This document shows positions 1-51,004 of a stretch of DNA of 51,004 nt, in pieces. The notes below the pieces were generated by a model, which did no database searches, was not told the origin of the DNA, and worked only from the letters and a program-made list of their open reading frames with translations. The DNA is from Actinocatenispora comari (GTDB lineage: Bacteria; Actinomycetota; Actinomycetes; Mycobacteriales; Micromonosporaceae). Position 1 is the first letter of the stretch. Each line of letters opens with the position of its first letter. A program made the position numbers and the translations under genes. Where the stretch lies: contig NZ_BOPO01000003.1 of assembly GCF_017312725.1 (NCBI RefSeq), forward strand, positions 1-51,004, given 5' to 3'.

Positions 1-2
1 CC

Positions 3-305
3 GACAACGGCGCCAACTACCGCGCGCACCGCTTCACCCGCATCGTGGCCAGCCACGGCGCCCGCCACCAACGCATCCGACCGTTCACACCCCGACACAA
101 CGGCAAGGTCGAACGCTACAACCGCATCCTGGCCGACGAACTGCTCTACACCCGAGCGTGGTCCAGCGAAGCCGAACGCGCCGCCGCCATCGACGTATGG
201 AACGTTCACTACAACTACCATCGAGCACACACCGCCATCGGAGACCGCCCACCAGCCTCACGGCTGCACGCAGGCGTCACCAACGTCATGACCCAGAACA
301 CCTAG
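3..305 (+). CDS. IS481-like transposase, C-terminal part (cut by window start)
   Basis: The open frame runs in from the left edge without a start. It begins at a D-N-G-x-x-Y motif, typical of the second catalytic Asp of DDE transposases. About 30 residues later come PRHNGKVERYNR, carrying the catalytic Glu, and then a YNYHRAHTAIGDRPP tail typical of the integrase core of IS481/IS3-type transposases. It would cut and join an insertion sequence's ends. Only about 100 residues are visible, so it cannot be told whether the full element is intact. No right-hand inverted repeat was confirmed in the 85 bp after the stop. Confidence 0.85.
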   Translation, partial: DNGANYRAHRFTRIVASHGARHQRIRPFTPRHNGKVERYNRILADELLYTRAWSSEAERAAAIDVWNVHYNYHRAHTAIGDRPPASRLHAGVTNVMTQNT

Positions 306-390
306 CGGCGGCGCTACGCGAGGCGGAACCGATCACCTTGACTGGCAGGATCGGCGCCGCCACGACCAGGTGGCCGGCGGTGCCGGCCGC

Positions 391-600
391 TCAGTGCTCA
401 CCGTTGAGCATGGCGGCGGTCAGCACGGTGCCGCCGACGCCCCAGCCGCCGTCGGCGACCTCGTCGACCAGGACCACGGTGGTGGCTCGGGCGCGCTCGC
501 CGTAGATCTCTGCGTACAGGTCGGTCGTGCGCTGCACGATCTGCTGCTTCTGCTCGGTGGTGATGGTGCCGGCCGGCACCTTGAAGTTCGCGAACGGCAT
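391..600 (-). CDS. 4-oxalocrotonate tautomerase family protein
   Basis: A 69-residue protein that starts Met-Pro. After Met removal the N-terminal Pro is the catalytic base of the tautomerase superfamily, which interconverts keto and enol forms of small acids. The length fits the family (60-80 aa), and a GGAGGAG ribosome site lies just upstream. It follows the SDR gene at 644-1390 in the same direction with a 43-bp gap, so the two are likely co-transcribed. The true substrate is unknown. The C-terminal part ending near LNGEH is typical of actinobacterial stand-alone copies. Confidence 0.85.
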   Translation of the reverse strand: MPFANFKVPAGTITTEQKQQIVQRTTDLYAEIYGERARATTVVLVDEVADGGWGVGGTVLTAAMLNGEH

Positions 601-643
601 GGTCTTCTCCTCCGTCGATGTGTGATGTGCCGATGTGTCCGGG

Positions 644-1390
644 TCAGATGATTCCGCCGTTGGCGCGCACGGTCTGGCCGTTGACCCAGTGCCCGTCCGG
701 CGATGCCAGGAACGCGGTGACCGCCGCGATGTCGGCCGGGGTACCCAGGCGCCCCAGCGGCGCCTGGTCGGCCAGCCGGTCGATGGTCTGCTGGTCCTTG
801 CCGTCCAGGAAGAGGTCGGTCGCGGTCGGTCCGGGCGCCACCGCGTTGACCGTCACGTCCCGTCCGCGCAACTCGCGGGCCAGGATCAGGGTCAGTGCCT
901 CGACGGCGCCCTTGCTGGCCGCGTACGGCCCGTAGCTCGGGAACTGCAGCCCGACCACCGAGGTGGAGAACGTGATCAGCGCGCCGCCGGGTCGCAGCCG
1001 CCGCGCCGCCTGCCGGGCGACGACGAACGTGCCGCGGATGTTCGTCCGGTGCAGGTCGTCGAGCAGGTCGAGATCGAGCTCGGCGACGGTGGACAGGGCC
1101 ATCCGCCCCGCGGCGTGTACGACGACGTCGACGCCACCGTAGGTCTGCTCGGCGGCGTCGAACAGCGCCGCGACGGCATCGGGCTCGGCGACGTCGGCCG
1201 CGACCGCAATGGCCCGCCCGCCCGCGGCACCGATCTTTTCGACGGTTTCCTCCGCTTCCTTCCGGTTACTGGCGTACCCGACGACCACCGGCAGACCACC
1301 GGCGGCGAGTCGAAGCGCGACGGCGCGGCCGATGCCGCGCGATCCCCCGGTGACGATCGCGACCCGAGGAGCGATGTTCGAACTGGTCAT
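644..1390 (-). CDS. SDR family NAD(P)-dependent oxidoreductase
   Basis: A 248-residue classical short-chain dehydrogenase. It has the cofactor motif TGGSRGIGRA near residue 13, HAAG in place of NNAG, a catalytic Ser in STSVVG, and the YAASK pair. It ends in the typical VNGQTVRANGG. The start was chosen at the ATG giving MTSSNIAP; the open frame continues upstream, but that stretch overlaps the divergent regulator and looks non-coding. The gene is divergent from an MmyB-like regulator, a pairing well known in actinobacteria, which suggests that the regulator controls this SDR. Substrate not predictable. Confidence 0.88.
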   Translation of the reverse strand: MTSSNIAPRVAIVTGGSRGIGRAVALRLAAGGLPVVVGYASNRKEAEETVEKIGAAGGRAIAVAADVAEPDAVAALFDAAEQTYGGVDVVVHAAGRMALSTVAELDLDLLDDLHRTNIRGTFVVARQAARRLRPGGALITFSTSVVGLQFPSYGPYAASKGAVEALTLILARELRGRDVTVNAVAPGPTATDLFLDGKDQQTIDRLADQAPLGRLGTPADIAAVTAFLASPDGHWVNGQTVRANGGII

Positions 1391-1518
1391 GACCCGACGA
1401 TGCGGCAGCGCGACGCCGCGGACCAGTTGCCGCCGAAGGTGGTGACGGCAACCCCAGGCTCGGCGCCGGTCGACGGGTGACACTGGAGGCAGCCGGCACG
1501 GAGGAGATGAACGCTGGA

Positions 1519-2382
1519 ATGGCTCGTAGCGACAAGCTTGCCGAACTGGGCGCGTTCCTGCGCTCCCGCCGGGACCGCATCCGGCCCACCGACGTCGGGC
1601 TGCCGCACGGGCCACGGCGCCGGGTGCCGGGGCTGCGGCGCGACGAGGTGGCCGTGCTCGCCGGAGCGTCCGTGGAGTACTACACCGAGCTGGAACGCGG
1701 CGCCGGCGCCCAGCCGTCCAAGCAGATGCTCGCCGCGCTGGCCCGCGCGCTGCGGCTGACGGCCGACGAGCGCAACCACCTCTACCACCTGGCCGACCAG
1801 CCGGTGCCGGCGCAGGGCGGCCCGGCCTCACACGTCCATCCCAGCATGCTCGACCTGCTCGACCGGCTGCAGACCACGCCGGCGCAGGTCATCACCGACC
1901 TGCACGTGACGCTGGTGCAGAACCCGCTGGCGGTCGCGCTGCTCGGGGACCAGCTCGGCTTCCAGGGCCGGTCGGCCAGCTTCGTCTACCGCTGGTTCAC
2001 CGATGCCGGGGCCCGCTCGATCTACCCGGCTGAAGACCACGAGACGCAGTCCCGGTCGTTCACCGCGGATCTGCGCGCGGCGGCAGCGCGGCGCGATGCG
2101 AACGACACCGAGGCAGCCAACCTGGTCCGCGAACTGTCGCACCGATCGCCGGAGTTCGCGCGGCTGTGGGCCGAGCACGAGGTGGCGTTCCGGCGAGACG
2201 ACCGCAAGCGGATCCTGCATTCGAGCCTCGGCCTGATCGAGGTCAACTGCCTCAACCTGTTCAGCGAGGACGGCCGGCAGCGGCTGCTGTGGTTCACCCC
2301 GGCTGTCGGCACCGACGGCGCGGCCAAGCTCGACCTGCTGTCGGTCGTCGGCGTGCAGGCCATGACCCCCGATCGAGCCTGA
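1519..2382 (+). CDS. XRE-family regulator with MmyB-like ligand-binding domain
   Basis: About 287 residues. The N-terminal helix-turn-helix (residues ~5-75) carries RRRVPGLRRDEVAVLAG and YYTELERG, the hallmark of this family. It is followed by a PAS-like MmyB ligand-binding domain (VQNPLAVALLG, VNCLNLFSEDGRQRLLWFTP). The family is known in actinomycetes to sit divergent from SDR genes, as here, and to respond to small molecules. ATG codons at 1477, 1507 and 1519 are in frame; 1519 gives the usual short N-terminus and sits 12 bases after a GGAGGAG. Confidence 0.85.
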   Translation: MARSDKLAELGAFLRSRRDRIRPTDVGLPHGPRRRVPGLRRDEVAVLAGASVEYYTELERGAGAQPSKQMLAALARALRLTADERNHLYHLADQPVPAQGGPASHVHPSMLDLLDRLQTTPAQVITDLHVTLVQNPLAVALLGDQLGFQGRSASFVYRWFTDAGARSIYPAEDHETQSRSFTADLRAAAARRDANDTEAANLVRELSHRSPEFARLWAEHEVAFRRDDRKRILHSSLGLIEVNCLNLFSEDGRQRLLWFTPAVGTDGAAKLDLLSVVGVQAMTPDRA

Positions 2383-2798
2383 CCACCACGGCCGCCTCCC
2401 GACGCGGGCCGTGCCCAGGGAAGTCCTCCCGACTTCTACCGGCAGTCTCGCGGCGCCGCGGCCGGCGCCACCGAGCGCGTTGCGCAGGCGAGCCGCCTCG
2501 TCCGGCTGTGACGAACCGGAGGCAGCCGCCAGCAGGCCACGGCCCAGACAATCGTCGTGAGCGGTCCGGTCGGCGGTGCTGCCGCGGTGAGTGCCCCTTC
2601 CCCACCCTCGCCGGATCGGATCTGCACGCGGTGATGCGTGGTGCGTCGTACGCCGTCACCTGTACGCCGTGCTGGGCTGCCCTGTCGATGGGGATTCGAA
2701 CCCCCGCACTGCCCGCCGTGCGCCAGGAGGGCCGGGTTGACCGCCGGCCACGGCTTCGTGCACGCCTCCGAAACGGCTACCTGCTCTACCGCGGATGG
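2383..2798. other. Intergenic stretch without a convincing gene
   Basis: This 416-bp stretch lies between two convergent genes. A weak hairpin (CACGGCC, 13-nt loop, GGCCGTG) at 2387-2413 could end transcription of the regulator. The right part holds the tRNA-like sequence described separately. The open frames seen here have no recognisable motifs. Confidence 0.5.
2387..2413 (+). terminator. Weak hairpin after the MmyB-like regulator
   Basis: Arms CACGGCC (2387-2393) and GGCCGTG (2407-2413) follow the stop codon by a few bases. The loop is 13 nt and there is no T-run, so this is only a possible terminator. Confidence 0.3.
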
Positions 2799-2809
2799 TC
2801 AGTCGATCA
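2681..2809 (-). other. tRNA-like sequence, probably a decayed tRNA gene
   Basis: On the minus strand GGTAGAGCAG (2790-2781) looks like the 3' half of a D-arm. About 75 bases further on there is a near-perfect T-arm, GGGGTTCGAATCCCC (2704-2690), followed by TCGACAG, which could pair with CTG(A)TCGA just upstream of the D-arm. The distance between the two arms is far too long for a normal tRNA, and no clean anticodon stem can be drawn. A degraded or insertion-disrupted tRNA fits best. Its 5' end overlaps the last bases of the DIP1984-like gene. Confidence 0.4.
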
Positions 2810-3269
2810 GATCGACCTCCCAGTTCGCCCGCTGGATCCGGGTGTCGACGGTACGGATGTCGCGGGCCAGGCGGTCGGCCTGGCCGCGCAGCTCGGCGAC
2901 CGGCAACGCGGAAAGCATCCGCAGCTCGGAGCGCAGTTGCCGAGCGACGCCGCGCTGGTCCGCGCCGGCGGCGGCGTCCGCAGCAGCGGTGAGGATCGAA
3001 TGCCGGAGCCGCAACACGTCGCGCCGAGCCAGCGCGTCGGTCACCGTCGTACCGTCGTCGAGTCGGGTGGCCGCATTGGTCGCGTTGATCCGGCGGATCA
3101 GCGCCTCCAGCTCGTCGAGTACCCGTTCAGCCTCGGCGAGCAGCTCCGCCGCGTTCTCCGGTGGAGTCTCGCCCTCCTGGTACCGCGCGGACCCGACGAT
3201 CCGGGCGCGCAGCTGACTGACCCGGCGTACCGCATCGGCACGTTCGGCCAGGGCCTCGGCAAGCTTCAC
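2799..3269 (-). CDS. DIP1984 family protein
   Basis: A 156-residue, all-helical, charged protein starting VKLAEALAERADAVRRV. This beginning and the coiled-coil-like pattern match the DIP1984 (septicolysin-like) family found in actinobacteria, whose function is not established. The GTG at 3269 is preceded by AGGAGGG at ideal distance, so it is preferred over the ATG at 3296. It contains no membrane segment, no signal peptide and no Cys. It stands alone, with a YezG-like gene divergent from it. Confidence 0.8.
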   Translation of the reverse strand: MKLAEALAERADAVRRVSQLRARIVGSARYQEGETPPENAAELLAEAERVLDELEALIRRINATNAATRLDDGTTVTDALARRDVLRLRHSILTAAADAAAGADQRGVARQLRSELRMLSALPVAELRGQADRLARDIRTVDTRIQRANWEVDLID

Positions 3270-3431
3270 GGAACCCTCCTCGGTACGGGCGTCCAATTAT
3301 GCGACGCGCAGGCCCGCGCCGTGGGGGGCACCGCCGGCCCGGCGTCCGGTCGGGGTCGGCCGGGCGCGGGGTGCATCAGCGGAGTGCCATGATGGGCCGG
3401 TCCGTACCGCTCGAAACGGAGGGCAGCACCG

Positions 3432-3878
3432 ATGCCGTTCAGGTGGCCGCGGCTGGATCCGGTCCAGCAGAACGAGCTGCTCGGCACGATCACCACCGCC
3501 GTGGTCGAGGCGCTGCCGCCGGGCTGGTGCCGGGTGATGATCGACTACCGGATGGTCGGCCGCACCGTCGACGTCGCGGTCGGCGTCGAGGACACCGGCG
3601 GCACGTACCGCCGCTGGGAGCCGCCGGTGGACGTGTGGAAGATGTTCCAGCGACTGCGCGGCGGGATGTACCGGGACGGCGAGGGCACCTGGTTCTCCGC
3701 GCGGTTCGGCATCGAGCCACCCACCCGGTTCACCATCCAGTACAACTGGCGCAACGAACCCGACTTCGACCCGTACCCGGCCGCCGAGCAGTTCGCGATC
3801 GAGCAGGAGCGGTTTCCCCGCGCCGAGGAGTACATGCCGGAGTGGTTCCGCCAGCGGCTCGTCGCGGTCGGCGACTGA
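3432..3878 (+). CDS. YezG/DUF600-like immunity family protein (tentative)
   Basis: 148 residues, soluble, rich in aromatic and acidic residues. The C-terminal half (IQYNWRNEPDFDP, then FPRAEEYMPEWFRQRL) resembles the YezG-type antitoxin/immunity family, whose members neutralise secreted nuclease toxins by direct binding. No toxin gene lies beside it, so it may be an orphan immunity gene. The start ATG at 3432 gives MPFRWPRLDP and has GGAGGGCAG upstream. The family assignment rests on overall look, not on catalytic residues. Confidence 0.55.
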   Translation: MPFRWPRLDPVQQNELLGTITTAVVEALPPGWCRVMIDYRMVGRTVDVAVGVEDTGGTYRRWEPPVDVWKMFQRLRGGMYRDGEGTWFSARFGIEPPTRFTIQYNWRNEPDFDPYPAAEQFAIEQERFPRAEEYMPEWFRQRLVAVGD

Positions 3879-4161
3879 ACGCGGCCGGCGCCCGTCCGCA
3901 GTCCAGCTTCCCTCCCCTGCTCGGGTCGCGCCGCCGCGGAACCGGGTCCGGCCTTGCGGCCGCACGGTCTTTGCCGCCGGCTGGCCGCCCCGACGGCGCT
4001 GAAAGGCCAGGACCGCGGCGATCACCGCGACAGCCACCGGACATGAAGCGGAGCACTGCCGTTCGGAGCCCTGCACTGCACAGGCGCCCACGAGGGCTGT
4101 GCATGCCAAGGAGCCGGGAGTGGGACGAGGCCGCCTGACCCATGGTCCGTAGACTCGTGCA

Positions 4162-5094
4162 GTGATTCAGTGCTCGCCGCTCAGGCCGAAGAGGCTGCGT
4201 GTCGGTGACCTTGTTGCGTTGGTGGCTCCGGCCGGCGCGACCCGGCAGCAGCAGGCCGACACGGCGGCGCGCGTGGTTGCTGGGTGGGGATTGCGGGTGC
4301 GGTTGGGGCGTCACGCCCTGGGCCGGCACACCTACCTGGCGGGCACCGATGAAGAGCGGTTGGCCGACCTCAACGACGCGCTGCGCGATCCTGAGGTCCG
4401 TGGCGTGATCTGTCTGCGTGGCGGCTACGGATCGCAGCGCATCGTCGATGACGTCGATTATGCGGCCGTACGCGCTGATCCCAAGCTGGTCATGGGGTTC
4501 TCGGACATCACCGCACTGCACGTTGCGCTCTGGTGCGAAGCCGGGCTCGCCACCGTGCACGGACCGACCGGAGCAAATCTGAACCCGTCGGCCGAGAGCA
4601 TGACCAACAGGGCGGCCGAGCGAGCGGTGATGACGGCCGACCCGGCGATCGTGGTCCCGGATCCGGCGCAGACCACCGCTGGCGTCCGGGTCGCGGGCCG
4701 GGTCGAAGGGACGATTCTCGGCGGGAATGTAACCATGCTCGCCGCGACAGCCGGAACCCGGCACAAGCCGGAGATGACCGGCAAGATCCTGCTGATCGAG
4801 GCGGTGAGTGAGCAGACCTACCGACTCGACCGGTCCTTGGTGCAGTTGAAGCGGTCGGGTTGGTTCGACGGTCTGGCTGGTGTGGCGGTCGGGCAGTTCA
4901 CCGACTGTGACGAGGAGATTCCCGGCCCGACCGTGCCCGAGATCCTGCTGGACCACTTCGGTGCACTCGGCATCCCCGTCCTCGGTGGCTTGCCCATTGG
5001 TCACGGTGACCAGCAGACTGCCATCGCGCTTGGCGTACCGGCGATACTGGATGCGGACGCGAGCACGCTGACCGTCCAGCCGATCGGCCGATGA
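4162..5094 (+). CDS. LD-carboxypeptidase, peptidase family S66 (LdcA-like)
   Basis: 310 residues, about the normal length. The S66 triad is visible: Ser114 in GFSDITALH, Glu213 in LLIEAVSE and His281 in GGLPIGHG. Family members cleave the L,D bond of muramoyl-tetrapeptide during peptidoglycan recycling in the cytoplasm, and some (MccF) cleave microcin-type peptides to give self-immunity. The N-terminus (LVAPAG) and the LRGGYGSQRI loop are typical. It starts with GTG and appears monocistronic; no recycling genes are nearby. Confidence 0.9.
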   Translation: MIQCSPLRPKRLRVGDLVALVAPAGATRQQQADTAARVVAGWGLRVRLGRHALGRHTYLAGTDEERLADLNDALRDPEVRGVICLRGGYGSQRIVDDVDYAAVRADPKLVMGFSDITALHVALWCEAGLATVHGPTGANLNPSAESMTNRAAERAVMTADPAIVVPDPAQTTAGVRVAGRVEGTILGGNVTMLAATAGTRHKPEMTGKILLIEAVSEQTYRLDRSLVQLKRSGWFDGLAGVAVGQFTDCDEEIPGPTVPEILLDHFGALGIPVLGGLPIGHGDQQTAIALGVPAILDADASTLTVQPIGR

Positions 5095-5355
5095 ACCTCG
5101 ATTCTTCGTGATCTTGCTCGGTGCTGCGTGGGCGTTGGCCTGTTGGTTGTGGGCAGGGTGGAGGTCCGATTGCCGTCTCGGGAGAGCACCGGCTTCACGT
5201 CGCCGGTGGTTGAGCTGCTGCTCGGACAGAGTTGGTGCGTCAACGGCTGGTGCCTTGCGAGCACCTTGACCTGCGCGGAGTGGTCGAACCTCGACGCGAT
5301 CGACGTTTCGGGTACCACCGCCGTTCCGGTTGTCGAGGTGCAGGCCGGGCAGATG

Positions 5356-5715
5356 TCAGTCGTCGAGGCGTTCAAGGATCTGGGTGAACTCGCCGTTCTG
5401 GATCAGACCGTCGAGGACTTGGGTCATGTTGCTGACGCCGGCATCGCGAACGATGAGCCCGTCCGAGCACCAGAAGTAGCGGCCTTCAAGGGCTTCCCCA
5501 CTGGCGGCCCATCGCTTCAGGAGGATCTCGACCTGGGCGAGGGTGATGATGGTCGCGCTCCACCGGGAGCCGTCCTTGAGGTCCACGAAGACATCGACGT
5601 TGTCCATCGACTCCACGTCCTCGTCGGCATTCGGCAGGAACGCGGCCTCGAACTGCTCTGTGCGGACACGGTACCAAGGTCCGTCCCAGCTGCCCGGCGT
5701 CGTTCTGGCGCTCAT
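5356..5715 (-). CDS. Hypothetical protein, read in frame from a phosphotransferase remnant
   Basis: 119 residues from the ATG at 5715 (MSARTTPGSWDGPWYRVRTE). It is acidic and soluble, with a conserved-looking core (DNVDVFVDLKDGSRW, GRYFWCSDGLIVRD) seen in small actinobacterial proteins of unknown function. There is no ribosome site before the ATG. Instead, the reading frame continues upstream without a stop into a truncated phosphotransferase, so it may now be translated as a 210-residue fusion starting near 5988 or 5922. No function can be proposed. Confidence 0.6.
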   Translation of the reverse strand: MSARTTPGSWDGPWYRVRTEQFEAAFLPNADEDVESMDNVDVFVDLKDGSRWSATIITLAQVEILLKRWAASGEALEGRYFWCSDGLIVRDAGVSNMTQVLDGLIQNGEFTQILERLDD

Positions 5716-5922
5716 GCAGCGAGCGTACTTGACGAACACGTCACGCCCGGCGCACGTCGCCCTGTAGTTGACGGTGCCCTGCCCGATCGGCAACCGCACC
5801 AGCTCCCGTGGCGCCGGGCCGAACCGGTCGGCCAGCACCTCGGCAATCCGGTCCGTCTCGTCCCGGGCCGAGGCCACGGCTTCACGCCCGGAGCCAGAGC
5901 AGCGGTCGGTGGCGTCGGGCAT
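5716..5922 (-). pseudogene. Truncated aminoglycoside-phosphotransferase-like fragment
   Basis: About 69 residues from an ATG at 5922. The part LADRFGPAPRELVRLPIGQGTVNYRA, then DVFVKYA, resembles the N-terminal lobe of APH/choline-kinase-like phosphotransferases (nucleotide-loop strand and the Lys-bearing VFVK strand). The catalytic lobe is missing, because the sequence passes directly into the hypothetical protein at 5715 with no stop. This looks like a deletion or insertion junction. Confidence 0.5.
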
Positions 5923-6129
5923 ACGGCTGCTCTCCTTGAGTACTCGATGGTGCGGCGTGGGCGCCTGACTCGAGCTTGCCCTTGGCATCGTCGCAGCACA
6001 CGGGTGTCGGCCCCCGCACTCTTGCTCGCAGCCACCGACCGAGCCGTTGCCCGGGTCATACCAGTACCGGAATCTATCTGATGATTTCAGCGATGGATTG
6101 CCGTTGGAGGAGAGTGCAGGCTCGTCGCC

Positions 6130-6879
6130 TCACGGCAGCAGGCGGGTGAGGTTCTCGCCGAGGACACGGGCGCGGTCCGCGGCCGGCAGTGGCCAATCGA
6201 GGATGCGCTCCAGTTCCACCTCGGGGACCGTGTACGGCGCATCCGTGGAGAACACGACGCGTTCCGGTCCGACTGAAGGATCGGCGCCGAAGCCGGACAG
6301 GACGGTGTCCCACGGCGCGTAGCTCGTGTCCGCCAGCAGGTTCGGCGCGTACCGCAGCGCAGGTATGGCGTCGATCCAGAAGTCGGTGGCGCCGCTGCGG
6401 CCCATGATGAACGTGACGTCCGGGTGGCGTCGGGCCAACGACGCGAGCGGCAGCGGCAGCGCCGTCGGTGGCGTACCGGTCCGCACGTATACCGGCCATC
6501 GCCAGTCGCAGGCCTTGCGCAGCAGCGGATCAAGCAGTCCGTCGTGCAGGTCGAAGCCCTGCAGCACGGGATCGACCGCGAGCGCCACCGCACCGGCGGA
6601 GCGGGCCCGGTCCAGTTCGGCGAGGGCGTCGGTGCCGCGCCATGGATTGGCCACCGCGTACGCGTACAGCCGCCCGCCGGATGCGGCCGCCGCCCCCGTG
6701 GTCAGCGCATTGCCTTCAGCGTTGTGGTAGGCGATGCACCGCTCCGGCGGGGAGATCAGCGCTGCGTCGATGCCGAGTCGGTCCATGGTCGCAAGCAGCG
6801 TGTGAAGCGGCAGCGCCGCTTCCCGGCACTCCCCCACCCGCACGTGCGCGTCGACCACCCGCGCCCCTGAGATCGTCAC
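6130..6879 (-). CDS. Amidohydrolase family protein, second PF04909-like copy
   Basis: 249 residues from the GTG at 6879, which overlaps the stop of the preceding amidohydrolase by 4 bp (translational coupling). It has TIM-barrel amidohydrolase features: VVDAHVRVGE at the N-terminus, HDGLLDPLLRKA, PVYVRTG, MGRSGATDF, and STDAPYTVPEVELERIL near the C-terminus, where the family has a metal-binding or catalytic Asp. The usual HxH after strand 1 is reduced to AHVR and the central His positions are replaced (YVRTG, MGRSG), so metal binding may be weakened or lost. Last gene of the large minus-strand cluster. Confidence 0.75.
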   Translation of the reverse strand: MTISGARVVDAHVRVGECREAALPLHTLLATMDRLGIDAALISPPERCIAYHNAEGNALTTGAAAASGGRLYAYAVANPWRGTDALAELDRARSAGAVALAVDPVLQGFDLHDGLLDPLLRKACDWRWPVYVRTGTPPTALPLPLASLARRHPDVTFIMGRSGATDFWIDAIPALRYAPNLLADTSYAPWDTVLSGFGADPSVGPERVVFSTDAPYTVPEVELERILDWPLPAADRARVLGENLTRLLP

Positions 6880-7766
6880 CACGGCTCCCTGGTGATCGCG
6901 TCGCTGAGACCGAGCGCGCCGAGCGCGTCGGCATGGATGATGTTCTCGATCAGCTCCGCCGGTACCCGCGGCAGCGCGGTGCCCTCGAGGATGTCGTTGA
7001 CACGCCTGATGCCGGCGATTGCCTCGCCGGTGTTGGCGATCGGGAAGTCCGAGCCGAGCAGCAGCTTGTGCGTACAGCCCCATTCGACCGCGGCCAGCAG
7101 CGACTCGTAGCACACCCACGGGCGCAGGTAGATCGACGAGACGTCGGCGTACACGTGCGGGTGCTTGCGGATGGTCACGACGGTTTCCTTGCCCCACGGG
7201 TGCCCCATGTGCGCCATCACGATGCGCAGTTCCGGGAACCGCAGCGCCACCTCGTCGGTGACCAGCGGGTAGGTGTACCGCAGGGGTGCGTGCCGGATCG
7301 GGGAGGCGCCCTGGTGGAACAGGATCGGCACACCGGTGCGCTCGGCCCAGCCGTACAGCGCGAGCGCCGGCTCGCCGAGCGGGTCGAATTCCTGATAGTT
7401 GGGGCCGAGCTTGATGCCGACCAGGCCCTCCTGGTACCAGTGGTCGGCCTGCTCGATCGCGTCGGGCCAGGTCGGGTTCACCGACATGAACCCGACCCGG
7501 CGCGACGGTGCGACCCGGGTGAACGCCAGCGTCGCCGGGTTGGTCTCCTCCGGCCGGTAGTCCAGTCCGGTGGAGGCCAACGGGTCGTCGACCGCGATGT
7601 TGAACACGATGGAGACGTCCGCGTCGGCCATCGCGGCGTCGTAGTCGTCCCACGAGTTCGTGGTCGTCACCGGTCGGTCGGTGCGCCACCCTTGGTAGGT
7701 CAGCCGGTCGGCGTCGGGCACCGGGCCGGTGTGCGTCGGGGTGTGCGCGTGGACGTCAACGATCAC
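6876..7766 (-). CDS. Amidohydrolase family protein (PF04909-like TIM barrel)
   Basis: 296 residues. The metal-binding HAHT motif is at residues 6-9, followed by LVGIKLGP, ILFHQG with a metal-site His, VMAHMGHPWGKE and LLLGSDFPI with the catalytic Asp. Relatives include lactone hydrolases, 2-pyrone-4,6-dicarboxylate hydrolase and non-oxidative decarboxylases. The role here is likely hydrolysis of a lactone or amide intermediate, or decarboxylation. It overlaps the next gene by 4 bp and follows the secreted protein gene by 74 bp, probably in the same operon. Confidence 0.85.
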   Translation of the reverse strand: MIVDVHAHTPTHTGPVPDADRLTYQGWRTDRPVTTTNSWDDYDAAMADADVSIVFNIAVDDPLASTGLDYRPEETNPATLAFTRVAPSRRVGFMSVNPTWPDAIEQADHWYQEGLVGIKLGPNYQEFDPLGEPALALYGWAERTGVPILFHQGASPIRHAPLRYTYPLVTDEVALRFPELRIVMAHMGHPWGKETVVTIRKHPHVYADVSSIYLRPWVCYESLLAAVEWGCTHKLLLGSDFPIANTGEAIAGIRRVNDILEGTALPRVPAELIENIIHADALGALGLSDAITREPW

Positions 7767-7840
7767 AACGGGTTCCTTGCCTTGTCGGTCAGAGTCTTGT
7801 CAGTCGGAGGATCGGCGTGCCGCGTTGGCTGCGCGGCACG

Positions 7841-9385
7841 TCATTGCCGGGCGAACTGGCGCGCGACGGTGCGGAAGATGCGGGTCGGTTCGTCCCGGTG
7901 GTAGACGAACACCGTCGCGTTGACATGTTGGCTGTTGCCGCTGATGGTCCAGGCGGACGGGTCCTCGAACCCCGGGTCCTTGATGCCGAGTCCGATCGAG
8001 GACAGGTCGTCGAACGTCGCGTCGACGTAGTAGTCACCGACACCCTGCTTCTCGTACAGCCGGAAGGCGATCTTGACCTGCTTCTTGCCCTTGACGAACT
8101 GGGTGACGTCCACCGGTCCCTGGGTGTCCGAACCGTTGACCCACATGAAACTGAACCAGTTGGTCACGTCGGACTGCCACACCACCTGATCATCGATCAG
8201 CACCTGCATGAAGTGGTAGCCGCCGAGCCCGCCGTAGTACGGGTCGCGCTGCCACCAGGACAACTCGTACCGCGGCGACTTCGGATCGACGGTGACCTCC
8301 TGGGATGCCTCGGCGTAGTCACCGGTCTTGGTACCCACGTGCGCCTGCACGGTCAGCGCGAGCCGCCCATCGCCCTGCCTCGGCCCCTGGCTCGGGTCGA
8401 TGAGGTTCTGGCCAGTCAACTGGGTGCCGTAGGAGATCACCCCGTCGATCTTGTGCTGCCGCGTGTAACGCATGCCCACGTTCAGGATGTCGTTGACGTA
8501 CCGTGCGGTTGGCGCAAGCGTGCTGTCCAGCTCGCGTCCCGAGTAGTCGAGCAGGACGACGCTCAGCTTCTTCGCGTTGGCAAGCGGCAGGATCTTGTTC
8601 AGGTTCTCGCTGACCGCCGAGGCGTCGTTGGTGTTGTTGTCGTGCCCGAGGTACGGGTAGACGACGCCGTCGATGACGTCGCCGTACTTGTCGTAGAACG
8701 ACGGGTCGACCGCAGTGTCGTAGTAGGCGATCGTGTAGAGCCCGAGCTTCGGGTTGATCGCCTTGGTGATCTGCCGCATCTGCGTCAGGTAGTCGTGGGT
8801 GAACAGCTTGGCGTTGTCTCCGATCAGGAAGTCGTCGATCGCCCATGCCACGACGTTCGGGTACTTCATCGACAGGTTCGCGACCTGCTTGGCCCAGGTC
8901 AGGAAGTCGGTCTCGTACGGCCGGGAGCAGCGCCCGGCGAGGTGCGCATCCTTGTTCGGGAAGCACTCGCTGGGTGGCGCGAGCCCAACCCAGACCAGGA
9001 TTCCCGCCCGCTGTGCGGCCGGCGCGAACTCGTTGACCAGGTCCGGCCAGTCGGTCGGCTCGTCCCACACCGTGTAGTAGAACGTGTTGACGTGCAGCGC
9101 TTTCAGCTTCTTGATCAGCCGTGGCGTGTCGATGTGCCGGTACCCGTCGGAACGCGGTTTGGCCTCTCGTACCTGGGTGCCGATCGTGTTGCCGCCGGGG
9201 TGTGTGGCGCGTACGCCGTCGGCCGGTACCCACGGCCGGGATGCGTCCCGAGAGGCGGGCAGTGCGGTGGTGTGTGCGGCCGGATGCTTCGCCGGCGATA
9301 CGGTGCGGGCCGCACTCGGTGCGGCACCGCCCGCGATCAGGGCGAGCATCGTCGCGACGGCGACGGCCAGGGGTGCTCTGCGCAT
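7841..9385 (-). CDS. Secreted glycoside-hydrolase-like TIM-barrel protein
   Basis: 514 residues with a Sec signal peptide (MRRAPLAVAVATMLALIAGG, cleavage near AARTV). The middle contains barrel-like strands with VNTFYYTVWDEPTDWPD, ILVWVGLAPP, VVAWAIDDFLIGDN and VYPYLGHDN, suggesting a glycosidase-like fold with acidic residues at strand ends. The C-terminal ~150 residues (WWQRDPYYGGLGGYHF, then FRLYEKQGVGDY) look like a beta-sandwich that could bind carbohydrate. No exact family is recognised. As a secreted enzyme inside a catabolic operon it may release the compound that the importers take up. Confidence 0.7.
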   Translation of the reverse strand: MRRAPLAVAVATMLALIAGGAAPSAARTVSPAKHPAAHTTALPASRDASRPWVPADGVRATHPGGNTIGTQVREAKPRSDGYRHIDTPRLIKKLKALHVNTFYYTVWDEPTDWPDLVNEFAPAAQRAGILVWVGLAPPSECFPNKDAHLAGRCSRPYETDFLTWAKQVANLSMKYPNVVAWAIDDFLIGDNAKLFTHDYLTQMRQITKAINPKLGLYTIAYYDTAVDPSFYDKYGDVIDGVVYPYLGHDNNTNDASAVSENLNKILPLANAKKLSVVLLDYSGRELDSTLAPTARYVNDILNVGMRYTRQHKIDGVISYGTQLTGQNLIDPSQGPRQGDGRLALTVQAHVGTKTGDYAEASQEVTVDPKSPRYELSWWQRDPYYGGLGGYHFMQVLIDDQVVWQSDVTNWFSFMWVNGSDTQGPVDVTQFVKGKKQVKIAFRLYEKQGVGDYYVDATFDDLSSIGLGIKDPGFEDPSAWTISGNSQHVNATVFVYHRDEPTRIFRTVARQFARQ

Positions 9386-9409
9386 GAACGGTCTCCTTCT
9401 CTAGAGGGG

Positions 9410-10528
9410 TCAGGAGAATCGGTCGAGCAGGTCGGGGCGCGGCGTGACACCGAGCCCCGGGCGGTCGTTGATCCGGACTCGGGAACCGTTGCTGTCCAAC
9501 GGCTCTGCGAGAATGTCGTCGGTGTAGTAGTGCGCGCCGATGATGTCGGATGGCAGTTCGGTGGCAAGGTCGGGGATGGCGCAGGCGGCGTGGAGCTGGG
9601 CGGCGGCGCCGATACCCAGCTCGCCGTTGGAGCCGAGCAGTGAGCGGATCCCGAACGCGGAGGCGATCCGGGCCAGCTGCACCGCGCGCCCCGGGCCGCC
9701 GGCCTTGCCGATGTAGACCGACGCCACGTCCGCGGCGTCGGCGCGGATCACCCGGACCAGGTCGGCCAGTCCGAACACCGACTCGTCGGCCACGACCGTG
9801 ACGCCCAGCGCCCGGATGGCGCGCAGCCCGTCCAGGTCGTCGGCGGCGACCGGCTGTTCGACGAACGCCACGCCGTACGGCGCGAGCCCGGCCACCGCGC
9901 GTGCCGCCTCGGCGCGGTTCCAGCCACCGTTGGCGTCCACGCCGAGAAACGTGTCCGGCCCGACGAGTTCGCGAGCCCGGGCCACCCGCGCGAGGTCCCC
10001 GTCGACGCCGAGCCCGACCTTGACCTTGAATGCGCCGAACCCGGCGGCACGCGCGGCGTGGTACACGGTCTCCAGCACCGCGCCGTCGCCGGACAGCGAC
10101 AGCTTGATCGGAACCTCGGTGCGGTACGGGCCGCCCAGCGCCACCGCCAGCGGCACGTCGAGTACCCGGGCCCAGGCGTCCCACAACGCGGTGGCCACCC
10201 CTGCCTTGGTGAACGGGTTGCCGGCGAGCGCCCGGTCCATCGCCGCCTCCGCGGCGCCCACCGGCGCCAGCGGCATGCCGATCAGCACCGGCGTGAGCAC
10301 GGTGCGGATCAGGTGCGCGGCGGTGGTGCCGTCCTCGCCGCTCCACAGCGGTGTGGCGCTCACCTCGCCGTACCCGGTGATCTCGCGTCCGGAGTCGTTG
10401 CCGGCGATGATCCGGACCAGCAGGAAGTCGGATCGGTCGTGCGCGCCCTTGGCGCCGTGCACGGTCAGGGCCGGGTCGGCGGTCAGGCTCACTGGTGCGG
10501 TCTGCACCGCGCGGATCGTGTAGGTCAC
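9410..10528 (-). CDS. Enolase superfamily enzyme, muconate-lactonizing (MLE)-like subgroup
   Basis: 372 residues from a GTG at 10528 that overlaps the preceding stop by 4 bp. Superfamily catalytic residues are visible: KVK at 168-170, metal ligands Asp198 (VDANGGW), Glu224 (FVEQP) and Asp248-Glu249 (ADES), and Lys275 in YIGKAGG. The two-lysine layout matches the MLE subgroup (cycloisomerases, dipeptide epimerases, o-succinylbenzoate synthase). The enzyme would remove a proton alpha to a carboxylate. The neighbouring amidohydrolases and DapA-type lyase suggest an acid or lactone substrate. Confidence 0.88.
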   Translation of the reverse strand: MTYTIRAVQTAPVSLTADPALTVHGAKGAHDRSDFLLVRIIAGNDSGREITGYGEVSATPLWSGEDGTTAAHLIRTVLTPVLIGMPLAPVGAAEAAMDRALAGNPFTKAGVATALWDAWARVLDVPLAVALGGPYRTEVPIKLSLSGDGAVLETVYHAARAAGFGAFKVKVGLGVDGDLARVARARELVGPDTFLGVDANGGWNRAEAARAVAGLAPYGVAFVEQPVAADDLDGLRAIRALGVTVVADESVFGLADLVRVIRADAADVASVYIGKAGGPGRAVQLARIASAFGIRSLLGSNGELGIGAAAQLHAACAIPDLATELPSDIIGAHYYTDDILAEPLDSNGSRVRINDRPGLGVTPRPDLLDRFS

Positions 10529-11301
10529 TGCGGCCACCCTCCCAGCAGGTCGCGGGGGTTGTCGTACAGCACCCGGCGCAGCGTCGTGTCGTCGACGCCC
10601 CAGCGGGTGATCTCGTGCGCGCGGGCCACCGCGTACGCCTGGCCGACTTGGTCGGAGAGCCCCGCATCGGAGCCGAACAGCACCCGCTCTGGCGGGCAGC
10701 GATCGATGATGTGTCGACCGGCGTAGGGCGGCACCCCGCACAGGCAGATGTACAGGTTCGCGGTCTCGGTGACCGCGGCGATCGCCTCCCGCCAGGTGTC
10801 GTGCAGCCCGGCGTGCCCGAGTACCACCGGTACCGTCGGGTGCCGGCGGGCGAACGCGGCGATCTGGGTAGCCGTCGCGTATGGCGGGGTGCCGTCGTGG
10901 CAGAGCACGCTCCCGCCGTGCGCTGCGACGACCTCGGCGATCGGGTCGAGGCTCGGCTCGTGCATCGACACGCCCTGCAGCCACGGGTGGATCTTCAGCC
11001 CGCGGATGCCCAGGGTGCCGAAGCAGCGCTCCATCTCCTCGGCGGCACCCGGGTAGCGCGCGTTCACGGTGCCGAACCCGACCATCCGGTCGGGGTCGGC
11101 GGCGACGAACTCGGCGAGTCGGTCGTTGGCCTCCGGCGTAGCGTGAAACAGCCCGTCGTGGCTGAGCACCACCGCCGCGCGGATGCCGGCCGAGTCCAGG
11201 AACGCAGTGAAGTCGGCCGGCGTGAACGCCGCGCCCGCCAGCCAGGACGCGTGGTCCCAGGCCGGGGTGTGGGTGTGGAAGTCGATGATCGGTATGTCCA
11301 C
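10525..11301 (-). CDS. Amidohydrolase family protein (PF04909-like)
   Basis: 258 residues. It begins MDIPIIDFHTHT with the metal-binding HTH pair at residues 9-11. It also has GLKIHPWLQG, VLCHDG, VVLGHAGLHD and VLFGSDAGLSD with the catalytic Asp. This is the short, complete form of the ACMSD/LigI-like amidohydrolase clan. The ATG lies 10 bp after the creatininase-like gene, and the stop overlaps the GTG of the enolase-superfamily gene. It probably acts just before or after that enzyme, for example as a lactonase or decarboxylase. Confidence 0.85.
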   Translation of the reverse strand: MDIPIIDFHTHTPAWDHASWLAGAAFTPADFTAFLDSAGIRAAVVLSHDGLFHATPEANDRLAEFVAADPDRMVGFGTVNARYPGAAEEMERCFGTLGIRGLKIHPWLQGVSMHEPSLDPIAEVVAAHGGSVLCHDGTPPYATATQIAAFARRHPTVPVVLGHAGLHDTWREAIAAVTETANLYICLCGVPPYAGRHIIDRCPPERVLFGSDAGLSDQVGQAYAVARAHEITRWGVDDTTLRRVLYDNPRDLLGGWPQ

Positions 11302-11311
11302 GAAGCGTTCC

Positions 11312-12055
11312 CTACAGGTCGCGGGCGAGGGTCACGAGCCGGTCAGCCAGGGCGTCGGCGAGCGCGCCGAACCAGGCTGCCCCGTCGGCGCTGGCCGCGT
11401 CGGCGGGGCGGTCGGTGTAGCCGTCGATGGTGTGCCACAGCTGCGGCGTGTGCACGGTCACGTTCGCCGCCTCCGGTACCGCGGGCTGCGCGACCCGGTC
11501 CGGCAGCGTGCCGACCAGCTCCGGGTGCAGATGGGCGATCAGCGCGCTCTCGAAGCGCCCGGCGTGTCCCGGCACGTTGGGTCGGTCGGCGGCGAAGGTG
11601 TGGTGTGGGAAGAGTTCCCAGTAGTCGAGGTACGCAATGGCGAGGCCGTGCCGGGTCGCCGCGCTTGCCGCAGCCGAGTGGCACGGCCCGCGGTTACCGC
11701 CGTGCCCGTTGACGAGCACGAGCCGGCGCCCGCCGTCGGCGGCGACCGAGCGGGCCAGGTCGTTCAGTACCGCCGTCGTGGTCTCTGGGGACAGCGACAG
11801 GGTGGCGCCGAAGGCGAAGTGGTGGTCTGATGCGCCGAACGGCAGGGTCGGCGCTAGTACCAGGTCACGCGCCGAGCTTTCCGCCGCCCGATGCACGGCC
11901 GCCGCTGCGACCGCCTCGGCCAGCATCGCGTCGGTGCCGGTGGGCAGGTGCGGGCCGTGCTGCTCGACGGTGCCGACCGGCAGCACGACGAGCGCCTCCG
12001 GCAGTACCGCGGCGAGCCGCTCCCGATCGGTGCGCTCCCACATCCACGTACTCAC
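11312..12055 (-). CDS. Creatininase family amidohydrolase
   Basis: 247 residues with the family signatures TVEQHGPHLPTGTD near residue 30 (Glu, His and Asp metal ligands), NGHGGN near 115 and HAGRFESALIAH near 165. Members open cyclic amides or cleave formamide-type bonds, as in creatininase and MftE. A cyclic amide or other amide substrate is therefore plausible for the pathway. It follows the Gfo/Idh/MocA gene by 46 bp. The family's second metal-binding Glu region (E-x-S) is present as FESA. Confidence 0.88.
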   Translation of the reverse strand: MSTWMWERTDRERLAAVLPEALVVLPVGTVEQHGPHLPTGTDAMLAEAVAAAAVHRAAESSARDLVLAPTLPFGASDHHFAFGATLSLSPETTTAVLNDLARSVAADGGRRLVLVNGHGGNRGPCHSAAASAATRHGLAIAYLDYWELFPHHTFAADRPNVPGHAGRFESALIAHLHPELVGTLPDRVAQPAVPEAANVTVHTPQLWHTIDGYTDRPADAASADGAAWFGALADALADRLVTLARDL

Positions 12056-12101
12056 GCGCGCTCCCCCACCCTCGTCGCGATCCGCTGCCAGCTCAGCGCT
12101 G

Positions 12102-13079
12102 TCACTCGTGTCCTCCCGCCATGGCTACGATCCGTTCGCTCAGCGCCAGTCCGGCCAGTCCCTCGTCGAGGCCGGGCACCGCGGTGTCGCGCCGGCCGGT
12201 CACCAGGTCGGCGAAGGCGTCGAGCTGGCGGTCGAAGGAACGAGTCGTGCGGTCGCCGGGGAACCGTGCCACCCGCGTCTCGTCCCGCGTGCGCAGCTGG
12301 AGGTCGAACGTGAACCCGTCGAGCACCGCGTACCCGTCGGCGCCGAGCACGCTGACCTCGCAGCGCGGCAGGGCGTCGGTCCACCAGCCGAACTCGGTGA
12401 GCGCGGTCGTCCCGTCCGGCCAGCGCAGCCGCGCGCCACCGAGGTTCGGCGCGCCGAGCCCCGGCTCGGTGGCGAGCGCCCACGCGTCGGCCACCTCGCT
12501 CGGCCCGCCACCGAGCAGGTAGGCCAGCCAGTCGAACAGATGCGCGCCCTCGTGCACGACCGGCGCCCCATGCTCGAGTGTGCCGAGCATTCGGCGGGCA
12601 TACCGCCCGTCGGCGGCGCGCGGCTCGTCGTAGATGTGCGCCCGGATGAGCAGCGGTGAGCCGAGCAGCCCGCCGGTGATCCAGTCCCGCAGCCGTTCCA
12701 GCGCAGGATCGTGCCGGTAGGTCAGCCCGACCTGCAACCGTTCGTGCGGTGCCGTGGTGAGCTGTTCGACCTCGGCCACGCTGGTGCCGAGCGGCTTCTC
12801 CGCCAGCACGTACTTGCCGGCCGCCAGCGCGTCGCGGACCAGTCCGGTGGTGACCCACGGCGGTGTGGCGACAACGACCGCCACGAGGCTCGGATCTGCG
12901 AGCACCGGGGTCAGGCTGGCGTGGGTCGCCGCCTCCGGTACCAGGCGGGCGGCCGCGGCGAGCCGCTCCGGCAGCGGGTCGACGAGTGCGGCCACCTCGA
13001 CCCTCTCCGAGCGCAGCAGCGCCGGCAGGTGGGCGTGTGTGGCGATGTCGCCGAGCCCGGCGAGCGCCAGCCGGATCAC
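12102..13079 (-). CDS. Gfo/Idh/MocA family oxidoreductase
   Basis: 325 residues. An N-terminal Rossmann fold starts MIRLALAGLGDIA; the EKPLGTSVAEV motif near residue 95 supplies the conserved Lys. The C-terminal alpha/beta domain includes HEGAHLFDWLAYLLGG, with the typical HxxxxxDW pattern. The family oxidises or reduces sugars, inositols and related polyols using NAD(P). The ATG overlaps the stop of the upstream ABC ATPase by 4 bp. It suggests that the operon's substrate contains a secondary hydroxyl group. Confidence 0.9.
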   Translation of the reverse strand: MIRLALAGLGDIATHAHLPALLRSERVEVAALVDPLPERLAAAARLVPEAATHASLTPVLADPSLVAVVVATPPWVTTGLVRDALAAGKYVLAEKPLGTSVAEVEQLTTAPHERLQVGLTYRHDPALERLRDWITGGLLGSPLLIRAHIYDEPRAADGRYARRMLGTLEHGAPVVHEGAHLFDWLAYLLGGGPSEVADAWALATEPGLGAPNLGGARLRWPDGTTALTEFGWWTDALPRCEVSVLGADGYAVLDGFTFDLQLRTRDETRVARFPGDRTTRSFDRQLDAFADLVTGRRDTAVPGLDEGLAGLALSERIVAMAGGHE

Positions 13080-13939
13080 GATGTCGCCTCCCTCGACTCC
13101 GGTGCAGCCGCTCGGGCAGGCACCCGCGGGATCGCGTCGATCAGGGTGCGGGTGTACTCCTCGCGCGGGTGGGCGAAAAGCTCGTCCCGCGGCGCCTGCT
13201 CGATGATGCGGCCGCGGTGCATGACCGCGATCTCCGGCGCCATGTACCGGACCACAGCAAGATCATGCGACACGAACAGGTAGGTCAGGCCCAGTTCGGC
13301 CTGTAGCGAGCGGAGCAGGTTGAGAATCTGCGCCTGCGTGGCCACGTCGATCGCCGACACCGCCTCGTCGAGTACGACGAGGTCTGGGTGCAGCGCGATG
13401 GCGCGGGCGATCGACACTCGCTGACACTGTCCGCCAGACAGCTCGGTGGGCCGGCGCGACGCGTACGAGGTGGGCAGGCCGACGAGCTCCAGCAACTCGT
13501 CGACCCGGCGCCGCCGCGCGGTGACGTCACCGGCACCGTGTACGGCAAGCGGGAGGCCGATGATCTGCGCGACGCTCTTGCGCCGGTTCAGCGAGCCGAC
13601 CGGGTCCTGGAGCACGACCTGCATGTGCCGCCGCTGCTGCCGCAGCTCCCGGCCGCGCAGGCGGGTCAGCTCCGTGCCGCGGAACCGCACCGTGCCGGCC
13701 GTCGGGCGTAGCAGCCCGAGCAGCAGCGAGGTCAGCGTCGACTTGCCGCACCCCGACTCGCCGACCAAGCCGAAGGTGGTACCGCTGCGCACCGTCAGGC
13801 TCACCTCGTCGACCGCGCGGGTGCCGGGAAAGTCCATCACCAGACCATCGGCGGCCAGCAGGACATGGTCCTCCCGCGCCGGCGGTCCCACCTCGGGCCG
13901 CTGATCCGGTTCGGGGGCACGACTTCGGTGCTCGCTCAT
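13076..13939 (-). CDS. Oligopeptide/dipeptide-type ABC transporter ATP-binding protein (OppF/DppF-like)
   Basis: 287 residues from the ATG at 13939, overlapping the previous stop by 4 bp. Walker A is GESGCGKS (60-67), the signature is LSGGQCQRVSIARA, Walker B reads LVVLDEAVSAID, and the switch His is in VSHDLAV. Walker B departs from the common LDEPVSALD at two positions (Pro to Ala, Leu to Ile). The catalytic Glu is kept, so it should be active. The C-terminal part (HPREEYTRTLIDAIPRV) is typical of the Opp/Dpp group. Fifth gene of the importer set. Confidence 0.92.
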   Translation of the reverse strand: MSEHRSRAPEPDQRPEVGPPAREDHVLLAADGLVMDFPGTRAVDEVSLTVRSGTTFGLVGESGCGKSTLTSLLLGLLRPTAGTVRFRGTELTRLRGRELRQQRRHMQVVLQDPVGSLNRRKSVAQIIGLPLAVHGAGDVTARRRRVDELLELVGLPTSYASRRPTELSGGQCQRVSIARAIALHPDLVVLDEAVSAIDVATQAQILNLLRSLQAELGLTYLFVSHDLAVVRYMAPEIAVMHRGRIIEQAPRDELFAHPREEYTRTLIDAIPRVPARAAAPESREATS

Positions 13940-14772
13940 CGCGGGTCCTCCTCGATGTCGTCGAGTACCGCCAGCGGACGCGCCGGGTCGACCTCGAGCG
14001 TGCACAGCGCGTCGAGCAGCCCGCGGGTGTAGGGGTGCCGCGGGCGGGCAAAGATCTCGGCGGTCGGAGCGCTTTCCACGATCCGACCGTGCCGCATCAC
14101 TTCGACGCGACGGCAGAACCCGGCCGCGACGGCCAGATCGTGGGTGATGAACAGGACGGCGGTGCCGTATTCGTCGGCGATGTGGTCGAGCAGCGTGAGG
14201 ATGCGCGCCTGGGTGGTGACGTCCAGCGCGGTGGTCGGCTCGTCGGCGATCAGCACGGCCGGCTCGGCGGCGAGGGCCATCGCGATCACGACCCGCTGCC
14301 GCATCCCGCCGGAGAACTCGTGCGGGTAGGCGTCGACTCGGGTCGCCGGGTCCGGGATACCGACCTCGCCGAGCAGGTCGACGGCCCGGCGCCGGGCGGC
14401 GGCGCGGGACACGTCGGCGTGCGCCCGGACCGCCTCGACGATCTGGTGTCCCACGGTACGAACCGGATTCAGGCTCGTCAGCGGGTCCTGGTAGACCATC
14501 GCGACGGCCGCGCCGCGAGCCTGCTGCAGTTCCTTCTCCGACGCGGTCACGTGGTCGCGGCCGGCGAGCCGGATCGAGCCGGACGTGATTCGGGTCGGCG
14601 GCGGGTTGAGCCGCATGACGGCAAGCGACAGCAGGCTCTTGCCGCTGCCGGACTCGCCGACCAGTCCGACCTTTTCGCCGGCGGACAGGGTCAGGTGGAC
14701 GCCGCGTACCAGGTCTCGCCCGGGTACGCCGACGGTCAGGTCGCGGATGTCCAGTACCGGTGTGTCAGTCAC
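13936..14772 (-). CDS. Oligopeptide/dipeptide-type ABC transporter ATP-binding protein (OppD/DppD-like)
   Basis: 278 residues. Walker A is GESGSGKS (39-46), the signature FSGGMRQRVVIAMAL, Walker B VLIADEPTTALD, the switch FITHDLAV, and the C-terminal tail RHPYTRGLLDAL. It pairs with the OppF-like ATPase to power the importer. Its first 8 bp overlap the end of the OppC-like gene, and its stop overlaps the start of the next gene, so translation is probably coupled throughout. Confidence 0.93.
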   Translation of the reverse strand: MTDTPVLDIRDLTVGVPGRDLVRGVHLTLSAGEKVGLVGESGSGKSLLSLAVMRLNPPPTRITSGSIRLAGRDHVTASEKELQQARGAAVAMVYQDPLTSLNPVRTVGHQIVEAVRAHADVSRAAARRRAVDLLGEVGIPDPATRVDAYPHEFSGGMRQRVVIAMALAAEPAVLIADEPTTALDVTTQARILTLLDHIADEYGTAVLFITHDLAVAAGFCRRVEVMRHGRIVESAPTAEIFARPRHPYTRGLLDALCTLEVDPARPLAVLDDIEEDPR

Positions 14773-15637
14773 GGTCGTCCCCGATCAGGATCCGCTGCAG
14801 GCCGTTGCCCACGGTGTTGAACGCGGCGATGGCGATCACCACGACCAGCGCCGGTACCAGCGGGTAGGAGATCGATTCGAACAACTTCGTGTATCCCTGC
14901 TGCAACAGCGTTCCCCAGGACGCGGTCGGCGGTTGGACGCCGAGGCCGAGGAAGCTCAGCGAGGCCTCCACCATCAACGCGGTGGCCATGTTCAACGACG
15001 CCTGGGCCATCAGCGCCGGGGTGGTGTTCGGCAGGATCTCGCGGAACAGGATGCGCGGTTCGGAGGCGCCGACTGCACGCAGCCCGCGCACGTACTCGGT
15101 CGAGATCTCGCCGAGTACGGTGGCCCGGGCGATCCGGGCGGTCAGCGGCGCCATCAGCAGCCCGACGACCAGTGCCAGGGTCACCGCGTCGCCGCCGAAC
15201 GCGGCGACGAAGATGAGCGCGAACAGGATCATCGGGATCGCGAGGAACGCGTCCCCGATGCGCATCAGGACCTCGTCCAGCCAGCCGTGGCGGGCGGCGG
15301 CGACCGCGCCCCAGACGGTACCGAGGATCATCGCGATGACCGTCGCCGCCAACCCGATCGACAGCGACACCCGGCCACCCGCCGCGATCCGGCTGAGCAG
15401 ATCGCGGCCGAGCTCGTCGGTACCGAACGGATGCGACCAGGATGCCGCCGCGTAGCGGGCCGGTACGTCGATCGTGTCCGGCGAGCCGAACAACAGTGAG
15501 CCGAACACCGCGAGCAGTACGAGCAGTACGAGGATCGCGAGCGACACGGCGCTGGCCGGCCGGCGCACCAGCCGGCGCCACACACCGGCGCGGGCTCGTG
15601 CGGTGGCCGCCTCGGGGCGTACCGACAGGACGGTCAC
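14765..15637 (-). CDS. ABC transporter permease (OppC/DppC-like)
   Basis: 290 residues with an N-terminal membrane helix (SLAILVLLVLLAVFGSLL) and five further helices. HPFGTDELGRDLLSRI, which is diagnostic of OppC/DppC permeases, lies near residue 70. The EAA-like coupling loop is RAVGASEPRILFREILPN. It forms the membrane channel together with the OppB-like partner. Its ATG overlaps the OppB stop by 4 bp. A second long open frame on the same strand (14769-15644) is Arg/Pro-rich and is a shadow. Confidence 0.93.
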   Translation of the reverse strand: MTVLSVRPEAATARARAGVWRRLVRRPASAVSLAILVLLVLLAVFGSLLFGSPDTIDVPARYAAASWSHPFGTDELGRDLLSRIAAGGRVSLSIGLAATVIAMILGTVWGAVAAARHGWLDEVLMRIGDAFLAIPMILFALIFVAAFGGDAVTLALVVGLLMAPLTARIARATVLGEISTEYVRGLRAVGASEPRILFREILPNTTPALMAQASLNMATALMVEASLSFLGLGVQPPTASWGTLLQQGYTKLFESISYPLVPALVVVIAIAAFNTVGNGLQRILIGDDRD

Positions 15638-16641
15638 CGGACACCTCCTACGGCCGTGACTGCGGTGCGGGGGCGGCGCCGGGTACGAGCGCCGCCGACC
15701 CGCAGCCGCGGATCGAGCACCCCGAGCAGGATGTCGATGACCAGGTTGGCCAGCACGAACGCGGCGGCGACGAGCAGCACTGCGGTCTGCAGCACCGCGT
15801 AGTCGCGTTGCAGGACCGCGTCGACGATCAGTGAGCCGAGACCGGGCCAGCGGAAGACGTACTCGACGACGACCACGCCGCCGAGCACCGAGCCGATCAT
15901 GACGCCGAACGCGGTCGCGGTCGGCAACATCGCGTTGGGCAGCACGTGGCCGTTCACGACCTGCCGACGGCGCAGCCCCTTGCCGGTGGCGGTGCGCACG
16001 AAAGCGGCGGAGTCGACCTCCCGCATCGAGGTGCGCAGGTAGTGCACCAGCGGTGCGGACAGCGTGATGCCGAGCGTCAGGGCCGGCAGCACCAGCAACC
16101 GCAGGCTGGTCAGCGGAGCCGCGAACAGCGACTGGTACCCGCCGGTCGGCATCCAGCCGAGGCCGACGCTGAACACCGCGATGAGAATGATGCCGAACAC
16201 GAACGGCGGCGCGGCCATCCCGACCGTGGCATAGCCGCCGACGAGCCGGCCGAAGATCCTGCGCCGGGAGATCGCCGGCAGCACCGCGAGCGGCAGACTG
16301 ATCAGGACGCCGAGGATCAGGCCGGCGACCGCGAGCAGCAGCGTGGCACCGACCCGCTGCCCGATCAGCTCACCGACCGGGTACTCGCTGAAGTACGAGC
16401 TGCCCAGGTCACCGTGGAACAGCCCGCCGATCCACCGTCCATACTGGACGATGATCGGGTCGTCGAGGCCGAGCTGGTGGTGCATCGTGGCGAGCGTCTT
16501 GGCGTCGATCGACTGCGCGGCACCGACCCGGGTGATCGTCGGATCGCCGGGCAGCAGCCGCAGCACGACGAACACGAGCACCGAGACGAGCGCGATCATC
16601 AGGATCGACAGGCAGAGGCGGCGGAAGATGTAGGCGATCAC
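15634..16641 (-). CDS. ABC transporter permease (OppB/DppB-like)
   Basis: 335 residues from the GTG at 16641 (VIAYIFRRLCLSIL). Helix 1 is followed by LRLLPGDPTI and GLDDPIIVQYGRWIGGLFHGDLG, both typical of OppB. The coupling loop is RTATGKGLRRRQVVNGHVLPNA. The frame stays open far upstream, but that part lies inside the substrate-binding-protein gene. The start overlaps that gene's stop by 4 bp. With OppC it makes the channel of a peptide/nickel-type importer; such systems also carry plant saccharides and opine-like compounds. Confidence 0.92.
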   Translation of the reverse strand: MIAYIFRRLCLSILMIALVSVLVFVVLRLLPGDPTITRVGAAQSIDAKTLATMHHQLGLDDPIIVQYGRWIGGLFHGDLGSSYFSEYPVGELIGQRVGATLLLAVAGLILGVLISLPLAVLPAISRRRIFGRLVGGYATVGMAAPPFVFGIILIAVFSVGLGWMPTGGYQSLFAAPLTSLRLLVLPALTLGITLSAPLVHYLRTSMREVDSAAFVRTATGKGLRRRQVVNGHVLPNAMLPTATAFGVMIGSVLGGVVVVEYVFRWPGLGSLIVDAVLQRDYAVLQTAVLLVAAAFVLANLVIDILLGVLDPRLRVGGARTRRRPRTAVTAVGGVR

Positions 16642-18221
16642 GATCGGCCCCCCGCGGCGAATCCGGCGTGCTCCAGGTGCAGCGTTCCTTCGCTCTGCAC
16701 CCAGACCCCGCGTACGTTGGTCTGCGCCACGGACAGCGGCGACGTGTTGGCGAGCGTGATGATCGGTGCGTTGGCGTTGAGCACGCGCTGCGCGTTGGTG
16801 AAGCCGCGTGCCCGGTCCTGCCCGCTGCCGCGCGAGACTGCGGCCGCGGCTTGCTCGTAAGAGTCCGGTGCCGTCCAGTTGCACTCGCAGGTGCCCTCGT
16901 TGGAGTACCAACTGATCGAGTAGTCGGCGGGCGGCGGCGGGAACGACAGGAAGTTCGGGTAGATCAGGCCCGGGTAACGCTTGCCCTTCGGGTACGCTTT
17001 CGCGGCCCAGGTGGCCACCTCGTTGCTGCGGATCTGCAGGTTGATGCCGATCTTCTTCAGGTCGCCCTGCAGGATCTGACCCATCGTGGTCCACTCCAGG
17101 TTCGCCCCGGCGGTGGTCCAGAACGTCAGCGTGGTGCCCGGCTTGACGCCGGCCTCGGCGAACAGTTTCCTGGCCTTCGCCAGGTCGAAGGCGTGGTGCG
17201 GCAGATCGCTCGCATAGTAACGACTCTGCGGATTGACGGGCTGGTCGGTGTCGTTGAGGACCGCTTTGCCGGCGTAGGCTGCCTGGTTCATCGCGGCGCG
17301 ATCGGCGGCGTACGACAGCGCCAGACGCGCCTTCGGGTTGTCGAACGGCTTGGACTTGGTGTCGAGTTCCCACACTGCGACGCCGGCCGGCTGCGGTGCT
17401 CCGAGCAGCGTCTTGCCGACCGCCAGGTAGCTTGCCGTGTCCGGCGCCAGCTCGGTCAGTACGTCGAGCTCACCGGACAGGAAGGCGCTCTGTGCGGCGG
17501 TCGCGTCGGCGTAGCGCTGGATCTCGATCCGGTCGAACTTCGGCCGCGGTCCCCAGTACCGGTCGTTGCGCACCACGGTGACCGACTGGTTCGGGACGAA
17601 CCTCGCCAGCTTGTACGGGCCGGTGCCGTTGGCGGTGCGGTTGATGTCGGCGATGTGGTCGACGTCGGTCATCTTGACGTCGACCAGCCCGTTGGGCAGC
17701 TGCGGGTTCGGCGTCTTCAGGTCGATCGCGAGCGTGGCCGCATCGACGGCCCGGACCGTGTCGATCATCGAGATCTTGACGGCGGCCTGCGCGGCGGTCT
17801 TCGGGTCGAGTACCCGCTTGATGTTCTTGACCGCGTCCGTTGCGGTGAACGGCTTTCCGTTGTCGAACCGGACGCCTGGGCGCAGCCGGAAGCTCCAGTG
17901 CCGGTAGTCGCCGGAGTGGGTCCAGGAGGTCGCGAGGTCGGGTCGCACCGACATGTCCGGTGCGTAGGTGGTCAGCCCGTCCCACAGCAGCGTCTGCAGC
18001 TGGGTCTGGGAGCTGCTCGCGATCGTGTTCGGGTCGAGTTGGGTGATGCCCTGAGACTGTCCGAAGTGGAGTGTCCCGCCGGTCCGCATCGGACCGCCGG
18101 CGGTGGCGCCGACCTTGTGCACGGTGGCCGCCGAGCCGTTCCCGGCGCCGCAGCCGGTCAGCGCGAGCGCGCCGACCATCAGGCCACACACCGAAACGAG
18201 GGGGAAACGCATGATCTTCAC
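16638..18221 (-). CDS. ABC transporter substrate-binding lipoprotein (SBP family 5)
   Basis: 527 residues with a lipoprotein signal peptide; the lipobox LTGC ends at Cys24. After it, TGGTLHFGQSQGITQLDP, then LLWDGLTTYAPDMSVRPDLATSW and WSFRLRPGVRFDNGKPFTATD, are hallmarks of family 5 binding proteins (OppA/DppA). It would capture the substrate outside the membrane. A GTG at 18221 is used; an ATG at 18212 would also keep the signal. It is the first gene of the downstream half, just after an AT-rich palindromic promoter region. Confidence 0.92.
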   Translation of the reverse strand: MKIMRFPLVSVCGLMVGALALTGCGAGNGSAATVHKVGATAGGPMRTGGTLHFGQSQGITQLDPNTIASSSQTQLQTLLWDGLTTYAPDMSVRPDLATSWTHSGDYRHWSFRLRPGVRFDNGKPFTATDAVKNIKRVLDPKTAAQAAVKISMIDTVRAVDAATLAIDLKTPNPQLPNGLVDVKMTDVDHIADINRTANGTGPYKLARFVPNQSVTVVRNDRYWGPRPKFDRIEIQRYADATAAQSAFLSGELDVLTELAPDTASYLAVGKTLLGAPQPAGVAVWELDTKSKPFDNPKARLALSYAADRAAMNQAAYAGKAVLNDTDQPVNPQSRYYASDLPHHAFDLAKARKLFAEAGVKPGTTLTFWTTAGANLEWTTMGQILQGDLKKIGINLQIRSNEVATWAAKAYPKGKRYPGLIYPNFLSFPPPPADYSISWYSNEGTCECNWTAPDSYEQAAAAVSRGSGQDRARGFTNAQRVLNANAPIITLANTSPLSVAQTNVRGVWVQSEGTLHLEHAGFAAGGRS

Positions 18222-18240
18222 GAAGCCTACCTTCCGTATT

Positions 18241-18276
18241 TCGAAGATAGATTCAAGATTTGGAAAATAATATTCC
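18241..18276. promoter_or_regulatory. AT-rich operator pair before the ABC-importer operon
   Basis: Two dyads stand out in very GC-rich surroundings: TCGAAGATAGATTCAA (18241-18256) and GGAAAATAATATTCC (18262-18276), 20 bp upstream of the binding-protein start. The first matches the perfect palindrome before the MHS transporter (26729-26744) at 13 of 16 positions. IclR regulators bind such short AT-rich palindromes, and an IclR gene is adjacent. A common regulator for both halves of the cluster is therefore inferred. Confidence 0.6.
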
Positions 18277-18310
18277 CCGGCTACAGGTCATGGCAAGACG
18301 TTGGGCGTGC

Positions 18311-19138
18311 TTACATGCCGTACGGCAGCTGGACCGTACCGGCCTGCAACTCCCGGCCCAGCGCCTTCGCCTCGGCGACCACCTGCGCGCCGATCTCTTC
18401 GAATCCGGTCGACCGCAACTGTTCCGCGTAACCGGTGACCCCGATCGAGCCCGCCACCGCACCGTCGACGTCGAAGAACGGCGCGGCAACGCAAGCGATT
18501 CCTGGGTCCTCCTCCTCGTCCTCCGTGGCATACCCGCGCTCGCGAACCGCGGCGAGTTCGGCGTGCAGCTCGGCGACCTGGATCGGGTGTGCCTTCGGCC
18601 CGCGCCCCACGGCGGCGTTCTTGACCAGCGCGTCGACCGCGTCGACCGGCAGCTGGGCGGCGATCGCCCGCCCCAGCGCGGTCAGGTTGAACGGCGATGC
18701 CTTGCCCGGATACGTGTCGTACTGCAGCATGCCCGGCGCGGCGACCTTGGCGACGTAAATGACTTCGCCGCCCTCGAGCACGCCCAGGTGCGCGTGCGCG
18801 CCGATCGAGTCGACCAGCCGCTTCAGGAACGGCCGCGCGGTACGCATCAGGTCGACCTTCTTGACCAGCTGCGCGGCAAGGCCGTTGAGTCGCAGCGTCG
18901 GTCGCCAGAAATGGCTGCGGCCGATCACCCGGCGAGCCGCATACCCGCGCAGTTCCAGGGTGCGGGTGATCGCCGCGCACGTCGCCAGTGGGATGTCGGT
19001 GACCTGCGCGAGCATCGTCAGCGTCATCGGCTCCTCGGCCGCCACCAACGTCTCCAGCACCGTCAGCGCCCGATCCACCGCGGGCGACGGCGCCTTGCCA
19101 TCACCGGAGGTCCTGCCCTCACCGTTCGAGCCGGCCAT
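18311..19138 (-). CDS. IclR family transcriptional regulator
   Basis: 275 residues. The winged helix-turn-helix at ~20-85 includes AVDRALTVLETLVAAEEPMTL and LRGYAAR. The effector domain follows, with FLKRLVDSIGAHAHLGVLEGGEVIYVAKV and GRAIAAQLP, ending GSIGVTGYAEQL. The ATG at 19138 has GAGGGG at good distance; the GTG at 19150 is less likely. It sits between RidA and the importer operon, within the catabolic block, and is the obvious candidate regulator of the two palindromic promoters. Confidence 0.92.
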   Translation of the reverse strand: MAGSNGEGRTSGDGKAPSPAVDRALTVLETLVAAEEPMTLTMLAQVTDIPLATCAAITRTLELRGYAARRVIGRSHFWRPTLRLNGLAAQLVKKVDLMRTARPFLKRLVDSIGAHAHLGVLEGGEVIYVAKVAAPGMLQYDTYPGKASPFNLTALGRAIAAQLPVDAVDALVKNAAVGRGPKAHPIQVAELHAELAAVRERGYATEDEEEDPGIACVAAPFFDVDGAVAGSIGVTGYAEQLRSTGFEEIGAQVVAEAKALGRELQAGTVQLPYGM

Positions 19139-19175
19139 GCCACCCCTCACCGATTACACCTGTCCGATGCAGAGC

Positions 19176-19574
19176 CTAGTGCGCCCCGCCACCGCGGGGG
19201 CGGTAGGCGACCACGTCGATCTCGACCAGGATGTCGCCGAGTTGCGACCCGGCCGTTGTACGCGCCGGATAGGGCGGGACGAAGAACTCCCGGTAGGCGG
19301 TGTCGAACGCGTCCCAGTCGCGCTCGCTGTCAGCCAGGTGTGCGGTCACCTTGACCACGTCGGCAAGCGTCGCGCCCGCCGCGGCCAGGATCGCGGCGAG
19401 ATTGCGTAGTACCTGCCGGGTCTGCTCCCCGGCTTCGGTACCGACGATGGACCGAGTGGCCGGATCGAGTGGGCCGAGCCCGGCCGTGTAGACGTAGTCA
19501 CCGGCGACGACACCCTGCACGTACGCGCCGCGCGGGGCGGGCGCCGCCGTGGTGGCCAGCGGGACGGCTGCCAT
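19176..19574 (-). CDS. RidA family protein
   Basis: 132 residues from the ATG at 19574, preceded by GGAGGAG. Family features: YVQGVVAGDYVYTAGLGPLDP, ATLADVVKVTAHLAD and YPARTTAGSQL. In RidA the conserved Arg (here in PARTT) binds the carboxylate of enamine/imine intermediates, which are hydrolysed to keto acids. Its presence in the operon suggests an imine or enamine intermediate, and so a nitrogen-containing substrate. Spaced 53 bp after the DapA-like gene and 37 bp before IclR. Confidence 0.9.
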   Translation of the reverse strand: MAAVPLATTAAPAPRGAYVQGVVAGDYVYTAGLGPLDPATRSIVGTEAGEQTRQVLRNLAAILAAAGATLADVVKVTAHLADSERDWDAFDTAYREFFVPPYPARTTAGSQLGDILVEIDVVAYRPRGGGAH

Positions 19575-19627
19575 GGCTCCTCCGAAGGTCGAGGGCGGCC
19601 GCCGGTCGGGCGGCCGCCAGGGCATGC

Positions 19628-20554
19628 TCAGGACAGGTCGGGAAGCCGGTCGGCGAACTCAGCGAGGAAGCGGTCGACCATCGCGACCTCCTCCGCGTCG
19701 AGGCGGTGTGCCGGCGCCCGGCAGTACGCGCTACCGAACAGGCCGCGCCGCTGCGAGATCAGCTTTTCGGCCGCGACGATCAGCTCCGAGCCGAGCATCC
19801 AGTACGAGATGTACGGCAGGAACTGGCGATGCAGGTCGAACGCCGCCTGCTCATCACCGGCCGCGTACAGGTTCCAGACGTCGAGGTACAGCTCGGTGAA
19901 CGAGCAGCCCGGCTGCACACCGACCGCACCGCGTCGCAACGCGTCCGGTAGCTGCACGCCTGCGTACCCGACCATCGCCGGAAGGACCGGATCCTGACGC
20001 ATCAGGTCGGCGATGAACGGGCCGGGCGGGGTCGACTCGACCTTCACCATCCGCACGTTCGGGCGTTCGGCAGCGATCGCGGCGATCGACGCCGCGTCGA
20101 GCGCGGTGCCGGTCTGCTCCGGCGCGTACTGCACGACGATCGGAGTTTCCGGCACCGCCGCGGCGACCGTCTGGACGTGCGCATGGATGTCGGCCACCGA
20201 CGGCCCGAGCTGGTAGGGGGGAAGCAGGTTGACAGCGTCGGCACCGGCGTCGACGAGCCGGCGCGCGTGGTCGGCGGCGAGCCGCGTGGCGTGGTCCTGG
20301 ACCGCGACCACGGCGGCCACATCGTCTCGAGGTCCGGTGCGCTTGAGCAGGATCGTGTTGAGTCGGTCCCGCTCGTCGGTGGTCAGCTTGAGAAACTCCG
20401 AGGCGTACCCCGGGAACATCACGCTGCTCACCCCGCAGCCGAGCACGTAGTCCACGACGCGCGCAAATCCGGTCTCGTCGAGCGCTCCGTCGTCGTGGAA
20501 CGGCACCTCCAGCACCGGCGACACGCCCCTGATCAGCTCCGCCGCGTCCGTCAT
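19628..20554 (-). CDS. Dihydrodipicolinate synthase/N-acetylneuraminate lyase (DapA) family protein
   Basis: 308 residues from the ATG at 20554, which overlaps the preceding stop by 4 bp. The TIM barrel has the family's catalytic pair: Tyr143 in VVQYAPEQTG and the Schiff-base Lys171 in RMVKVES. Residues G-Y-A-S-E near 49 replace the usual GTTGE loop, and the GxxxG of the C-terminal part differs from true DapA. It is therefore probably a catabolic aldolase or dehydratase for a 2-keto acid, not a lysine-biosynthesis enzyme. It fits after an enolase-superfamily or dehydrogenase step. Confidence 0.88.
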   Translation of the reverse strand: MTDAAELIRGVSPVLEVPFHDDGALDETGFARVVDYVLGCGVSSVMFPGYASEFLKLTTDERDRLNTILLKRTGPRDDVAAVVAVQDHATRLAADHARRLVDAGADAVNLLPPYQLGPSVADIHAHVQTVAAAVPETPIVVQYAPEQTGTALDAASIAAIAAERPNVRMVKVESTPPGPFIADLMRQDPVLPAMVGYAGVQLPDALRRGAVGVQPGCSFTELYLDVWNLYAAGDEQAAFDLHRQFLPYISYWMLGSELIVAAEKLISQRRGLFGSAYCRAPAHRLDAEEVAMVDRFLAEFADRLPDLS

Positions 20555-21594
20555 CGGTTCTGCCCTCCCGCATCGATGCTGTTCAGTCGGGCCGCCAGCC
20601 GGCGGTCCCGATCCGCCCGGGCACGCCGGGCCGTCTCGCCGGGCCACTCGTACACGCCGTGGCCGGACTTGGCCCCACACCTTCCGGCCGCGGCGAGTTC
20701 GACCAGGTTCGATGGCGCGGCGAACCGCTCTCCGAGGTGCTCGGCGAGATAGTCGAGGATCGCCCGGTACACGTCGAGTCCAGCCAGGTCGGCGATCTCG
20801 AACGGCCCGTAGTCGCCCAGCCGGAAGCCGAACGAGCCACGCACGATCGCGTCGATGTCCGGCGCGGTCGCGACCCCCTCGGCCAGGCATCGAAACGCCT
20901 CCGCGACCATCGCGAACTGCAGCCGGTTGCCGACGAACCCGGCCGTGTTGGCGGTCACCGCCGGCCGCTTGCCCAGCGCCGTGAGCCAACCCAGCAGCGC
21001 CGCGACGCGATCCGGGGCGACCGCATCAGTGCGCACCACCTCGACGCACGGCACCAAGTACGGCGGGTTGTACCAGTGCATCCCGAGTACTCGTGCCGGT
21101 GCCCCCGCCGCCTCAGCGAGCAACCCGATGTCGTACGAGGAGGTGTTGCTCGCGAGCGTCGCACCACGCGGTGCGTGCGCTCCGATCGCCTGCCACACGG
21201 CGCGCTTGAGCGCCAAGTCTTCCGGCACCGCCTCGATCACGAGCGCGGCGCCGGCCACCGCGTCGGCCGTGTCACCGACCGGCGTGACGAGATCGACCAC
21301 AGCCGCCGCCGTGTCGGAGAGCCCGTCGGCAATGGCGTCCCGGCCGGCGCGGGCCAGCTCAAGGGTGCGGTCGGCCAGCCGCACCGGCACGCCGCCAGAG
21401 GCGAACACCCGCGCGATGCCGTGCCCCATCGTCCCGGCCCCGACGACCGCGACCGACTCCGGCAGTGTCTGTCCGGCCGCGGCAGCCACGTCTGCGGCGC
21501 CGCCGCGGTTCGGCCGGACGACCCGGCCGTCCGTCTGGTCGGGCTGCGGCGTGCCTGGGTTCCCTTGCCGGGCGGCAGGTTCCTGGTTGGTCAT
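20551..21594 (-). CDS. 3-hydroxyacyl-CoA dehydrogenase family protein
   Basis: 347 residues with a ~45-residue N-terminal extension rich in Pro, Gly and Gln. The NAD-binding fold has VVGAGTMGHGIA (GxGxxG at 52-57), then EAVPEDLALKRAVW, SNTSSYDI, MHWYNPPYLVPCVEVV and TAGFVGNRLQFAMVAEA, with the catalytic His in the MHWYNP segment. The WYNPP (not HFFNP) form resembles single-domain enzymes acting on non-CoA acids such as L-carnitine or L-gulonate. It overlaps both neighbours by 4 bp. Confidence 0.88.
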   Translation of the reverse strand: MTNQEPAARQGNPGTPQPDQTDGRVVRPNRGGAADVAAAAGQTLPESVAVVGAGTMGHGIARVFASGGVPVRLADRTLELARAGRDAIADGLSDTAAAVVDLVTPVGDTADAVAGAALVIEAVPEDLALKRAVWQAIGAHAPRGATLASNTSSYDIGLLAEAAGAPARVLGMHWYNPPYLVPCVEVVRTDAVAPDRVAALLGWLTALGKRPAVTANTAGFVGNRLQFAMVAEAFRCLAEGVATAPDIDAIVRGSFGFRLGDYGPFEIADLAGLDVYRAILDYLAEHLGERFAAPSNLVELAAAGRCGAKSGHGVYEWPGETARRARADRDRRLAARLNSIDAGGQNR

Positions 21595-22436
21595 GGCGCC
21601 ACCATCCCGGCGGAGAGGTCGATGTCGGCCGCGCTCAGTCCCGGCATGGCCAGCATCGCAAGCACTGCGGCGGCGACCTCGTCTGCCGTGAGCAGCCGGC
21701 GCAGCGCAGCGCGGCCAACGAACGCATCCCGCGCGGCCTCGACGCTGGTCCCGGTCCGGTTCGCCTCCAGCCGGAAGTTGCGGTCCATCCGCGGCCCGTC
21801 GACCGGGCCGGGCGACAGCGAATTGACCCGTACTCCGGTCTCACCGACCTCGACTGCCAGCGTGCGGGTCAGGCCCAGTACAGCCATCTTGGCCGCGCAG
21901 TACGGGCTGCGCCCGGCGAGCGGGCGCTTACCGGAGACCGACGCCAGGTTGATCACGTCGCCGCGACCAGCCTCGACCATTGCCGGCAGGAAGGCCCGGC
22001 ACACCAGGTAGGTGCCGCGCACGTTGACCGCGAACACCTCGTCCCACTGCGTCGGCGTCACCTCGGCCAGCGGCGCGACCGGCCCCGGGATGCCGGCGTT
22101 GTTGACGAGGATCGATACGTCCTCGGCGGCGAGATCGACGGTCAGCGCGTCGACCTGGGCCGGGTCGGCGACGTCGCACACCACGCCGCGGGCCGCCGTG
22201 CCGTCGGCGACCGCCGCATCCAGCGTGTCCCGGTTCCGGCCGGTGACCACGACCCGCGCGCCGGCGCGGCTCAATGCCCCGGCGATCGCGTAGCCGAGTC
22301 CGCGGCCGCCGCCGGTGACCAACGCGGTACGCCCGGCCAACGGTGCGGTTGCGGCAGTGTCGCCCGGCGGCACGGCGGCCCTCCCACGACCGGGCGCCGC
22401 CGTAGCCGCAGGTGGCTTGCCGGATGTCGCCGTCAC
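21591..22436 (-). CDS. SDR family oxidoreductase
   Basis: 281 residues from the GTG at 22436 that overlaps the upstream stop by 4 bp. The first ~32 residues are an Ala/Pro/Gly-rich extension. The motif TGGGRGLGYA is followed by NNAG, catalytic Ser in LASVSGKRP and YCAAK; the C-terminal part is SLSPGPVDGPRMDR. It oxidises an alcohol or reduces a ketone with NAD(P). Tightly coupled between the HisD-like and hydroxyacyl dehydrogenase genes. Confidence 0.9.
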   Translation of the reverse strand: MTATSGKPPAATAAPGRGRAAVPPGDTAATAPLAGRTALVTGGGRGLGYAIAGALSRAGARVVVTGRNRDTLDAAVADGTAARGVVCDVADPAQVDALTVDLAAEDVSILVNNAGIPGPVAPLAEVTPTQWDEVFAVNVRGTYLVCRAFLPAMVEAGRGDVINLASVSGKRPLAGRSPYCAAKMAVLGLTRTLAVEVGETGVRVNSLSPGPVDGPRMDRNFRLEANRTGTSVEAARDAFVGRAALRRLLTADEVAAAVLAMLAMPGLSAADIDLSAGMVAP

Positions 22437-23752
22437 GCGCGATCCAAGACGTGGTCGCTCCAGGGCAGCGGCGTACCGTGGTGCGCCGCGGCGCGCACGT
22501 CGCCGCTGCGGGCGTGCCCCTCGAACAGCTCGACCCGAGCGGCCCGGCCGCACACCTCGCCCAGCCGGGCGCTCGTCGCCGGGTCGGTGATCTCCTGATA
22601 GGTGACGGTCTTGAGGTACTTGCCGACCCACAGCCCGCCGGTGTAGCGGGCCGCGCCGCGGGTCGGGAGCACGTGGTTGGTGCCGATGACCTTGTCTCCG
22701 TAGGAGACGCAGGTACCAGCGCCGAGAAACAGCGCGCCGTAGTCCCGCATCGCGCTGAGCGCCGCGCGCGGCTCGGCGGTGAGGATCTCGACGTGCTCGG
22801 AGGCGAACGTGTCGGCCAGCGCGTACGCCGCGTCGGGGTCGTCGACGACGTGGATCTGGCCGTGGTCACGCCAGGCCGGCGCGGCCATGTCGTTGGTTGG
22901 CATGCCCGGAAGCAGCGCGTCGATGTGGCCGAGTACGGCGGTGCCGAGTCGTTCGCTCGTCGTGATCAGCACCGCTGGGGAGTCCGGGCCGTGCTCGGCT
23001 TGGGAGAGCAGGTCGACCGCGACGACGAACGGGTCGGCCGTCTCGTCGGCGACGACGAGGATCTCGGTCGGCCCGGCGAACAGGTCGATGCCGACCTCCC
23101 CGAACAGCTGCCGCTTCGCCTCGGCGACGTACGCGTTGCCGGGGCCGGCGATCAGATCGACCCGGCCGATCGTCTCGGTACCCAGGGCGAGCGCCGCGAC
23201 CGCCTGGACCCCGCCAAGCAGGTTGATCTCGTCGGCGCCGGCCAGGTGCATGGCGGCGATGGTGGCGGCGGGGATCTCGCCTCGGATCGGCGGCGTGCAG
23301 GCGGCGACCCGTTCGACCCCAGCGACCTTGGCGGTCACGATCGTCATGTGCGCCGACGCGGTCAGCGGGTACCGCCCGCCCGGCACGTACGCGCCGGCCG
23401 CGGCGACCGGGATGTTCTTCTGCCCCAACCGAACCCCTGGCAGGGTCTCGACCTCGAAGTCACTCAGCGACTCGCGCTGGTGGGTGGCGAAGGTTCGTAC
23501 CTGGTCCTGCACGAACCGGATGTCGTCGAGCACCTGGCTCGGCACGCCGTCGATGATCCGCTCGATCTCGGCCGGCGACAGCCGGAACGACTCCGGCGAC
23601 CAGCCGTCGAAGCGTAGCGAGTAGTCGCGTACCGCCGCGTCACCGCGTAGTCGCACGTCGGCGATGATCGCCGCGACCCGCTCGCGTACCCCGGCGTCGC
23701 CTCCGGGCGCCGTGGTCTCCGCGGGCTTCTTGAGCATCCGGCTCGTGGTCAT
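22433..23752 (-). CDS. Histidinol dehydrogenase-like protein (HisD/HpsN family), probably catabolic
   Basis: 439 residues from the ATG at 23752. It carries the HisD fold markers GAYVPGGRYPLTASAHM, LIAGPGNAYVAEAKRQLFG and FAGPTEILVVAD, zinc-ligand candidates in SQAEHGPDS, and the catalytic Glu-His in FASEHVEIL. Related non-histidine enzymes such as sulfopropanediol dehydrogenase HpsN oxidise a primary alcohol to a carboxylate in two NAD-dependent steps. No other his genes are near, and the neighbours are catabolic, so a similar alcohol-to-acid oxidation is likely. Confidence 0.87.
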   Translation of the reverse strand: MTTSRMLKKPAETTAPGGDAGVRERVAAIIADVRLRGDAAVRDYSLRFDGWSPESFRLSPAEIERIIDGVPSQVLDDIRFVQDQVRTFATHQRESLSDFEVETLPGVRLGQKNIPVAAAGAYVPGGRYPLTASAHMTIVTAKVAGVERVAACTPPIRGEIPAATIAAMHLAGADEINLLGGVQAVAALALGTETIGRVDLIAGPGNAYVAEAKRQLFGEVGIDLFAGPTEILVVADETADPFVVAVDLLSQAEHGPDSPAVLITTSERLGTAVLGHIDALLPGMPTNDMAAPAWRDHGQIHVVDDPDAAYALADTFASEHVEILTAEPRAALSAMRDYGALFLGAGTCVSYGDKVIGTNHVLPTRGAARYTGGLWVGKYLKTVTYQEITDPATSARLGEVCGRAARVELFEGHARSGDVRAAAHHGTPLPWSDHVLDRA

Positions 23753-23796
23753 GCCCCACTCATCCCCTGTCTCGTGGTTGTCTTGCTGTGCGCCGG

Positions 23797-25371
23797 TCAG
23801 GCGAGAAAGCGGTCCAGCACGTTGCGGGTGATCGTCGCGGCGGCGGCGTCGACCGGTACCGCGGTCGACCAGGTGATGGAACCGGCCGCGAACACCTCGC
23901 CGCCGCTCGCGGTGGTCAGGTGCACGAGCTCGGCGCCGCCGTCGTCGACGTTGGTGCCGCGCGCGAGCACGACCGCACCGTCCGGCGTGCCCGCCCCGGT
24001 CTTGTCCGTCTCGTGACCAGACGCGCCGCCGGCGCATCGCTCGTGCAGCGACGTCGTCCCGAACAGGTCACCGGCCGCCAGCCCGGTACCGGCGAACGCC
24101 CAGTGCTTCTCCTCGACGACCCGGTACGGCGCCGCGGTCATCGCGCCCGCGCTGGTGAAGACGACGCCGAGCAGGGCGCTGGTCGGGCGGTAACTGCGCG
24201 CCATCCGGCTCTCGTACGGCCCGTTCTCGACCGCCTCGGTCCGGAACCGCAGCGCGTCGCCGACGAACTCGACCTCGCAGTCGGCGCCGTTGCCGCCGAG
24301 GTAGGCGAGCTTCCCGCCACGCTCGTGCACCCAGGACCAGACCCGGTCGTACATATCGCGTGACCAGTACTCGGGGTGGGTGTTGAGCACGAGGACCCGG
24401 TAGGCGTCCAGGTCGAGGGTGCCGTCATGCAGGTGCGCGTCGGCGTAGAGGTCGTGTCCGTATCCGTTGCGCTCCAGCCAGCTCAGCAGCCGCCACTCGG
24501 CCGAGGCGAGATGGCAGGGCTGCCGGCCGCGGATCGCGTCCAGCGGTCCCTCGTCAGCGCCGAGCTGGTTCAGCGGCTCGGGCCGGTCGAACGACAGCGG
24601 CGGATAAGCGTCGTCGGCGAACTGATGCTCGGAGAACGACGACTCCTGGTATCTCGGCAGTTCCAGGCGCGGCACGAGCGCCGGCTCAGCTGGCAGCCCG
24701 GCTGCATTGACGTAGTTGCTGCGCCCGCCGAAGTTGTTGTACGCGTTCCAGGTGTTGGTCGAGGCGAGTACCGCGATCCGGGCACGCGGCACGCGCGGTG
24801 CGACGACCCACGGGAACGAGAACCGCGCGCCGGACTCCCCCTCCACGTGGAAGTAGTAGAGACCCCCGCGCTCCGGCGCCGCCACGTACTGCCTGTGGTT
24901 CGGGTCGACATAGCCGCGTTCGTTGAAGTGCACGCCGTCGCGCGTGTAGTCACCGTCCGGCGTAACCTGCACGGTTGAGCGCGGTGCGTGCTCGTCGAAC
25001 CAGCCGATGATGCGTTCCGGCCCCACCTCGGCGCCGTAACGTCGCAGGCTCAACCGATACGGTTCGGGGCTGTGGATCCGGAACTCGCCGGTGCCGCCGG
25101 CGAGCGTCCACTTCGGCCAGACGTACCCGTAGATCCTGTCCGCCAGCAGCCGGAACCGGCGGGGTCGGTCGCCGATCTCGACGTCGACGTGCTTGGCGCC
25201 GTAGCCGTCCCGGGCAAGGGTCACCCGGTAGCCGCCCGGCGGTATGTCGAGGCGTACCGCACCGGACGCGGTCGAGGAGGTCACCCAGGTGCTTGTCCCG
25301 TCGCTCACCTCGACCGCGACGCCCGCGAGCGCCAGGTCCCGTTCGTCGCTGACGTATCCGATCGGATCCAT
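23797..25371 (-). CDS. N,N-dimethylformamidase large-subunit-like protein
   Basis: About 524 residues from the ATG at 25371, two bases after the preceding stop. The N-terminal ~90 residues form a beta-rich domain (IPPGGYRVTLARDGYGAKHVDVEI). The main part carries VLASTNTWNAYNNFGGRSNY, LSFDRP, VLVLNTHPEYWSRDMYDRV and AYLGGNGADCEVEF, the pattern of the dimethylformamidase beta subunit (DMFA2-type). That enzyme hydrolyses an amide with an iron centre. No small (alpha) subunit is seen nearby. It is a candidate for the first amide cleavage of the pathway. Confidence 0.8.
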   Translation of the reverse strand: MDPIGYVSDERDLALAGVAVEVSDGTSTWVTSSTASGAVRLDIPPGGYRVTLARDGYGAKHVDVEIGDRPRRFRLLADRIYGYVWPKWTLAGGTGEFRIHSPEPYRLSLRRYGAEVGPERIIGWFDEHAPRSTVQVTPDGDYTRDGVHFNERGYVDPNHRQYVAAPERGGLYYFHVEGESGARFSFPWVVAPRVPRARIAVLASTNTWNAYNNFGGRSNYVNAAGLPAEPALVPRLELPRYQESSFSEHQFADDAYPPLSFDRPEPLNQLGADEGPLDAIRGRQPCHLASAEWRLLSWLERNGYGHDLYADAHLHDGTLDLDAYRVLVLNTHPEYWSRDMYDRVWSWVHERGGKLAYLGGNGADCEVEFVGDALRFRTEAVENGPYESRMARSYRPTSALLGVVFTSAGAMTAAPYRVVEEKHWAFAGTGLAAGDLFGTTSLHERCAGGASGHETDKTGAGTPDGAVVLARGTNVDDGGAELVHLTTASGGEVFAAGSITWSTAVPVDAAAATITRNVLDRFLA

Positions 25372-25372
25372 G

Positions 25373-26683
25373 TCAACTCCCCGCTTCCACCGTCGCCGCA
25401 CGCCGCGCGGCGAGTGACCGACCTGCGCTCTCCGGTACCGCGATGATCGCCGCGGCGCTCAGCACGCAGCCGCCGATCATGTACAGGCACACGCCCCACG
25501 ACGCGCCGCCGGCCGCGGCGGTCAGCGCGCTTGCGATCATCGGGGCGAAGCCACCGGCCAGCACCGCGGTCAGCTGGTAGCCGAGGCCGACCCCGGTAGC
25601 GCGGGCGGACGTGCCGAACAGTTCGGACAGGATCGTCTGGGACAGCGCCGACATGGAGATGACGCACACCGAGAAGCCGAGCGTCATTCCGAGGTAGATC
25701 AGCGCCGGCTTCCCGGACGAGAACATCGCGAAGATCGGGAAGATCAGCACCGCCAGGGCGATGCAGCCGCCCAGGAACACCGGTTTCCGCCCGACCCGGT
25801 CGGACAGGATGCCCCAGGTCGGTGCCAGCACGATCTGCACCCCGGACGCGATCATCGTCGCGGTCAACGCGACCGACGCCGGCGAGCCTCGGTCCTTCAG
25901 GAACGCTGGCCCGTACACCGTCAGCACGTAGCCGCCGATGCTGTTGGCGAAACCGAACAGCACGCCGAGCACCAGCGGCCTGGGCCGACGCAGTACCTCC
26001 CACAGCGGCAGCCGGCGCTTCACCACCTGCTCCCGGTCAGCGGCGAACACCGGCGTCTCCGGTACCCGGGACCGGATGATCAGCCCGGCGACGAGCAGCA
26101 CGACACTAAGCCAGTACGGCAGCCGCCAACCCCAGGTGAGGAACTGATCGCCGGGCAGGGACGACACGAGGCTCATCAGCCCGGAGGAGATGAACAGCGC
26201 GACACCCGAGCCGCTGAGCAGCAACGCACCGAACAGGCCGCGCCGGTCTGCGCGCGCGTGTTCGACGGCGAGCGCGGTCGCGCCGCCCATCTCGCCGCCG
26301 GTCGAGAACCCTTGGGCGAGCCGGAGGACGACGAGCAGTATCGGCGCGGCGACACCGATCGAGCGGTACCCGGGGAGCACGCCGATCAGGAACGTCGAGA
26401 CACCCATCATCATGATCGTCAGGACGAGCGCCTTCTGCCTGCCGACCCGGTCGGCGATGTGGCCGAGCACGATGCCGCCGATCGGCCGCAGGATGAACCC
26501 GACCGCGAAAGCGGCGAAGGAGTACAGCTGCCCGGCAAGCGGGCTGGAGTCGGGGAAGAACAGCTTCGGGAACACCACAGCCGCGGACAGCCCGAACAGG
26601 TAGTAGTCGTAGTACTCCAGGAGGGTGCCGACGGAGGCCGCGAGCGCGGCCTTGCGCCGTACCACTGTCTGCTCCGTGCTCAC
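25373..26683 (-). CDS. MFS transporter, metabolite:H+ symporter (MHS/ProP-ShiA-like) type
   Basis: 436 residues, 12 predicted membrane helices. Near the N-terminus SVGTLLEYYDYYLFG resembles the GxxxEWYDF start of MHS carriers. The loop-2/3 motif GHIADRVGRQKAL and LRLAQGFSTGGEMGGA in helix 4 are diagnostic. Members import organic acids, betaines and aromatic acids with protons. First gene of the upstream half of the catabolic cluster, 46 bp downstream of a 16-bp perfect palindrome. It gives the regulon a second importer. Confidence 0.93.
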   Translation of the reverse strand: MSTEQTVVRRKAALAASVGTLLEYYDYYLFGLSAAVVFPKLFFPDSSPLAGQLYSFAAFAVGFILRPIGGIVLGHIADRVGRQKALVLTIMMMGVSTFLIGVLPGYRSIGVAAPILLVVLRLAQGFSTGGEMGGATALAVEHARADRRGLFGALLLSGSGVALFISSGLMSLVSSLPGDQFLTWGWRLPYWLSVVLLVAGLIIRSRVPETPVFAADREQVVKRRLPLWEVLRRPRPLVLGVLFGFANSIGGYVLTVYGPAFLKDRGSPASVALTATMIASGVQIVLAPTWGILSDRVGRKPVFLGGCIALAVLIFPIFAMFSSGKPALIYLGMTLGFSVCVISMSALSQTILSELFGTSARATGVGLGYQLTAVLAGGFAPMIASALTAAAGGASWGVCLYMIGGCVLSAAAIIAVPESAGRSLAARRAATVEAGS

Positions 26684-26719
26684 GATGCCTCTTCCCGCGC
26701 GCCGACCGATTCCGTTCTT

Positions 26720-26744
26720 TTCGATATTTCGAATATATATTCGA
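26720..26744. promoter_or_regulatory. Operator region before the MHS-transporter operon
   Basis: The perfect palindrome TCGAATATATATTCGA lies at 26729-26744. An overlapping dyad TTCGA-TATT-TCGAA lies at 26720-26733. Both are in an AT-rich patch directly upstream of the transporter start. The same 16-mer, at 13 of 16 positions, precedes the ABC-importer operon at 18241-18256. IclR control is inferred from adjacency. Confidence 0.65.
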
Positions 26745-27034
26745 TTTACTGAATCTAAGGACTACCATGGCCGCCGCGCGCCGCGCAAGGGTCGTCTCAT
26801 CACCCGCCGGCCCCAGGCCAGGCGAACCGATCACCGGCAGGGACGTCGGACATGGCGGAGGCACTCGGCCAACACCACGGTGGCGAGGTCGCCGACCGCG
26901 CCGCCAATCCTGTTGCTGCCACAGGCGCCTGCCGGCGGCGTGCCGACCTCGCGGCAGCACCGGACAGATCACCTCGATCCCGAGCACCTGACAGACGAGC
27001 TCGGCCACCCTCGTAACCCGGCCTGACTGCTCTG

Positions 27035-27110
27035 CTGTCGCCGATCCTGGCGATCCCGCTGATGCTCTAGCTCGGCTGCCCGTCCGACCGGGTCGGCCGC
27101 AAGCGGGTCT
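27035..27110 (+). pseudogene. MFS/MHS transporter fragment
   Basis: In one frame the strand reads LSPILAIPLML, a TAG stop, then LGCPSDRVGRKRVF. The second part matches the loop motif (DRxGRK) of MHS-type carriers, preceded by a hydrophobic helix. Only about 25 residues are preserved and a stop interrupts them, so it is a remnant. It may come from a former paralogue of the adjacent transporter. Confidence 0.4.
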
Positions 27111-27400
27111 TCACGTACGAGCAGGTCGCCCTCGCCGTTGGCATGGCCGATGTTCGCGGCCGCGCGGTGCGAGTCTGGTATCCGGCATAGCGAGAGACTC
27201 GTCGTGGGGGGGCCGCAGCCACTGTCGCCGCTGTTCGGATCACGGTCGGTGGGGCGATCGACGATGAACTCGGATCATGTCCATCGGCTCTTGTGCGGAC
27301 CAACCGATCGACGAAGGCCGTCCTTGGACGGGGCCGCGGTGCGCCTGCTCCACCTGTTCCGGCATCGTCTGCCGCTCCCTCGTACCGCTGGACTATTCCA

Positions 27401-27425
27401 ATACACGTGACATAATACAAGTGAC
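27401..27425 (+). promoter_or_regulatory. Tandem 11-bp repeat upstream of the carboxylesterase
   Basis: ATACACGTGAC (27401-27411) and ATACAAGTGAC (27415-27425) are direct repeats, 10 of 11 identical, with a 14-bp period. They flank CATAAT, which could be a -10 box. They lie 38 bp before the esterase start. A regulator bound to direct repeats, or a promoter carrying them, is inferred. Confidence 0.45.
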
Positions 27426-27462
27426 CCGGGTACCTGGTGGCCGCTGGAGGGAAGGAATCGTC

Positions 27463-28953
27463 ATGTCCGAACAGCCGAAGGTACGGACCGCGGAAGGCGT
27501 GGTGCAGGGGCGTTGGCGGCAGGGGCATGCGGTGTTCCGCGGCATCCCCTACGCCCAGCCCCCGGTCGGAGCGCTCCGCTTCGCCCCGCCCGCGCCGCCG
27601 CGCCACTGGGACGGGACGAGGCAGGCGGTCGAGTTCGGCCCCGTGGTACCGCTGTCGCTGCCGATCGATGTGCCCCCGCAGGGCACCGACTGGCTGACGC
27701 TCAATGTCGGCACTCCCGATCCCGGCGCGGTGGGACTGCCGGTACTGGTGTGGATCCCGGTGGGCGGCTATCTCTCGGCGGCGTCGAACGACCCGATGCT
27801 CGACCCGGCAGCGCTGGCCGAAGCGGGAGTTGTCGTGGTGACCATCAACTGCCGCGTGGGAGCGGAAGGATTCGCGTTCCTCGATGACGTGCCGCCCAAC
27901 CGCGGATTTCTCGACCAGATCGCGGCGCTGGAGTGGTTGCAGCGCAACATCGCCGCGTTCGGAGGCGACCCCGGCCAGGTCACCGTGGCCGGAGTGTCCG
28001 CCGGGGCAGGCTCGGTCGCCGCCCTGCTGACGATGAAGTCCGCGCGCGGCCTGTTCCGGCGAGCCATCGCCCACTCGGTGCCCGGCCTGCACAGCACCCC
28101 CGCGCTGGCACGGCAGGTCACCGCCGCGTTCGCGGCCCGGCTCGGCGCGCCGACCCCCACCGCCGAGGCCCTGCGCGATATCGACCCCTGGCACCTGGCC
28201 GCCGAGCTCACCTCCTTCAACGCCGGCCTGCACGCGTACCGGGAGAGCTGGGGACGCATCACGGATGCCGGGACCGCGCTGTGCCCCGTCGTCGACGGCG
28301 AGGTCCTGCCAGAAACGCCCTGGCCCGCGCTGACCGGCGGGCGCGCGAACGGGACCGAGCTGCTCGTCGGCCACACCCGGGACGAGTTCCGGTACTTCAG
28401 CGTCGTGAGCGGGAAGTACGGCACCTTCACCGAGCAGGACGCCCGCGCGGCCCTGGCGCGGCACGCCCCGCAGCCGGACGGCGCGCGGGCCTACCGTGCC
28501 GCGTTCCCGCAGGCGAGCCCGGAGGAGCTGGTGGAGACCGTGTACTCCGACGCCCTGTTCCGCATGCCGTCACAGCAGCTCGCCGAGGCGAACGCCGCAG
28601 CCGGCGGCACCTCGTACCTGTTCGAACTGCGGTGGGTTGCCCCGGCCCTCGGTGGCATCCTGGGCGCCTGCCACAGCCTCGACGTGCCCCTGGCGTTCGG
28701 CACGCTGGACAGCCCCGTCGGCATCCAGCTCATCGGCGAGCAGCCCACCCCCGAGGCCGTCGCGCTCTCCCGCGAACTCCAGCAGGCATGGGTCCGCTTC
28801 GTCACCACCGGCGACGCGGGCTGGCCTGCCCACCAGCCCGGCGGGCACCTCACCCGCGTCCTGGACACCGAGTCGAAGACGCTGCCCTACCCCGAACAGG
28901 CGTCCCGCCAGATCTGGGAAGGCCACTACCCCACACCCTTCGACCTCTCGTAG
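27463..28953 (+). CDS. Carboxylesterase/lipase family protein (type B)
   Basis: 496 residues from the ATG at 27463 (GGAGGGAAGG upstream). Alpha/beta hydrolase of the type B carboxylesterase group: TAEGVVQGRW, FRGIPYAQPPVG, RGFLDQIAALEWLQRNIAAFGGDP, the nucleophile elbow GVSAGAGS, and CHSLDVPLAFG with the likely catalytic His. Two departures are visible: the elbow has Val where GESAG is usual, and the oxyanion-loop HGGG is replaced by PVGGY. There is no signal peptide, so it is cytoplasmic. Not obviously co-transcribed with other genes. Confidence 0.87.
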   Translation: MSEQPKVRTAEGVVQGRWRQGHAVFRGIPYAQPPVGALRFAPPAPPRHWDGTRQAVEFGPVVPLSLPIDVPPQGTDWLTLNVGTPDPGAVGLPVLVWIPVGGYLSAASNDPMLDPAALAEAGVVVVTINCRVGAEGFAFLDDVPPNRGFLDQIAALEWLQRNIAAFGGDPGQVTVAGVSAGAGSVAALLTMKSARGLFRRAIAHSVPGLHSTPALARQVTAAFAARLGAPTPTAEALRDIDPWHLAAELTSFNAGLHAYRESWGRITDAGTALCPVVDGEVLPETPWPALTGGRANGTELLVGHTRDEFRYFSVVSGKYGTFTEQDARAALARHAPQPDGARAYRAAFPQASPEELVETVYSDALFRMPSQQLAEANAAAGGTSYLFELRWVAPALGGILGACHSLDVPLAFGTLDSPVGIQLIGEQPTPEAVALSRELQQAWVRFVTTGDAGWPAHQPGGHLTRVLDTESKTLPYPEQASRQIWEGHYPTPFDLS

Positions 28954-29448
28954 CGGTCCGAGTCGGCTCCTACGACTGCGACCCTCGCCCGCACGGCTTC
29001 GTTCACGTGGAGCGGCACCAGTCGCGCGCCATCCAGCCCCGCACACGAGCGTTACCGGGAGGCTGGACAGAACCGACCGGTGTCACAGGGCTGAGCAGCG
29101 CCCGCGCCGATGGCCACCCCGCCTGACCACGCCGGCCCCAACCTCCATCAGGTGCGGTCACTTCGCGCGAACATCGGTCGTGGCTTCCGACCCTGCGTGG
29201 TAGGAGAACCAATCAACAACCGGTGCCACCGCCGCAAGCGGAATCACCCGCACCGCCGAGATTCTGCCGGTCGACCCGGTTGACCCGCTGGAGTTCGACG
29301 CTCCCGCGCCCCTGGAGATCCTGTGGGTACGCACCGGACAGCCTCATCGTCACCGCCGCGTCGACGAAGTGACCGTCAGGGCAGCTATCGGCGTGGTGCT
29401 GGTCGACACGCTGCACCACGTGTGGATCTCGACGTTGTATCCGGGCGG
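28954..29448. other. Intergenic stretch, possibly a startless ORF at 29204-29452
   Basis: No recognised gene. On the plus strand a frame between an upstream TAG and a TAG ending at 29452 reads about 80 codons (TAEILPVDPVDPLEFDAP, then VTVRAAIGVVLVD) with coding-like composition but no ATG or GTG near its beginning. It may be the end of a decayed gene. No family match is recognised. Confidence 0.35.
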
Positions 29449-29518
29449 CTAGGTATACCTAGGGCTCGGTGGGTGGCGGTAGGTATGCCTAGCGGCGTCG
29501 TGGTGTGGATCTAGGTAT
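29449..29518. repeat. Cluster of TAGGTAT palindromic motifs
   Basis: CTAGGTATACCTAG (29449-29462) is a perfect 14-bp palindrome. TAGGTATGCCTAG (29480-29492) is the same with one changed base, and CTAGGTATCC (29511-29520) keeps one arm. The repeats start about 30 and 32 bp apart, near three helical turns. They lie upstream of the small gene at 29600. Related CTAGG/CCTAG dyads occur at the PadR-linked loci (37153, 37401, 39747), so a PadR-type regulator is the likely binder. Confidence 0.55.
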
Positions 29519-29599
29519 CCGGCCGGGGCAAAGATAGGTAATCGATGCCGATGTGGGTGGCTCCTTACCAGCGCAGGATCGACACGTACCTGATGACTG

Positions 29600-29803
29600 G
29601 TGGGAGGAACCATGTTCAGCAACCCCGAAGTACTGCTCGACCTGGCCAACGGCTACCAGCAGGATCATCTGGAGGCCGCCGGCCGGGCCCGCCTCCTGGC
29701 CGCGCGCAAGCGGGGCGCTCACCGTCGTACGCGCCGGCAGCCGGCGGCGCGGAGCACGGCTACTGTGGATCCGTGCGCGGGTGGGATGGCAACGGTCCGA
29801 TGA
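29600..29803 (+). CDS. Small protein upstream of a LuxR-type regulator remnant
   Basis: 67 codons, MFSNPEVLLDLANGYQQDHLEAAGRARLLAARKRG followed by an Arg-rich tail. Preceded by GGGAGGAA at good distance. Similar short, helical N-termini (MFSNPE, then LA..YQ) occur as stand-alone genes in related actinomycetes; their function is unknown. The stop TGA overlaps the ATG of the next gene (29800), which indicates coupling with the ATPase-type regulator. Confidence 0.65.
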   Translation: MGGTMFSNPEVLLDLANGYQQDHLEAAGRARLLAARKRGAHRRTRRQPAARSTATVDPCAGGMATVR

Positions 29804-30131
29804 TGGTCGGCCGGGACGGCGAGCTTCGTCGGCTGGCGGAGCTCGCCACAGCAGGCCGGCCCGAGGTGGTGGTCATCGCTGGGGAGCCCGGTATCGGGAA
29901 GACCCGGCTGGTCGCCGAGCTGACCCTCGGCCTGCCGACCGACACCAAGATCTTCATCGGGCACGCCGAGCCCGGCTCGCTGTCCCGGCCCTACGAGGTG
30001 CTGCTGGACGCGATCGACGGGCGGCCGGGCGTGTCCGAGGCGATGCTGGACGAGTTGACCGACCCGCACCGCAGCCCGGTGGAACGCCTGCACACCGGCC
30101 TCACCCTGCTCTCCGGCCATAAGGTGGGCCC
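29800..30131 (+). pseudogene. Truncated LuxR-family ATPase regulator (LAL-type), N-terminal fragment
   Basis: Starting MMVGRDGELRRLAEL, the frame carries a Walker A motif, GEPGIGKTRLV, and about 110 residues typical of the AAA-like N-terminus of large LuxR (LAL) regulators, which are normally ~900 residues. Near 30120 the frame breaks: shifting by one base continues as RWAHALAECH for a few residues, then the match ends as the PhzF-like gene begins. No LuxR helix-turn-helix remains. A frameshift plus a large deletion is inferred. Confidence 0.7.
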
Positions 30132-31001
30132 ATGCTCTGGCCGAATGTCACGGTGGTTGATGCGTGCGTGCGACGCGACGGTCGAGGCGGCAGCCCTACG
30201 GCCGTCGCCGACGACAACCCGGCGGCCACGGACGCGGACCGGCGTGCGGTCGCTGCTGCGGCCGGCACCTCGCACGCGGCCTTCCTCGGCCCGGGGCGGG
30301 CACCGGACGGCAGCTGGCCGGTCCGGTTCTTCACCGCCACCGCCGAACTGACCGGCTGTGGCCACGGCACCGTCGCGGCGCAGGCGGTCCGGTTGTCCCG
30401 TACCGCATTGAGCGAGCTGAACGACCGCCAACACACCGGCGGGCGCACCTTCGACACCATCGCGATCCGGCGACCCGCCGGTATCGAGGTGTGGTTCGAC
30501 CAAGGCCTCGTCGCGCTGCGCCATCCGGCACCGGACGAGCGCGCCACGATCATTGCCGCGCTCAGGCTCACCGCAGGCGATCTGCATCCGACCAACGCAC
30601 CACGCATCGCCGCACCCGGCGCACCACGCATGCTGGTAGCCGTCCACGACCGTTCGGCGCTGCTCCGAGTCCGCCCACACCTCGACGAGTTGAAAGCCGC
30701 ATGCCAACGGTACGGGCTGCTCGGCTGCTTCGTGTACGTACCGCCGGTCGGAGACCGACCGGGTGCGGCGCGAATGTTCGCGCCGGCGATCGGTGTCGAC
30801 GAGGACGTCGCCAACGCCAACAGTACCGGTTGCCTTGCCGCCCACCTGCTCGACACGGCAGGGGCGCAGACGGTCGCGATCGAGGTGGAGCAGGGCGACA
30901 GTCTCGGCCGACCGGCCAGCGTGCTCGCCTCGGCCCGACGCGGACCGGAGGGCATCACGACCCGCGTCGGCGGGCTAGCGGTGATCCGCGACAGGCACTG
31001 A
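30132..31001 (+). CDS. PhzF family phenazine biosynthesis-like protein
   Basis: 289 residues. PhzF-type isomerase features: VTVVDACVRRDGRGGSPTAV at the N-terminus, TGCGHGTVAAQAV in the first half and NSTGCLAAHLLD in the second. The Glu of the usual E-T-x-F motif (the catalytic base in PhzF) is replaced: here the segment reads SHAAF. The chemistry may therefore differ. Its first codons overlap the decayed LuxR sequence, so the true start may be a GTG near 30153. No phenazine genes are nearby. Confidence 0.8.
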   Translation: MLWPNVTVVDACVRRDGRGGSPTAVADDNPAATDADRRAVAAAAGTSHAAFLGPGRAPDGSWPVRFFTATAELTGCGHGTVAAQAVRLSRTALSELNDRQHTGGRTFDTIAIRRPAGIEVWFDQGLVALRHPAPDERATIIAALRLTAGDLHPTNAPRIAAPGAPRMLVAVHDRSALLRVRPHLDELKAACQRYGLLGCFVYVPPVGDRPGAARMFAPAIGVDEDVANANSTGCLAAHLLDTAGAQTVAIEVEQGDSLGRPASVLASARRGPEGITTRVGGLAVIRDRH

Positions 31002-31309
31002 GGCGGCGGCCGGGCCGTGCTCTTCTGCCATCTGCACGTTGGGGCCCTCCGCTGCGGCACCGACAGCCTCGTGGTAATCAGCAGCTGTCGGCCGTTGTGG
31101 CCTGTCAGCTGTGTGCGTCGGCGACGGCATCCGTCTCTACAGCAAGCCCGGTACTGCGCCGATTCGGCTGAGTCCACCGGCCAGCGACTCGACCGGGACG
31201 GCGCGGGTTCGTGTCCGCCTCCCGCCGCATGGGGTGCCCCGCGTCGATTCCGGCCCTCGCACCTTGGCGATGCTCGTCGCGCTGGCGAGCTCGGCTGTAA
31301 GGTTCCGGC
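31002..31309. other. Intergenic stretch, nothing recognised
   Basis: About 308 bp with no convincing coding frame, repeat or strong hairpin. A long minus-strand open frame crosses it but is composed of Arg/Pro/Ala-rich shadow sequence. Confidence 0.5.
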
Positions 31310-31681
31310 ATGGTGCGCCGTGCCGGCAGCCGGCTGCTGATCGTCGGCGATGAACGCTACCGATGGTCCCTCCGGCATCGCCACGAGCAGCGAGCCCCTG
31401 ATGCGGTGCCGGGGTCTGCGGACTGCCGCGAGGTCGTCGGAATCTGGCGCGAGGGTCTGCCCGGACGGCTGGAGGTGGTCTTCCGGGCCGGCAAGGGGCG
31501 AGCCGTCCCGGACGGCCGCCTGCACGCCGGCGCCGTCATTGCGGCGGACGGCGTGGTGCGCAACCTCAACGAGCCGGGCGTGGTACGCGCTCTCCTCGAC
31601 GAAGCGCTCGCCCGCGGCTGGCACCCCACCCACCGCACCCATCTTCACCTGGACGGCTGGTCCCTGCTCGCTCCGGCCTAG
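31310..31681 (+). CDS. Hypothetical protein
   Basis: 123 residues, soluble, no signal peptide. It starts MVRRAGSRLLIVGDERYRWSLRHRHE. The pattern of an N-terminal beta strand with YRWSLRHRH and a C-terminal helix VVRALLDEALARGWHP occurs in small uncharacterised actinobacterial proteins. No catalytic motif is visible. It is convergent with the aldo/keto reductase. I do not recognise a function. Confidence 0.6.
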   Translation: MVRRAGSRLLIVGDERYRWSLRHRHEQRAPDAVPGSADCREVVGIWREGLPGRLEVVFRAGKGRAVPDGRLHAGAVIAADGVVRNLNEPGVVRALLDEALARGWHPTHRTHLHLDGWSLLAPA

Positions 31682-31725
31682 ATCCGGGGCGGTGACCCAG
31701 TCGCCGTCGGCGGTGCCCGGTGCGG

Positions 31726-32768
31726 TCAGGCGACCGGGACGACGGGCGTGTCGAGTAGAGAACGGTCGCCGTCGGTGCCGGCTGCCAGCGCGGCGGCGAC
31801 ATCCTCGTGGGGCGTGCCAAGCTGGATCGCGCTCGCCTCGTCGAGCAGCCGGTAGTGGCCGGGATCGAGGGCGAGGTCCAACGCGCCGAGATAGCTCTCC
31901 AGGTGATCGATGGTGCGCGGCCCCACGATGGGTACAAGCGACGTCTGGGCGAGGCTGGCGCGCTGGCGCAGCCACGCCAGCGCGATATGGACCGGGCTGG
32001 CCCCGGCCTCGTCCGCGACCCGGAGCACCGCGTCGAGCACGGCGGCACGCTGCCCGCCCTCCGCGGGCACGCCCCGTGCGGTGAGACGTCCCTGCTCGCC
32101 GCGACGGTACTTGCCGGTCAGCAGGCCCCCGGCCAGCGGCGAGTAGAGCACCACACCCAGCCCGTGCGCCTGCGCCATCGGGAGGATTTCACGCTCGGCG
32201 GAGCGCTCTGCGAGGCTGTACTCGGTCTGGATGCCCGCCAAGAGAGCGCGGTCGTTCAGCTCGGTGCGCACGGCAGCGCCGGCGATGCGCCAGGCGGGGA
32301 AGTTCGACAGTCCGCCGTAGCGGATCTTCCCGGCCCGGATCAGGTCCTCGAACCCGGCGAGGATCTCCGGCATCGGTGTCACGCCATCGGGAAAGTGCGG
32401 CATCAGCACGTCGATGTAGTCGGTCTGCAGCCGGCGCAGGCTCTCCTCGACCGAGCGGATCATCGTCTTGCGGCTGTTGCCCGTCGTGCCCGGCCGTACC
32501 TCGGCGCTGCGACTCCCGCTGTACTTCGTGATCACCACGAAGTGGTCGCGCTGGTCGCCGAGCAGTTCGCCGAGGATCGTCTCGGCCTGCCCGCCTGGTA
32601 GATGTTCGACGAATCGAAGGTCGTGCCACCAGCCCGAACGAACCGGTCGAAGATCGCCCGTGCCCCATCGGCTCCTGTCGCCGTGGGGGCGGTGCCGAAG
32701 TTGGCCGTGCCGAGCACGTACTCCGAGACCCGCAGGCCCGTCCGTCGTCCAAAGATCTGGTAGCGCAT
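31726..32768 (-). pseudogene. Aldo/keto reductase with a single-base frameshift
   Basis: The N-terminal frame (MRYQIFGRRTGLRVSEYVLGTANFG, then GGTTFDSSNIYQAG) ends in a wrong frame. The rest of the protein (VITKYSGS, then SLRRLQTDYIDVLMPHFPD and YSPLAGGLLTGKY) continues in the next frame. Restoring one C/G near 32589 gives QAGQAETILGELLGDQRDHFVVITKY and a 347-residue protein, the usual family length. The reductase would use NADPH on aldehydes or ketones. Either a recent mutation or a sequencing error. It is divergent from the TetR gene, its likely repressor. Confidence 0.8.
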
Positions 32769-32817
32769 CGCGGCTGCCTTCTGGGTCGGGTGTTCGGCTA
32801 TGCTGACGACACTAGCA

Positions 32818-32840
32818 TATAAAATGAAGGCTCATTCATT
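32818..32840 (+). promoter_or_regulatory. Operator/promoter between the aldo/keto reductase and TetR genes
   Basis: A -10-like TATAAA (32818-32823) overlaps AATGA-AGGC-TCATT (32823-32836); a second TCATT follows at 32836-32840. The dyad ends at the TetR start codon, so TetR binding would block its own gene, and probably the divergent reductase too. Confidence 0.55.
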
Positions 32841-33377
32841 ATGCCCAAGGTCAGTCAGGCCCATCTCGACGCCCGCCGTCAGCAGATCCTCGACGCGGCG
32901 CGCTCTCTGTTCGCCTCCCGCGGCTTCGCCCGCACCTCGATGGCCGACATCGTGGACACGCTCGGCCTCTCGGTGGGGTCGATCTACCGGTACTTCAAGA
33001 GCAAGGACGAGATGATCGTCGCCATCTGCGAGCAGTCGAGCCAGGCCCTGCCGGCCGAACTCACGCCTGCGGCGATCAGCGGCTTCCTCGAGCACATCCG
33101 CACCCAGGCGCGAACCCAGGATCACGCCCGGCTGATCATGCAGATCTACGCCGAAGCCGCCGCCACTCCAGCGCTCGCCCAGCTCGTCGTGAGCCAGCTC
33201 GATGAACTCCGCGACGCGATCGAGGCACTCCTCCCACACCACGCGGACGAGCGCAGAAAGCAGGTCGCGGAGGCCTTCGTGGCACTGTGCCAGGGCTATC
33301 TCGGACAGCTCGCCGTCCGCGGCGACCTCGACCCGGCCCCGTTCGCGGCAGCACTGATCACGCTCACGTCTCCGTGA
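32841..33377 (+). CDS. TetR family transcriptional regulator
   Basis: 178 residues. N-terminal DNA-binding domain: ILDAARSLFASRGFARTSMADIVDTLGLSVGSIYRYFKSKDEMI (residues ~16-60), typical of TetR. The C-terminal ligand domain is not diagnostic. No ribosome site is visible before the ATG, and the promoter-like TATAAA lies 18 bp upstream, so a very short leader is likely. It is divergent from the frameshifted aldo/keto reductase gene, its probable target. Confidence 0.92.
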   Translation: MPKVSQAHLDARRQQILDAARSLFASRGFARTSMADIVDTLGLSVGSIYRYFKSKDEMIVAICEQSSQALPAELTPAAISGFLEHIRTQARTQDHARLIMQIYAEAAATPALAQLVVSQLDELRDAIEALLPHHADERRKQVAEAFVALCQGYLGQLAVRGDLDPAPFAAALITLTSP

Positions 33378-33636
33378 GGACCAACGCCTGCGCATGCCGT
33401 CACCCACGAGTGACGACTGCACGCGCTGAGCTTCGCTCCGCTCCGGGCGCCCACCATGGCGACCACAAGGTGGGGCAACAGGCAGTGACGCGCACCGCGA
33501 TCTCGCCGCACGGACGTACGCGCAGTTGATGCCGTGACGAGCGAGCCGACAGTGGCCGGGTCGCCCCCATCGTGATCCTGCGATCCGGCTGCTTCACCGG
33601 CTGGGCGCCGCGGGCGCTGCTGGCTCGGCTCAGTGG

Positions 33637-34161
33637 TCAACGGCGTGACGGGGGGGTGTGGAAGATCAGTCGGTTGCCGAACGGGTCGGGTACGGCGAGG
33701 TCGTCGCCCCAGGGTTGGGAGTCGAGTCCGATGCGCAGTGGATAGACCGGGCTGTCGGCCAGCTCACGTTGCAGCCGCCGGACGTCCGGCACCTCGATAC
33801 GCACCGCCGAGCCCGGGGTGGCGTCGCCGTGGTGCTCGCTCAGATGCAGTACGCAGCCCTGCTTGGACACCTGCTGGTACAGCGGCGATCCTGGCTCGAA
33901 CCGGTGTTCCCAGTCCACCGTGAAGCCGAGGAACTCGACGTAGAACCGGCGCGCCTCGGCACCCGGGAAGGTCCGCAGGATCGGCACGGCGACCGGGCCC
34001 GGATCGGGACGCCACGCTGCCACGCAGGTGTTCCAGTCGCGGTAGCCCAACTGTCCGGCGACGATCTCCAACGCCTGGCTGCGCGCGATGTCGATGCCGT
34101 CCGCGGCGAGCCGCGCCCGCAGCCGGGACGCCAGGGACTTCGGGTCGGGGACGATGGCCAT
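33637..34161 (-). CDS. Glyoxalase superfamily (VOC) protein
   Basis: 174 residues. The first ~50 residues (LASRLRARLAADGIDIARSQALEIVAGQLGYRDWNTCVAA) form a helical glyoxalase-related N-terminal domain. A single VOC module follows with PILRTFPGAEARRFYVEFLGF, LHLSEHHGDATPGS and AVPDPFGNRLIFH. Such proteins include bleomycin-resistance-like binders and dioxygenase-like enzymes. Metal-ligand candidates are the His in LHLSEHH and the final IFH. The function is not defined; the gene stands alone. Confidence 0.85.
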   Translation of the reverse strand: MAIVPDPKSLASRLRARLAADGIDIARSQALEIVAGQLGYRDWNTCVAAWRPDPGPVAVPILRTFPGAEARRFYVEFLGFTVDWEHRFEPGSPLYQQVSKQGCVLHLSEHHGDATPGSAVRIEVPDVRRLQRELADSPVYPLRIGLDSQPWGDDLAVPDPFGNRLIFHTPPSRR

Positions 34162-34383
34162 GACGCGCTCCTCGGCCGGCGACGTGTCGAACGGGGCTCT
34201 CCGTTGCCCGGGACCGCCGGCGGGTTCGTCGCGTCGATCACCAGTTGCACAGCACGGGAGTTCACCGTCTCGGCATCGCCGAGGGAGAGGGCAGGCACCC
34301 GCCGCCTCCGGTCACTCTATGCCGCCGGCCGGTCATTGTCCCGCGCTCGCGCTGACCGGCGCGAGAGGATCGGTGAGAGAGGG

Positions 34384-34422
34384 GCGTCCCGCTGGCCGGC
34401 AGGCTGCTGGCCAGCGGGACGC
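34384..34422. terminator. Strong hairpin after the sigma-fusion gene
   Basis: Perfect 14-bp arms GCGTCCCGCTGGCC (34384-34397) and GGCCAGCGGGACGC (34409-34422) with an 11-nt loop, about 33 bp past the stop of the sigma-fusion gene. No T-run. A stem of this strength is a likely terminator. Confidence 0.7.
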
Positions 34423-34454
34423 AGTGCGCTCACCCTAGCGGTCCCTCCTCGAAC

Positions 34455-37172
34455 TCAGGACTGCGCGACGGTGGCCGCGGCGTGCACGATCTGGGTGACG
34501 GTGACGTGGGTGGAGTCGGATGCGGTGGCCTTGAGGGTCATGGGGTGTCCGGCGGTCGTGGCGGGGTTGTTCCAGTGCGCGCGGAAGGTGCCGGCGCCCA
34601 GGTCGTTGACCTTGGCCGTGGTCCAGGTCTTGCCGTCGTCGAACGAGACCGACACGGTGGCCGACTCGACCGGTACCCGCGGGGCACCGGCGGAGTGGTC
34701 GACGGTCAGCGTGAGGGTGTTGCGGCCCAGCGGGATCCGCCCGTCCAGGCCCTGCGTCAGCTGGTAGTGCGGGAGCAGCAGGGACACCGGCGAGCAGTGC
34801 GTGGTGTCGCCGTCCGCGCCGCAGCCCCACCGGTCGGTGGGCACCGTGGTGGTGCCGGAGTGCGCGGAGCTGAACGTCCACTCGCTGTGTGAGGAGGTCG
34901 ACTGGCTGGTCCAGGGCGCCTTGCGGGTCTGGTCGTAGACGATCCGGTAGTTCTTGCGTCCCGCCGGCACCGCGACGTCCGCGCCGGTCACGTCCTTCTG
35001 GTCGACCAGCCGGGTACCGCCGGAGAACAGCTGGAAGCGCGACGTGGAGACGGTACCGGCCTGGCTCGGGTCGTCCAAGTCTCCGGCGTGGTCGGGGGTG
35101 GAGTCCCCGACCGGGGCCAACCTGATCGACAGCGTGTCGTCGATCCGGCAGGCGCCGCAGGCGTACCAACCGACGCCGGTGTCGGCCGGGATCGTCGGCG
35201 CCAGCGGCCCGCGCAGCCAGTCGACCCTCTCGTGCTGGCCACCCCGGAACACGTACGAGCCGGACTGGAACATTCCGCCGGGACCTCCGTCGGCCAGCAC
35301 GGCGTCGACAGACTGAAAGTAGGGCAGTTCCGGGTCGGCGGTCAGGTACTCGGTGCGCCGCATCGGTTGCGGTAACGGCGTGCCGTAACGCAGCACCTCC
35401 GGCTGCCAGCGTGGTGCGGCGAACCAGACGCTGTTGCCGGTGCGCGGCTTGTCGGCGTAGTAGCTGGTGTTCAGCGTGGCCAGGCTGCCGGCGGTGGCCT
35501 GGTAGTGCTGGTTCGCACCGATCGCACGGTCGCTCGGGAAGATCACGTCGTACAGGTACGGCGTGGTGGCCGAGGCCGGCGAGGTCAACGTCTCGTGCAC
35601 GTAGAAGTGCTGGATGCCGACCCCGGCCGGGCTGCTGGACAGGTACAGCGGATGATCGCCGAAAGTACTGAATCCGGCCTGCACCGCCGCGTCCTCGGCC
35701 GAGCCGCGGTCCCACATGACATCGACGTCTTGCACCTCGGCCCGCCTCGGCGTCGTCACCGACACCTCGTGGGTGGCCCGGCGCAGGTCGACCGTCGTAC
35801 TGGTGGCCTTGCCGGCCACGGTGAACTGCCCGAAGGCGACCCACTCGGCAGTGGTGTTGCCGGGCCCATCGCCAGTTTGGTAGTGCGCCATCAGTGCGTA
35901 GTGGCCGTCCGGCACGCTGATCCGCGCCTCGCCGTCGAGCGCGACCGGGACTGCGGCGTACTTGCGGGACTCGTCGACGTTGATGACCACGAGCATCGAC
36001 TGGCGCGCTGGCCCGCCTTGCGGGTCGGTGACCTTGATCGTGGCCGTACGCATCGGGAAGTCCGGGTGCGCGACTCCGCTGCCCGGCGTCACCCCGGGCC
36101 GCCCCGCCACCAGTGCCGACACGTCGAACTGCGCAAGCCGGTAGCTGCCGGTACCCAGCTCGTGCAGCGCGGTCGCCGGCACCACGTAGGTGTCGGCGCC
36201 GTACTGCTGGGTCAGGTACGTGCGGTGCACGGTCCCGGTCGGACGCACCGTGCGCACCCGTCCGCGCGGATCCGTGCCGACGACCACCCCGTCTCCCGTC
36301 GGGAGCGTCAGGGTGCGAGATCGCGCGTGACCGGCGGTGCCGCGATCGATTGTGTGGCTGCGCTGCACGGTCGAGTCGTGAGCCGAGGCCGGCAACGCCA
36401 CAGCCGGCAGGACGACCGCCCCAGCGCTGACCACGGCGGCGGCCGCGAGGCTCGCGACAGCAGTAACCCTCCCACTGTGGGCTGACCGAAGTCCTTGCCC
36501 CAGCACGATAGCCCTACGATGTCTCGCTGTATCAGCCATAGATCCGGTCCCAGGTCTCGAGGGATGGTTGACGACTTCGTCGTGTGGCGGTGGCAACGTC
36601 GGTGAGCGCGCGGCCTCATGCGCTTCGCCGGCGGCCCACGCTGGCGACTGTTCGTTGGAGCACCAGCGCTCTCGCAGCGTCGTGAGGCCACGGCGCGCGT
36701 GGCTGCGGATGGTCACTGCGGTGACCTCGAGCATGTCTGCGATTTGCTTGTCCGAGCGGTCATAGCCGTACCTGAGCAGCAATACCTCGCGTTGGCGTGC
36801 AGGAAGCATCCACAGCTGCTCCCACAGGCCGGAGGCATCACACACCCGCTGTAGCGCCGCATCCGCCTCACCCACCTCGGGAAGATCGGCAACGACCTGT
36901 TCGCGGCGCGACCGGCGCCAGTTACTCACCTGCAGCCGCATCATGGTGGTCCGCACGTACGACTCCGCGTTGGCGTGGTTGCCGAGTCGATGCCACGCTG
37001 CTCGTAGCCGCGCGAACGCCTCCTGCACCAGATCGGCGGCGTCGTGCGGGTTTCCCGTCAGCGCATGGCCATACCGCAGGAGGGCCCGCCCACGGCGTCG
37101 GTAGAGGGCTTCGTAGGCATCGCCGGGCGCGTCGTCGTTCTCCCCCACCGATCTAGGTCCGCCTAGCCGCAC
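34455..37172 (-). CDS. ECF sigma factor (SigE-like) fused to a membrane/signal segment and a large exported domain
   Basis: One uninterrupted 905-codon frame. Residues ~18-90 are sigma region 2 (YEALYRRRGRALLRYGHALTG, DAADLVQEAFARL); ~118-170 are region 4 (LPARQREVLLLRYGYDRSDKQIADML, VRSHARRGL-type helix). A linker of ~65 residues leads to a hydrophobic segment at ~235-262 ending in PASAHD, which could be a membrane anchor or a signal peptide. The remaining ~640 residues look exported: beta-rich, ending in a VESATVSVSFDDGKTWTTAKV domain like those at the C-terminus of secreted subtilisin-type proteins, but no protease triad is seen. An internal Met212 could start a separate secreted protein. 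Starts GTG 37172 or GTG 37148. A decayed PadR gene precedes it. Confidence 0.75.
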   Translation of the reverse strand: MRLGGPRSVGENDDAPGDAYEALYRRRGRALLRYGHALTGNPHDAADLVQEAFARLRAAWHRLGNHANAESYVRTTMMRLQVSNWRRSRREQVVADLPEVGEADAALQRVCDASGLWEQLWMLPARQREVLLLRYGYDRSDKQIADMLEVTAVTIRSHARRGLTTLRERWCSNEQSPAWAAGEAHEAARSPTLPPPHDEVVNHPSRPGTGSMADTARHRRAIVLGQGLRSAHSGRVTAVASLAAAAVVSAGAVVLPAVALPASAHDSTVQRSHTIDRGTAGHARSRTLTLPTGDGVVVGTDPRGRVRTVRPTGTVHRTYLTQQYGADTYVVPATALHELGTGSYRLAQFDVSALVAGRPGVTPGSGVAHPDFPMRTATIKVTDPQGGPARQSMLVVINVDESRKYAAVPVALDGEARISVPDGHYALMAHYQTGDGPGNTTAEWVAFGQFTVAGKATSTTVDLRRATHEVSVTTPRRAEVQDVDVMWDRGSAEDAAVQAGFSTFGDHPLYLSSSPAGVGIQHFYVHETLTSPASATTPYLYDVIFPSDRAIGANQHYQATAGSLATLNTSYYADKPRTGNSVWFAAPRWQPEVLRYGTPLPQPMRRTEYLTADPELPYFQSVDAVLADGGPGGMFQSGSYVFRGGQHERVDWLRGPLAPTIPADTGVGWYACGACRIDDTLSIRLAPVGDSTPDHAGDLDDPSQAGTVSTSRFQLFSGGTRLVDQKDVTGADVAVPAGRKNYRIVYDQTRKAPWTSQSTSSHSEWTFSSAHSGTTTVPTDRWGCGADGDTTHCSPVSLLLPHYQLTQGLDGRIPLGRNTLTLTVDHSAGAPRVPVESATVSVSFDDGKTWTTAKVNDLGAGTFRAHWNNPATTAGHPMTLKATASDSTHVTVTQIVHAAATVAQS
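37153..37166. promoter_or_regulatory. CTAGG palindrome at the start of the sigma-fusion gene
   Basis: CTAGGTCCGCCTAG shares its outer arms with the perfect palindrome at 29449. It overlaps the GTG-37172 start region. If it is an operator, the GTG at 37148 would be the better start. A PadR-type regulator is the likely binder. Confidence 0.5.
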
Positions 37173-37214
37173 GTGGCCCGCGCCGACCAGGCTGCTCGAC
37201 GTCGTCGCGTGCGG

Positions 37215-37401
37215 TCATCCCGGTGCCTCCAGACCGTTGCGTTCGAGTCGGTGCAGCGCCGGACAGACCGAGCCGTCGAGCAGATCGAGCGCGGCGTCGG
37301 AGCGCTGCCGACGATGCAGGATCACGCCGTAGCCATGGACTCGGCCGAGCTCGTGCAGGGGTGCTGAGCACCGGCACGTCGAGACACCCGTGGAGGTTCA
37401 T
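37215..37401 (-). pseudogene. PadR family regulator, frameshifted and truncated
   Basis: From the ATG at 37401 the frame reads MNLHGCLDVPVLST. After removing one base from the GGGG at 37358-37361 it continues LHELGRVHGYGVILHRRQRSDAALDLLDGSVCPALHRLERNGL, then a stop at 37215. This aligns well with the intact PadR at 39765 (LRQLGSAHGYAIIVALRDG, YPALHRLERAGLV). The wing and C-terminus are lost. The upstream sequence TAGCTTCCTAGGTATG is also nearly identical to the leader of the intact gene (TAGCTTACTGGGTATG). It sits 43 bp before the sigma-fusion gene. Confidence 0.75.
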
Positions 37402-37592
37402 ACCTAGGAAGCTATGCATTGAAAGCTAGGTAGTCAAGGGTCGGCGGCCGCACAGCGCCGGCACCAGCGGATACGCGATCTGGATCGCACCACTACGAGG
37501 GTCGCGGTGCAGCGGGCACCGACGCATCGGATCGGTCGTTCGACTGCGGTTGCGGCGCCACCCGAACCGGACTATGCATGAGTTATGCATGA
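37401..37592. promoter_or_regulatory. Shared control region of the decayed PadR and MarR genes
   Basis: TACCTAG (37401-37407) and CTAGGTA (37426-37432) form an inverted repeat at the PadR start. TATGCAT occurs at 37413-37419 between these arms and again at 37573-37579 and 37584-37590, the last spanning the MarR start codon. Two sites form a direct repeat TATGCATGA with an 11-bp period. MarR autoregulation at TATGCAT is inferred. Confidence 0.55.
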
Positions 37593-38106
37593 TGAGAGAC
37601 TGGCGAACCTGCTGGGCGCGATGGCGTTGGCGATCCACGATGTGATGCTTCCCGCTGTTGTCGACAGCAGCGGCGTGGGCGTGTCCGCCTCCGCCGCACT
37701 CGTGGTGCTGGGTGCTCATCCGGGTCTGAGCGTCAGCGAGCTCGGCCGGCGTCTGGGCCTCAGCCAGCCCGCCGCTGCCCGCATGGTCGACTCGCTCCAA
37801 GAGCAGGGTCTGGTCACGCGGCGCAAAGGGACGGGCCGCGTCGTCCATGTCGGCTCGACACGACGAGGGCGCGAAGCGACGCGGCGCTTGCTGGCGGCGC
37901 GGTCGGCCCAACTGGTCGACGTGCTGGGCAGCTTGACCGCGCGGCAGAAGCAGCAACTGGAGCCGCTGCTCGGTACCCTGCTCACCGCTCTCTACCGGCA
38001 GATCGGCGACGCAGAACGCGTCTGCCGACTGTGCCACCGTTCCTGTTGCGTCCAGGATGCGCTGTGCCCGGTCGGCCAGGCCGAGCGATCGCTCGCGGGC
38101 GGGTAA
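37585..38106 (+). CDS. MarR family transcriptional regulator with a C-terminal Cys cluster
   Basis: 173 residues. The winged helix (GVSASAALVVLGAHPGLSVSELGRRLGLSQPAAARMVDSLQEQGLVTRRKG) is typical. The C-terminus is unusual: residues ~147-168 carry C-x2-C-x3-CC-x5-C (CRLCHRSCCVQDALC), which could bind a metal or Fe-S cluster or act as a thiol switch. The ATG at 37585 lies within the TATGCAT direct repeat, so the mRNA may be leaderless. Four bases separate its stop from the EamA transporter gene, so it likely regulates and is co-transcribed with that gene. Confidence 0.87.
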   Translation: MHDERLANLLGAMALAIHDVMLPAVVDSSGVGVSASAALVVLGAHPGLSVSELGRRLGLSQPAAARMVDSLQEQGLVTRRKGTGRVVHVGSTRRGREATRRLLAARSAQLVDVLGSLTARQKQQLEPLLGTLLTALYRQIGDAERVCRLCHRSCCVQDALCPVGQAERSLAGG

Positions 38107-38110
38107 CCGA

Positions 38111-38959
38111 ATGGCCGGAGTGGCGCTCGCCTTGGCCTCGGCAGGCTGCTACGGGTTGTCCGATGTCGTCGGCGGGTTGTCCGCACGACGGGCACCGTTC
38201 GCCACTGTAGCCGCACTCGGCCAGCTCACGGCCCTGGTTCTGACCCTGACAGCCGCGCCGCTGACGACCGCGCAGCCGCCGTCGTTCAGCGACCTCGGCT
38301 GGGGAGGCTTGTCCGGGCTCGGCACCGGTCTCGGCATGCTCATGCTGTTTCGCGGGCTGAGTCGAGCCACCATGAGTGTCGTCGTCCCGGTCAGCGCCGT
38401 GGGTGGGGTCACGCTTCCCGTCCTGGTCAGCGTCGCGTTCCTCGGTGAACGGCCCGCGACCCTCACGTGGCTGGGCATTGCCCTGGCGCTGCCCGCGTTG
38501 TGGATGGTTGCTCGGCAGCGCACCGACCAGACAGGCACCACGGACACCGGGATGGCCGATGGGCTGGCAGCTGGTGTCGGGATCGCCGTTCAGTACCTGG
38601 CGCTCGCTCAAGCCAGCGGCCAATCCGGGATCTGGCCGGTCACTGCCGGCCGAGTGAGCGCCACGGCCGTTCTCGTGCTTGTCGTGCTGCGTGGCCCGAA
38701 AACGCGGCGCCGTCTCCCCTCGCCTCGCGTGATGCTGGGGGCTCTCACCAGCGGCGCAACCGCCGCCATTGCCCTGGTCTGCTACCTGCTCGCAGCCAAG
38801 CAGCAGCTGACGACCGTTGCCGTCGTATTGTCGTCGCTGTATCCGGCGGTCCCCGTTCTGTTTGGCCTCACCGTGTTGCGCGAACGTCTCCGGTGGCAGC
38901 AGGCTGTCGGCCTGGTCGCCGCAGGATGTGCCGTCGCTCTGATCACGGTGGCCTCCTGA
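38111..38959 (+). CDS. EamA/DMT family transporter
   Basis: 282 residues with ten predicted membrane helices in two EamA repeats. The first ends near VTLPVLVSVAFLGERPATLTWLGIALA, the second near VVLSSLYPAVPVLFGLTVLRERLRWQQAVGLVAAGCAV; both show the conserved ExP/ER motif at a helix start. The start at 38111 (MAGVALALASAGCYG) is preferred. Likely exports a small metabolite or drug. It lies directly after the Cys-rich MarR gene. Confidence 0.92.
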   Translation: MAGVALALASAGCYGLSDVVGGLSARRAPFATVAALGQLTALVLTLTAAPLTTAQPPSFSDLGWGGLSGLGTGLGMLMLFRGLSRATMSVVVPVSAVGGVTLPVLVSVAFLGERPATLTWLGIALALPALWMVARQRTDQTGTTDTGMADGLAAGVGIAVQYLALAQASGQSGIWPVTAGRVSATAVLVLVVLRGPKTRRRLPSPRVMLGALTSGATAAIALVCYLLAAKQQLTTVAVVLSSLYPAVPVLFGLTVLRERLRWQQAVGLVAAGCAVALITVAS

Positions 38960-39106
38960 CCTTGGCCCGGGGGCCTTCCAGCTCCGGGTCGTCCGCGCCG
39001 CAACGGCCCGGCGGCTCCGCCCGCTGGCGCGCCACGGGACGGGCGGTCCATCCCTTGTGGACCGACACCTGCACCGGCCCTTCTCGTCGGTCGCAGGCGG
39101 CAACTG

Positions 39107-39604
39107 CTACCGGGCCAGGCGCCTGACCAGGCTGAGCCCGGACTCGGCGAAACCGTTGCTGCTGTAGAAGCGGACCGCACCCGCGTTGCGGTGATGGATG
39201 CCGGCCGACAGGAACCCGATCCCGTGATCGGTCGCCCATCGTCTCGCCGCTGCCAGCAGTGCCGAGCCAGCCCCCAGCCCACGCGCATCGGGCAGCACGA
39301 CCGTGTGCACCTCCGCCGACGCCACCGGGCGCAGGATCTGATGATCGGGCGGTTCGGGGCGCCGCAGCACCTCCACCATCCCGACCACATGACCCTCGGC
39401 GGTCTCGGCAACGAAGACAGCATCCTGACCCGAATCGCCGGCCAGCATCGAGGCAAAGTGCTGGGTCACCACGTCGCGCTCTGGAATGCGGTAGGTGTCC
39501 GGTGCGAGAGCCAGGTGCGCCTCGGCGTTCGCCACCCGCAACTCCACCAGCGACGAAACGTCCGCCGTGGTCGCCGCCCGAACCGTCAACCCTGTCGTGT
39601 CCAC
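39107..39604 (-). CDS. GNAT family N-acetyltransferase
   Basis: 165 residues. The acetyl-CoA site appears as VLPDARGLGAGSALLAAARRWA (the R/Q-x-x-G-x-G/A loop) and the last motif as NAGAVRFYSSNGFAESG. The N-terminus (TVRAATTADVSSLVELRVAN) is typical of the family. Acyl acceptor unknown. It is convergent with the EamA gene and not linked to an operon. Confidence 0.9.
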   Translation of the reverse strand: MDTTGLTVRAATTADVSSLVELRVANAEAHLALAPDTYRIPERDVVTQHFASMLAGDSGQDAVFVAETAEGHVVGMVEVLRRPEPPDHQILRPVASAEVHTVVLPDARGLGAGSALLAAARRWATDHGIGFLSAGIHHRNAGAVRFYSSNGFAESGLSLVRRLAR

Positions 39605-39727
39605 GACGGCAGATCCTAGCGTCGGCCGCCCTCAGGCCCGCGGCTCGGCGTTCTGCGACGAGCAAGCCCCCGACCCTTGATGACGCGGTGGGTTTGGTCA
39701 CGGTCGAGCGACGAATCCGAGCGCCCA

Positions 39728-39766
39728 TTGACCTCCCCGGGCATCGATACCTAGCTTACTGGGTAT
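39728..39766 (+). promoter_or_regulatory. PadR promoter and operator
   Basis: TTGACC (39728-39733) is a good -35 box. ATACCTAGCTTACTGGGTAT (39747-39766) is an imperfect dyad covering the -10 region and running into the ATG at 39765. With no ribosome site, the PadR transcript is probably leaderless and autorepressed. The sequence matches the leader of the decayed PadR at 37401. Confidence 0.6.
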
Positions 39767-40097
39767 GGAGCTTCGGGGGCATCTGGACCTGATGCTGTTG
39801 AGCAGCCTGCGACAGCTGGGGTCCGCACACGGATACGCGATCATCGTGGCGCTGCGGGACGGGTCCGACGGTGTCTTCGATCTGCCGGAAGGCACGGTGT
39901 ACCCGGCGTTGCACCGGTTGGAGCGCGCCGGCCTGGTGAACAGCGACTGGGACACCAGCGGCGCCCGTCGTCGCCGCGTCTACCGGCTGACCACGGACGG
40001 GACGGCGGCGCTTGCTGCCAAGCAACGCGAGTGGCACGCGTTCGCACACGGGATGCGGGCGTTGATCGCACCGACTGCCTCGGAGGGACTGGCATGA
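39765..40097 (+). CDS. PadR family transcriptional regulator
   Basis: 110 residues, the short PadR subfamily. MELRGHLDLMLLSSLRQLGSAHGYAII forms the first helices, FDLPEGTVYPALHRLERAGLV the recognition helix, and DTSGARRRRVYRLT the wing. PadR proteins repress a neighbouring membrane-protein gene; here the stop overlaps the ATG of a HAAS/permease-prefix membrane protein, a standard PadR-HAAS pair. Confidence 0.95.
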   Translation: MELRGHLDLMLLSSLRQLGSAHGYAIIVALRDGSDGVFDLPEGTVYPALHRLERAGLVNSDWDTSGARRRRVYRLTTDGTAALAAKQREWHAFAHGMRALIAPTASEGLA

Positions 40098-40813
40098 CCG
40101 ACAGCGACGTGGATCGCTACCTGGACCGCCTCTTCGATGGACTCGCCGGCACGGGTGGGGTCGGCCGCCGCGCCCTGGTCGAGGTCGAGGACCACCTCCG
40201 TACCTCCGTCGCTGAACGCGTCGACCACGGCATGTCGCACGAGGATGCCGAGCGCTCGGCCGTCGCGAGTTTCGGCGACGTCAGGATGGTCGCTCGTCGT
40301 CTCCGTGCCGGCCACCGGCAGGCGCGGCGGGCGGCGGCCGCATCCAGCGCCTGGCTCGTCGTCGCGCTCGCCTGCGCGGCAGCGGCTGCCTCGGTCCTGC
40401 TCACCGTTGCAGATCGGCTGTGGGAGGCAGCGCGCGGACCGTCCTGGGGCGACTGTGTGGCCTCCTCGCCGTGCGACGTGGCCGGCGAAACCGGCTACCT
40501 GCTGCCGATCGGCGTCACCCTCGCCGTCGTGTCGGCCGTTCTGCTGGTCAGCCGCCATCTGCTCCAGCGACGAGCCCGGGTCGCGACAAGCGCGCGGCGC
40601 CTGCCGGTCCTGCTCGCCGTGCTCTGCGCCCTGCTGACCCCGGTACTGCTGACCAGCTTCGGTGGGGATCCCGTCACGGTCAACAGTGCCGTCGTCGGCG
40701 CCAATGGGCCCGGGTTGTTCATGACGGTCGTGGCATCGGCCGTGACCGCGGCGGCCAGCATCGCCGCCATCGGGTGGGCCCTGCTGGCCCAACGGCGCCG
40801 GGCCAATGCCTGA
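40094..40813 (+). CDS. HAAS/permease-prefix domain membrane protein
   Basis: 239 residues from the ATG at 40094, overlapping the PadR stop by 4 bp. The N-terminal HAAS-like domain (YLDRLFDGLAGTGGVGRRALVEVEDHLRTSVAERVDHGMSHEDAERSAVASFGD, residues 8-62) is followed by six hydrophobic stretches. Such proteins act with PadR in envelope-stress or drug-response circuits; the exact role is unknown. It is the only membrane target next to this PadR. Confidence 0.88.
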   Translation: MTDSDVDRYLDRLFDGLAGTGGVGRRALVEVEDHLRTSVAERVDHGMSHEDAERSAVASFGDVRMVARRLRAGHRQARRAAAASSAWLVVALACAAAAASVLLTVADRLWEAARGPSWGDCVASSPCDVAGETGYLLPIGVTLAVVSAVLLVSRHLLQRRARVATSARRLPVLLAVLCALLTPVLLTSFGGDPVTVNSAVVGANGPGLFMTVVASAVTAAASIAAIGWALLAQRRRANA

Positions 40814-40901
40814 ACGACACACCACTCGCGTCGAGAAGCCGCTGACGGCACGAACCCTTACCAGGATCACGGATCCGCGGGATGCGGCTACAGTGATCGA
40901 G

Positions 40902-41429
40902 ATGTCAACCGTGCGCGTTCGGAGCGGTAGCCCGCGAGACATTGTCGGCGTGGCCGGGATTCACCTGGCAACGCGGCGAGCCACCTACCCAGGGATGCTC
41001 CCGGACGAGGTGCTGGACGCCATGACACCCGCCTCTGTCGCAGCTTGGTGGCGTGCGTACCTGCCGAAGGCGCCACGCCCGAACACGCTGCTCGTAGCGG
41101 ATGCCGGCGGCGATCCACAGGGGTTTGTCTTCCTGCAAGCGGCGGGTCAGGAGGGCGAGATATTCGCCATCCACGTCCACCCGCGAGCCCAGGGGCAGGG
41201 CATCGGGCGGCTCTTGATGCGTCGTGCCCTGGAGACACTCGGTTCCTGGGGATGCGACCGTGCCGTGCTCTGGGTGCTTGCCGACAACCATGGTGCGCAG
41301 CAGTTCTACCGGAACTCAGGATGGGCACCTGTCCCCGAGGGCGCCCGCGTCGAGAACATCGACGGGGCTTCCGTCACCGAGGTCTCCTACGCGCTGCCCC
41401 TCGCCGCGGCCGGGGGCTGTCCAGCCTGA
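40902..41429 (+). CDS. GNAT family N-acetyltransferase
   Basis: 175 residues from the ATG at 40902. The acetyl-CoA site is IHVHPRAQGQGIGRLLMRRALE, followed by AVLWVLADNHGAQQFYRNSGW. The N-terminal part (IHLATRRATYPGMLPDEVLDAM) resembles a broad group of actinobacterial GNATs. Preceded by a weak ribosome site. No operon partner; 88 bp after the HAAS gene. Confidence 0.9.
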   Translation: MSTVRVRSGSPRDIVGVAGIHLATRRATYPGMLPDEVLDAMTPASVAAWWRAYLPKAPRPNTLLVADAGGDPQGFVFLQAAGQEGEIFAIHVHPRAQGQGIGRLLMRRALETLGSWGCDRAVLWVLADNHGAQQFYRNSGWAPVPEGARVENIDGASVTEVSYALPLAAAGGCPA

Positions 41430-41589
41430 TTGGCCCGTCCTGCGACACGGCCGGCGTGGTCTCTGACAGGCATCGATCATGCCCAAGGTCGCGCGCGGCG
41501 CTGGGAGGAACGGCGGAGCTGCGGCGGGCCGTGGCACACGTGCTGCCTCTCGGCCCGCAGGCGGTGGCGCATTGAACGTCGCGAATATC

Positions 41590-41607
41590 ACTTTCCTGAA
41601 CGAAAGT
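41590..41607. promoter_or_regulatory. Dyad upstream of the secreted beta-helix gene
   Basis: ACTTTC-CTGAAC-GAAAGT is a perfect 6-bp inverted repeat with a 6-bp spacer, 71 bp before the start. The arms recall LacI-type operators (CGAAA/TTTCG) found at actinobacterial carbohydrate genes. A sugar-responsive repressor is possible; none is adjacent. Confidence 0.45.
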
Positions 41608-41633
41608 CGCCCCTGTCTCCCTCTTCCTCCATG

Positions 41634-41654
41634 GATGGGAGCTTTCGCTCCATC
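41634..41654 (+). promoter_or_regulatory. Hairpin in the leader of the beta-helix gene
   Basis: GATGGGAGC and GCTCCATC pair with one bulged G across a TTTC loop, 24 bp before the start codon and just ahead of the AGGGAGG ribosome site. It could protect or regulate the mRNA; its role is not clear. Confidence 0.35.
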
Positions 41655-41677
41655 CGTGGACGCAAGCAGGGAGGAAC

Positions 41678-43651
41678 ATGGACCGGTACAGGCAGACCCC
41701 CCTGTCGGGGCTGGTGGCGGGACTCGCAGTCGCGGCCGCCGTCGTGGCGGTACCCCAGGGCGCCGCGAGGGCCGACACCCATCCGGTACAGGCCGTCTAC
41801 TATGCGGCGCCGGGCGGTGCAGGCGCAGCGTGCACCCACGACGATCCGTGCTCGCTGACGGGCGCGCGTGACCTCGTCCGGCAACACACCGCGGGCATGA
41901 CCGGTGATCTGGTCGTACGACTGCTCGACGGGACCTATCCGGAGACCGGGCCACTGACCTTGACCGAGGACGGGGCCACCCACGACTCCGGCAGCAACGG
42001 CTTCGACGTGGTGTACGAGGCAGCGCCCGGCGCGCATCCGGTGCTGTCCGGGGGCCGGCGCGTCACCGGTTGGTCGCTGCAGGACGCGACGAACAACGTC
42101 TGGCGCGCCCACGTCGGCGATCTGGCGACCCGGCAGCTGTACGTCAACGGCGTACGGGCGGTGCGCGATCACGGCACGGTCAACCCGGACGGCTGGGTGA
42201 AGACTGCAGCGGGCTGGACCGCACCCGACGCCACGATGGCGAGCTGGCGCAACCCGACCGACGTCGAGATCCTCGGCTTCTACCGGTGGAAGGCGTTTCG
42301 CTGCCCGGTCGAGTCGATCAGCGGCCAGGACGTGACCATGCAGCAACCGTGCTGGCAGAACGCCAATCGGGGCAGCTTCGGCATCCACACCGTCACCTGG
42401 GTGGAGAACGCGTACGAGCTGCTGGGCACACCCGGCCAGTTCTACCTGGACCGCGCCGCCGGCGATCTGTACTACGTACCGCGCCCCGGCGAGGACCTGG
42501 CCACCGCCGACGTCGAGGCGCCTGTCGCGCAGTCGCTGCTGACCGGTACCGGGACGGCCGCCACGCCGCTGCACAACCTCGTCATCCGTGGCCTGACCTT
42601 CGCCAACGCCACCTGGCTGGGACCCAACACCGACGTCGGCTACCCGGGCGGGCAGTCCGGAGTCTACGCGGTGACCGGCGGGGCACATCCCGTCTGGGAG
42701 AAGACCCCGGCGAACGTGAGCTTCGCGCACGCCACACACGTGCGCATCGAGGGCAACACGTTCGTACACCTGGGTGCGGCGGGGCTGACGCTGGACACCG
42801 GCTCGCAGGACGACACGGTGGTCGGCAACATCGTCGCCGACACCTCGCACAGCGGCATCCAGATCGGCGACTCGGAGGACTCGGCGCAAACCGACCCGGG
42901 ACAGCAGAACGCCCGCAACACCGTGCGCGACAACGTGTTGCGCAACATCGGCGCGGAGTACCCGAACGCGGCCGGGATCTGGTTCGGCTACTCCGACTCG
43001 GCCACCATCGCCGACAACGACCTGGCCGAACTGTCCCACACCGGCATCTCGATCGGCTGGGGCTGGGGCAAGGCCTCGTACGCCAGGAACAACACGATCA
43101 GGGGCAACCACATCCGCGACGCCGGCCAGGTGTTGTGGGACATGGGCGGCATCTACACGCTCAGCGCCCAACCCGGCACCGTGATCACCGGCAACGTGAT
43201 CGACGGGGTCGGGCACGACGACGACCGGGTCAGCAACGGCATCTACCTCGACGAGGGCACCGCCTACTACACCGCGCAACACAACGTGGTCCGCGATGCG
43301 CACAACTGGCTGTCGATCTGGACCACCAGTCAGCACGACAACACGGTCACCGACAACGTCGCCGACCGGGACATGGCGCAGTGCCCGGTCAACGTGTTCG
43401 GCCCGACCGCCAACTGCAACACCGGGACCAACGTGGTCACCGACAACGTGCTCGGCGGCGCCGAAACGCCGCCCCGCTCCGGACCCACCGGTCGGTACGC
43501 AGCGCTGAACCCACCGCGGCTCGCTCCGCTGCCGTGGGTCACGGTCGGGCTCGACAAGCTGCGACCCGCCGAGCCGCAGCCCGGCCCGGAGGACCTCGCC
43601 GCGACCGGCCATCCGAACACCTACCACCCGGTCGGCAGCCCGCGCGGCTGA
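41678..43651 (+). CDS. Secreted right-handed parallel beta-helix protein (pectate-lyase-like fold)
   Basis: 657 residues with a Sec signal peptide (cleavage near AARA-DTHP, residue ~32). The N-terminus after it, VYYAAPGGAGAACTHDDPCSLTGARDLVRQ, is typical of extracellular beta-helix carbohydrate enzymes. From ~290 to 590, repeated turns such as VRIEGNTFVHLG, TVVGNIVADTSHSGIQIGDS, TVRDNVLRNIGAE and ATIADNDLAELSHTGISIG build the helix. A conserved-looking WDMGGIYTLSAQPGTVITGN region may hold the active site. It may act on a plant or bacterial polysaccharide. AGGGAGG precedes the ATG. Confidence 0.85.
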   Translation: MDRYRQTPLSGLVAGLAVAAAVVAVPQGAARADTHPVQAVYYAAPGGAGAACTHDDPCSLTGARDLVRQHTAGMTGDLVVRLLDGTYPETGPLTLTEDGATHDSGSNGFDVVYEAAPGAHPVLSGGRRVTGWSLQDATNNVWRAHVGDLATRQLYVNGVRAVRDHGTVNPDGWVKTAAGWTAPDATMASWRNPTDVEILGFYRWKAFRCPVESISGQDVTMQQPCWQNANRGSFGIHTVTWVENAYELLGTPGQFYLDRAAGDLYYVPRPGEDLATADVEAPVAQSLLTGTGTAATPLHNLVIRGLTFANATWLGPNTDVGYPGGQSGVYAVTGGAHPVWEKTPANVSFAHATHVRIEGNTFVHLGAAGLTLDTGSQDDTVVGNIVADTSHSGIQIGDSEDSAQTDPGQQNARNTVRDNVLRNIGAEYPNAAGIWFGYSDSATIADNDLAELSHTGISIGWGWGKASYARNNTIRGNHIRDAGQVLWDMGGIYTLSAQPGTVITGNVIDGVGHDDDRVSNGIYLDEGTAYYTAQHNVVRDAHNWLSIWTTSQHDNTVTDNVADRDMAQCPVNVFGPTANCNTGTNVVTDNVLGGAETPPRSGPTGRYAALNPPRLAPLPWVTVGLDKLRPAEPQPGPEDLAATGHPNTYHPVGSPRG

Positions 43652-43661
43652 CCATGACCGA

Positions 43662-43699
43662 CCCGGCGGCGCCCACCCGACGACGTGGGCGCCGCCGGG
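43662..43699. terminator. Bidirectional hairpin terminator
   Basis: 15-bp perfect arms, CCCGGCGGCGCCCAC (43662-43676) and GTGGGCGCCGCCGGG (43685-43699), with an 8-nt loop. It lies between the convergent beta-helix and Hsp70-like genes, 10 bp after the first stop. No T-run on either side, but the stem is strong and well placed. Confidence 0.7.
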
Positions 43700-43745
43700 C
43701 ACCCTGCCCGCGTGGCGAGCGACTCGGGCGCCGTCGTCTCGCTCG

Positions 43746-45724
43746 TCAGTGATGCCGGGGCAGCGTGGTGAGGTGGGCGGCGACGAGGCGGGCGATGGCC
43801 ACCAGCGTCGCCTTGCTGGCCGACGAGTGGCCCGAGTAGTTGATCACGACGACCAGGTTGGCTAGTTGCACTCCCGCCTCGAACTGTCCGGCGATGGCGT
43901 TGTCCATGCCCCGGATCTGGACGGGTTGCTCGTCGCCCCAGTAGTTCAACCCCTGGACAAGACCTTCGGCGTGATAGACGCAGCTCACCTCGTCTGCGCA
44001 CGTCCCCCGGCTCACGCTGTAGCGCTTGACGCCGATCTCGAGTTCTGCGGAGTCCTTCGGGTTCTTGTCGTCACCCCAGGCGTATCCGGCGATGCTGAGG
44101 TCGCCGCCGTTGGATTTCACGGTTTCCTGGTGTGACCACGCGACCGGTGACACGTACCGGCGGACCTCACTCGCGGTGAGCAGCGAGGCGGCGCTGGGCG
44201 TGCTGGTGAACAGTACCGGTGGGCCGGTGGGGGTCGGGCTCGCCGTCGGGCTCTTGGCCGACGCGCTCACCGTCGGGCTTGTGGTCGACTCTCCTGCGCC
44301 CGCTCCTCCCCCGGTGTCGTGCTGGCCGTACTTGTCGGCTAGCAGCGAGAACCCGATGACGGCCACCACCACCAGCGCCACCACTCCGGCCACCGCCGGC
44401 GCGCCCCACCGTCGTCGTGTCGCCGCCGGCCGTGGCAGCGGTGCCTGCGACGGCTGCACCGGGGGCGGCGGCGCGGAGTCCGGTGGGCCGGCCGGAGCCG
44501 CCGAGGCCGACGTCGATACCGGCGGCACTGCGGCTGGTGCGGCGTCCGGTGCCGCATCCGGCCCCGGAGTAGAGGCAGGCGGGATCGGTGCGGCATTCGG
44601 TGCCGCATCCGGTCCCGGCGTGGAGGCGGGCGGGAACGCTGGCGGCGCCAACAGCTGAGTGGACCGTTGCGGGGTGGCATGCAACGCGCCCTCGGCCACG
44701 ACGAGCTCCGGCTGTTCCAGTACGGTCGGCGCGATGCCGGTGACCTGGTGCAGGACGGTGGCGGCCAGCGGCACCCGGGACGAACCGCCGACCAGGAACA
44801 GGCCGGCGAGGGCATCGGCCGGCACGCCGGCTCGGCCGAGCACGGACGTGGTCAGTTCGGCAGCGCGGGTGAGGTGGGGTCGGGCGGTGGCCTCGAACGA
44901 CTCGCGGCTGACGACCGCGTCCCGGTCGACCAGCGGCAGCGGCAGCGCGGCGCTGGTGGTACGAGACAGCATCTCCTTGGCCGTGCGCGCGTCGTCCCAC
45001 AGCGCCCGGAAGTACCGCCGGTCTGCCGGATCGGTGGGAGCGGTGAGCCGCAGCCAGGTCGCGTCGTCCACCGCCGGCCGGGCCTGCTCGACCACCAGCG
45101 CGTCCAGGTCGAGGCCACCGAAGTCGGCCAGCCCGTCGACCTCGATCACCTCGAACCCGGTCGGGCTCCGCCGAACGGCGCTGACATCCAGCGTGCCGGC
45201 GCCCATGTCGTAGACGACCACGACATCGCCCGGCGCGACCCGGTGGCCGAGCATCGTGGCGAAGTACGCGGACGCGGCGACCGGCTCCGGTACCAGCGTG
45301 GGCGTGGAGAGGCCGGCGAGGGCGGCGGCCTCGACGAGCACGCCGCGGCGCAGCGCCGCCCACGCCGCTGGGTAGGTGATCGTCACATCCAGCGGCGCCG
45401 GGCCGGCCGTGCGGGCCACCTCGTCGCGCACCCGGCTCAGCGTCGCGGCGATGGCCCGTACCAGCGGCACGTCGTCGCCACCGAGCAGCAGGCTGCCCTC
45501 ACCGATGTGCCGCTTGGGATTCGGCTCGTAGCGCGTCGGTCCAGCCGGGTGCTGTGCTGCGCGTCTCGGCCGCTGAGCAGCGTGCCCTCCGGCGTCAGGT
45601 AGACGGCCGAGGGCAGCAGCGGCGAGGAGTCGAACAACAACGGACGGGTGCGCCCGTCTGGCCACCGCAGCATCGCGACGGTGTTGGAGGTCCCGTAGTC
45701 GATGCCGAGCCGGAATGCAGACAC
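43746..45724 (-). pseudogene. Hsp70-like ATPase with C-terminal membrane anchor, one-base frameshift
   Basis: Starts at GTG 45724 (VSAFRLGIDYGTSNTVAML, the DnaK phosphate-1 motif). The frame breaks near 45537; adding one C to CGGTCC restores RLDPTRYEPNPKRHIGEGS and gives 659 residues. Further on: DVTITYPAAW, VVVYDMGAGTLDVSAV (phosphate-2) and GLFLVGGSSRVPL. Then comes a Pro/Ala-rich linker with a repeated P-P-A-S-T-P-G-P-D-A-A-P unit, a transmembrane helix (VAGVVALVVVAVIGFSLLA) and a ~170-residue extracellular domain with two Cys. Such DnaK-like membrane proteins are known in actinobacteria; the role is unclear. The frameshift may be a sequencing error. Confidence 0.8.
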
Positions 45725-46540
45725 GCGCGCAGCGTACGAGATCGTGGCCAGCAGCGACCCGGCGCCCTGATCCCGCTCGAATGGTTCGCGGACCTGCCTA
45801 CCCGCGCACGAGCACGAGGGGTTTCCGTCATGCGGTGAGCCGATCACGGGCGGGAACCGCGTGATCATCGCGGCGGGGTGTCGGCGAGCAGGCGACCGGC
45901 GGGTTCGGCGGTGGGTGGTCAGGCCGCCGGCGGTCGACAGCCGAGTTGCTCGAGCATCCGCCGCACCCGCTGCTCGACCTGCGTCGCGATCATCGGAGAG
46001 CCCCGCAGCACGACGAGCCCGACCGCACCAGCGACCGCGTCACGCCTGCCGCCGGACCGGTACCGGCCGGGGAACGACCCGTCGTCGATGGCCTGCCACG
46101 CCACGTCGGTGAGCGCCGCGAGGCGCGGTTCGAGGTGGTGGCGACGGGCCCACCGGCACGCTCCTCAAGATCACTTGACCCAGGGCAACCAAATCGATGT
46201 CCCTTGACACCGATTCGAGGGCCGCTGGCGGTGCCGGGGATCAGTCGCGGCTGACGTGGCGGGCGAGACCGGCGGCCGCGATGACGGCCGGACGGCATGC
46301 GCGCGGCTGCCGAACACCATCCCCGCCCGTACAGCCGAGAGACGCCGGCGGATCGACGCAGCGGACCTGCCGCCGGCGTCACCCTCGGCGCCGGGCATGA
46401 AACGCGGGGATGGGGGTAGAGCCGGTATCGGTGGTCTGCCGCGGCAGCGCCCGAACGGTCGTTGTCGGCAGGTGTGCGGCGGCGACCGGAGGCACCAGTG
46501 CCGGCCGATGGCCGACGCTCGACTCCCCGGGAGAACAGGA
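45725..46540. other. Long stretch with no confirmed gene
   Basis: About 800 bp upstream of the Hsp70-like and STAS genes. One minus-strand frame at 45919-46104 has coding-like character (listed separately). The rest contains Arg/Pro-rich open frames without motifs. No strong hairpin or repeat was found. Confidence 0.45.
45919..46104 (-). CDS. Possible small ORF or gene remnant
   Basis: 61 codons from a GTG, and the frame stays open about 20 codons further upstream to a TGA. It reads VAWQAIDDGSFPGRYRSGG, then AVGLVVLRGSPMIATQVEQRVRRMLEQLG. The C-terminal part looks like an amphipathic helix. No family is recognised; it could be the end of a decayed gene. Confidence 0.3.
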   Translation of the reverse strand: MAWQAIDDGSFPGRYRSGGRRDAVAGAVGLVVLRGSPMIATQVEQRVRRMLEQLGCRPPAA

Positions 46541-46951
46541 ATGACCGAACTCGAAGTGTCGATGTCCCACCGTGGCCACGTCGCCGTGATCGGCTTGGCG
46601 GGCGAGCTGACGGTAGCCTGCACCCACCGGCTGATCGATGCCGTGCGGCAAGCAATCGCCGACGGCGCCGACCACGTGGTACTCGACGCCGGGCGCCTGG
46701 TGTGCTGCGACCCGGCCGGTATCCATGCGATCGGACAGGCCTACCGGATCGCCATCGAAACCGGCGCTGCGCTGGCCGCGGCCGACCTGCAACCCCTGGT
46801 CACGACCGGCATGCTGCTCACTGATGCTGCCGACACCGTGCCGGTCTACGACACCGTCGCCGATGCGGTCACCGCAGACCCGGCCCGACGCCGGCCGCTG
46901 ACCGCCTGGACGCTGGCCGACACCAGTACACCGCCGACGGCGCCCGTATGA
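46541..46951 (+). CDS. STAS domain protein (anti-sigma factor antagonist-like) lacking the phosphorylatable Ser
   Basis: 136 residues. The STAS fold is visible: VAVIGLAGELTVACTHRLIDAVRQAIADG, then DHVVLDAGRLVCCDPAGIHAIGQAYRIA. In SpoIIAA/RsbV-type proteins the loop after strand 3 reads D-S-S/T-G and the Ser is phosphorylated by an anti-sigma kinase. Here it reads DPAG, so this switch is missing. It may be constitutively active or have another role. No RsbW-type kinase gene is next to it. The start at 46541 has AACAGGA upstream. Confidence 0.82.
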   Translation: MTELEVSMSHRGHVAVIGLAGELTVACTHRLIDAVRQAIADGADHVVLDAGRLVCCDPAGIHAIGQAYRIAIETGAALAAADLQPLVTTGMLLTDAADTVPVYDTVADAVTADPARRRPLTAWTLADTSTPPTAPV

Positions 46952-47466
46952 CCGACGACCGCCGCTGACGACGGCTGTCTCCATCGGGCCTGAGACTCCC
47001 GCCACGGCTGGCCGGGACGTCAACCTGCCGTCCCTCGCTGCTGCCCACGCACCGAGCGCACACTCCGCAGCCAGCACGATCCGTCACGCCCCGGCTGCCG
47101 CCCCGGCCGGCTCGATTGCCACGTCCACCTTCGGCTGAGCCGGGCGGCTCCAGAGATCTTGCCCCTGTACGGGGAGGATGCGGGTGCCGTCGGGCTGCGT
47201 CGCCAGCCGTTCACCAACCACCAGCGACTGGTCTGGATCCGGTCGCCCTGCCGACCGTGTGAACCCGGCCGGCGCTCCGGCAGATACAGGAGCGGCCCGG
47301 TCTCCGCAGAAACCGGGCCGCTCTCTTTCCCCCAACCCCCATCACTGTGGCTATGCCCGCTCTGCGGGCAGGACAAACATGTCGACTGCCCCAGCAGGCA
47401 TGAGCCGGCACGGAGGGCGCCGTCTCGCCAGAGCTGGGGGGCAACACCGACGAGACGACGCCAGCT
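46952..47466. other. Intergenic stretch with a terminator
   Basis: About 515 bp. A minus-strand frame at 47084-47335 (SLVVGERLATQPDGTRILPVQGQDLW) looks partly coding but has no known motif and is crossed by the terminator hairpin at 47290-47323. No other feature is recognised. Confidence 0.45.
47290..47323 (+). terminator. Rho-independent terminator
   Basis: 12-bp perfect arms GAGCGGCCCGGT (47290-47301) and ACCGGGCCGCTC (47312-47323), 10-nt loop, followed on the plus strand by TCTTTCC. This is a classical layout. It would stop transcription from the STAS gene region. Confidence 0.75.
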
Positions 47467-47625
47467 TCACCACCGGTACCAGCGATGTCCACCGCCGGAC
47501 CGGGCAAAGAACCCGATGATCCATACCACCAGGATCACGGCTGCCACGATCCACAAGGCATGCACCGCGAACCCGATTCCACCGAAAATCAGCGCCAACA
47601 ACAGAACCGCGATGAGTAACCACAT
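47467..47625 (-). CDS. Small hydrophobic membrane protein
   Basis: 52 residues from the ATG at 47625 (MWLLIAVLLLALIFGGIGFAVHALW), with two hydrophobic helices and a basic, aromatic tail GGHRWYRW. Short proteins of this form are widespread in actinomycetes and often found near stress genes; their function is unknown. An ATG-like start at 47682 gives a longer N-terminus with no support. Confidence 0.7.
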   Translation of the reverse strand: MWLLIAVLLLALIFGGIGFAVHALWIVAAVILVVWIIGFFARSGGGHRWYRW

Positions 47626-47954
47626 GGCCGTCTGATACCCCAAGTGCCTGTCACTACACCAAACGATCCTGGTCAGGTTCAAAGCTGCCCACGGAGTGCC
47701 TCGCGGTACAGCGCCCAGGCGACCATCGAGACCCGGCGGAGACGGTCAGCTGTCGAGTCGTTGCCGAAGCCGGTCGATGACGACAGAGCCCATGTGCGTG
47801 GGAACCCCCGGAGACGCGGCGGGGCCGGGACCGGCTGCAGCGACGCGTCGACCGACAGCCCCGCGATCGCGGTCAGGGCGCGGGCGATGCCGTTGATCGA
47901 CACCAGCGGTGAGTGGATGGTCGGCGACGATCGCCGGCTGCTGCCGGCAAGGAG
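47626..47954. other. Intergenic stretch with a doubtful ORF
   Basis: Contains only the doubtful minus-strand frame 47679-47903. No promoter or hairpin stands out. Confidence 0.4.
47679..47903 (-). CDS. Doubtful short ORF
   Basis: 74 codons from a GTG (MSINGIARALTAIAGLSVDASLQPVPAPP, ending in RRVSMVAWALYREALRGQL). The last 20 residues look helical and coding-like. No family is recognised; it may be the remnant of a longer gene. Confidence 0.25.
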   Translation of the reverse strand: MSINGIARALTAIAGLSVDASLQPVPAPPRLRGFPRTWALSSSTGFGNDSTADRLRRVSMVAWALYREALRGQL

Positions 47955-48974
47955 TCAGACGAGTTGGTGTTCGGCCAGGCTGCGGGCGGTTTCCTCGATC
48001 GCCTCGGGGACGGGTCGAAGCCGGTGGCCGAGCAGAGATTCGGCCGGCGCGCGGTCGAAGCGTTGTGCCCGGCCGATCAGCCATCGGTTGTCGCGCAGCT
48101 GGGGTTCGAATGCGCTGGCCAGCCACGTGAGCCAGGTCGGCATCGACCACTTCGGCAGCCTGCGGCTCTGCTCCGGAAGCCGGGTACGCAGCAGTTTGGC
48201 GACCTCGGTCATCGACATCGGGTCGGTGGCGACGATCGTACGGTGCCCGCCCGCGGCTGCCGAAGTCATTGCCGCGATGTGCGCCTCGGCAACGTCGTCG
48301 ACGCTGATCCAGGGAAGCCGCAGATCCGGGATCATCGGCAGCGCACCGGCAAGCAGCTGCTGGATCGCCGTGACCGAGGTGCCGGGATCGTCGGTCAACA
48401 GCGGTCCGATGACCGCGCCGGGATTGATCAGGGCGAGGCGATCCGGTGCGCCGTGCCGGGCCGCGATGTCTCGTGCCGCCAGTTCGGCCTTGACCTTCGA
48501 CACGGTGTAGGCGTTGAGACCGGGATCGCTCGCAGCGGTCCAGTCGGCCGCCGAGTACAGATGCGTTCGAGGAGCCCGGGCGAACTGGATCGTCGCCAGG
48601 GCCGAGGTCATGACCACCCGCTCCACACCCGTGTTCAGCGCCGTTGTCACGGCACGGGTCGCGCCCTCGACGGCGGGGCGGATCAGCTCGTCCGGATCCT
48701 CGGGCTTCGCCAGCACGAACGGAGACGCCACGTGCACCACGTACCGACATCCGGCGGTCGCGGCCGCCCACCCCTCGTCAGACAGCAGGTCGAGCCGGCA
48801 GACTTCGAGCCGGCTGGAGTCGGCGGACGCAGCCGCCATCGCGGCATGCACCTCGGCGACGCGCGACTCCGAGCGCACCGACCCGCGCACCCGGTAACCG
48901 CGCCGCAGCAACCCAGCCGCGACATGGCCGCCGATGAACCCCGAGACGCCCGTGACCAGGACCGTGTCCGCCAT
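47955..48974 (-). CDS. NAD-dependent epimerase/dehydratase family (dihydroflavonol-reductase-like) protein
   Basis: 339 residues, an extended SDR. VLVTGVSGFIGGHVA at the N-terminus binds the cofactor; VVHVASPF, VVMTSALATIQ with the catalytic Ser, and YTVSKVKAE with the Tyr-Lys pair follow. The substrate part has LINPGAVIGP and PWISVDDVAEAH. Similar enzymes reduce aldehydes or ketones with NADPH. It is divergent from a TetR gene across a 15-bp inverted repeat, and is the likely target of that regulator. Confidence 0.9.
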   Translation of the reverse strand: MADTVLVTGVSGFIGGHVAAGLLRRGYRVRGSVRSESRVAEVHAAMAAASADSSRLEVCRLDLLSDEGWAAATAGCRYVVHVASPFVLAKPEDPDELIRPAVEGATRAVTTALNTGVERVVMTSALATIQFARAPRTHLYSAADWTAASDPGLNAYTVSKVKAELAARDIAARHGAPDRLALINPGAVIGPLLTDDPGTSVTAIQQLLAGALPMIPDLRLPWISVDDVAEAHIAAMTSAAAGGHRTIVATDPMSMTEVAKLLRTRLPEQSRRLPKWSMPTWLTWLASAFEPQLRDNRWLIGRAQRFDRAPAESLLGHRLRPVPEAIEETARSLAEHQLV

Positions 48975-48994
48975 GTCCGCTCCCCTTCGAACGC

Positions 48995-49042
48995 CATCTT
49001 GACAGTGAGCAGTTTACGGCCGATCTACTCACTGTCAAGATG
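48995..49042. promoter_or_regulatory. 15-bp inverted repeat with two divergent promoters
   Basis: CATCTTGACAGTGAG (48995-49009) and CTCACTGTCAAGATG (49028-49042) are perfect mirror arms around 18 bp. Each arm contains TTGACA, pointing outward along its own strand. The minus strand shows TTGACA, 16 bp, then TAAACT; the plus strand TTGACA, 17 bp, then GATCTA. Binding of the TetR regulator at 49048 would block both promoters. Confidence 0.7.
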
Positions 49043-49047
49043 TACGG

Positions 49048-49674
49048 ATGGGCGATGAGACGACCACCGGCGATCACTACCATCACGGCAATCTGCGCAC
49101 GGCGCTGCTCGACAGCGCCCTGGAGGTACTCACCGAAAGCGGTGTCGCCGGGTTCAGCATGCGCGAGGCCGCGAGGCGCGCGGGCGTCTCCCAGTCCGCC
49201 CCCAAGCACCACTTCGGCGACGCTCGCGGTCTGCTCGGAGCGCTCGCGACGCGCGCGTACCGACAGCTTTGCGACCGGCTGGAGGCACTCGAACTCGACG
49301 GGCACGACGTGCGCGACCGGGTCGGTGCGCTCGCTGCCGAGTACGTCGCCTTCGCGGGCCAGAACCGGGCGCTGTTCGATCTCATGTGGCGGATGAGCCA
49401 GTTCGACTACACCGACCCCGAGCTGGCCGAGCAGAAGCACCGCGCCCTCCGCGCACTGGACCGCGGCCTGCGCGGCGGCGATGCCGAGCTGCCCGACGAC
49501 GACACCGATCCGGCCCTGGTGCCCAGCTACGCGGTCTGGTCGCTGGTGCACGGCTACACGACGCTCGCCCTCGAGGGCGCGATCGACAGCAGCAACCCCG
49601 ACCCGCTGGCACACGACCTGCTCCCGGCGATGCTGGCCCTGCTCAACCTCCCAGCACCCGCCAGCCACTCATGA
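49048..49674 (+). CDS. TetR/AcrR family transcriptional regulator
   Basis: 208 residues. The DNA-binding domain is YHHGNLRTALLDSALEVLTESGVAGFSMREAARRAGVSQSAPKHHFGDARGLLGALAT (residues ~10-66). The H-x-H-G-N-L start marks the WHG-type subgroup, whose C-terminal domain includes LFDLMWRMSQFD. Only 5 bp separate the operator arm from the start, so autoregulation is likely. Probable repressor of the divergent reductase. Confidence 0.93.
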   Translation: MGDETTTGDHYHHGNLRTALLDSALEVLTESGVAGFSMREAARRAGVSQSAPKHHFGDARGLLGALATRAYRQLCDRLEALELDGHDVRDRVGALAAEYVAFAGQNRALFDLMWRMSQFDYTDPELAEQKHRALRALDRGLRGGDAELPDDDTDPALVPSYAVWSLVHGYTTLALEGAIDSSNPDPLAHDLLPAMLALLNLPAPASHS

Positions 49675-50045
49675 ACACGTCTCGATCCCGGTCACGGCCG
49701 GGCTCACACGATACGAGCAGCTACTGGACCCCATCCGTGAACTGGTGTCACCCTCGGTCACAGCGGCGGGAGAGCACGTCCGGGCTCGTCTGCGCCGTTG
49801 CTCTTCTGTCGATCGAGTGCGGCCCCGAGCGCGACGCGCCGAATCGGTCCGGTCGACGACCAGGCCAGGGCTCCCGGGCGGTCGGCGCCATGCTGTTGGC
49901 CCGCATCGCACCTGCGGTGGCCACGGCCGGCCGTCCCAGCCGGGCCTAGTCCTGGTCGCCTCGGGCTGGACTGCCGACGCTCTTGTCGACCGTGCTGGAC
50001 ACGGCCGGTCGTGCCTGGCCCACGGGCCGGTCGCGTCGTGAGAAT
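49675..50045. other. Intergenic stretch, nothing recognised
   Basis: 371 bp between convergent genes. Open frames on both strands lack motifs. No strong hairpin or repeat was found by eye. Confidence 0.45.
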
Positions 50046-50519
50046 CTAGCTCCACTGGCCGGGGACGTAGTCGCCGGCTGGCTGTCGGGTGATGACGTTG
50101 AGCCGGTTGAATGCGTTGATCGCGGTGATGCAGCACACCAGCGCACCGAGCTGTTCCTCGTCGTAGTGCTGTCGTGCGTTGGCCCATACCTCGTCGCTGA
50201 CACCGCCGGCGGCGTCAGCGATCCGCGTTCCCTGCTCGGCGAGTTCCAGGGCGGCACGTTCCGCCTCGGTGAACACGGCCGCCTCGCGCCAAGCGGCGAC
50301 CAGGTGCAATCGTTGGTCGCTCTCGCCGGCTGCTGCCGCGTCCTTGGTGTGCATGTCGACGCAGTAGCTACAACCGTTGATCTGGCTTGCCCGGATCTCC
50401 ACCAGCATGGCCGTCGTGGCCGGCAGCGTCGAGCGGGTGACGGCTCGGCCGGCGCCGATGAGAGCCTTGATGTAGTCGATGGTGACCGAGTTGTCGAAAA
50501 GGCCCATACGTGCTTCCAT
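50046..50519 (-). CDS. Carboxymuconolactone decarboxylase/AhpD-like protein
   Basis: 157 residues from the ATG at 50519 (AAGGAG 7 bp upstream; the ATG at 50525 is too close). It has the AhpD core: Glu41, then NGCSYCVDMHTKDA with Cys50, Cys53 and His57, matching E-x8-C-x2-C-x3-H. AhpD-type proteins use this CxxC as an alkylhydroperoxidase/disulfide relay. The length is normal for the stand-alone form. It follows a decayed SDR, with which it may once have formed an operon. Confidence 0.9.
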   Translation of the reverse strand: MEARMGLFDNSVTIDYIKALIGAGRAVTRSTLPATTAMLVEIRASQINGCSYCVDMHTKDAAAAGESDQRLHLVAAWREAAVFTEAERAALELAEQGTRIADAAGGVSDEVWANARQHYDEEQLGALVCCITAINAFNRLNVITRQPAGDYVPGQWS

Positions 50520-50593
50520 GGTCATGCTCCTTGAGGTCGGTTGTTTCGCTGTCTCGACGAGGTCGCGGGCGTGCGCAACGGCGGCGGGCTCTC

Positions 50594-50712
50594 TCAACCG
50601 CCATCTCTCAGGTCGGTCGCGCCGGCGCATACTCGGTCGGACGGGCCGGCGTCGGGCCCGAGTCCCTGGTTGCCACCGGTGATCGGTACCGAGGTCTGCT
50701 GTGTGTTGGTCA
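50594..50712 (-). pseudogene. SDR fragment, decayed
   Basis: From the GTG at 50712 the frame reads VTNTQQTSVPITGGNQGLG, the start and cofactor motif of an SDR. It then loses the family pattern except for CAGATDLRDG, which resembles the next strand (VGARD), and stops after 39 codons. The remaining ~200 residues are absent, so the gene is truncated by deletion. Confidence 0.65.
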
Positions 50713-50982
50713 CGCGACTCCGACGGAACCGGCGTCCGCAATGTAACCGACTGTGCTGGCACTCACAGGGTGTCGCGGCGGTCCGCCTGTCATCGGCGCG
50801 GCTGGTTCTGATCGCCGTATCGACCGGCAACGTCGGTTGGCATCGTCAGCCGCCGTCACCGGCAGCGCCGCGGTCGGCGCGCCAACGGTCGAGGACAGCG
50901 GCAGTCCCCGCAGCAAGTGGGCGTAGAAGTCGCGGCCGCGTCGTTCGGGTTCACGCCGTCCGGTCCGGCAAGCAGACTGTCG
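50713..50982. other. Right-edge stretch, nothing confirmed
   Basis: A minus-strand frame entering from the right (DFYAHLLRGLPLSSTVGAP) may be the end of a gene lying outside the window, but no family is recognised. The rest shows no motif. Confidence 0.35.
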
Positions 50983-51004
50983 CCCCCCCCCCCCCCCCCC
51001 CCCC
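50983..51004. repeat. Run of 22 C at the window end
   Basis: A pure C homopolymer closing the window. Such runs are not expected in an actinobacterial genome and usually mark a contig end or base-calling artefact. Confidence 0.9.

Follow-up and report, generated by a model that had tools for sequence, protein, structure and literature searches.

The 51,004-nucleotide stretch of Actinocatenispora comari DNA analysed here (the window) contains a 20-gene cluster that we consider, at about an even chance, to be a two-unit regulon under its own IclR protein, which would import an oxidised sugar acid that derives from carbohydrate and is probably N-acylated, and degrade it without sugar kinases. 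The catabolic make-up of the cluster, its coupling to import and its link to an IclR regulator, all proposed in an earlier note on this DNA, are supported by the gene families.

Gene content and organisation

ORF and Pfam scans of the window recovered the 20 same-strand genes and the families assigned to them in that note, spanning positions 26683 to 6130 of the minus strand (Table 1). The junctions, whose sizes depend on the starts picked among possible ones, comprise nine exact 4-bp overlaps (SDR, HCDH, DapA, OppB, OppC, OppF, Gfo, MLE and AH2c), an 8-bp overlap at OppD, and gaps of 1 bp (DMFA2), 2 bp (RidA) and 10 bp (AH2a), which agrees with the at least ten 4-bp or near overlaps reported earlier. 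The remaining junctions are intergenic gaps of 24-89 bp. An alternative start of RidA is possible 51 bp further in (19574).

Aldehyde dehydrogenases, aminotransferases, IlvD-type dehydratases and export families were absent from the Pfam matches of the 20 genes. A ketoglutarate-semialdehyde step would need an enzyme of the first of these families. A carboxylesterase gene lies divergent from the MHS gene, and by ORF size no counterpart of it was recognised before the A. rupis cluster.

Table 1 Genes and operator-like sites of the cluster in the window
Feature	Position	Strand	Family match or remark
MHS-type MFS importer	25373..26683	-	PF07690; TIGR00883 381 bits, below cut-off 443
DMFA2-like protein, predicted metal-dependent amide hydrolase	23797..25371	-	PF20254 (DMFA2_C)
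HisD/HpsN-family dehydrogenase, separate clade with GRYP[L/M]	22433..23752	-	PF00815 (Histidinol_dh)
SDR dehydrogenase	21591..22436	-	PF00106 (adh_short); 4-bp overlap with HisD-like gene
3-hydroxyacyl-CoA-dehydrogenase-like enzyme (HCDH)	20551..21594	-	PF02737, PF00725
DapA-type lyase or dehydratase	19628..20554	-	PF00701 (DHDPS)
RidA	19176..19625	-	PF01042 (Ribonuc_L-PSP)
IclR regulator	18311..19150	-	PF01614, PF09339
SBP_bac_5 solute-binding protein (SBP5)	16638..18221	-	PF00496; LTGC lipobox by eye
OppB-type permease	15634..16641	-	PF00528, PF19300
OppC-type permease	14765..15637	-	PF00528, PF12911
OppD-type ATPase	13936..14772	-	PF00005, PF08352
OppF-type ATPase	13076..13939	-	PF00005
Gfo/Idh/MocA dehydrogenase (core)	12102..13079	-	PF01408, PF22725
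Creatininase-family hydrolase (core)	11312..12055	-	PF02633, E 1e-52
AH2a, PF04909 amidohydrolase (core)	10525..11301	-	PF04909 (Amidohydro_2)
MLE-type enolase-superfamily enzyme (core)	9410..10528	-	PF13378, PF02746 (MR_MLE)
TIM-barrel-like protein, beta-rich C-terminal part, signal-like N terminus	7841..9385	-	no Pfam match
AH2b, PF04909 amidohydrolase (core, best conserved)	6876..7766	-	PF04909 (Amidohydro_2)
AH2c, PF04909-type protein	6130..6879	-	profile match to 5-carboxyvanillate decarboxylase
Operator-like site before MHS	26719..26744	-	similar site in A. rupis
Operator-like site before SBP5	18231..18256	-	similar site in A. rupis

Operator-like sites and a probable division into two units

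MHS and the Opp genes are both preceded by the same 26-bp sequence, a 20-bp part of which occurs only at these two places in the 7.96-Mb genome at up to three mismatches. With a looser 14-mer, the 15 rows obtained in this genome fall at 11 distinct places, three at the two cluster sites and eight elsewhere. The two operator-like sites argue against the single 20-gene run described earlier, and the cluster probably consists of two transcription units, MHS to IclR (eight genes) and SBP5 to AH2c (12 genes). We infer that the IclR protein of the cluster, which is 99% identical in A. rupis, controls both units through these sites.

In nine genomes of genus g97, TTCRAHATWYCGAA was found at 25 places, 24 of which lie ahead of a gene of the system at a distance of 23-280 bp, and the reversed pattern used as a control was found at none (0). 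Because these 24 sites precede sugar-importer-type (SBP_bac_1-type) genes, DapA or a family of 803-aa proteins, with GH43/FG-GAP genes downstream at two places, the g97 genomes suggest that the substrate is carbohydrate-derived. In the five Amycolatopsis loci tested, neither MHS nor IclR was found to be preceded by the operator patterns, and the patterns used gave no site at the core loci of A. anabasis and Microlunatus.

Conservation of the cluster in other actinobacteria

Actinocatenispora rupis carries all 20 genes in the same order. A core of IclR, Gfo, creatininase-like, three PF04909-type, MLE and DapA genes was found in Amycolatopsis anabasis, Microlunatus speluncae and all nine g97 genomes with a close AH2b (9/9); among 14 other genomes that contain AH2b relatives, five lack it nearby. 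Outside Actinocatenispora, AH2b identity is 70-80% in core-bearing loci. The order in A. anabasis (IclR-SBP-OppB-OppC-OppDF-Gfo-Creat-AH2a-MLE-AH2b-AH2c-DapA) is that of the window except that the TIM gene stands apart and DapA comes last; HisD-SDR and HCDH lie near the core, and MHS-DMFA2 lies on a different contig. M. speluncae has HisD-SDR-HCDH (a run common to it and the window), importer genes, the whole core, an aldose-epimerase-like gene, TIM and Opp genes. Near the core, the HCDH relatives show 45% (A. anabasis) and 42% (Microlunatus) identity. MHS adjoins DMFA2 in A. rupis, six Amycolatopsis loci (L036-L040, L080) and G004. Gene runs preceded by the shared operator-like 14-mer in relatives contain GH43 genes and an aldose-epimerase-like gene as well as SBP_bac_1-type importers. 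The gene set thus co-occurs beyond this strain, in A. rupis, A. anabasis, M. speluncae and g97, which excludes the outcome named in the earlier note that homologues never co-occur elsewhere.

It is very improbable that the locus consists of several unrelated operons placed side by side, or is a biosynthetic cluster. Most fetched DMFA2 loci lack core partners, MHS-DMFA2 and the core are on separate contigs in A. anabasis, and biosynthetic loci can likewise contain DapA, RidA and creatininase-like genes; however, one operator-like sequence precedes both units and, at the stringency used, no other place in the genome, the core with its links recurs in three named genera and g97, and the 20 genes combine two importers with no export family.

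Candidate extracellular families

The TIM-like protein has a signal-like N terminus (read by eye) and an alternating beta/alpha pattern taken from a poor single-sequence AF2 model (pLDDT 43). A seven-sequence profile of it matched only PslG in the PDB (E 6.5 and 7.2). The protein accompanies the system in other genera, with six places in Microlunatus, though it was found in only five of the nine g97 genomes; an aldose-epimerase-like gene lies in the TIM runs of relatives, and heparinase-like proteins with the TIM C-terminal domain were found in two genomes. The 803-aa protein of g97 (locus L103) had no Pfam match at E ≤1, and no member of its family was found in the genome of the window at E 1e-20.

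Enzymes of the core

The best PDB match of DapA was L-2-keto-3-deoxyarabonate dehydratase (7c0c, E 1.9e-19), and its Lys171 is conserved in at least 97% of 16 sequences. KdgD is also a dehydratase of the DapA-type family, and DapA scored 46.7 bits with the KdgD model, below the cut-off of 374. In MLE, K170, K172, D200, E226, D250 and E305 are conserved in at least 97% of 25 sequences, and K277 is Met in four and Glu in one of 26 rows. Its nearest solved relative is muconate lactonizing enzyme (3i4k, 142 bits), and it scored below the cut-off of the muconate/chloromuconate cycloisomerase model TIGR02534 (185 vs 335 bits); the matches also include N-acylamino acid racemases and the galactarolactone cycloisomerase (Gci) 4ggb (89 bits). 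AH2a and AH2b each have HxH, two further His and one Asp, conserved in AH2a. AH2c had no Pfam match when scanned as the long ORF 6130-7689, and three of the four usual PF04909 His positions are replaced in it (HVR, VRTG, GRSG), as in the nine g97 sequences; its 11-sequence profile matched 5-carboxyvanillate decarboxylase at E 7.9e-10. The creatininase-like protein fell below the curated cut-offs for creatininase (83.9/235 bits), MftE (103.5/172) and IolN (32.5/245).

A variant of the oxidative hexuronate pathway, with uronate dehydrogenase, galactarolactone isomerase (amidohydrolase superfamily), galactarolactone cycloisomerase and KdgD, would fit the similar series of superfamilies, the 4ggb match of MLE and the heparinase-like proteins sharing the TIM C-terminal domain. 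We regard it as decidedly unlikely, however, since MLE scores higher with muconate lactonizing enzyme than with 4ggb, DapA lies far below the KdgD cut-off, the name galactarolactone isomerase is absent from the PDB matches of the AH2c profile (18) and of the AH2b profile (39), the aldehyde-dehydrogenase family is missing from the 20 genes, and GH43 genes are present in g97. Membership of the galactarolactone pathway was rejected on the KdgD and Gci results despite the similar superfamilies. The hexuronate pathway runs Udh-Gli-Gci-KdgD (PMC6353982). With the cluster it shares a dehydrogenase, an amidohydrolase-superfamily lactone enzyme, a lyase acting on a lactone and then a DapA-type dehydratase. 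Apart from missing the KdgD cut-off and having an MLE whose nearest relative is not Gci, the cluster has in addition creatininase-like, DMFA2, RidA, HisD-like and 3HCDH proteins, together with IclR-type operators and a further two proteins of the PF04909 type.

HisD-like, SDR and HCDH dehydrogenases

HpsN (DHPS 3-dehydrogenase) is the best PDB match and closest solved relative of the HisD-like protein. According to the HpsN study (PMC11382572), which gives the roles of the zinc and catalytic residues, HpsN has the motif G-R-Y-A/S-H with a sulfonate-binding His126. The zinc and catalytic residues (QAEH, EH, DK and a C-terminal His) are kept in 6/6 sequences of the cluster's HisD-like clade, but all six read GRYPL or GRYPM, with Leu or Met in place of His126. 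On this motif, an HpsN activity is not supported for the protein, which the earlier note called HisD/HpsN-like. With regard to the histidine-pathway role, another PF00815 protein, encoded on a different contig (C16), scored 481 bits against 452 for the cluster protein, and the two are 35% identical. Vitamin B6 degradation was rejected because the HCDH protein, at 196 bits, falls well short of the 500-bit cut-off for FHMPC dehydrogenase.

The DMFA2-like protein and the nitrogen of the substrate

The AF2 model of the DMFA2-like protein (pLDDT 89) gave N-acetyl-(R)-beta-phenylalanine acylase and dimethylformamidase as the best Foldseek matches. H332 and E334 align with H519 and E521 of dimethylformamidase, Y211 matches its Y399 by spacing only, and Y220 and Y241 are invariant in 26/26 sequences, the two iron Tyr not being placed by the alignment. 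The dimethylformamidase site combines a 2-Tyr-1-carboxylate iron with a catalytic His (PMC7686228). That enzyme and the acylase (PDB 8huy, 8i59) share the predicted fold of the DMFA2-like protein, in which H332 and E334 would correspond to the active-site His and Glu, but in comparison with dimethylformamidase the cluster's protein is shorter and no small-subunit gene lies among the 20.

At ≥35% identity, 30 of the 50 DMFA2 loci lack any of six partner families (15 of the 50 are <15 kb), and Gfo, AH2a, AH2c and TIM reach 35% in 0/50 fetched loci, lying beyond the fetched flank in A. rupis. DMFA2 neighbours in other lineages are nitrogen-related (M20, AstE/AspA, amidase and class III aminotransferase genes), and a GH123-related family accompanies DMFA2 and HisD in two phyla. 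DMFA2, RidA and other nitrogen-handling families suggest, less firmly than the signs of carbohydrate, that the substrate contains nitrogen, because these families vary widely in substrate and so many DMFA2 loci lack partners. Of the nitrogen-containing acid or sugar-acid conjugate proposed earlier, the sugar side was strengthened by the SBP_bac_1-type, epimerase-like and GH43 genes of relatives, and the nitrogen is less certain.

It is unlikely that the cluster instead degrades an amide that is not a carbohydrate, for example a peptide-like compound or an N-acyl (beta-)amino acid, with MLE as a racemase. The acylase as best DMFA2 fold match, the nitrogen-related genes near DMFA2 in other lineages, the Opp-type importer and the racemases among the MLE matches would fit it, whereas SBP_bac_1-type importers, DapA and GH43 runs stand under the same g97 operator-like sequence, an aldose-epimerase-like gene lies in TIM runs, and the 20 genes include no aminotransferase.

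Proposed pathway and comparison with known routes

In the sugar-acid pathway that we favour, the IclR protein would bind the operator-like sites until a compound of the pathway releases it. A glycan or glycoconjugate may be attacked extracellularly by the TIM-like protein, MHS and Opp would import the products, and DMFA2 would take off an acyl group bound to nitrogen. Gfo, followed by the hydrolases of the PF04909 and creatininase-like types, could oxidise the compound and open a ring or lactone, after which MLE would abstract the alpha-proton to give a 2-keto-3-deoxy acid. DapA would dehydrate or split this acid, RidA would clear an imine if nitrogen is lost, and the HisD-like, SDR and HCDH enzymes may oxidise the fragments.

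The non-phosphorylative L-arabinose route uses a Gfo-type dehydrogenase, and this and a DapA resembling L-KDA dehydratase are shared with the cluster; in contrast, the cluster has an MLE enzyme and PF04909-type proteins, and the IlvD-type dehydratase is missing from its 20 genes. The GlcNAc1A pathway of chitin oxidation (OngB, OngC, OngD and KdgK; PMC9537276) is comparable to the proposed route: it splits the amide bond of an N-acetyl sugar acid and yields a 2-keto-3-deoxy acid, and growth requires a RidA protein. It differs in using enzymes of other families, a KDG kinase, a regulator of the MurR/RpiR type and an SSS transporter. The open-licence PMC literature searched held no description of this gene set or pathway, in agreement with the earlier note, which knew of no described pathway with the full set; neither dimethylformamidase together with creatininase nor 'beta-phenylalanine acylase' was found there.

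Somewhat more tentatively, just short of an even chance, we propose that the cluster represents a new actinobacterial pathway whose substrate is a natural glycan or sugar acid that carries an amide, with its own operator, candidate extracellular families without Pfam matches (TIM-like, and 803-aa with GH43 neighbours) and a further class of the HisD/HpsN fold. If the regulon reading is right, it would add an entire catabolic route for which the papers searched gave no description, along with a regulator, and a short operator that marks the genes of the system genome by genome. It would also bring two uncharacterised candidate extracellular families, and the functions of the MLE, PF04909, DMFA2, creatininase and HisD enzymes, all from crowded superfamilies, could be assigned together.

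Gene content and conservation of the cluster

The ORFs of the window placed twenty genes in the minus-strand cluster, which bears out the earlier note's count for a same-strand catabolic cluster, and Pfam and NCBIfam returned the protein families named there. These scans ran on ORFs from the first possible start; the tabulated coordinates use separately chosen starts. At least ten 4-bp overlaps or near-overlaps had been claimed between neighbours; with ATGA or GTGA starts, nine overlaps of precisely 4 bp are possible, and one more of 8 bp. A second PF00815 gene in the window genome, on contig C16, encodes a protein with 35% identity to the cluster HisD-like protein and is probably the HisD of the histidine pathway. 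No carboxylesterase gene was recognised, judged by ORF size, before the cluster of A. rupis.

Coordinates of the cluster, operator-like sites and other features
Feature	Sequence	Coordinates	Strand	Remark
Gene cluster	window	6130-26683	minus	
Site before MHS (importer)	window	26719-26744		
Site before SBP5	window	18231-18256		
Carboxylesterase gene	window	27277-28953		divergent from MHS; judged by eye, probably starts near 27463
LD-carboxypeptidase (S66) gene	window	4162-5094	plus	about 1 kb beyond cluster end
Beta-helix protein	window	41678-43651		weak GH141 insertion-domain match
Heparinase II/III-like protein	L134	8653-12252		carries TIM C-terminal part
Heparinase II/III-like protein	L135	7539-11186		carries TIM C-terminal part
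AH2c relative	L113	3-803		

The cluster is conserved beyond this strain. All 20 genes were found in A. rupis in the same order (86-99% identity), and the core (IclR, Gfo, creatininase-like, MLE, DapA and the three PF04909-type proteins AH2a, AH2b and AH2c) in Amycolatopsis anabasis, Microlunatus speluncae and nine genomes of one genus, g97. Amycolatopsis anabasis carries IclR-SBP-OppB-OppC-OppDF-Gfo-Creat-AH2a-MLE-AH2b-AH2c-DapA consecutively, the window order save that DapA is last and TIM, a TIM-barrel-like protein with a signal-like N terminus, stands apart. HisD-SDR and HCDH are close to this core, MHS-DMFA2 is on a separate contig, and RidA was not recognised within the stretches examined. 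M. speluncae has HisD (77%), SDR (42%) and HCDH (42%) roughly 4 kb away from importer genes of the SBP_bac_1 type; after these importer genes come the core, a gene resembling aldose epimerases, TIM and Opp genes of weak similarity. This genome carries TIM relatives in six regions (L200, L201, L202, L203, L204 and L205).

A search for AH2b at E 1e-50 or better found it in 15 of 394 genomes of the class, including the window genome. Nine of these belong to g97, which is of the same class but another order; being those with an AH2b match, they give no frequency for the genus. All eight core genes were present in the fetched stretch of each of the nine, the MLE match in L104 covering 0.7 of its length. 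The five other AH2b genomes (G383, G415, G452, G470 and G530) had just weak MLE-, IclR- or SDR-like neighbours (25-41%). One g97 genome, G376, has a second, divergent set at L113 (DapA, AH2c, AH2a, Gfo, creatininase and AH2b; 33-42%), accompanied by GntR- and AraC-type regulators and FAH-family and DegT-family genes.

Named genomes were scanned once for DMFA2, the query being the window protein aligned to a single relative; this yielded 50 loci, with partial matches in L082, L083 and L084. At identity of at least 35% and coverage of at least 60%, the partners were AH2b (15 loci), MLE (13), creatininase (9), IclR (7), DapA (6) and HisD (3). Out of MLE, AH2b, creatininase, DapA, HisD and Gfo, at least one was found in 20 loci, at least two in 13 and none in 30, and DMFA2 is therefore not confined to this system. 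MHS-DMFA2 is present in six Amycolatopsis loci, in five of which MLE-DapA-AH2b-creatininase-IclR follows. A 47% DMFA2 relative also lies in an archaeal plasmid region (Haloferax gibbonsii pHGLR3, L117), beside genes for IclR, two ThDP-binding proteins, aminotransferase IV, an M81 peptidase, an ABC importer and aldehyde dehydrogenase. The stretches L140 and L168-L171, retrieved for unrelated purposes, serve as a loose background; they lacked the core enzyme families and matched only SDR-, LacI- and OppF-like proteins and the 803-aa, FG-GAP and GH43 families.

Operator-like sites

A perfect 16-bp palindrome, TCGAATATATATTCGA, is located 45 bp upstream of the MHS start, and SBP5 is preceded by a version that deviates from it at 3 positions; these are its only matches in the window (0.00 expected). 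A longer form derived from both sites fits both with 0 mismatches. With ≤3 mismatches allowed, its 20-bp part occurs in the 7.96-Mb genome at these two sites alone, one also reading on the opposite strand, and the reversed pattern nowhere; as the sites themselves supplied the pattern, what is informative is its absence elsewhere. A looser 14-mer gave 15 rows, or 11 distinct places, three at the cluster sites and eight elsewhere. Similar sites were found at both corresponding positions in A. rupis. The two sites suggest that the cluster forms two transcription units, MHS to IclR and SBP5 to AH2c. IclR thus closes the first, and we infer that it may control both units.

Together, the nine g97 genomes contain the 14-mer TTCRAHATWYCGAA at 25 places and its reversed control at none. 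Twenty-four sit 23-280 bp upstream of the predicted start of DapA, SBP_bac_1-type or 803-aa-family genes; an unassigned ORF also starts nearby at five of these and is nearer once. The 25th, in G376, falls within a predicted SBP ORF, at its 5' end; the start of this ORF may have been placed too far upstream. An SBP-PhoD-F5/8-permease-TIM-epimerase run was counted with the system because it contains TIM. The 803-aa relative is followed by a GH43/FG-GAP gene at two of the 25 places; Pfam assigned one of these genes, and the other is 64% identical to a GH43 protein. Because this 14-mer was fitted to sites already observed, the evidence from the known loci is partly circular. Of the 25 places, eight lie outside the stretches used for fitting, and seven of these precede such system genes. 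Microlunatus has a site of this kind at three TIM or AH2a genes; in M. speluncae L200, L202 and L204 it is just upstream of TIM or AH2a-AH2c-TIM. By contrast, five Amycolatopsis loci yielded no site of this kind upstream of MHS or IclR, and none was found, with the patterns used, at the Amycolatopsis anabasis and Microlunatus core loci.

Enzymes and predicted substrate

The HxH, two further His and one Asp are kept in AH2a and AH2b. In AH2c of the window and nine g97 sequences, the first His and the Asp alone are kept; one of 11 aligned AH2c relatives, that in L113, retains HxH and appears to be a distinct paralogue. HpsN-type sulfonate oxidation was considered for the HisD-like protein. However, the HpsN motif is given as GRY(A/S)H (PMC11382572), whereas all six sequences of the HisD-like clade have GRYP[L/M] in that position, and sulfonate oxidation is thus not predicted. 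MLE retains K170, K172, three acids (D200, E226 and D250) and E305; K277 is replaced by Met in 4 of 26 rows and by Glu in one. The nearest PDB entry to DapA is L-KDA dehydratase.

Downstream of DapA, seven of the nine g97 loci have genes for an SBP_bac_1 protein and two permeases, a set of the sugar-importer (CUT1) type; the opposite side holds genes for a RidA-like protein, a protein of 803 aa that lacks a Pfam family and an FG-GAP protein (Pfam assigned on the L103 copies). In the other two, L106 and L107, the genes beside the core encode permeases, TIM, an aldose-epimerase-like protein and a protein with an F5/8-like domain (Pfam assigned on the L106 copies). TIM was detected in five of the nine genomes and a member of the 803-aa family in seven; none of this family was found in the window genome. 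Of the two heparinase-like genes, from two genomes, that share the TIM C-terminal part, one adjoins Opp-type importer genes and the other is about 4 kb away.

For the DMFA2 model (26 sequences, pLDDT 89, pTM 0.91), the top nine Foldseek matches were all N-acetyl-(R)-beta-phenylalanine acylase or dimethylformamidase (E at most 2.9e-18; TM, normalised to query length, 0.52-0.59; next match, E 9e-6). H332 and E334 of the DMFA2-like protein aligned to H519 and E521 of DMFase. Other DMFA2 loci carry M20 deacylase-type (L078), AstE/AspA-type (L065), amidase (L116, Pseudomonadota) and class III aminotransferase (L083, Chloroflexota) genes. Verrucomicrobial L045 and acidobacterial L067 combine DMFA2 and HisD with members of one family, GH123-like by Pfam in L067. 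A RidA protein is described as essential in one N-acetyl sugar acid pathway (PMC9537276). The DMFA2 relatives, partner genes and RidA precedent make nitrogen in the substrate plausible.

Searches of open-licence PMC papers found no description of this catabolic system, in agreement with the earlier note, which knew of no pathway with the full set. Its proposed substrate, a nitrogen-containing acid or sugar-acid conjugate, stands likely on the carbohydrate side, given the g97 importers and GH43 under TTCRAHATWYCGAA, but only plausible for nitrogen. The cluster is a real, conserved catabolic system, apparently co-regulated, whose substrate is likely carbohydrate-derived and possibly N-acylated.
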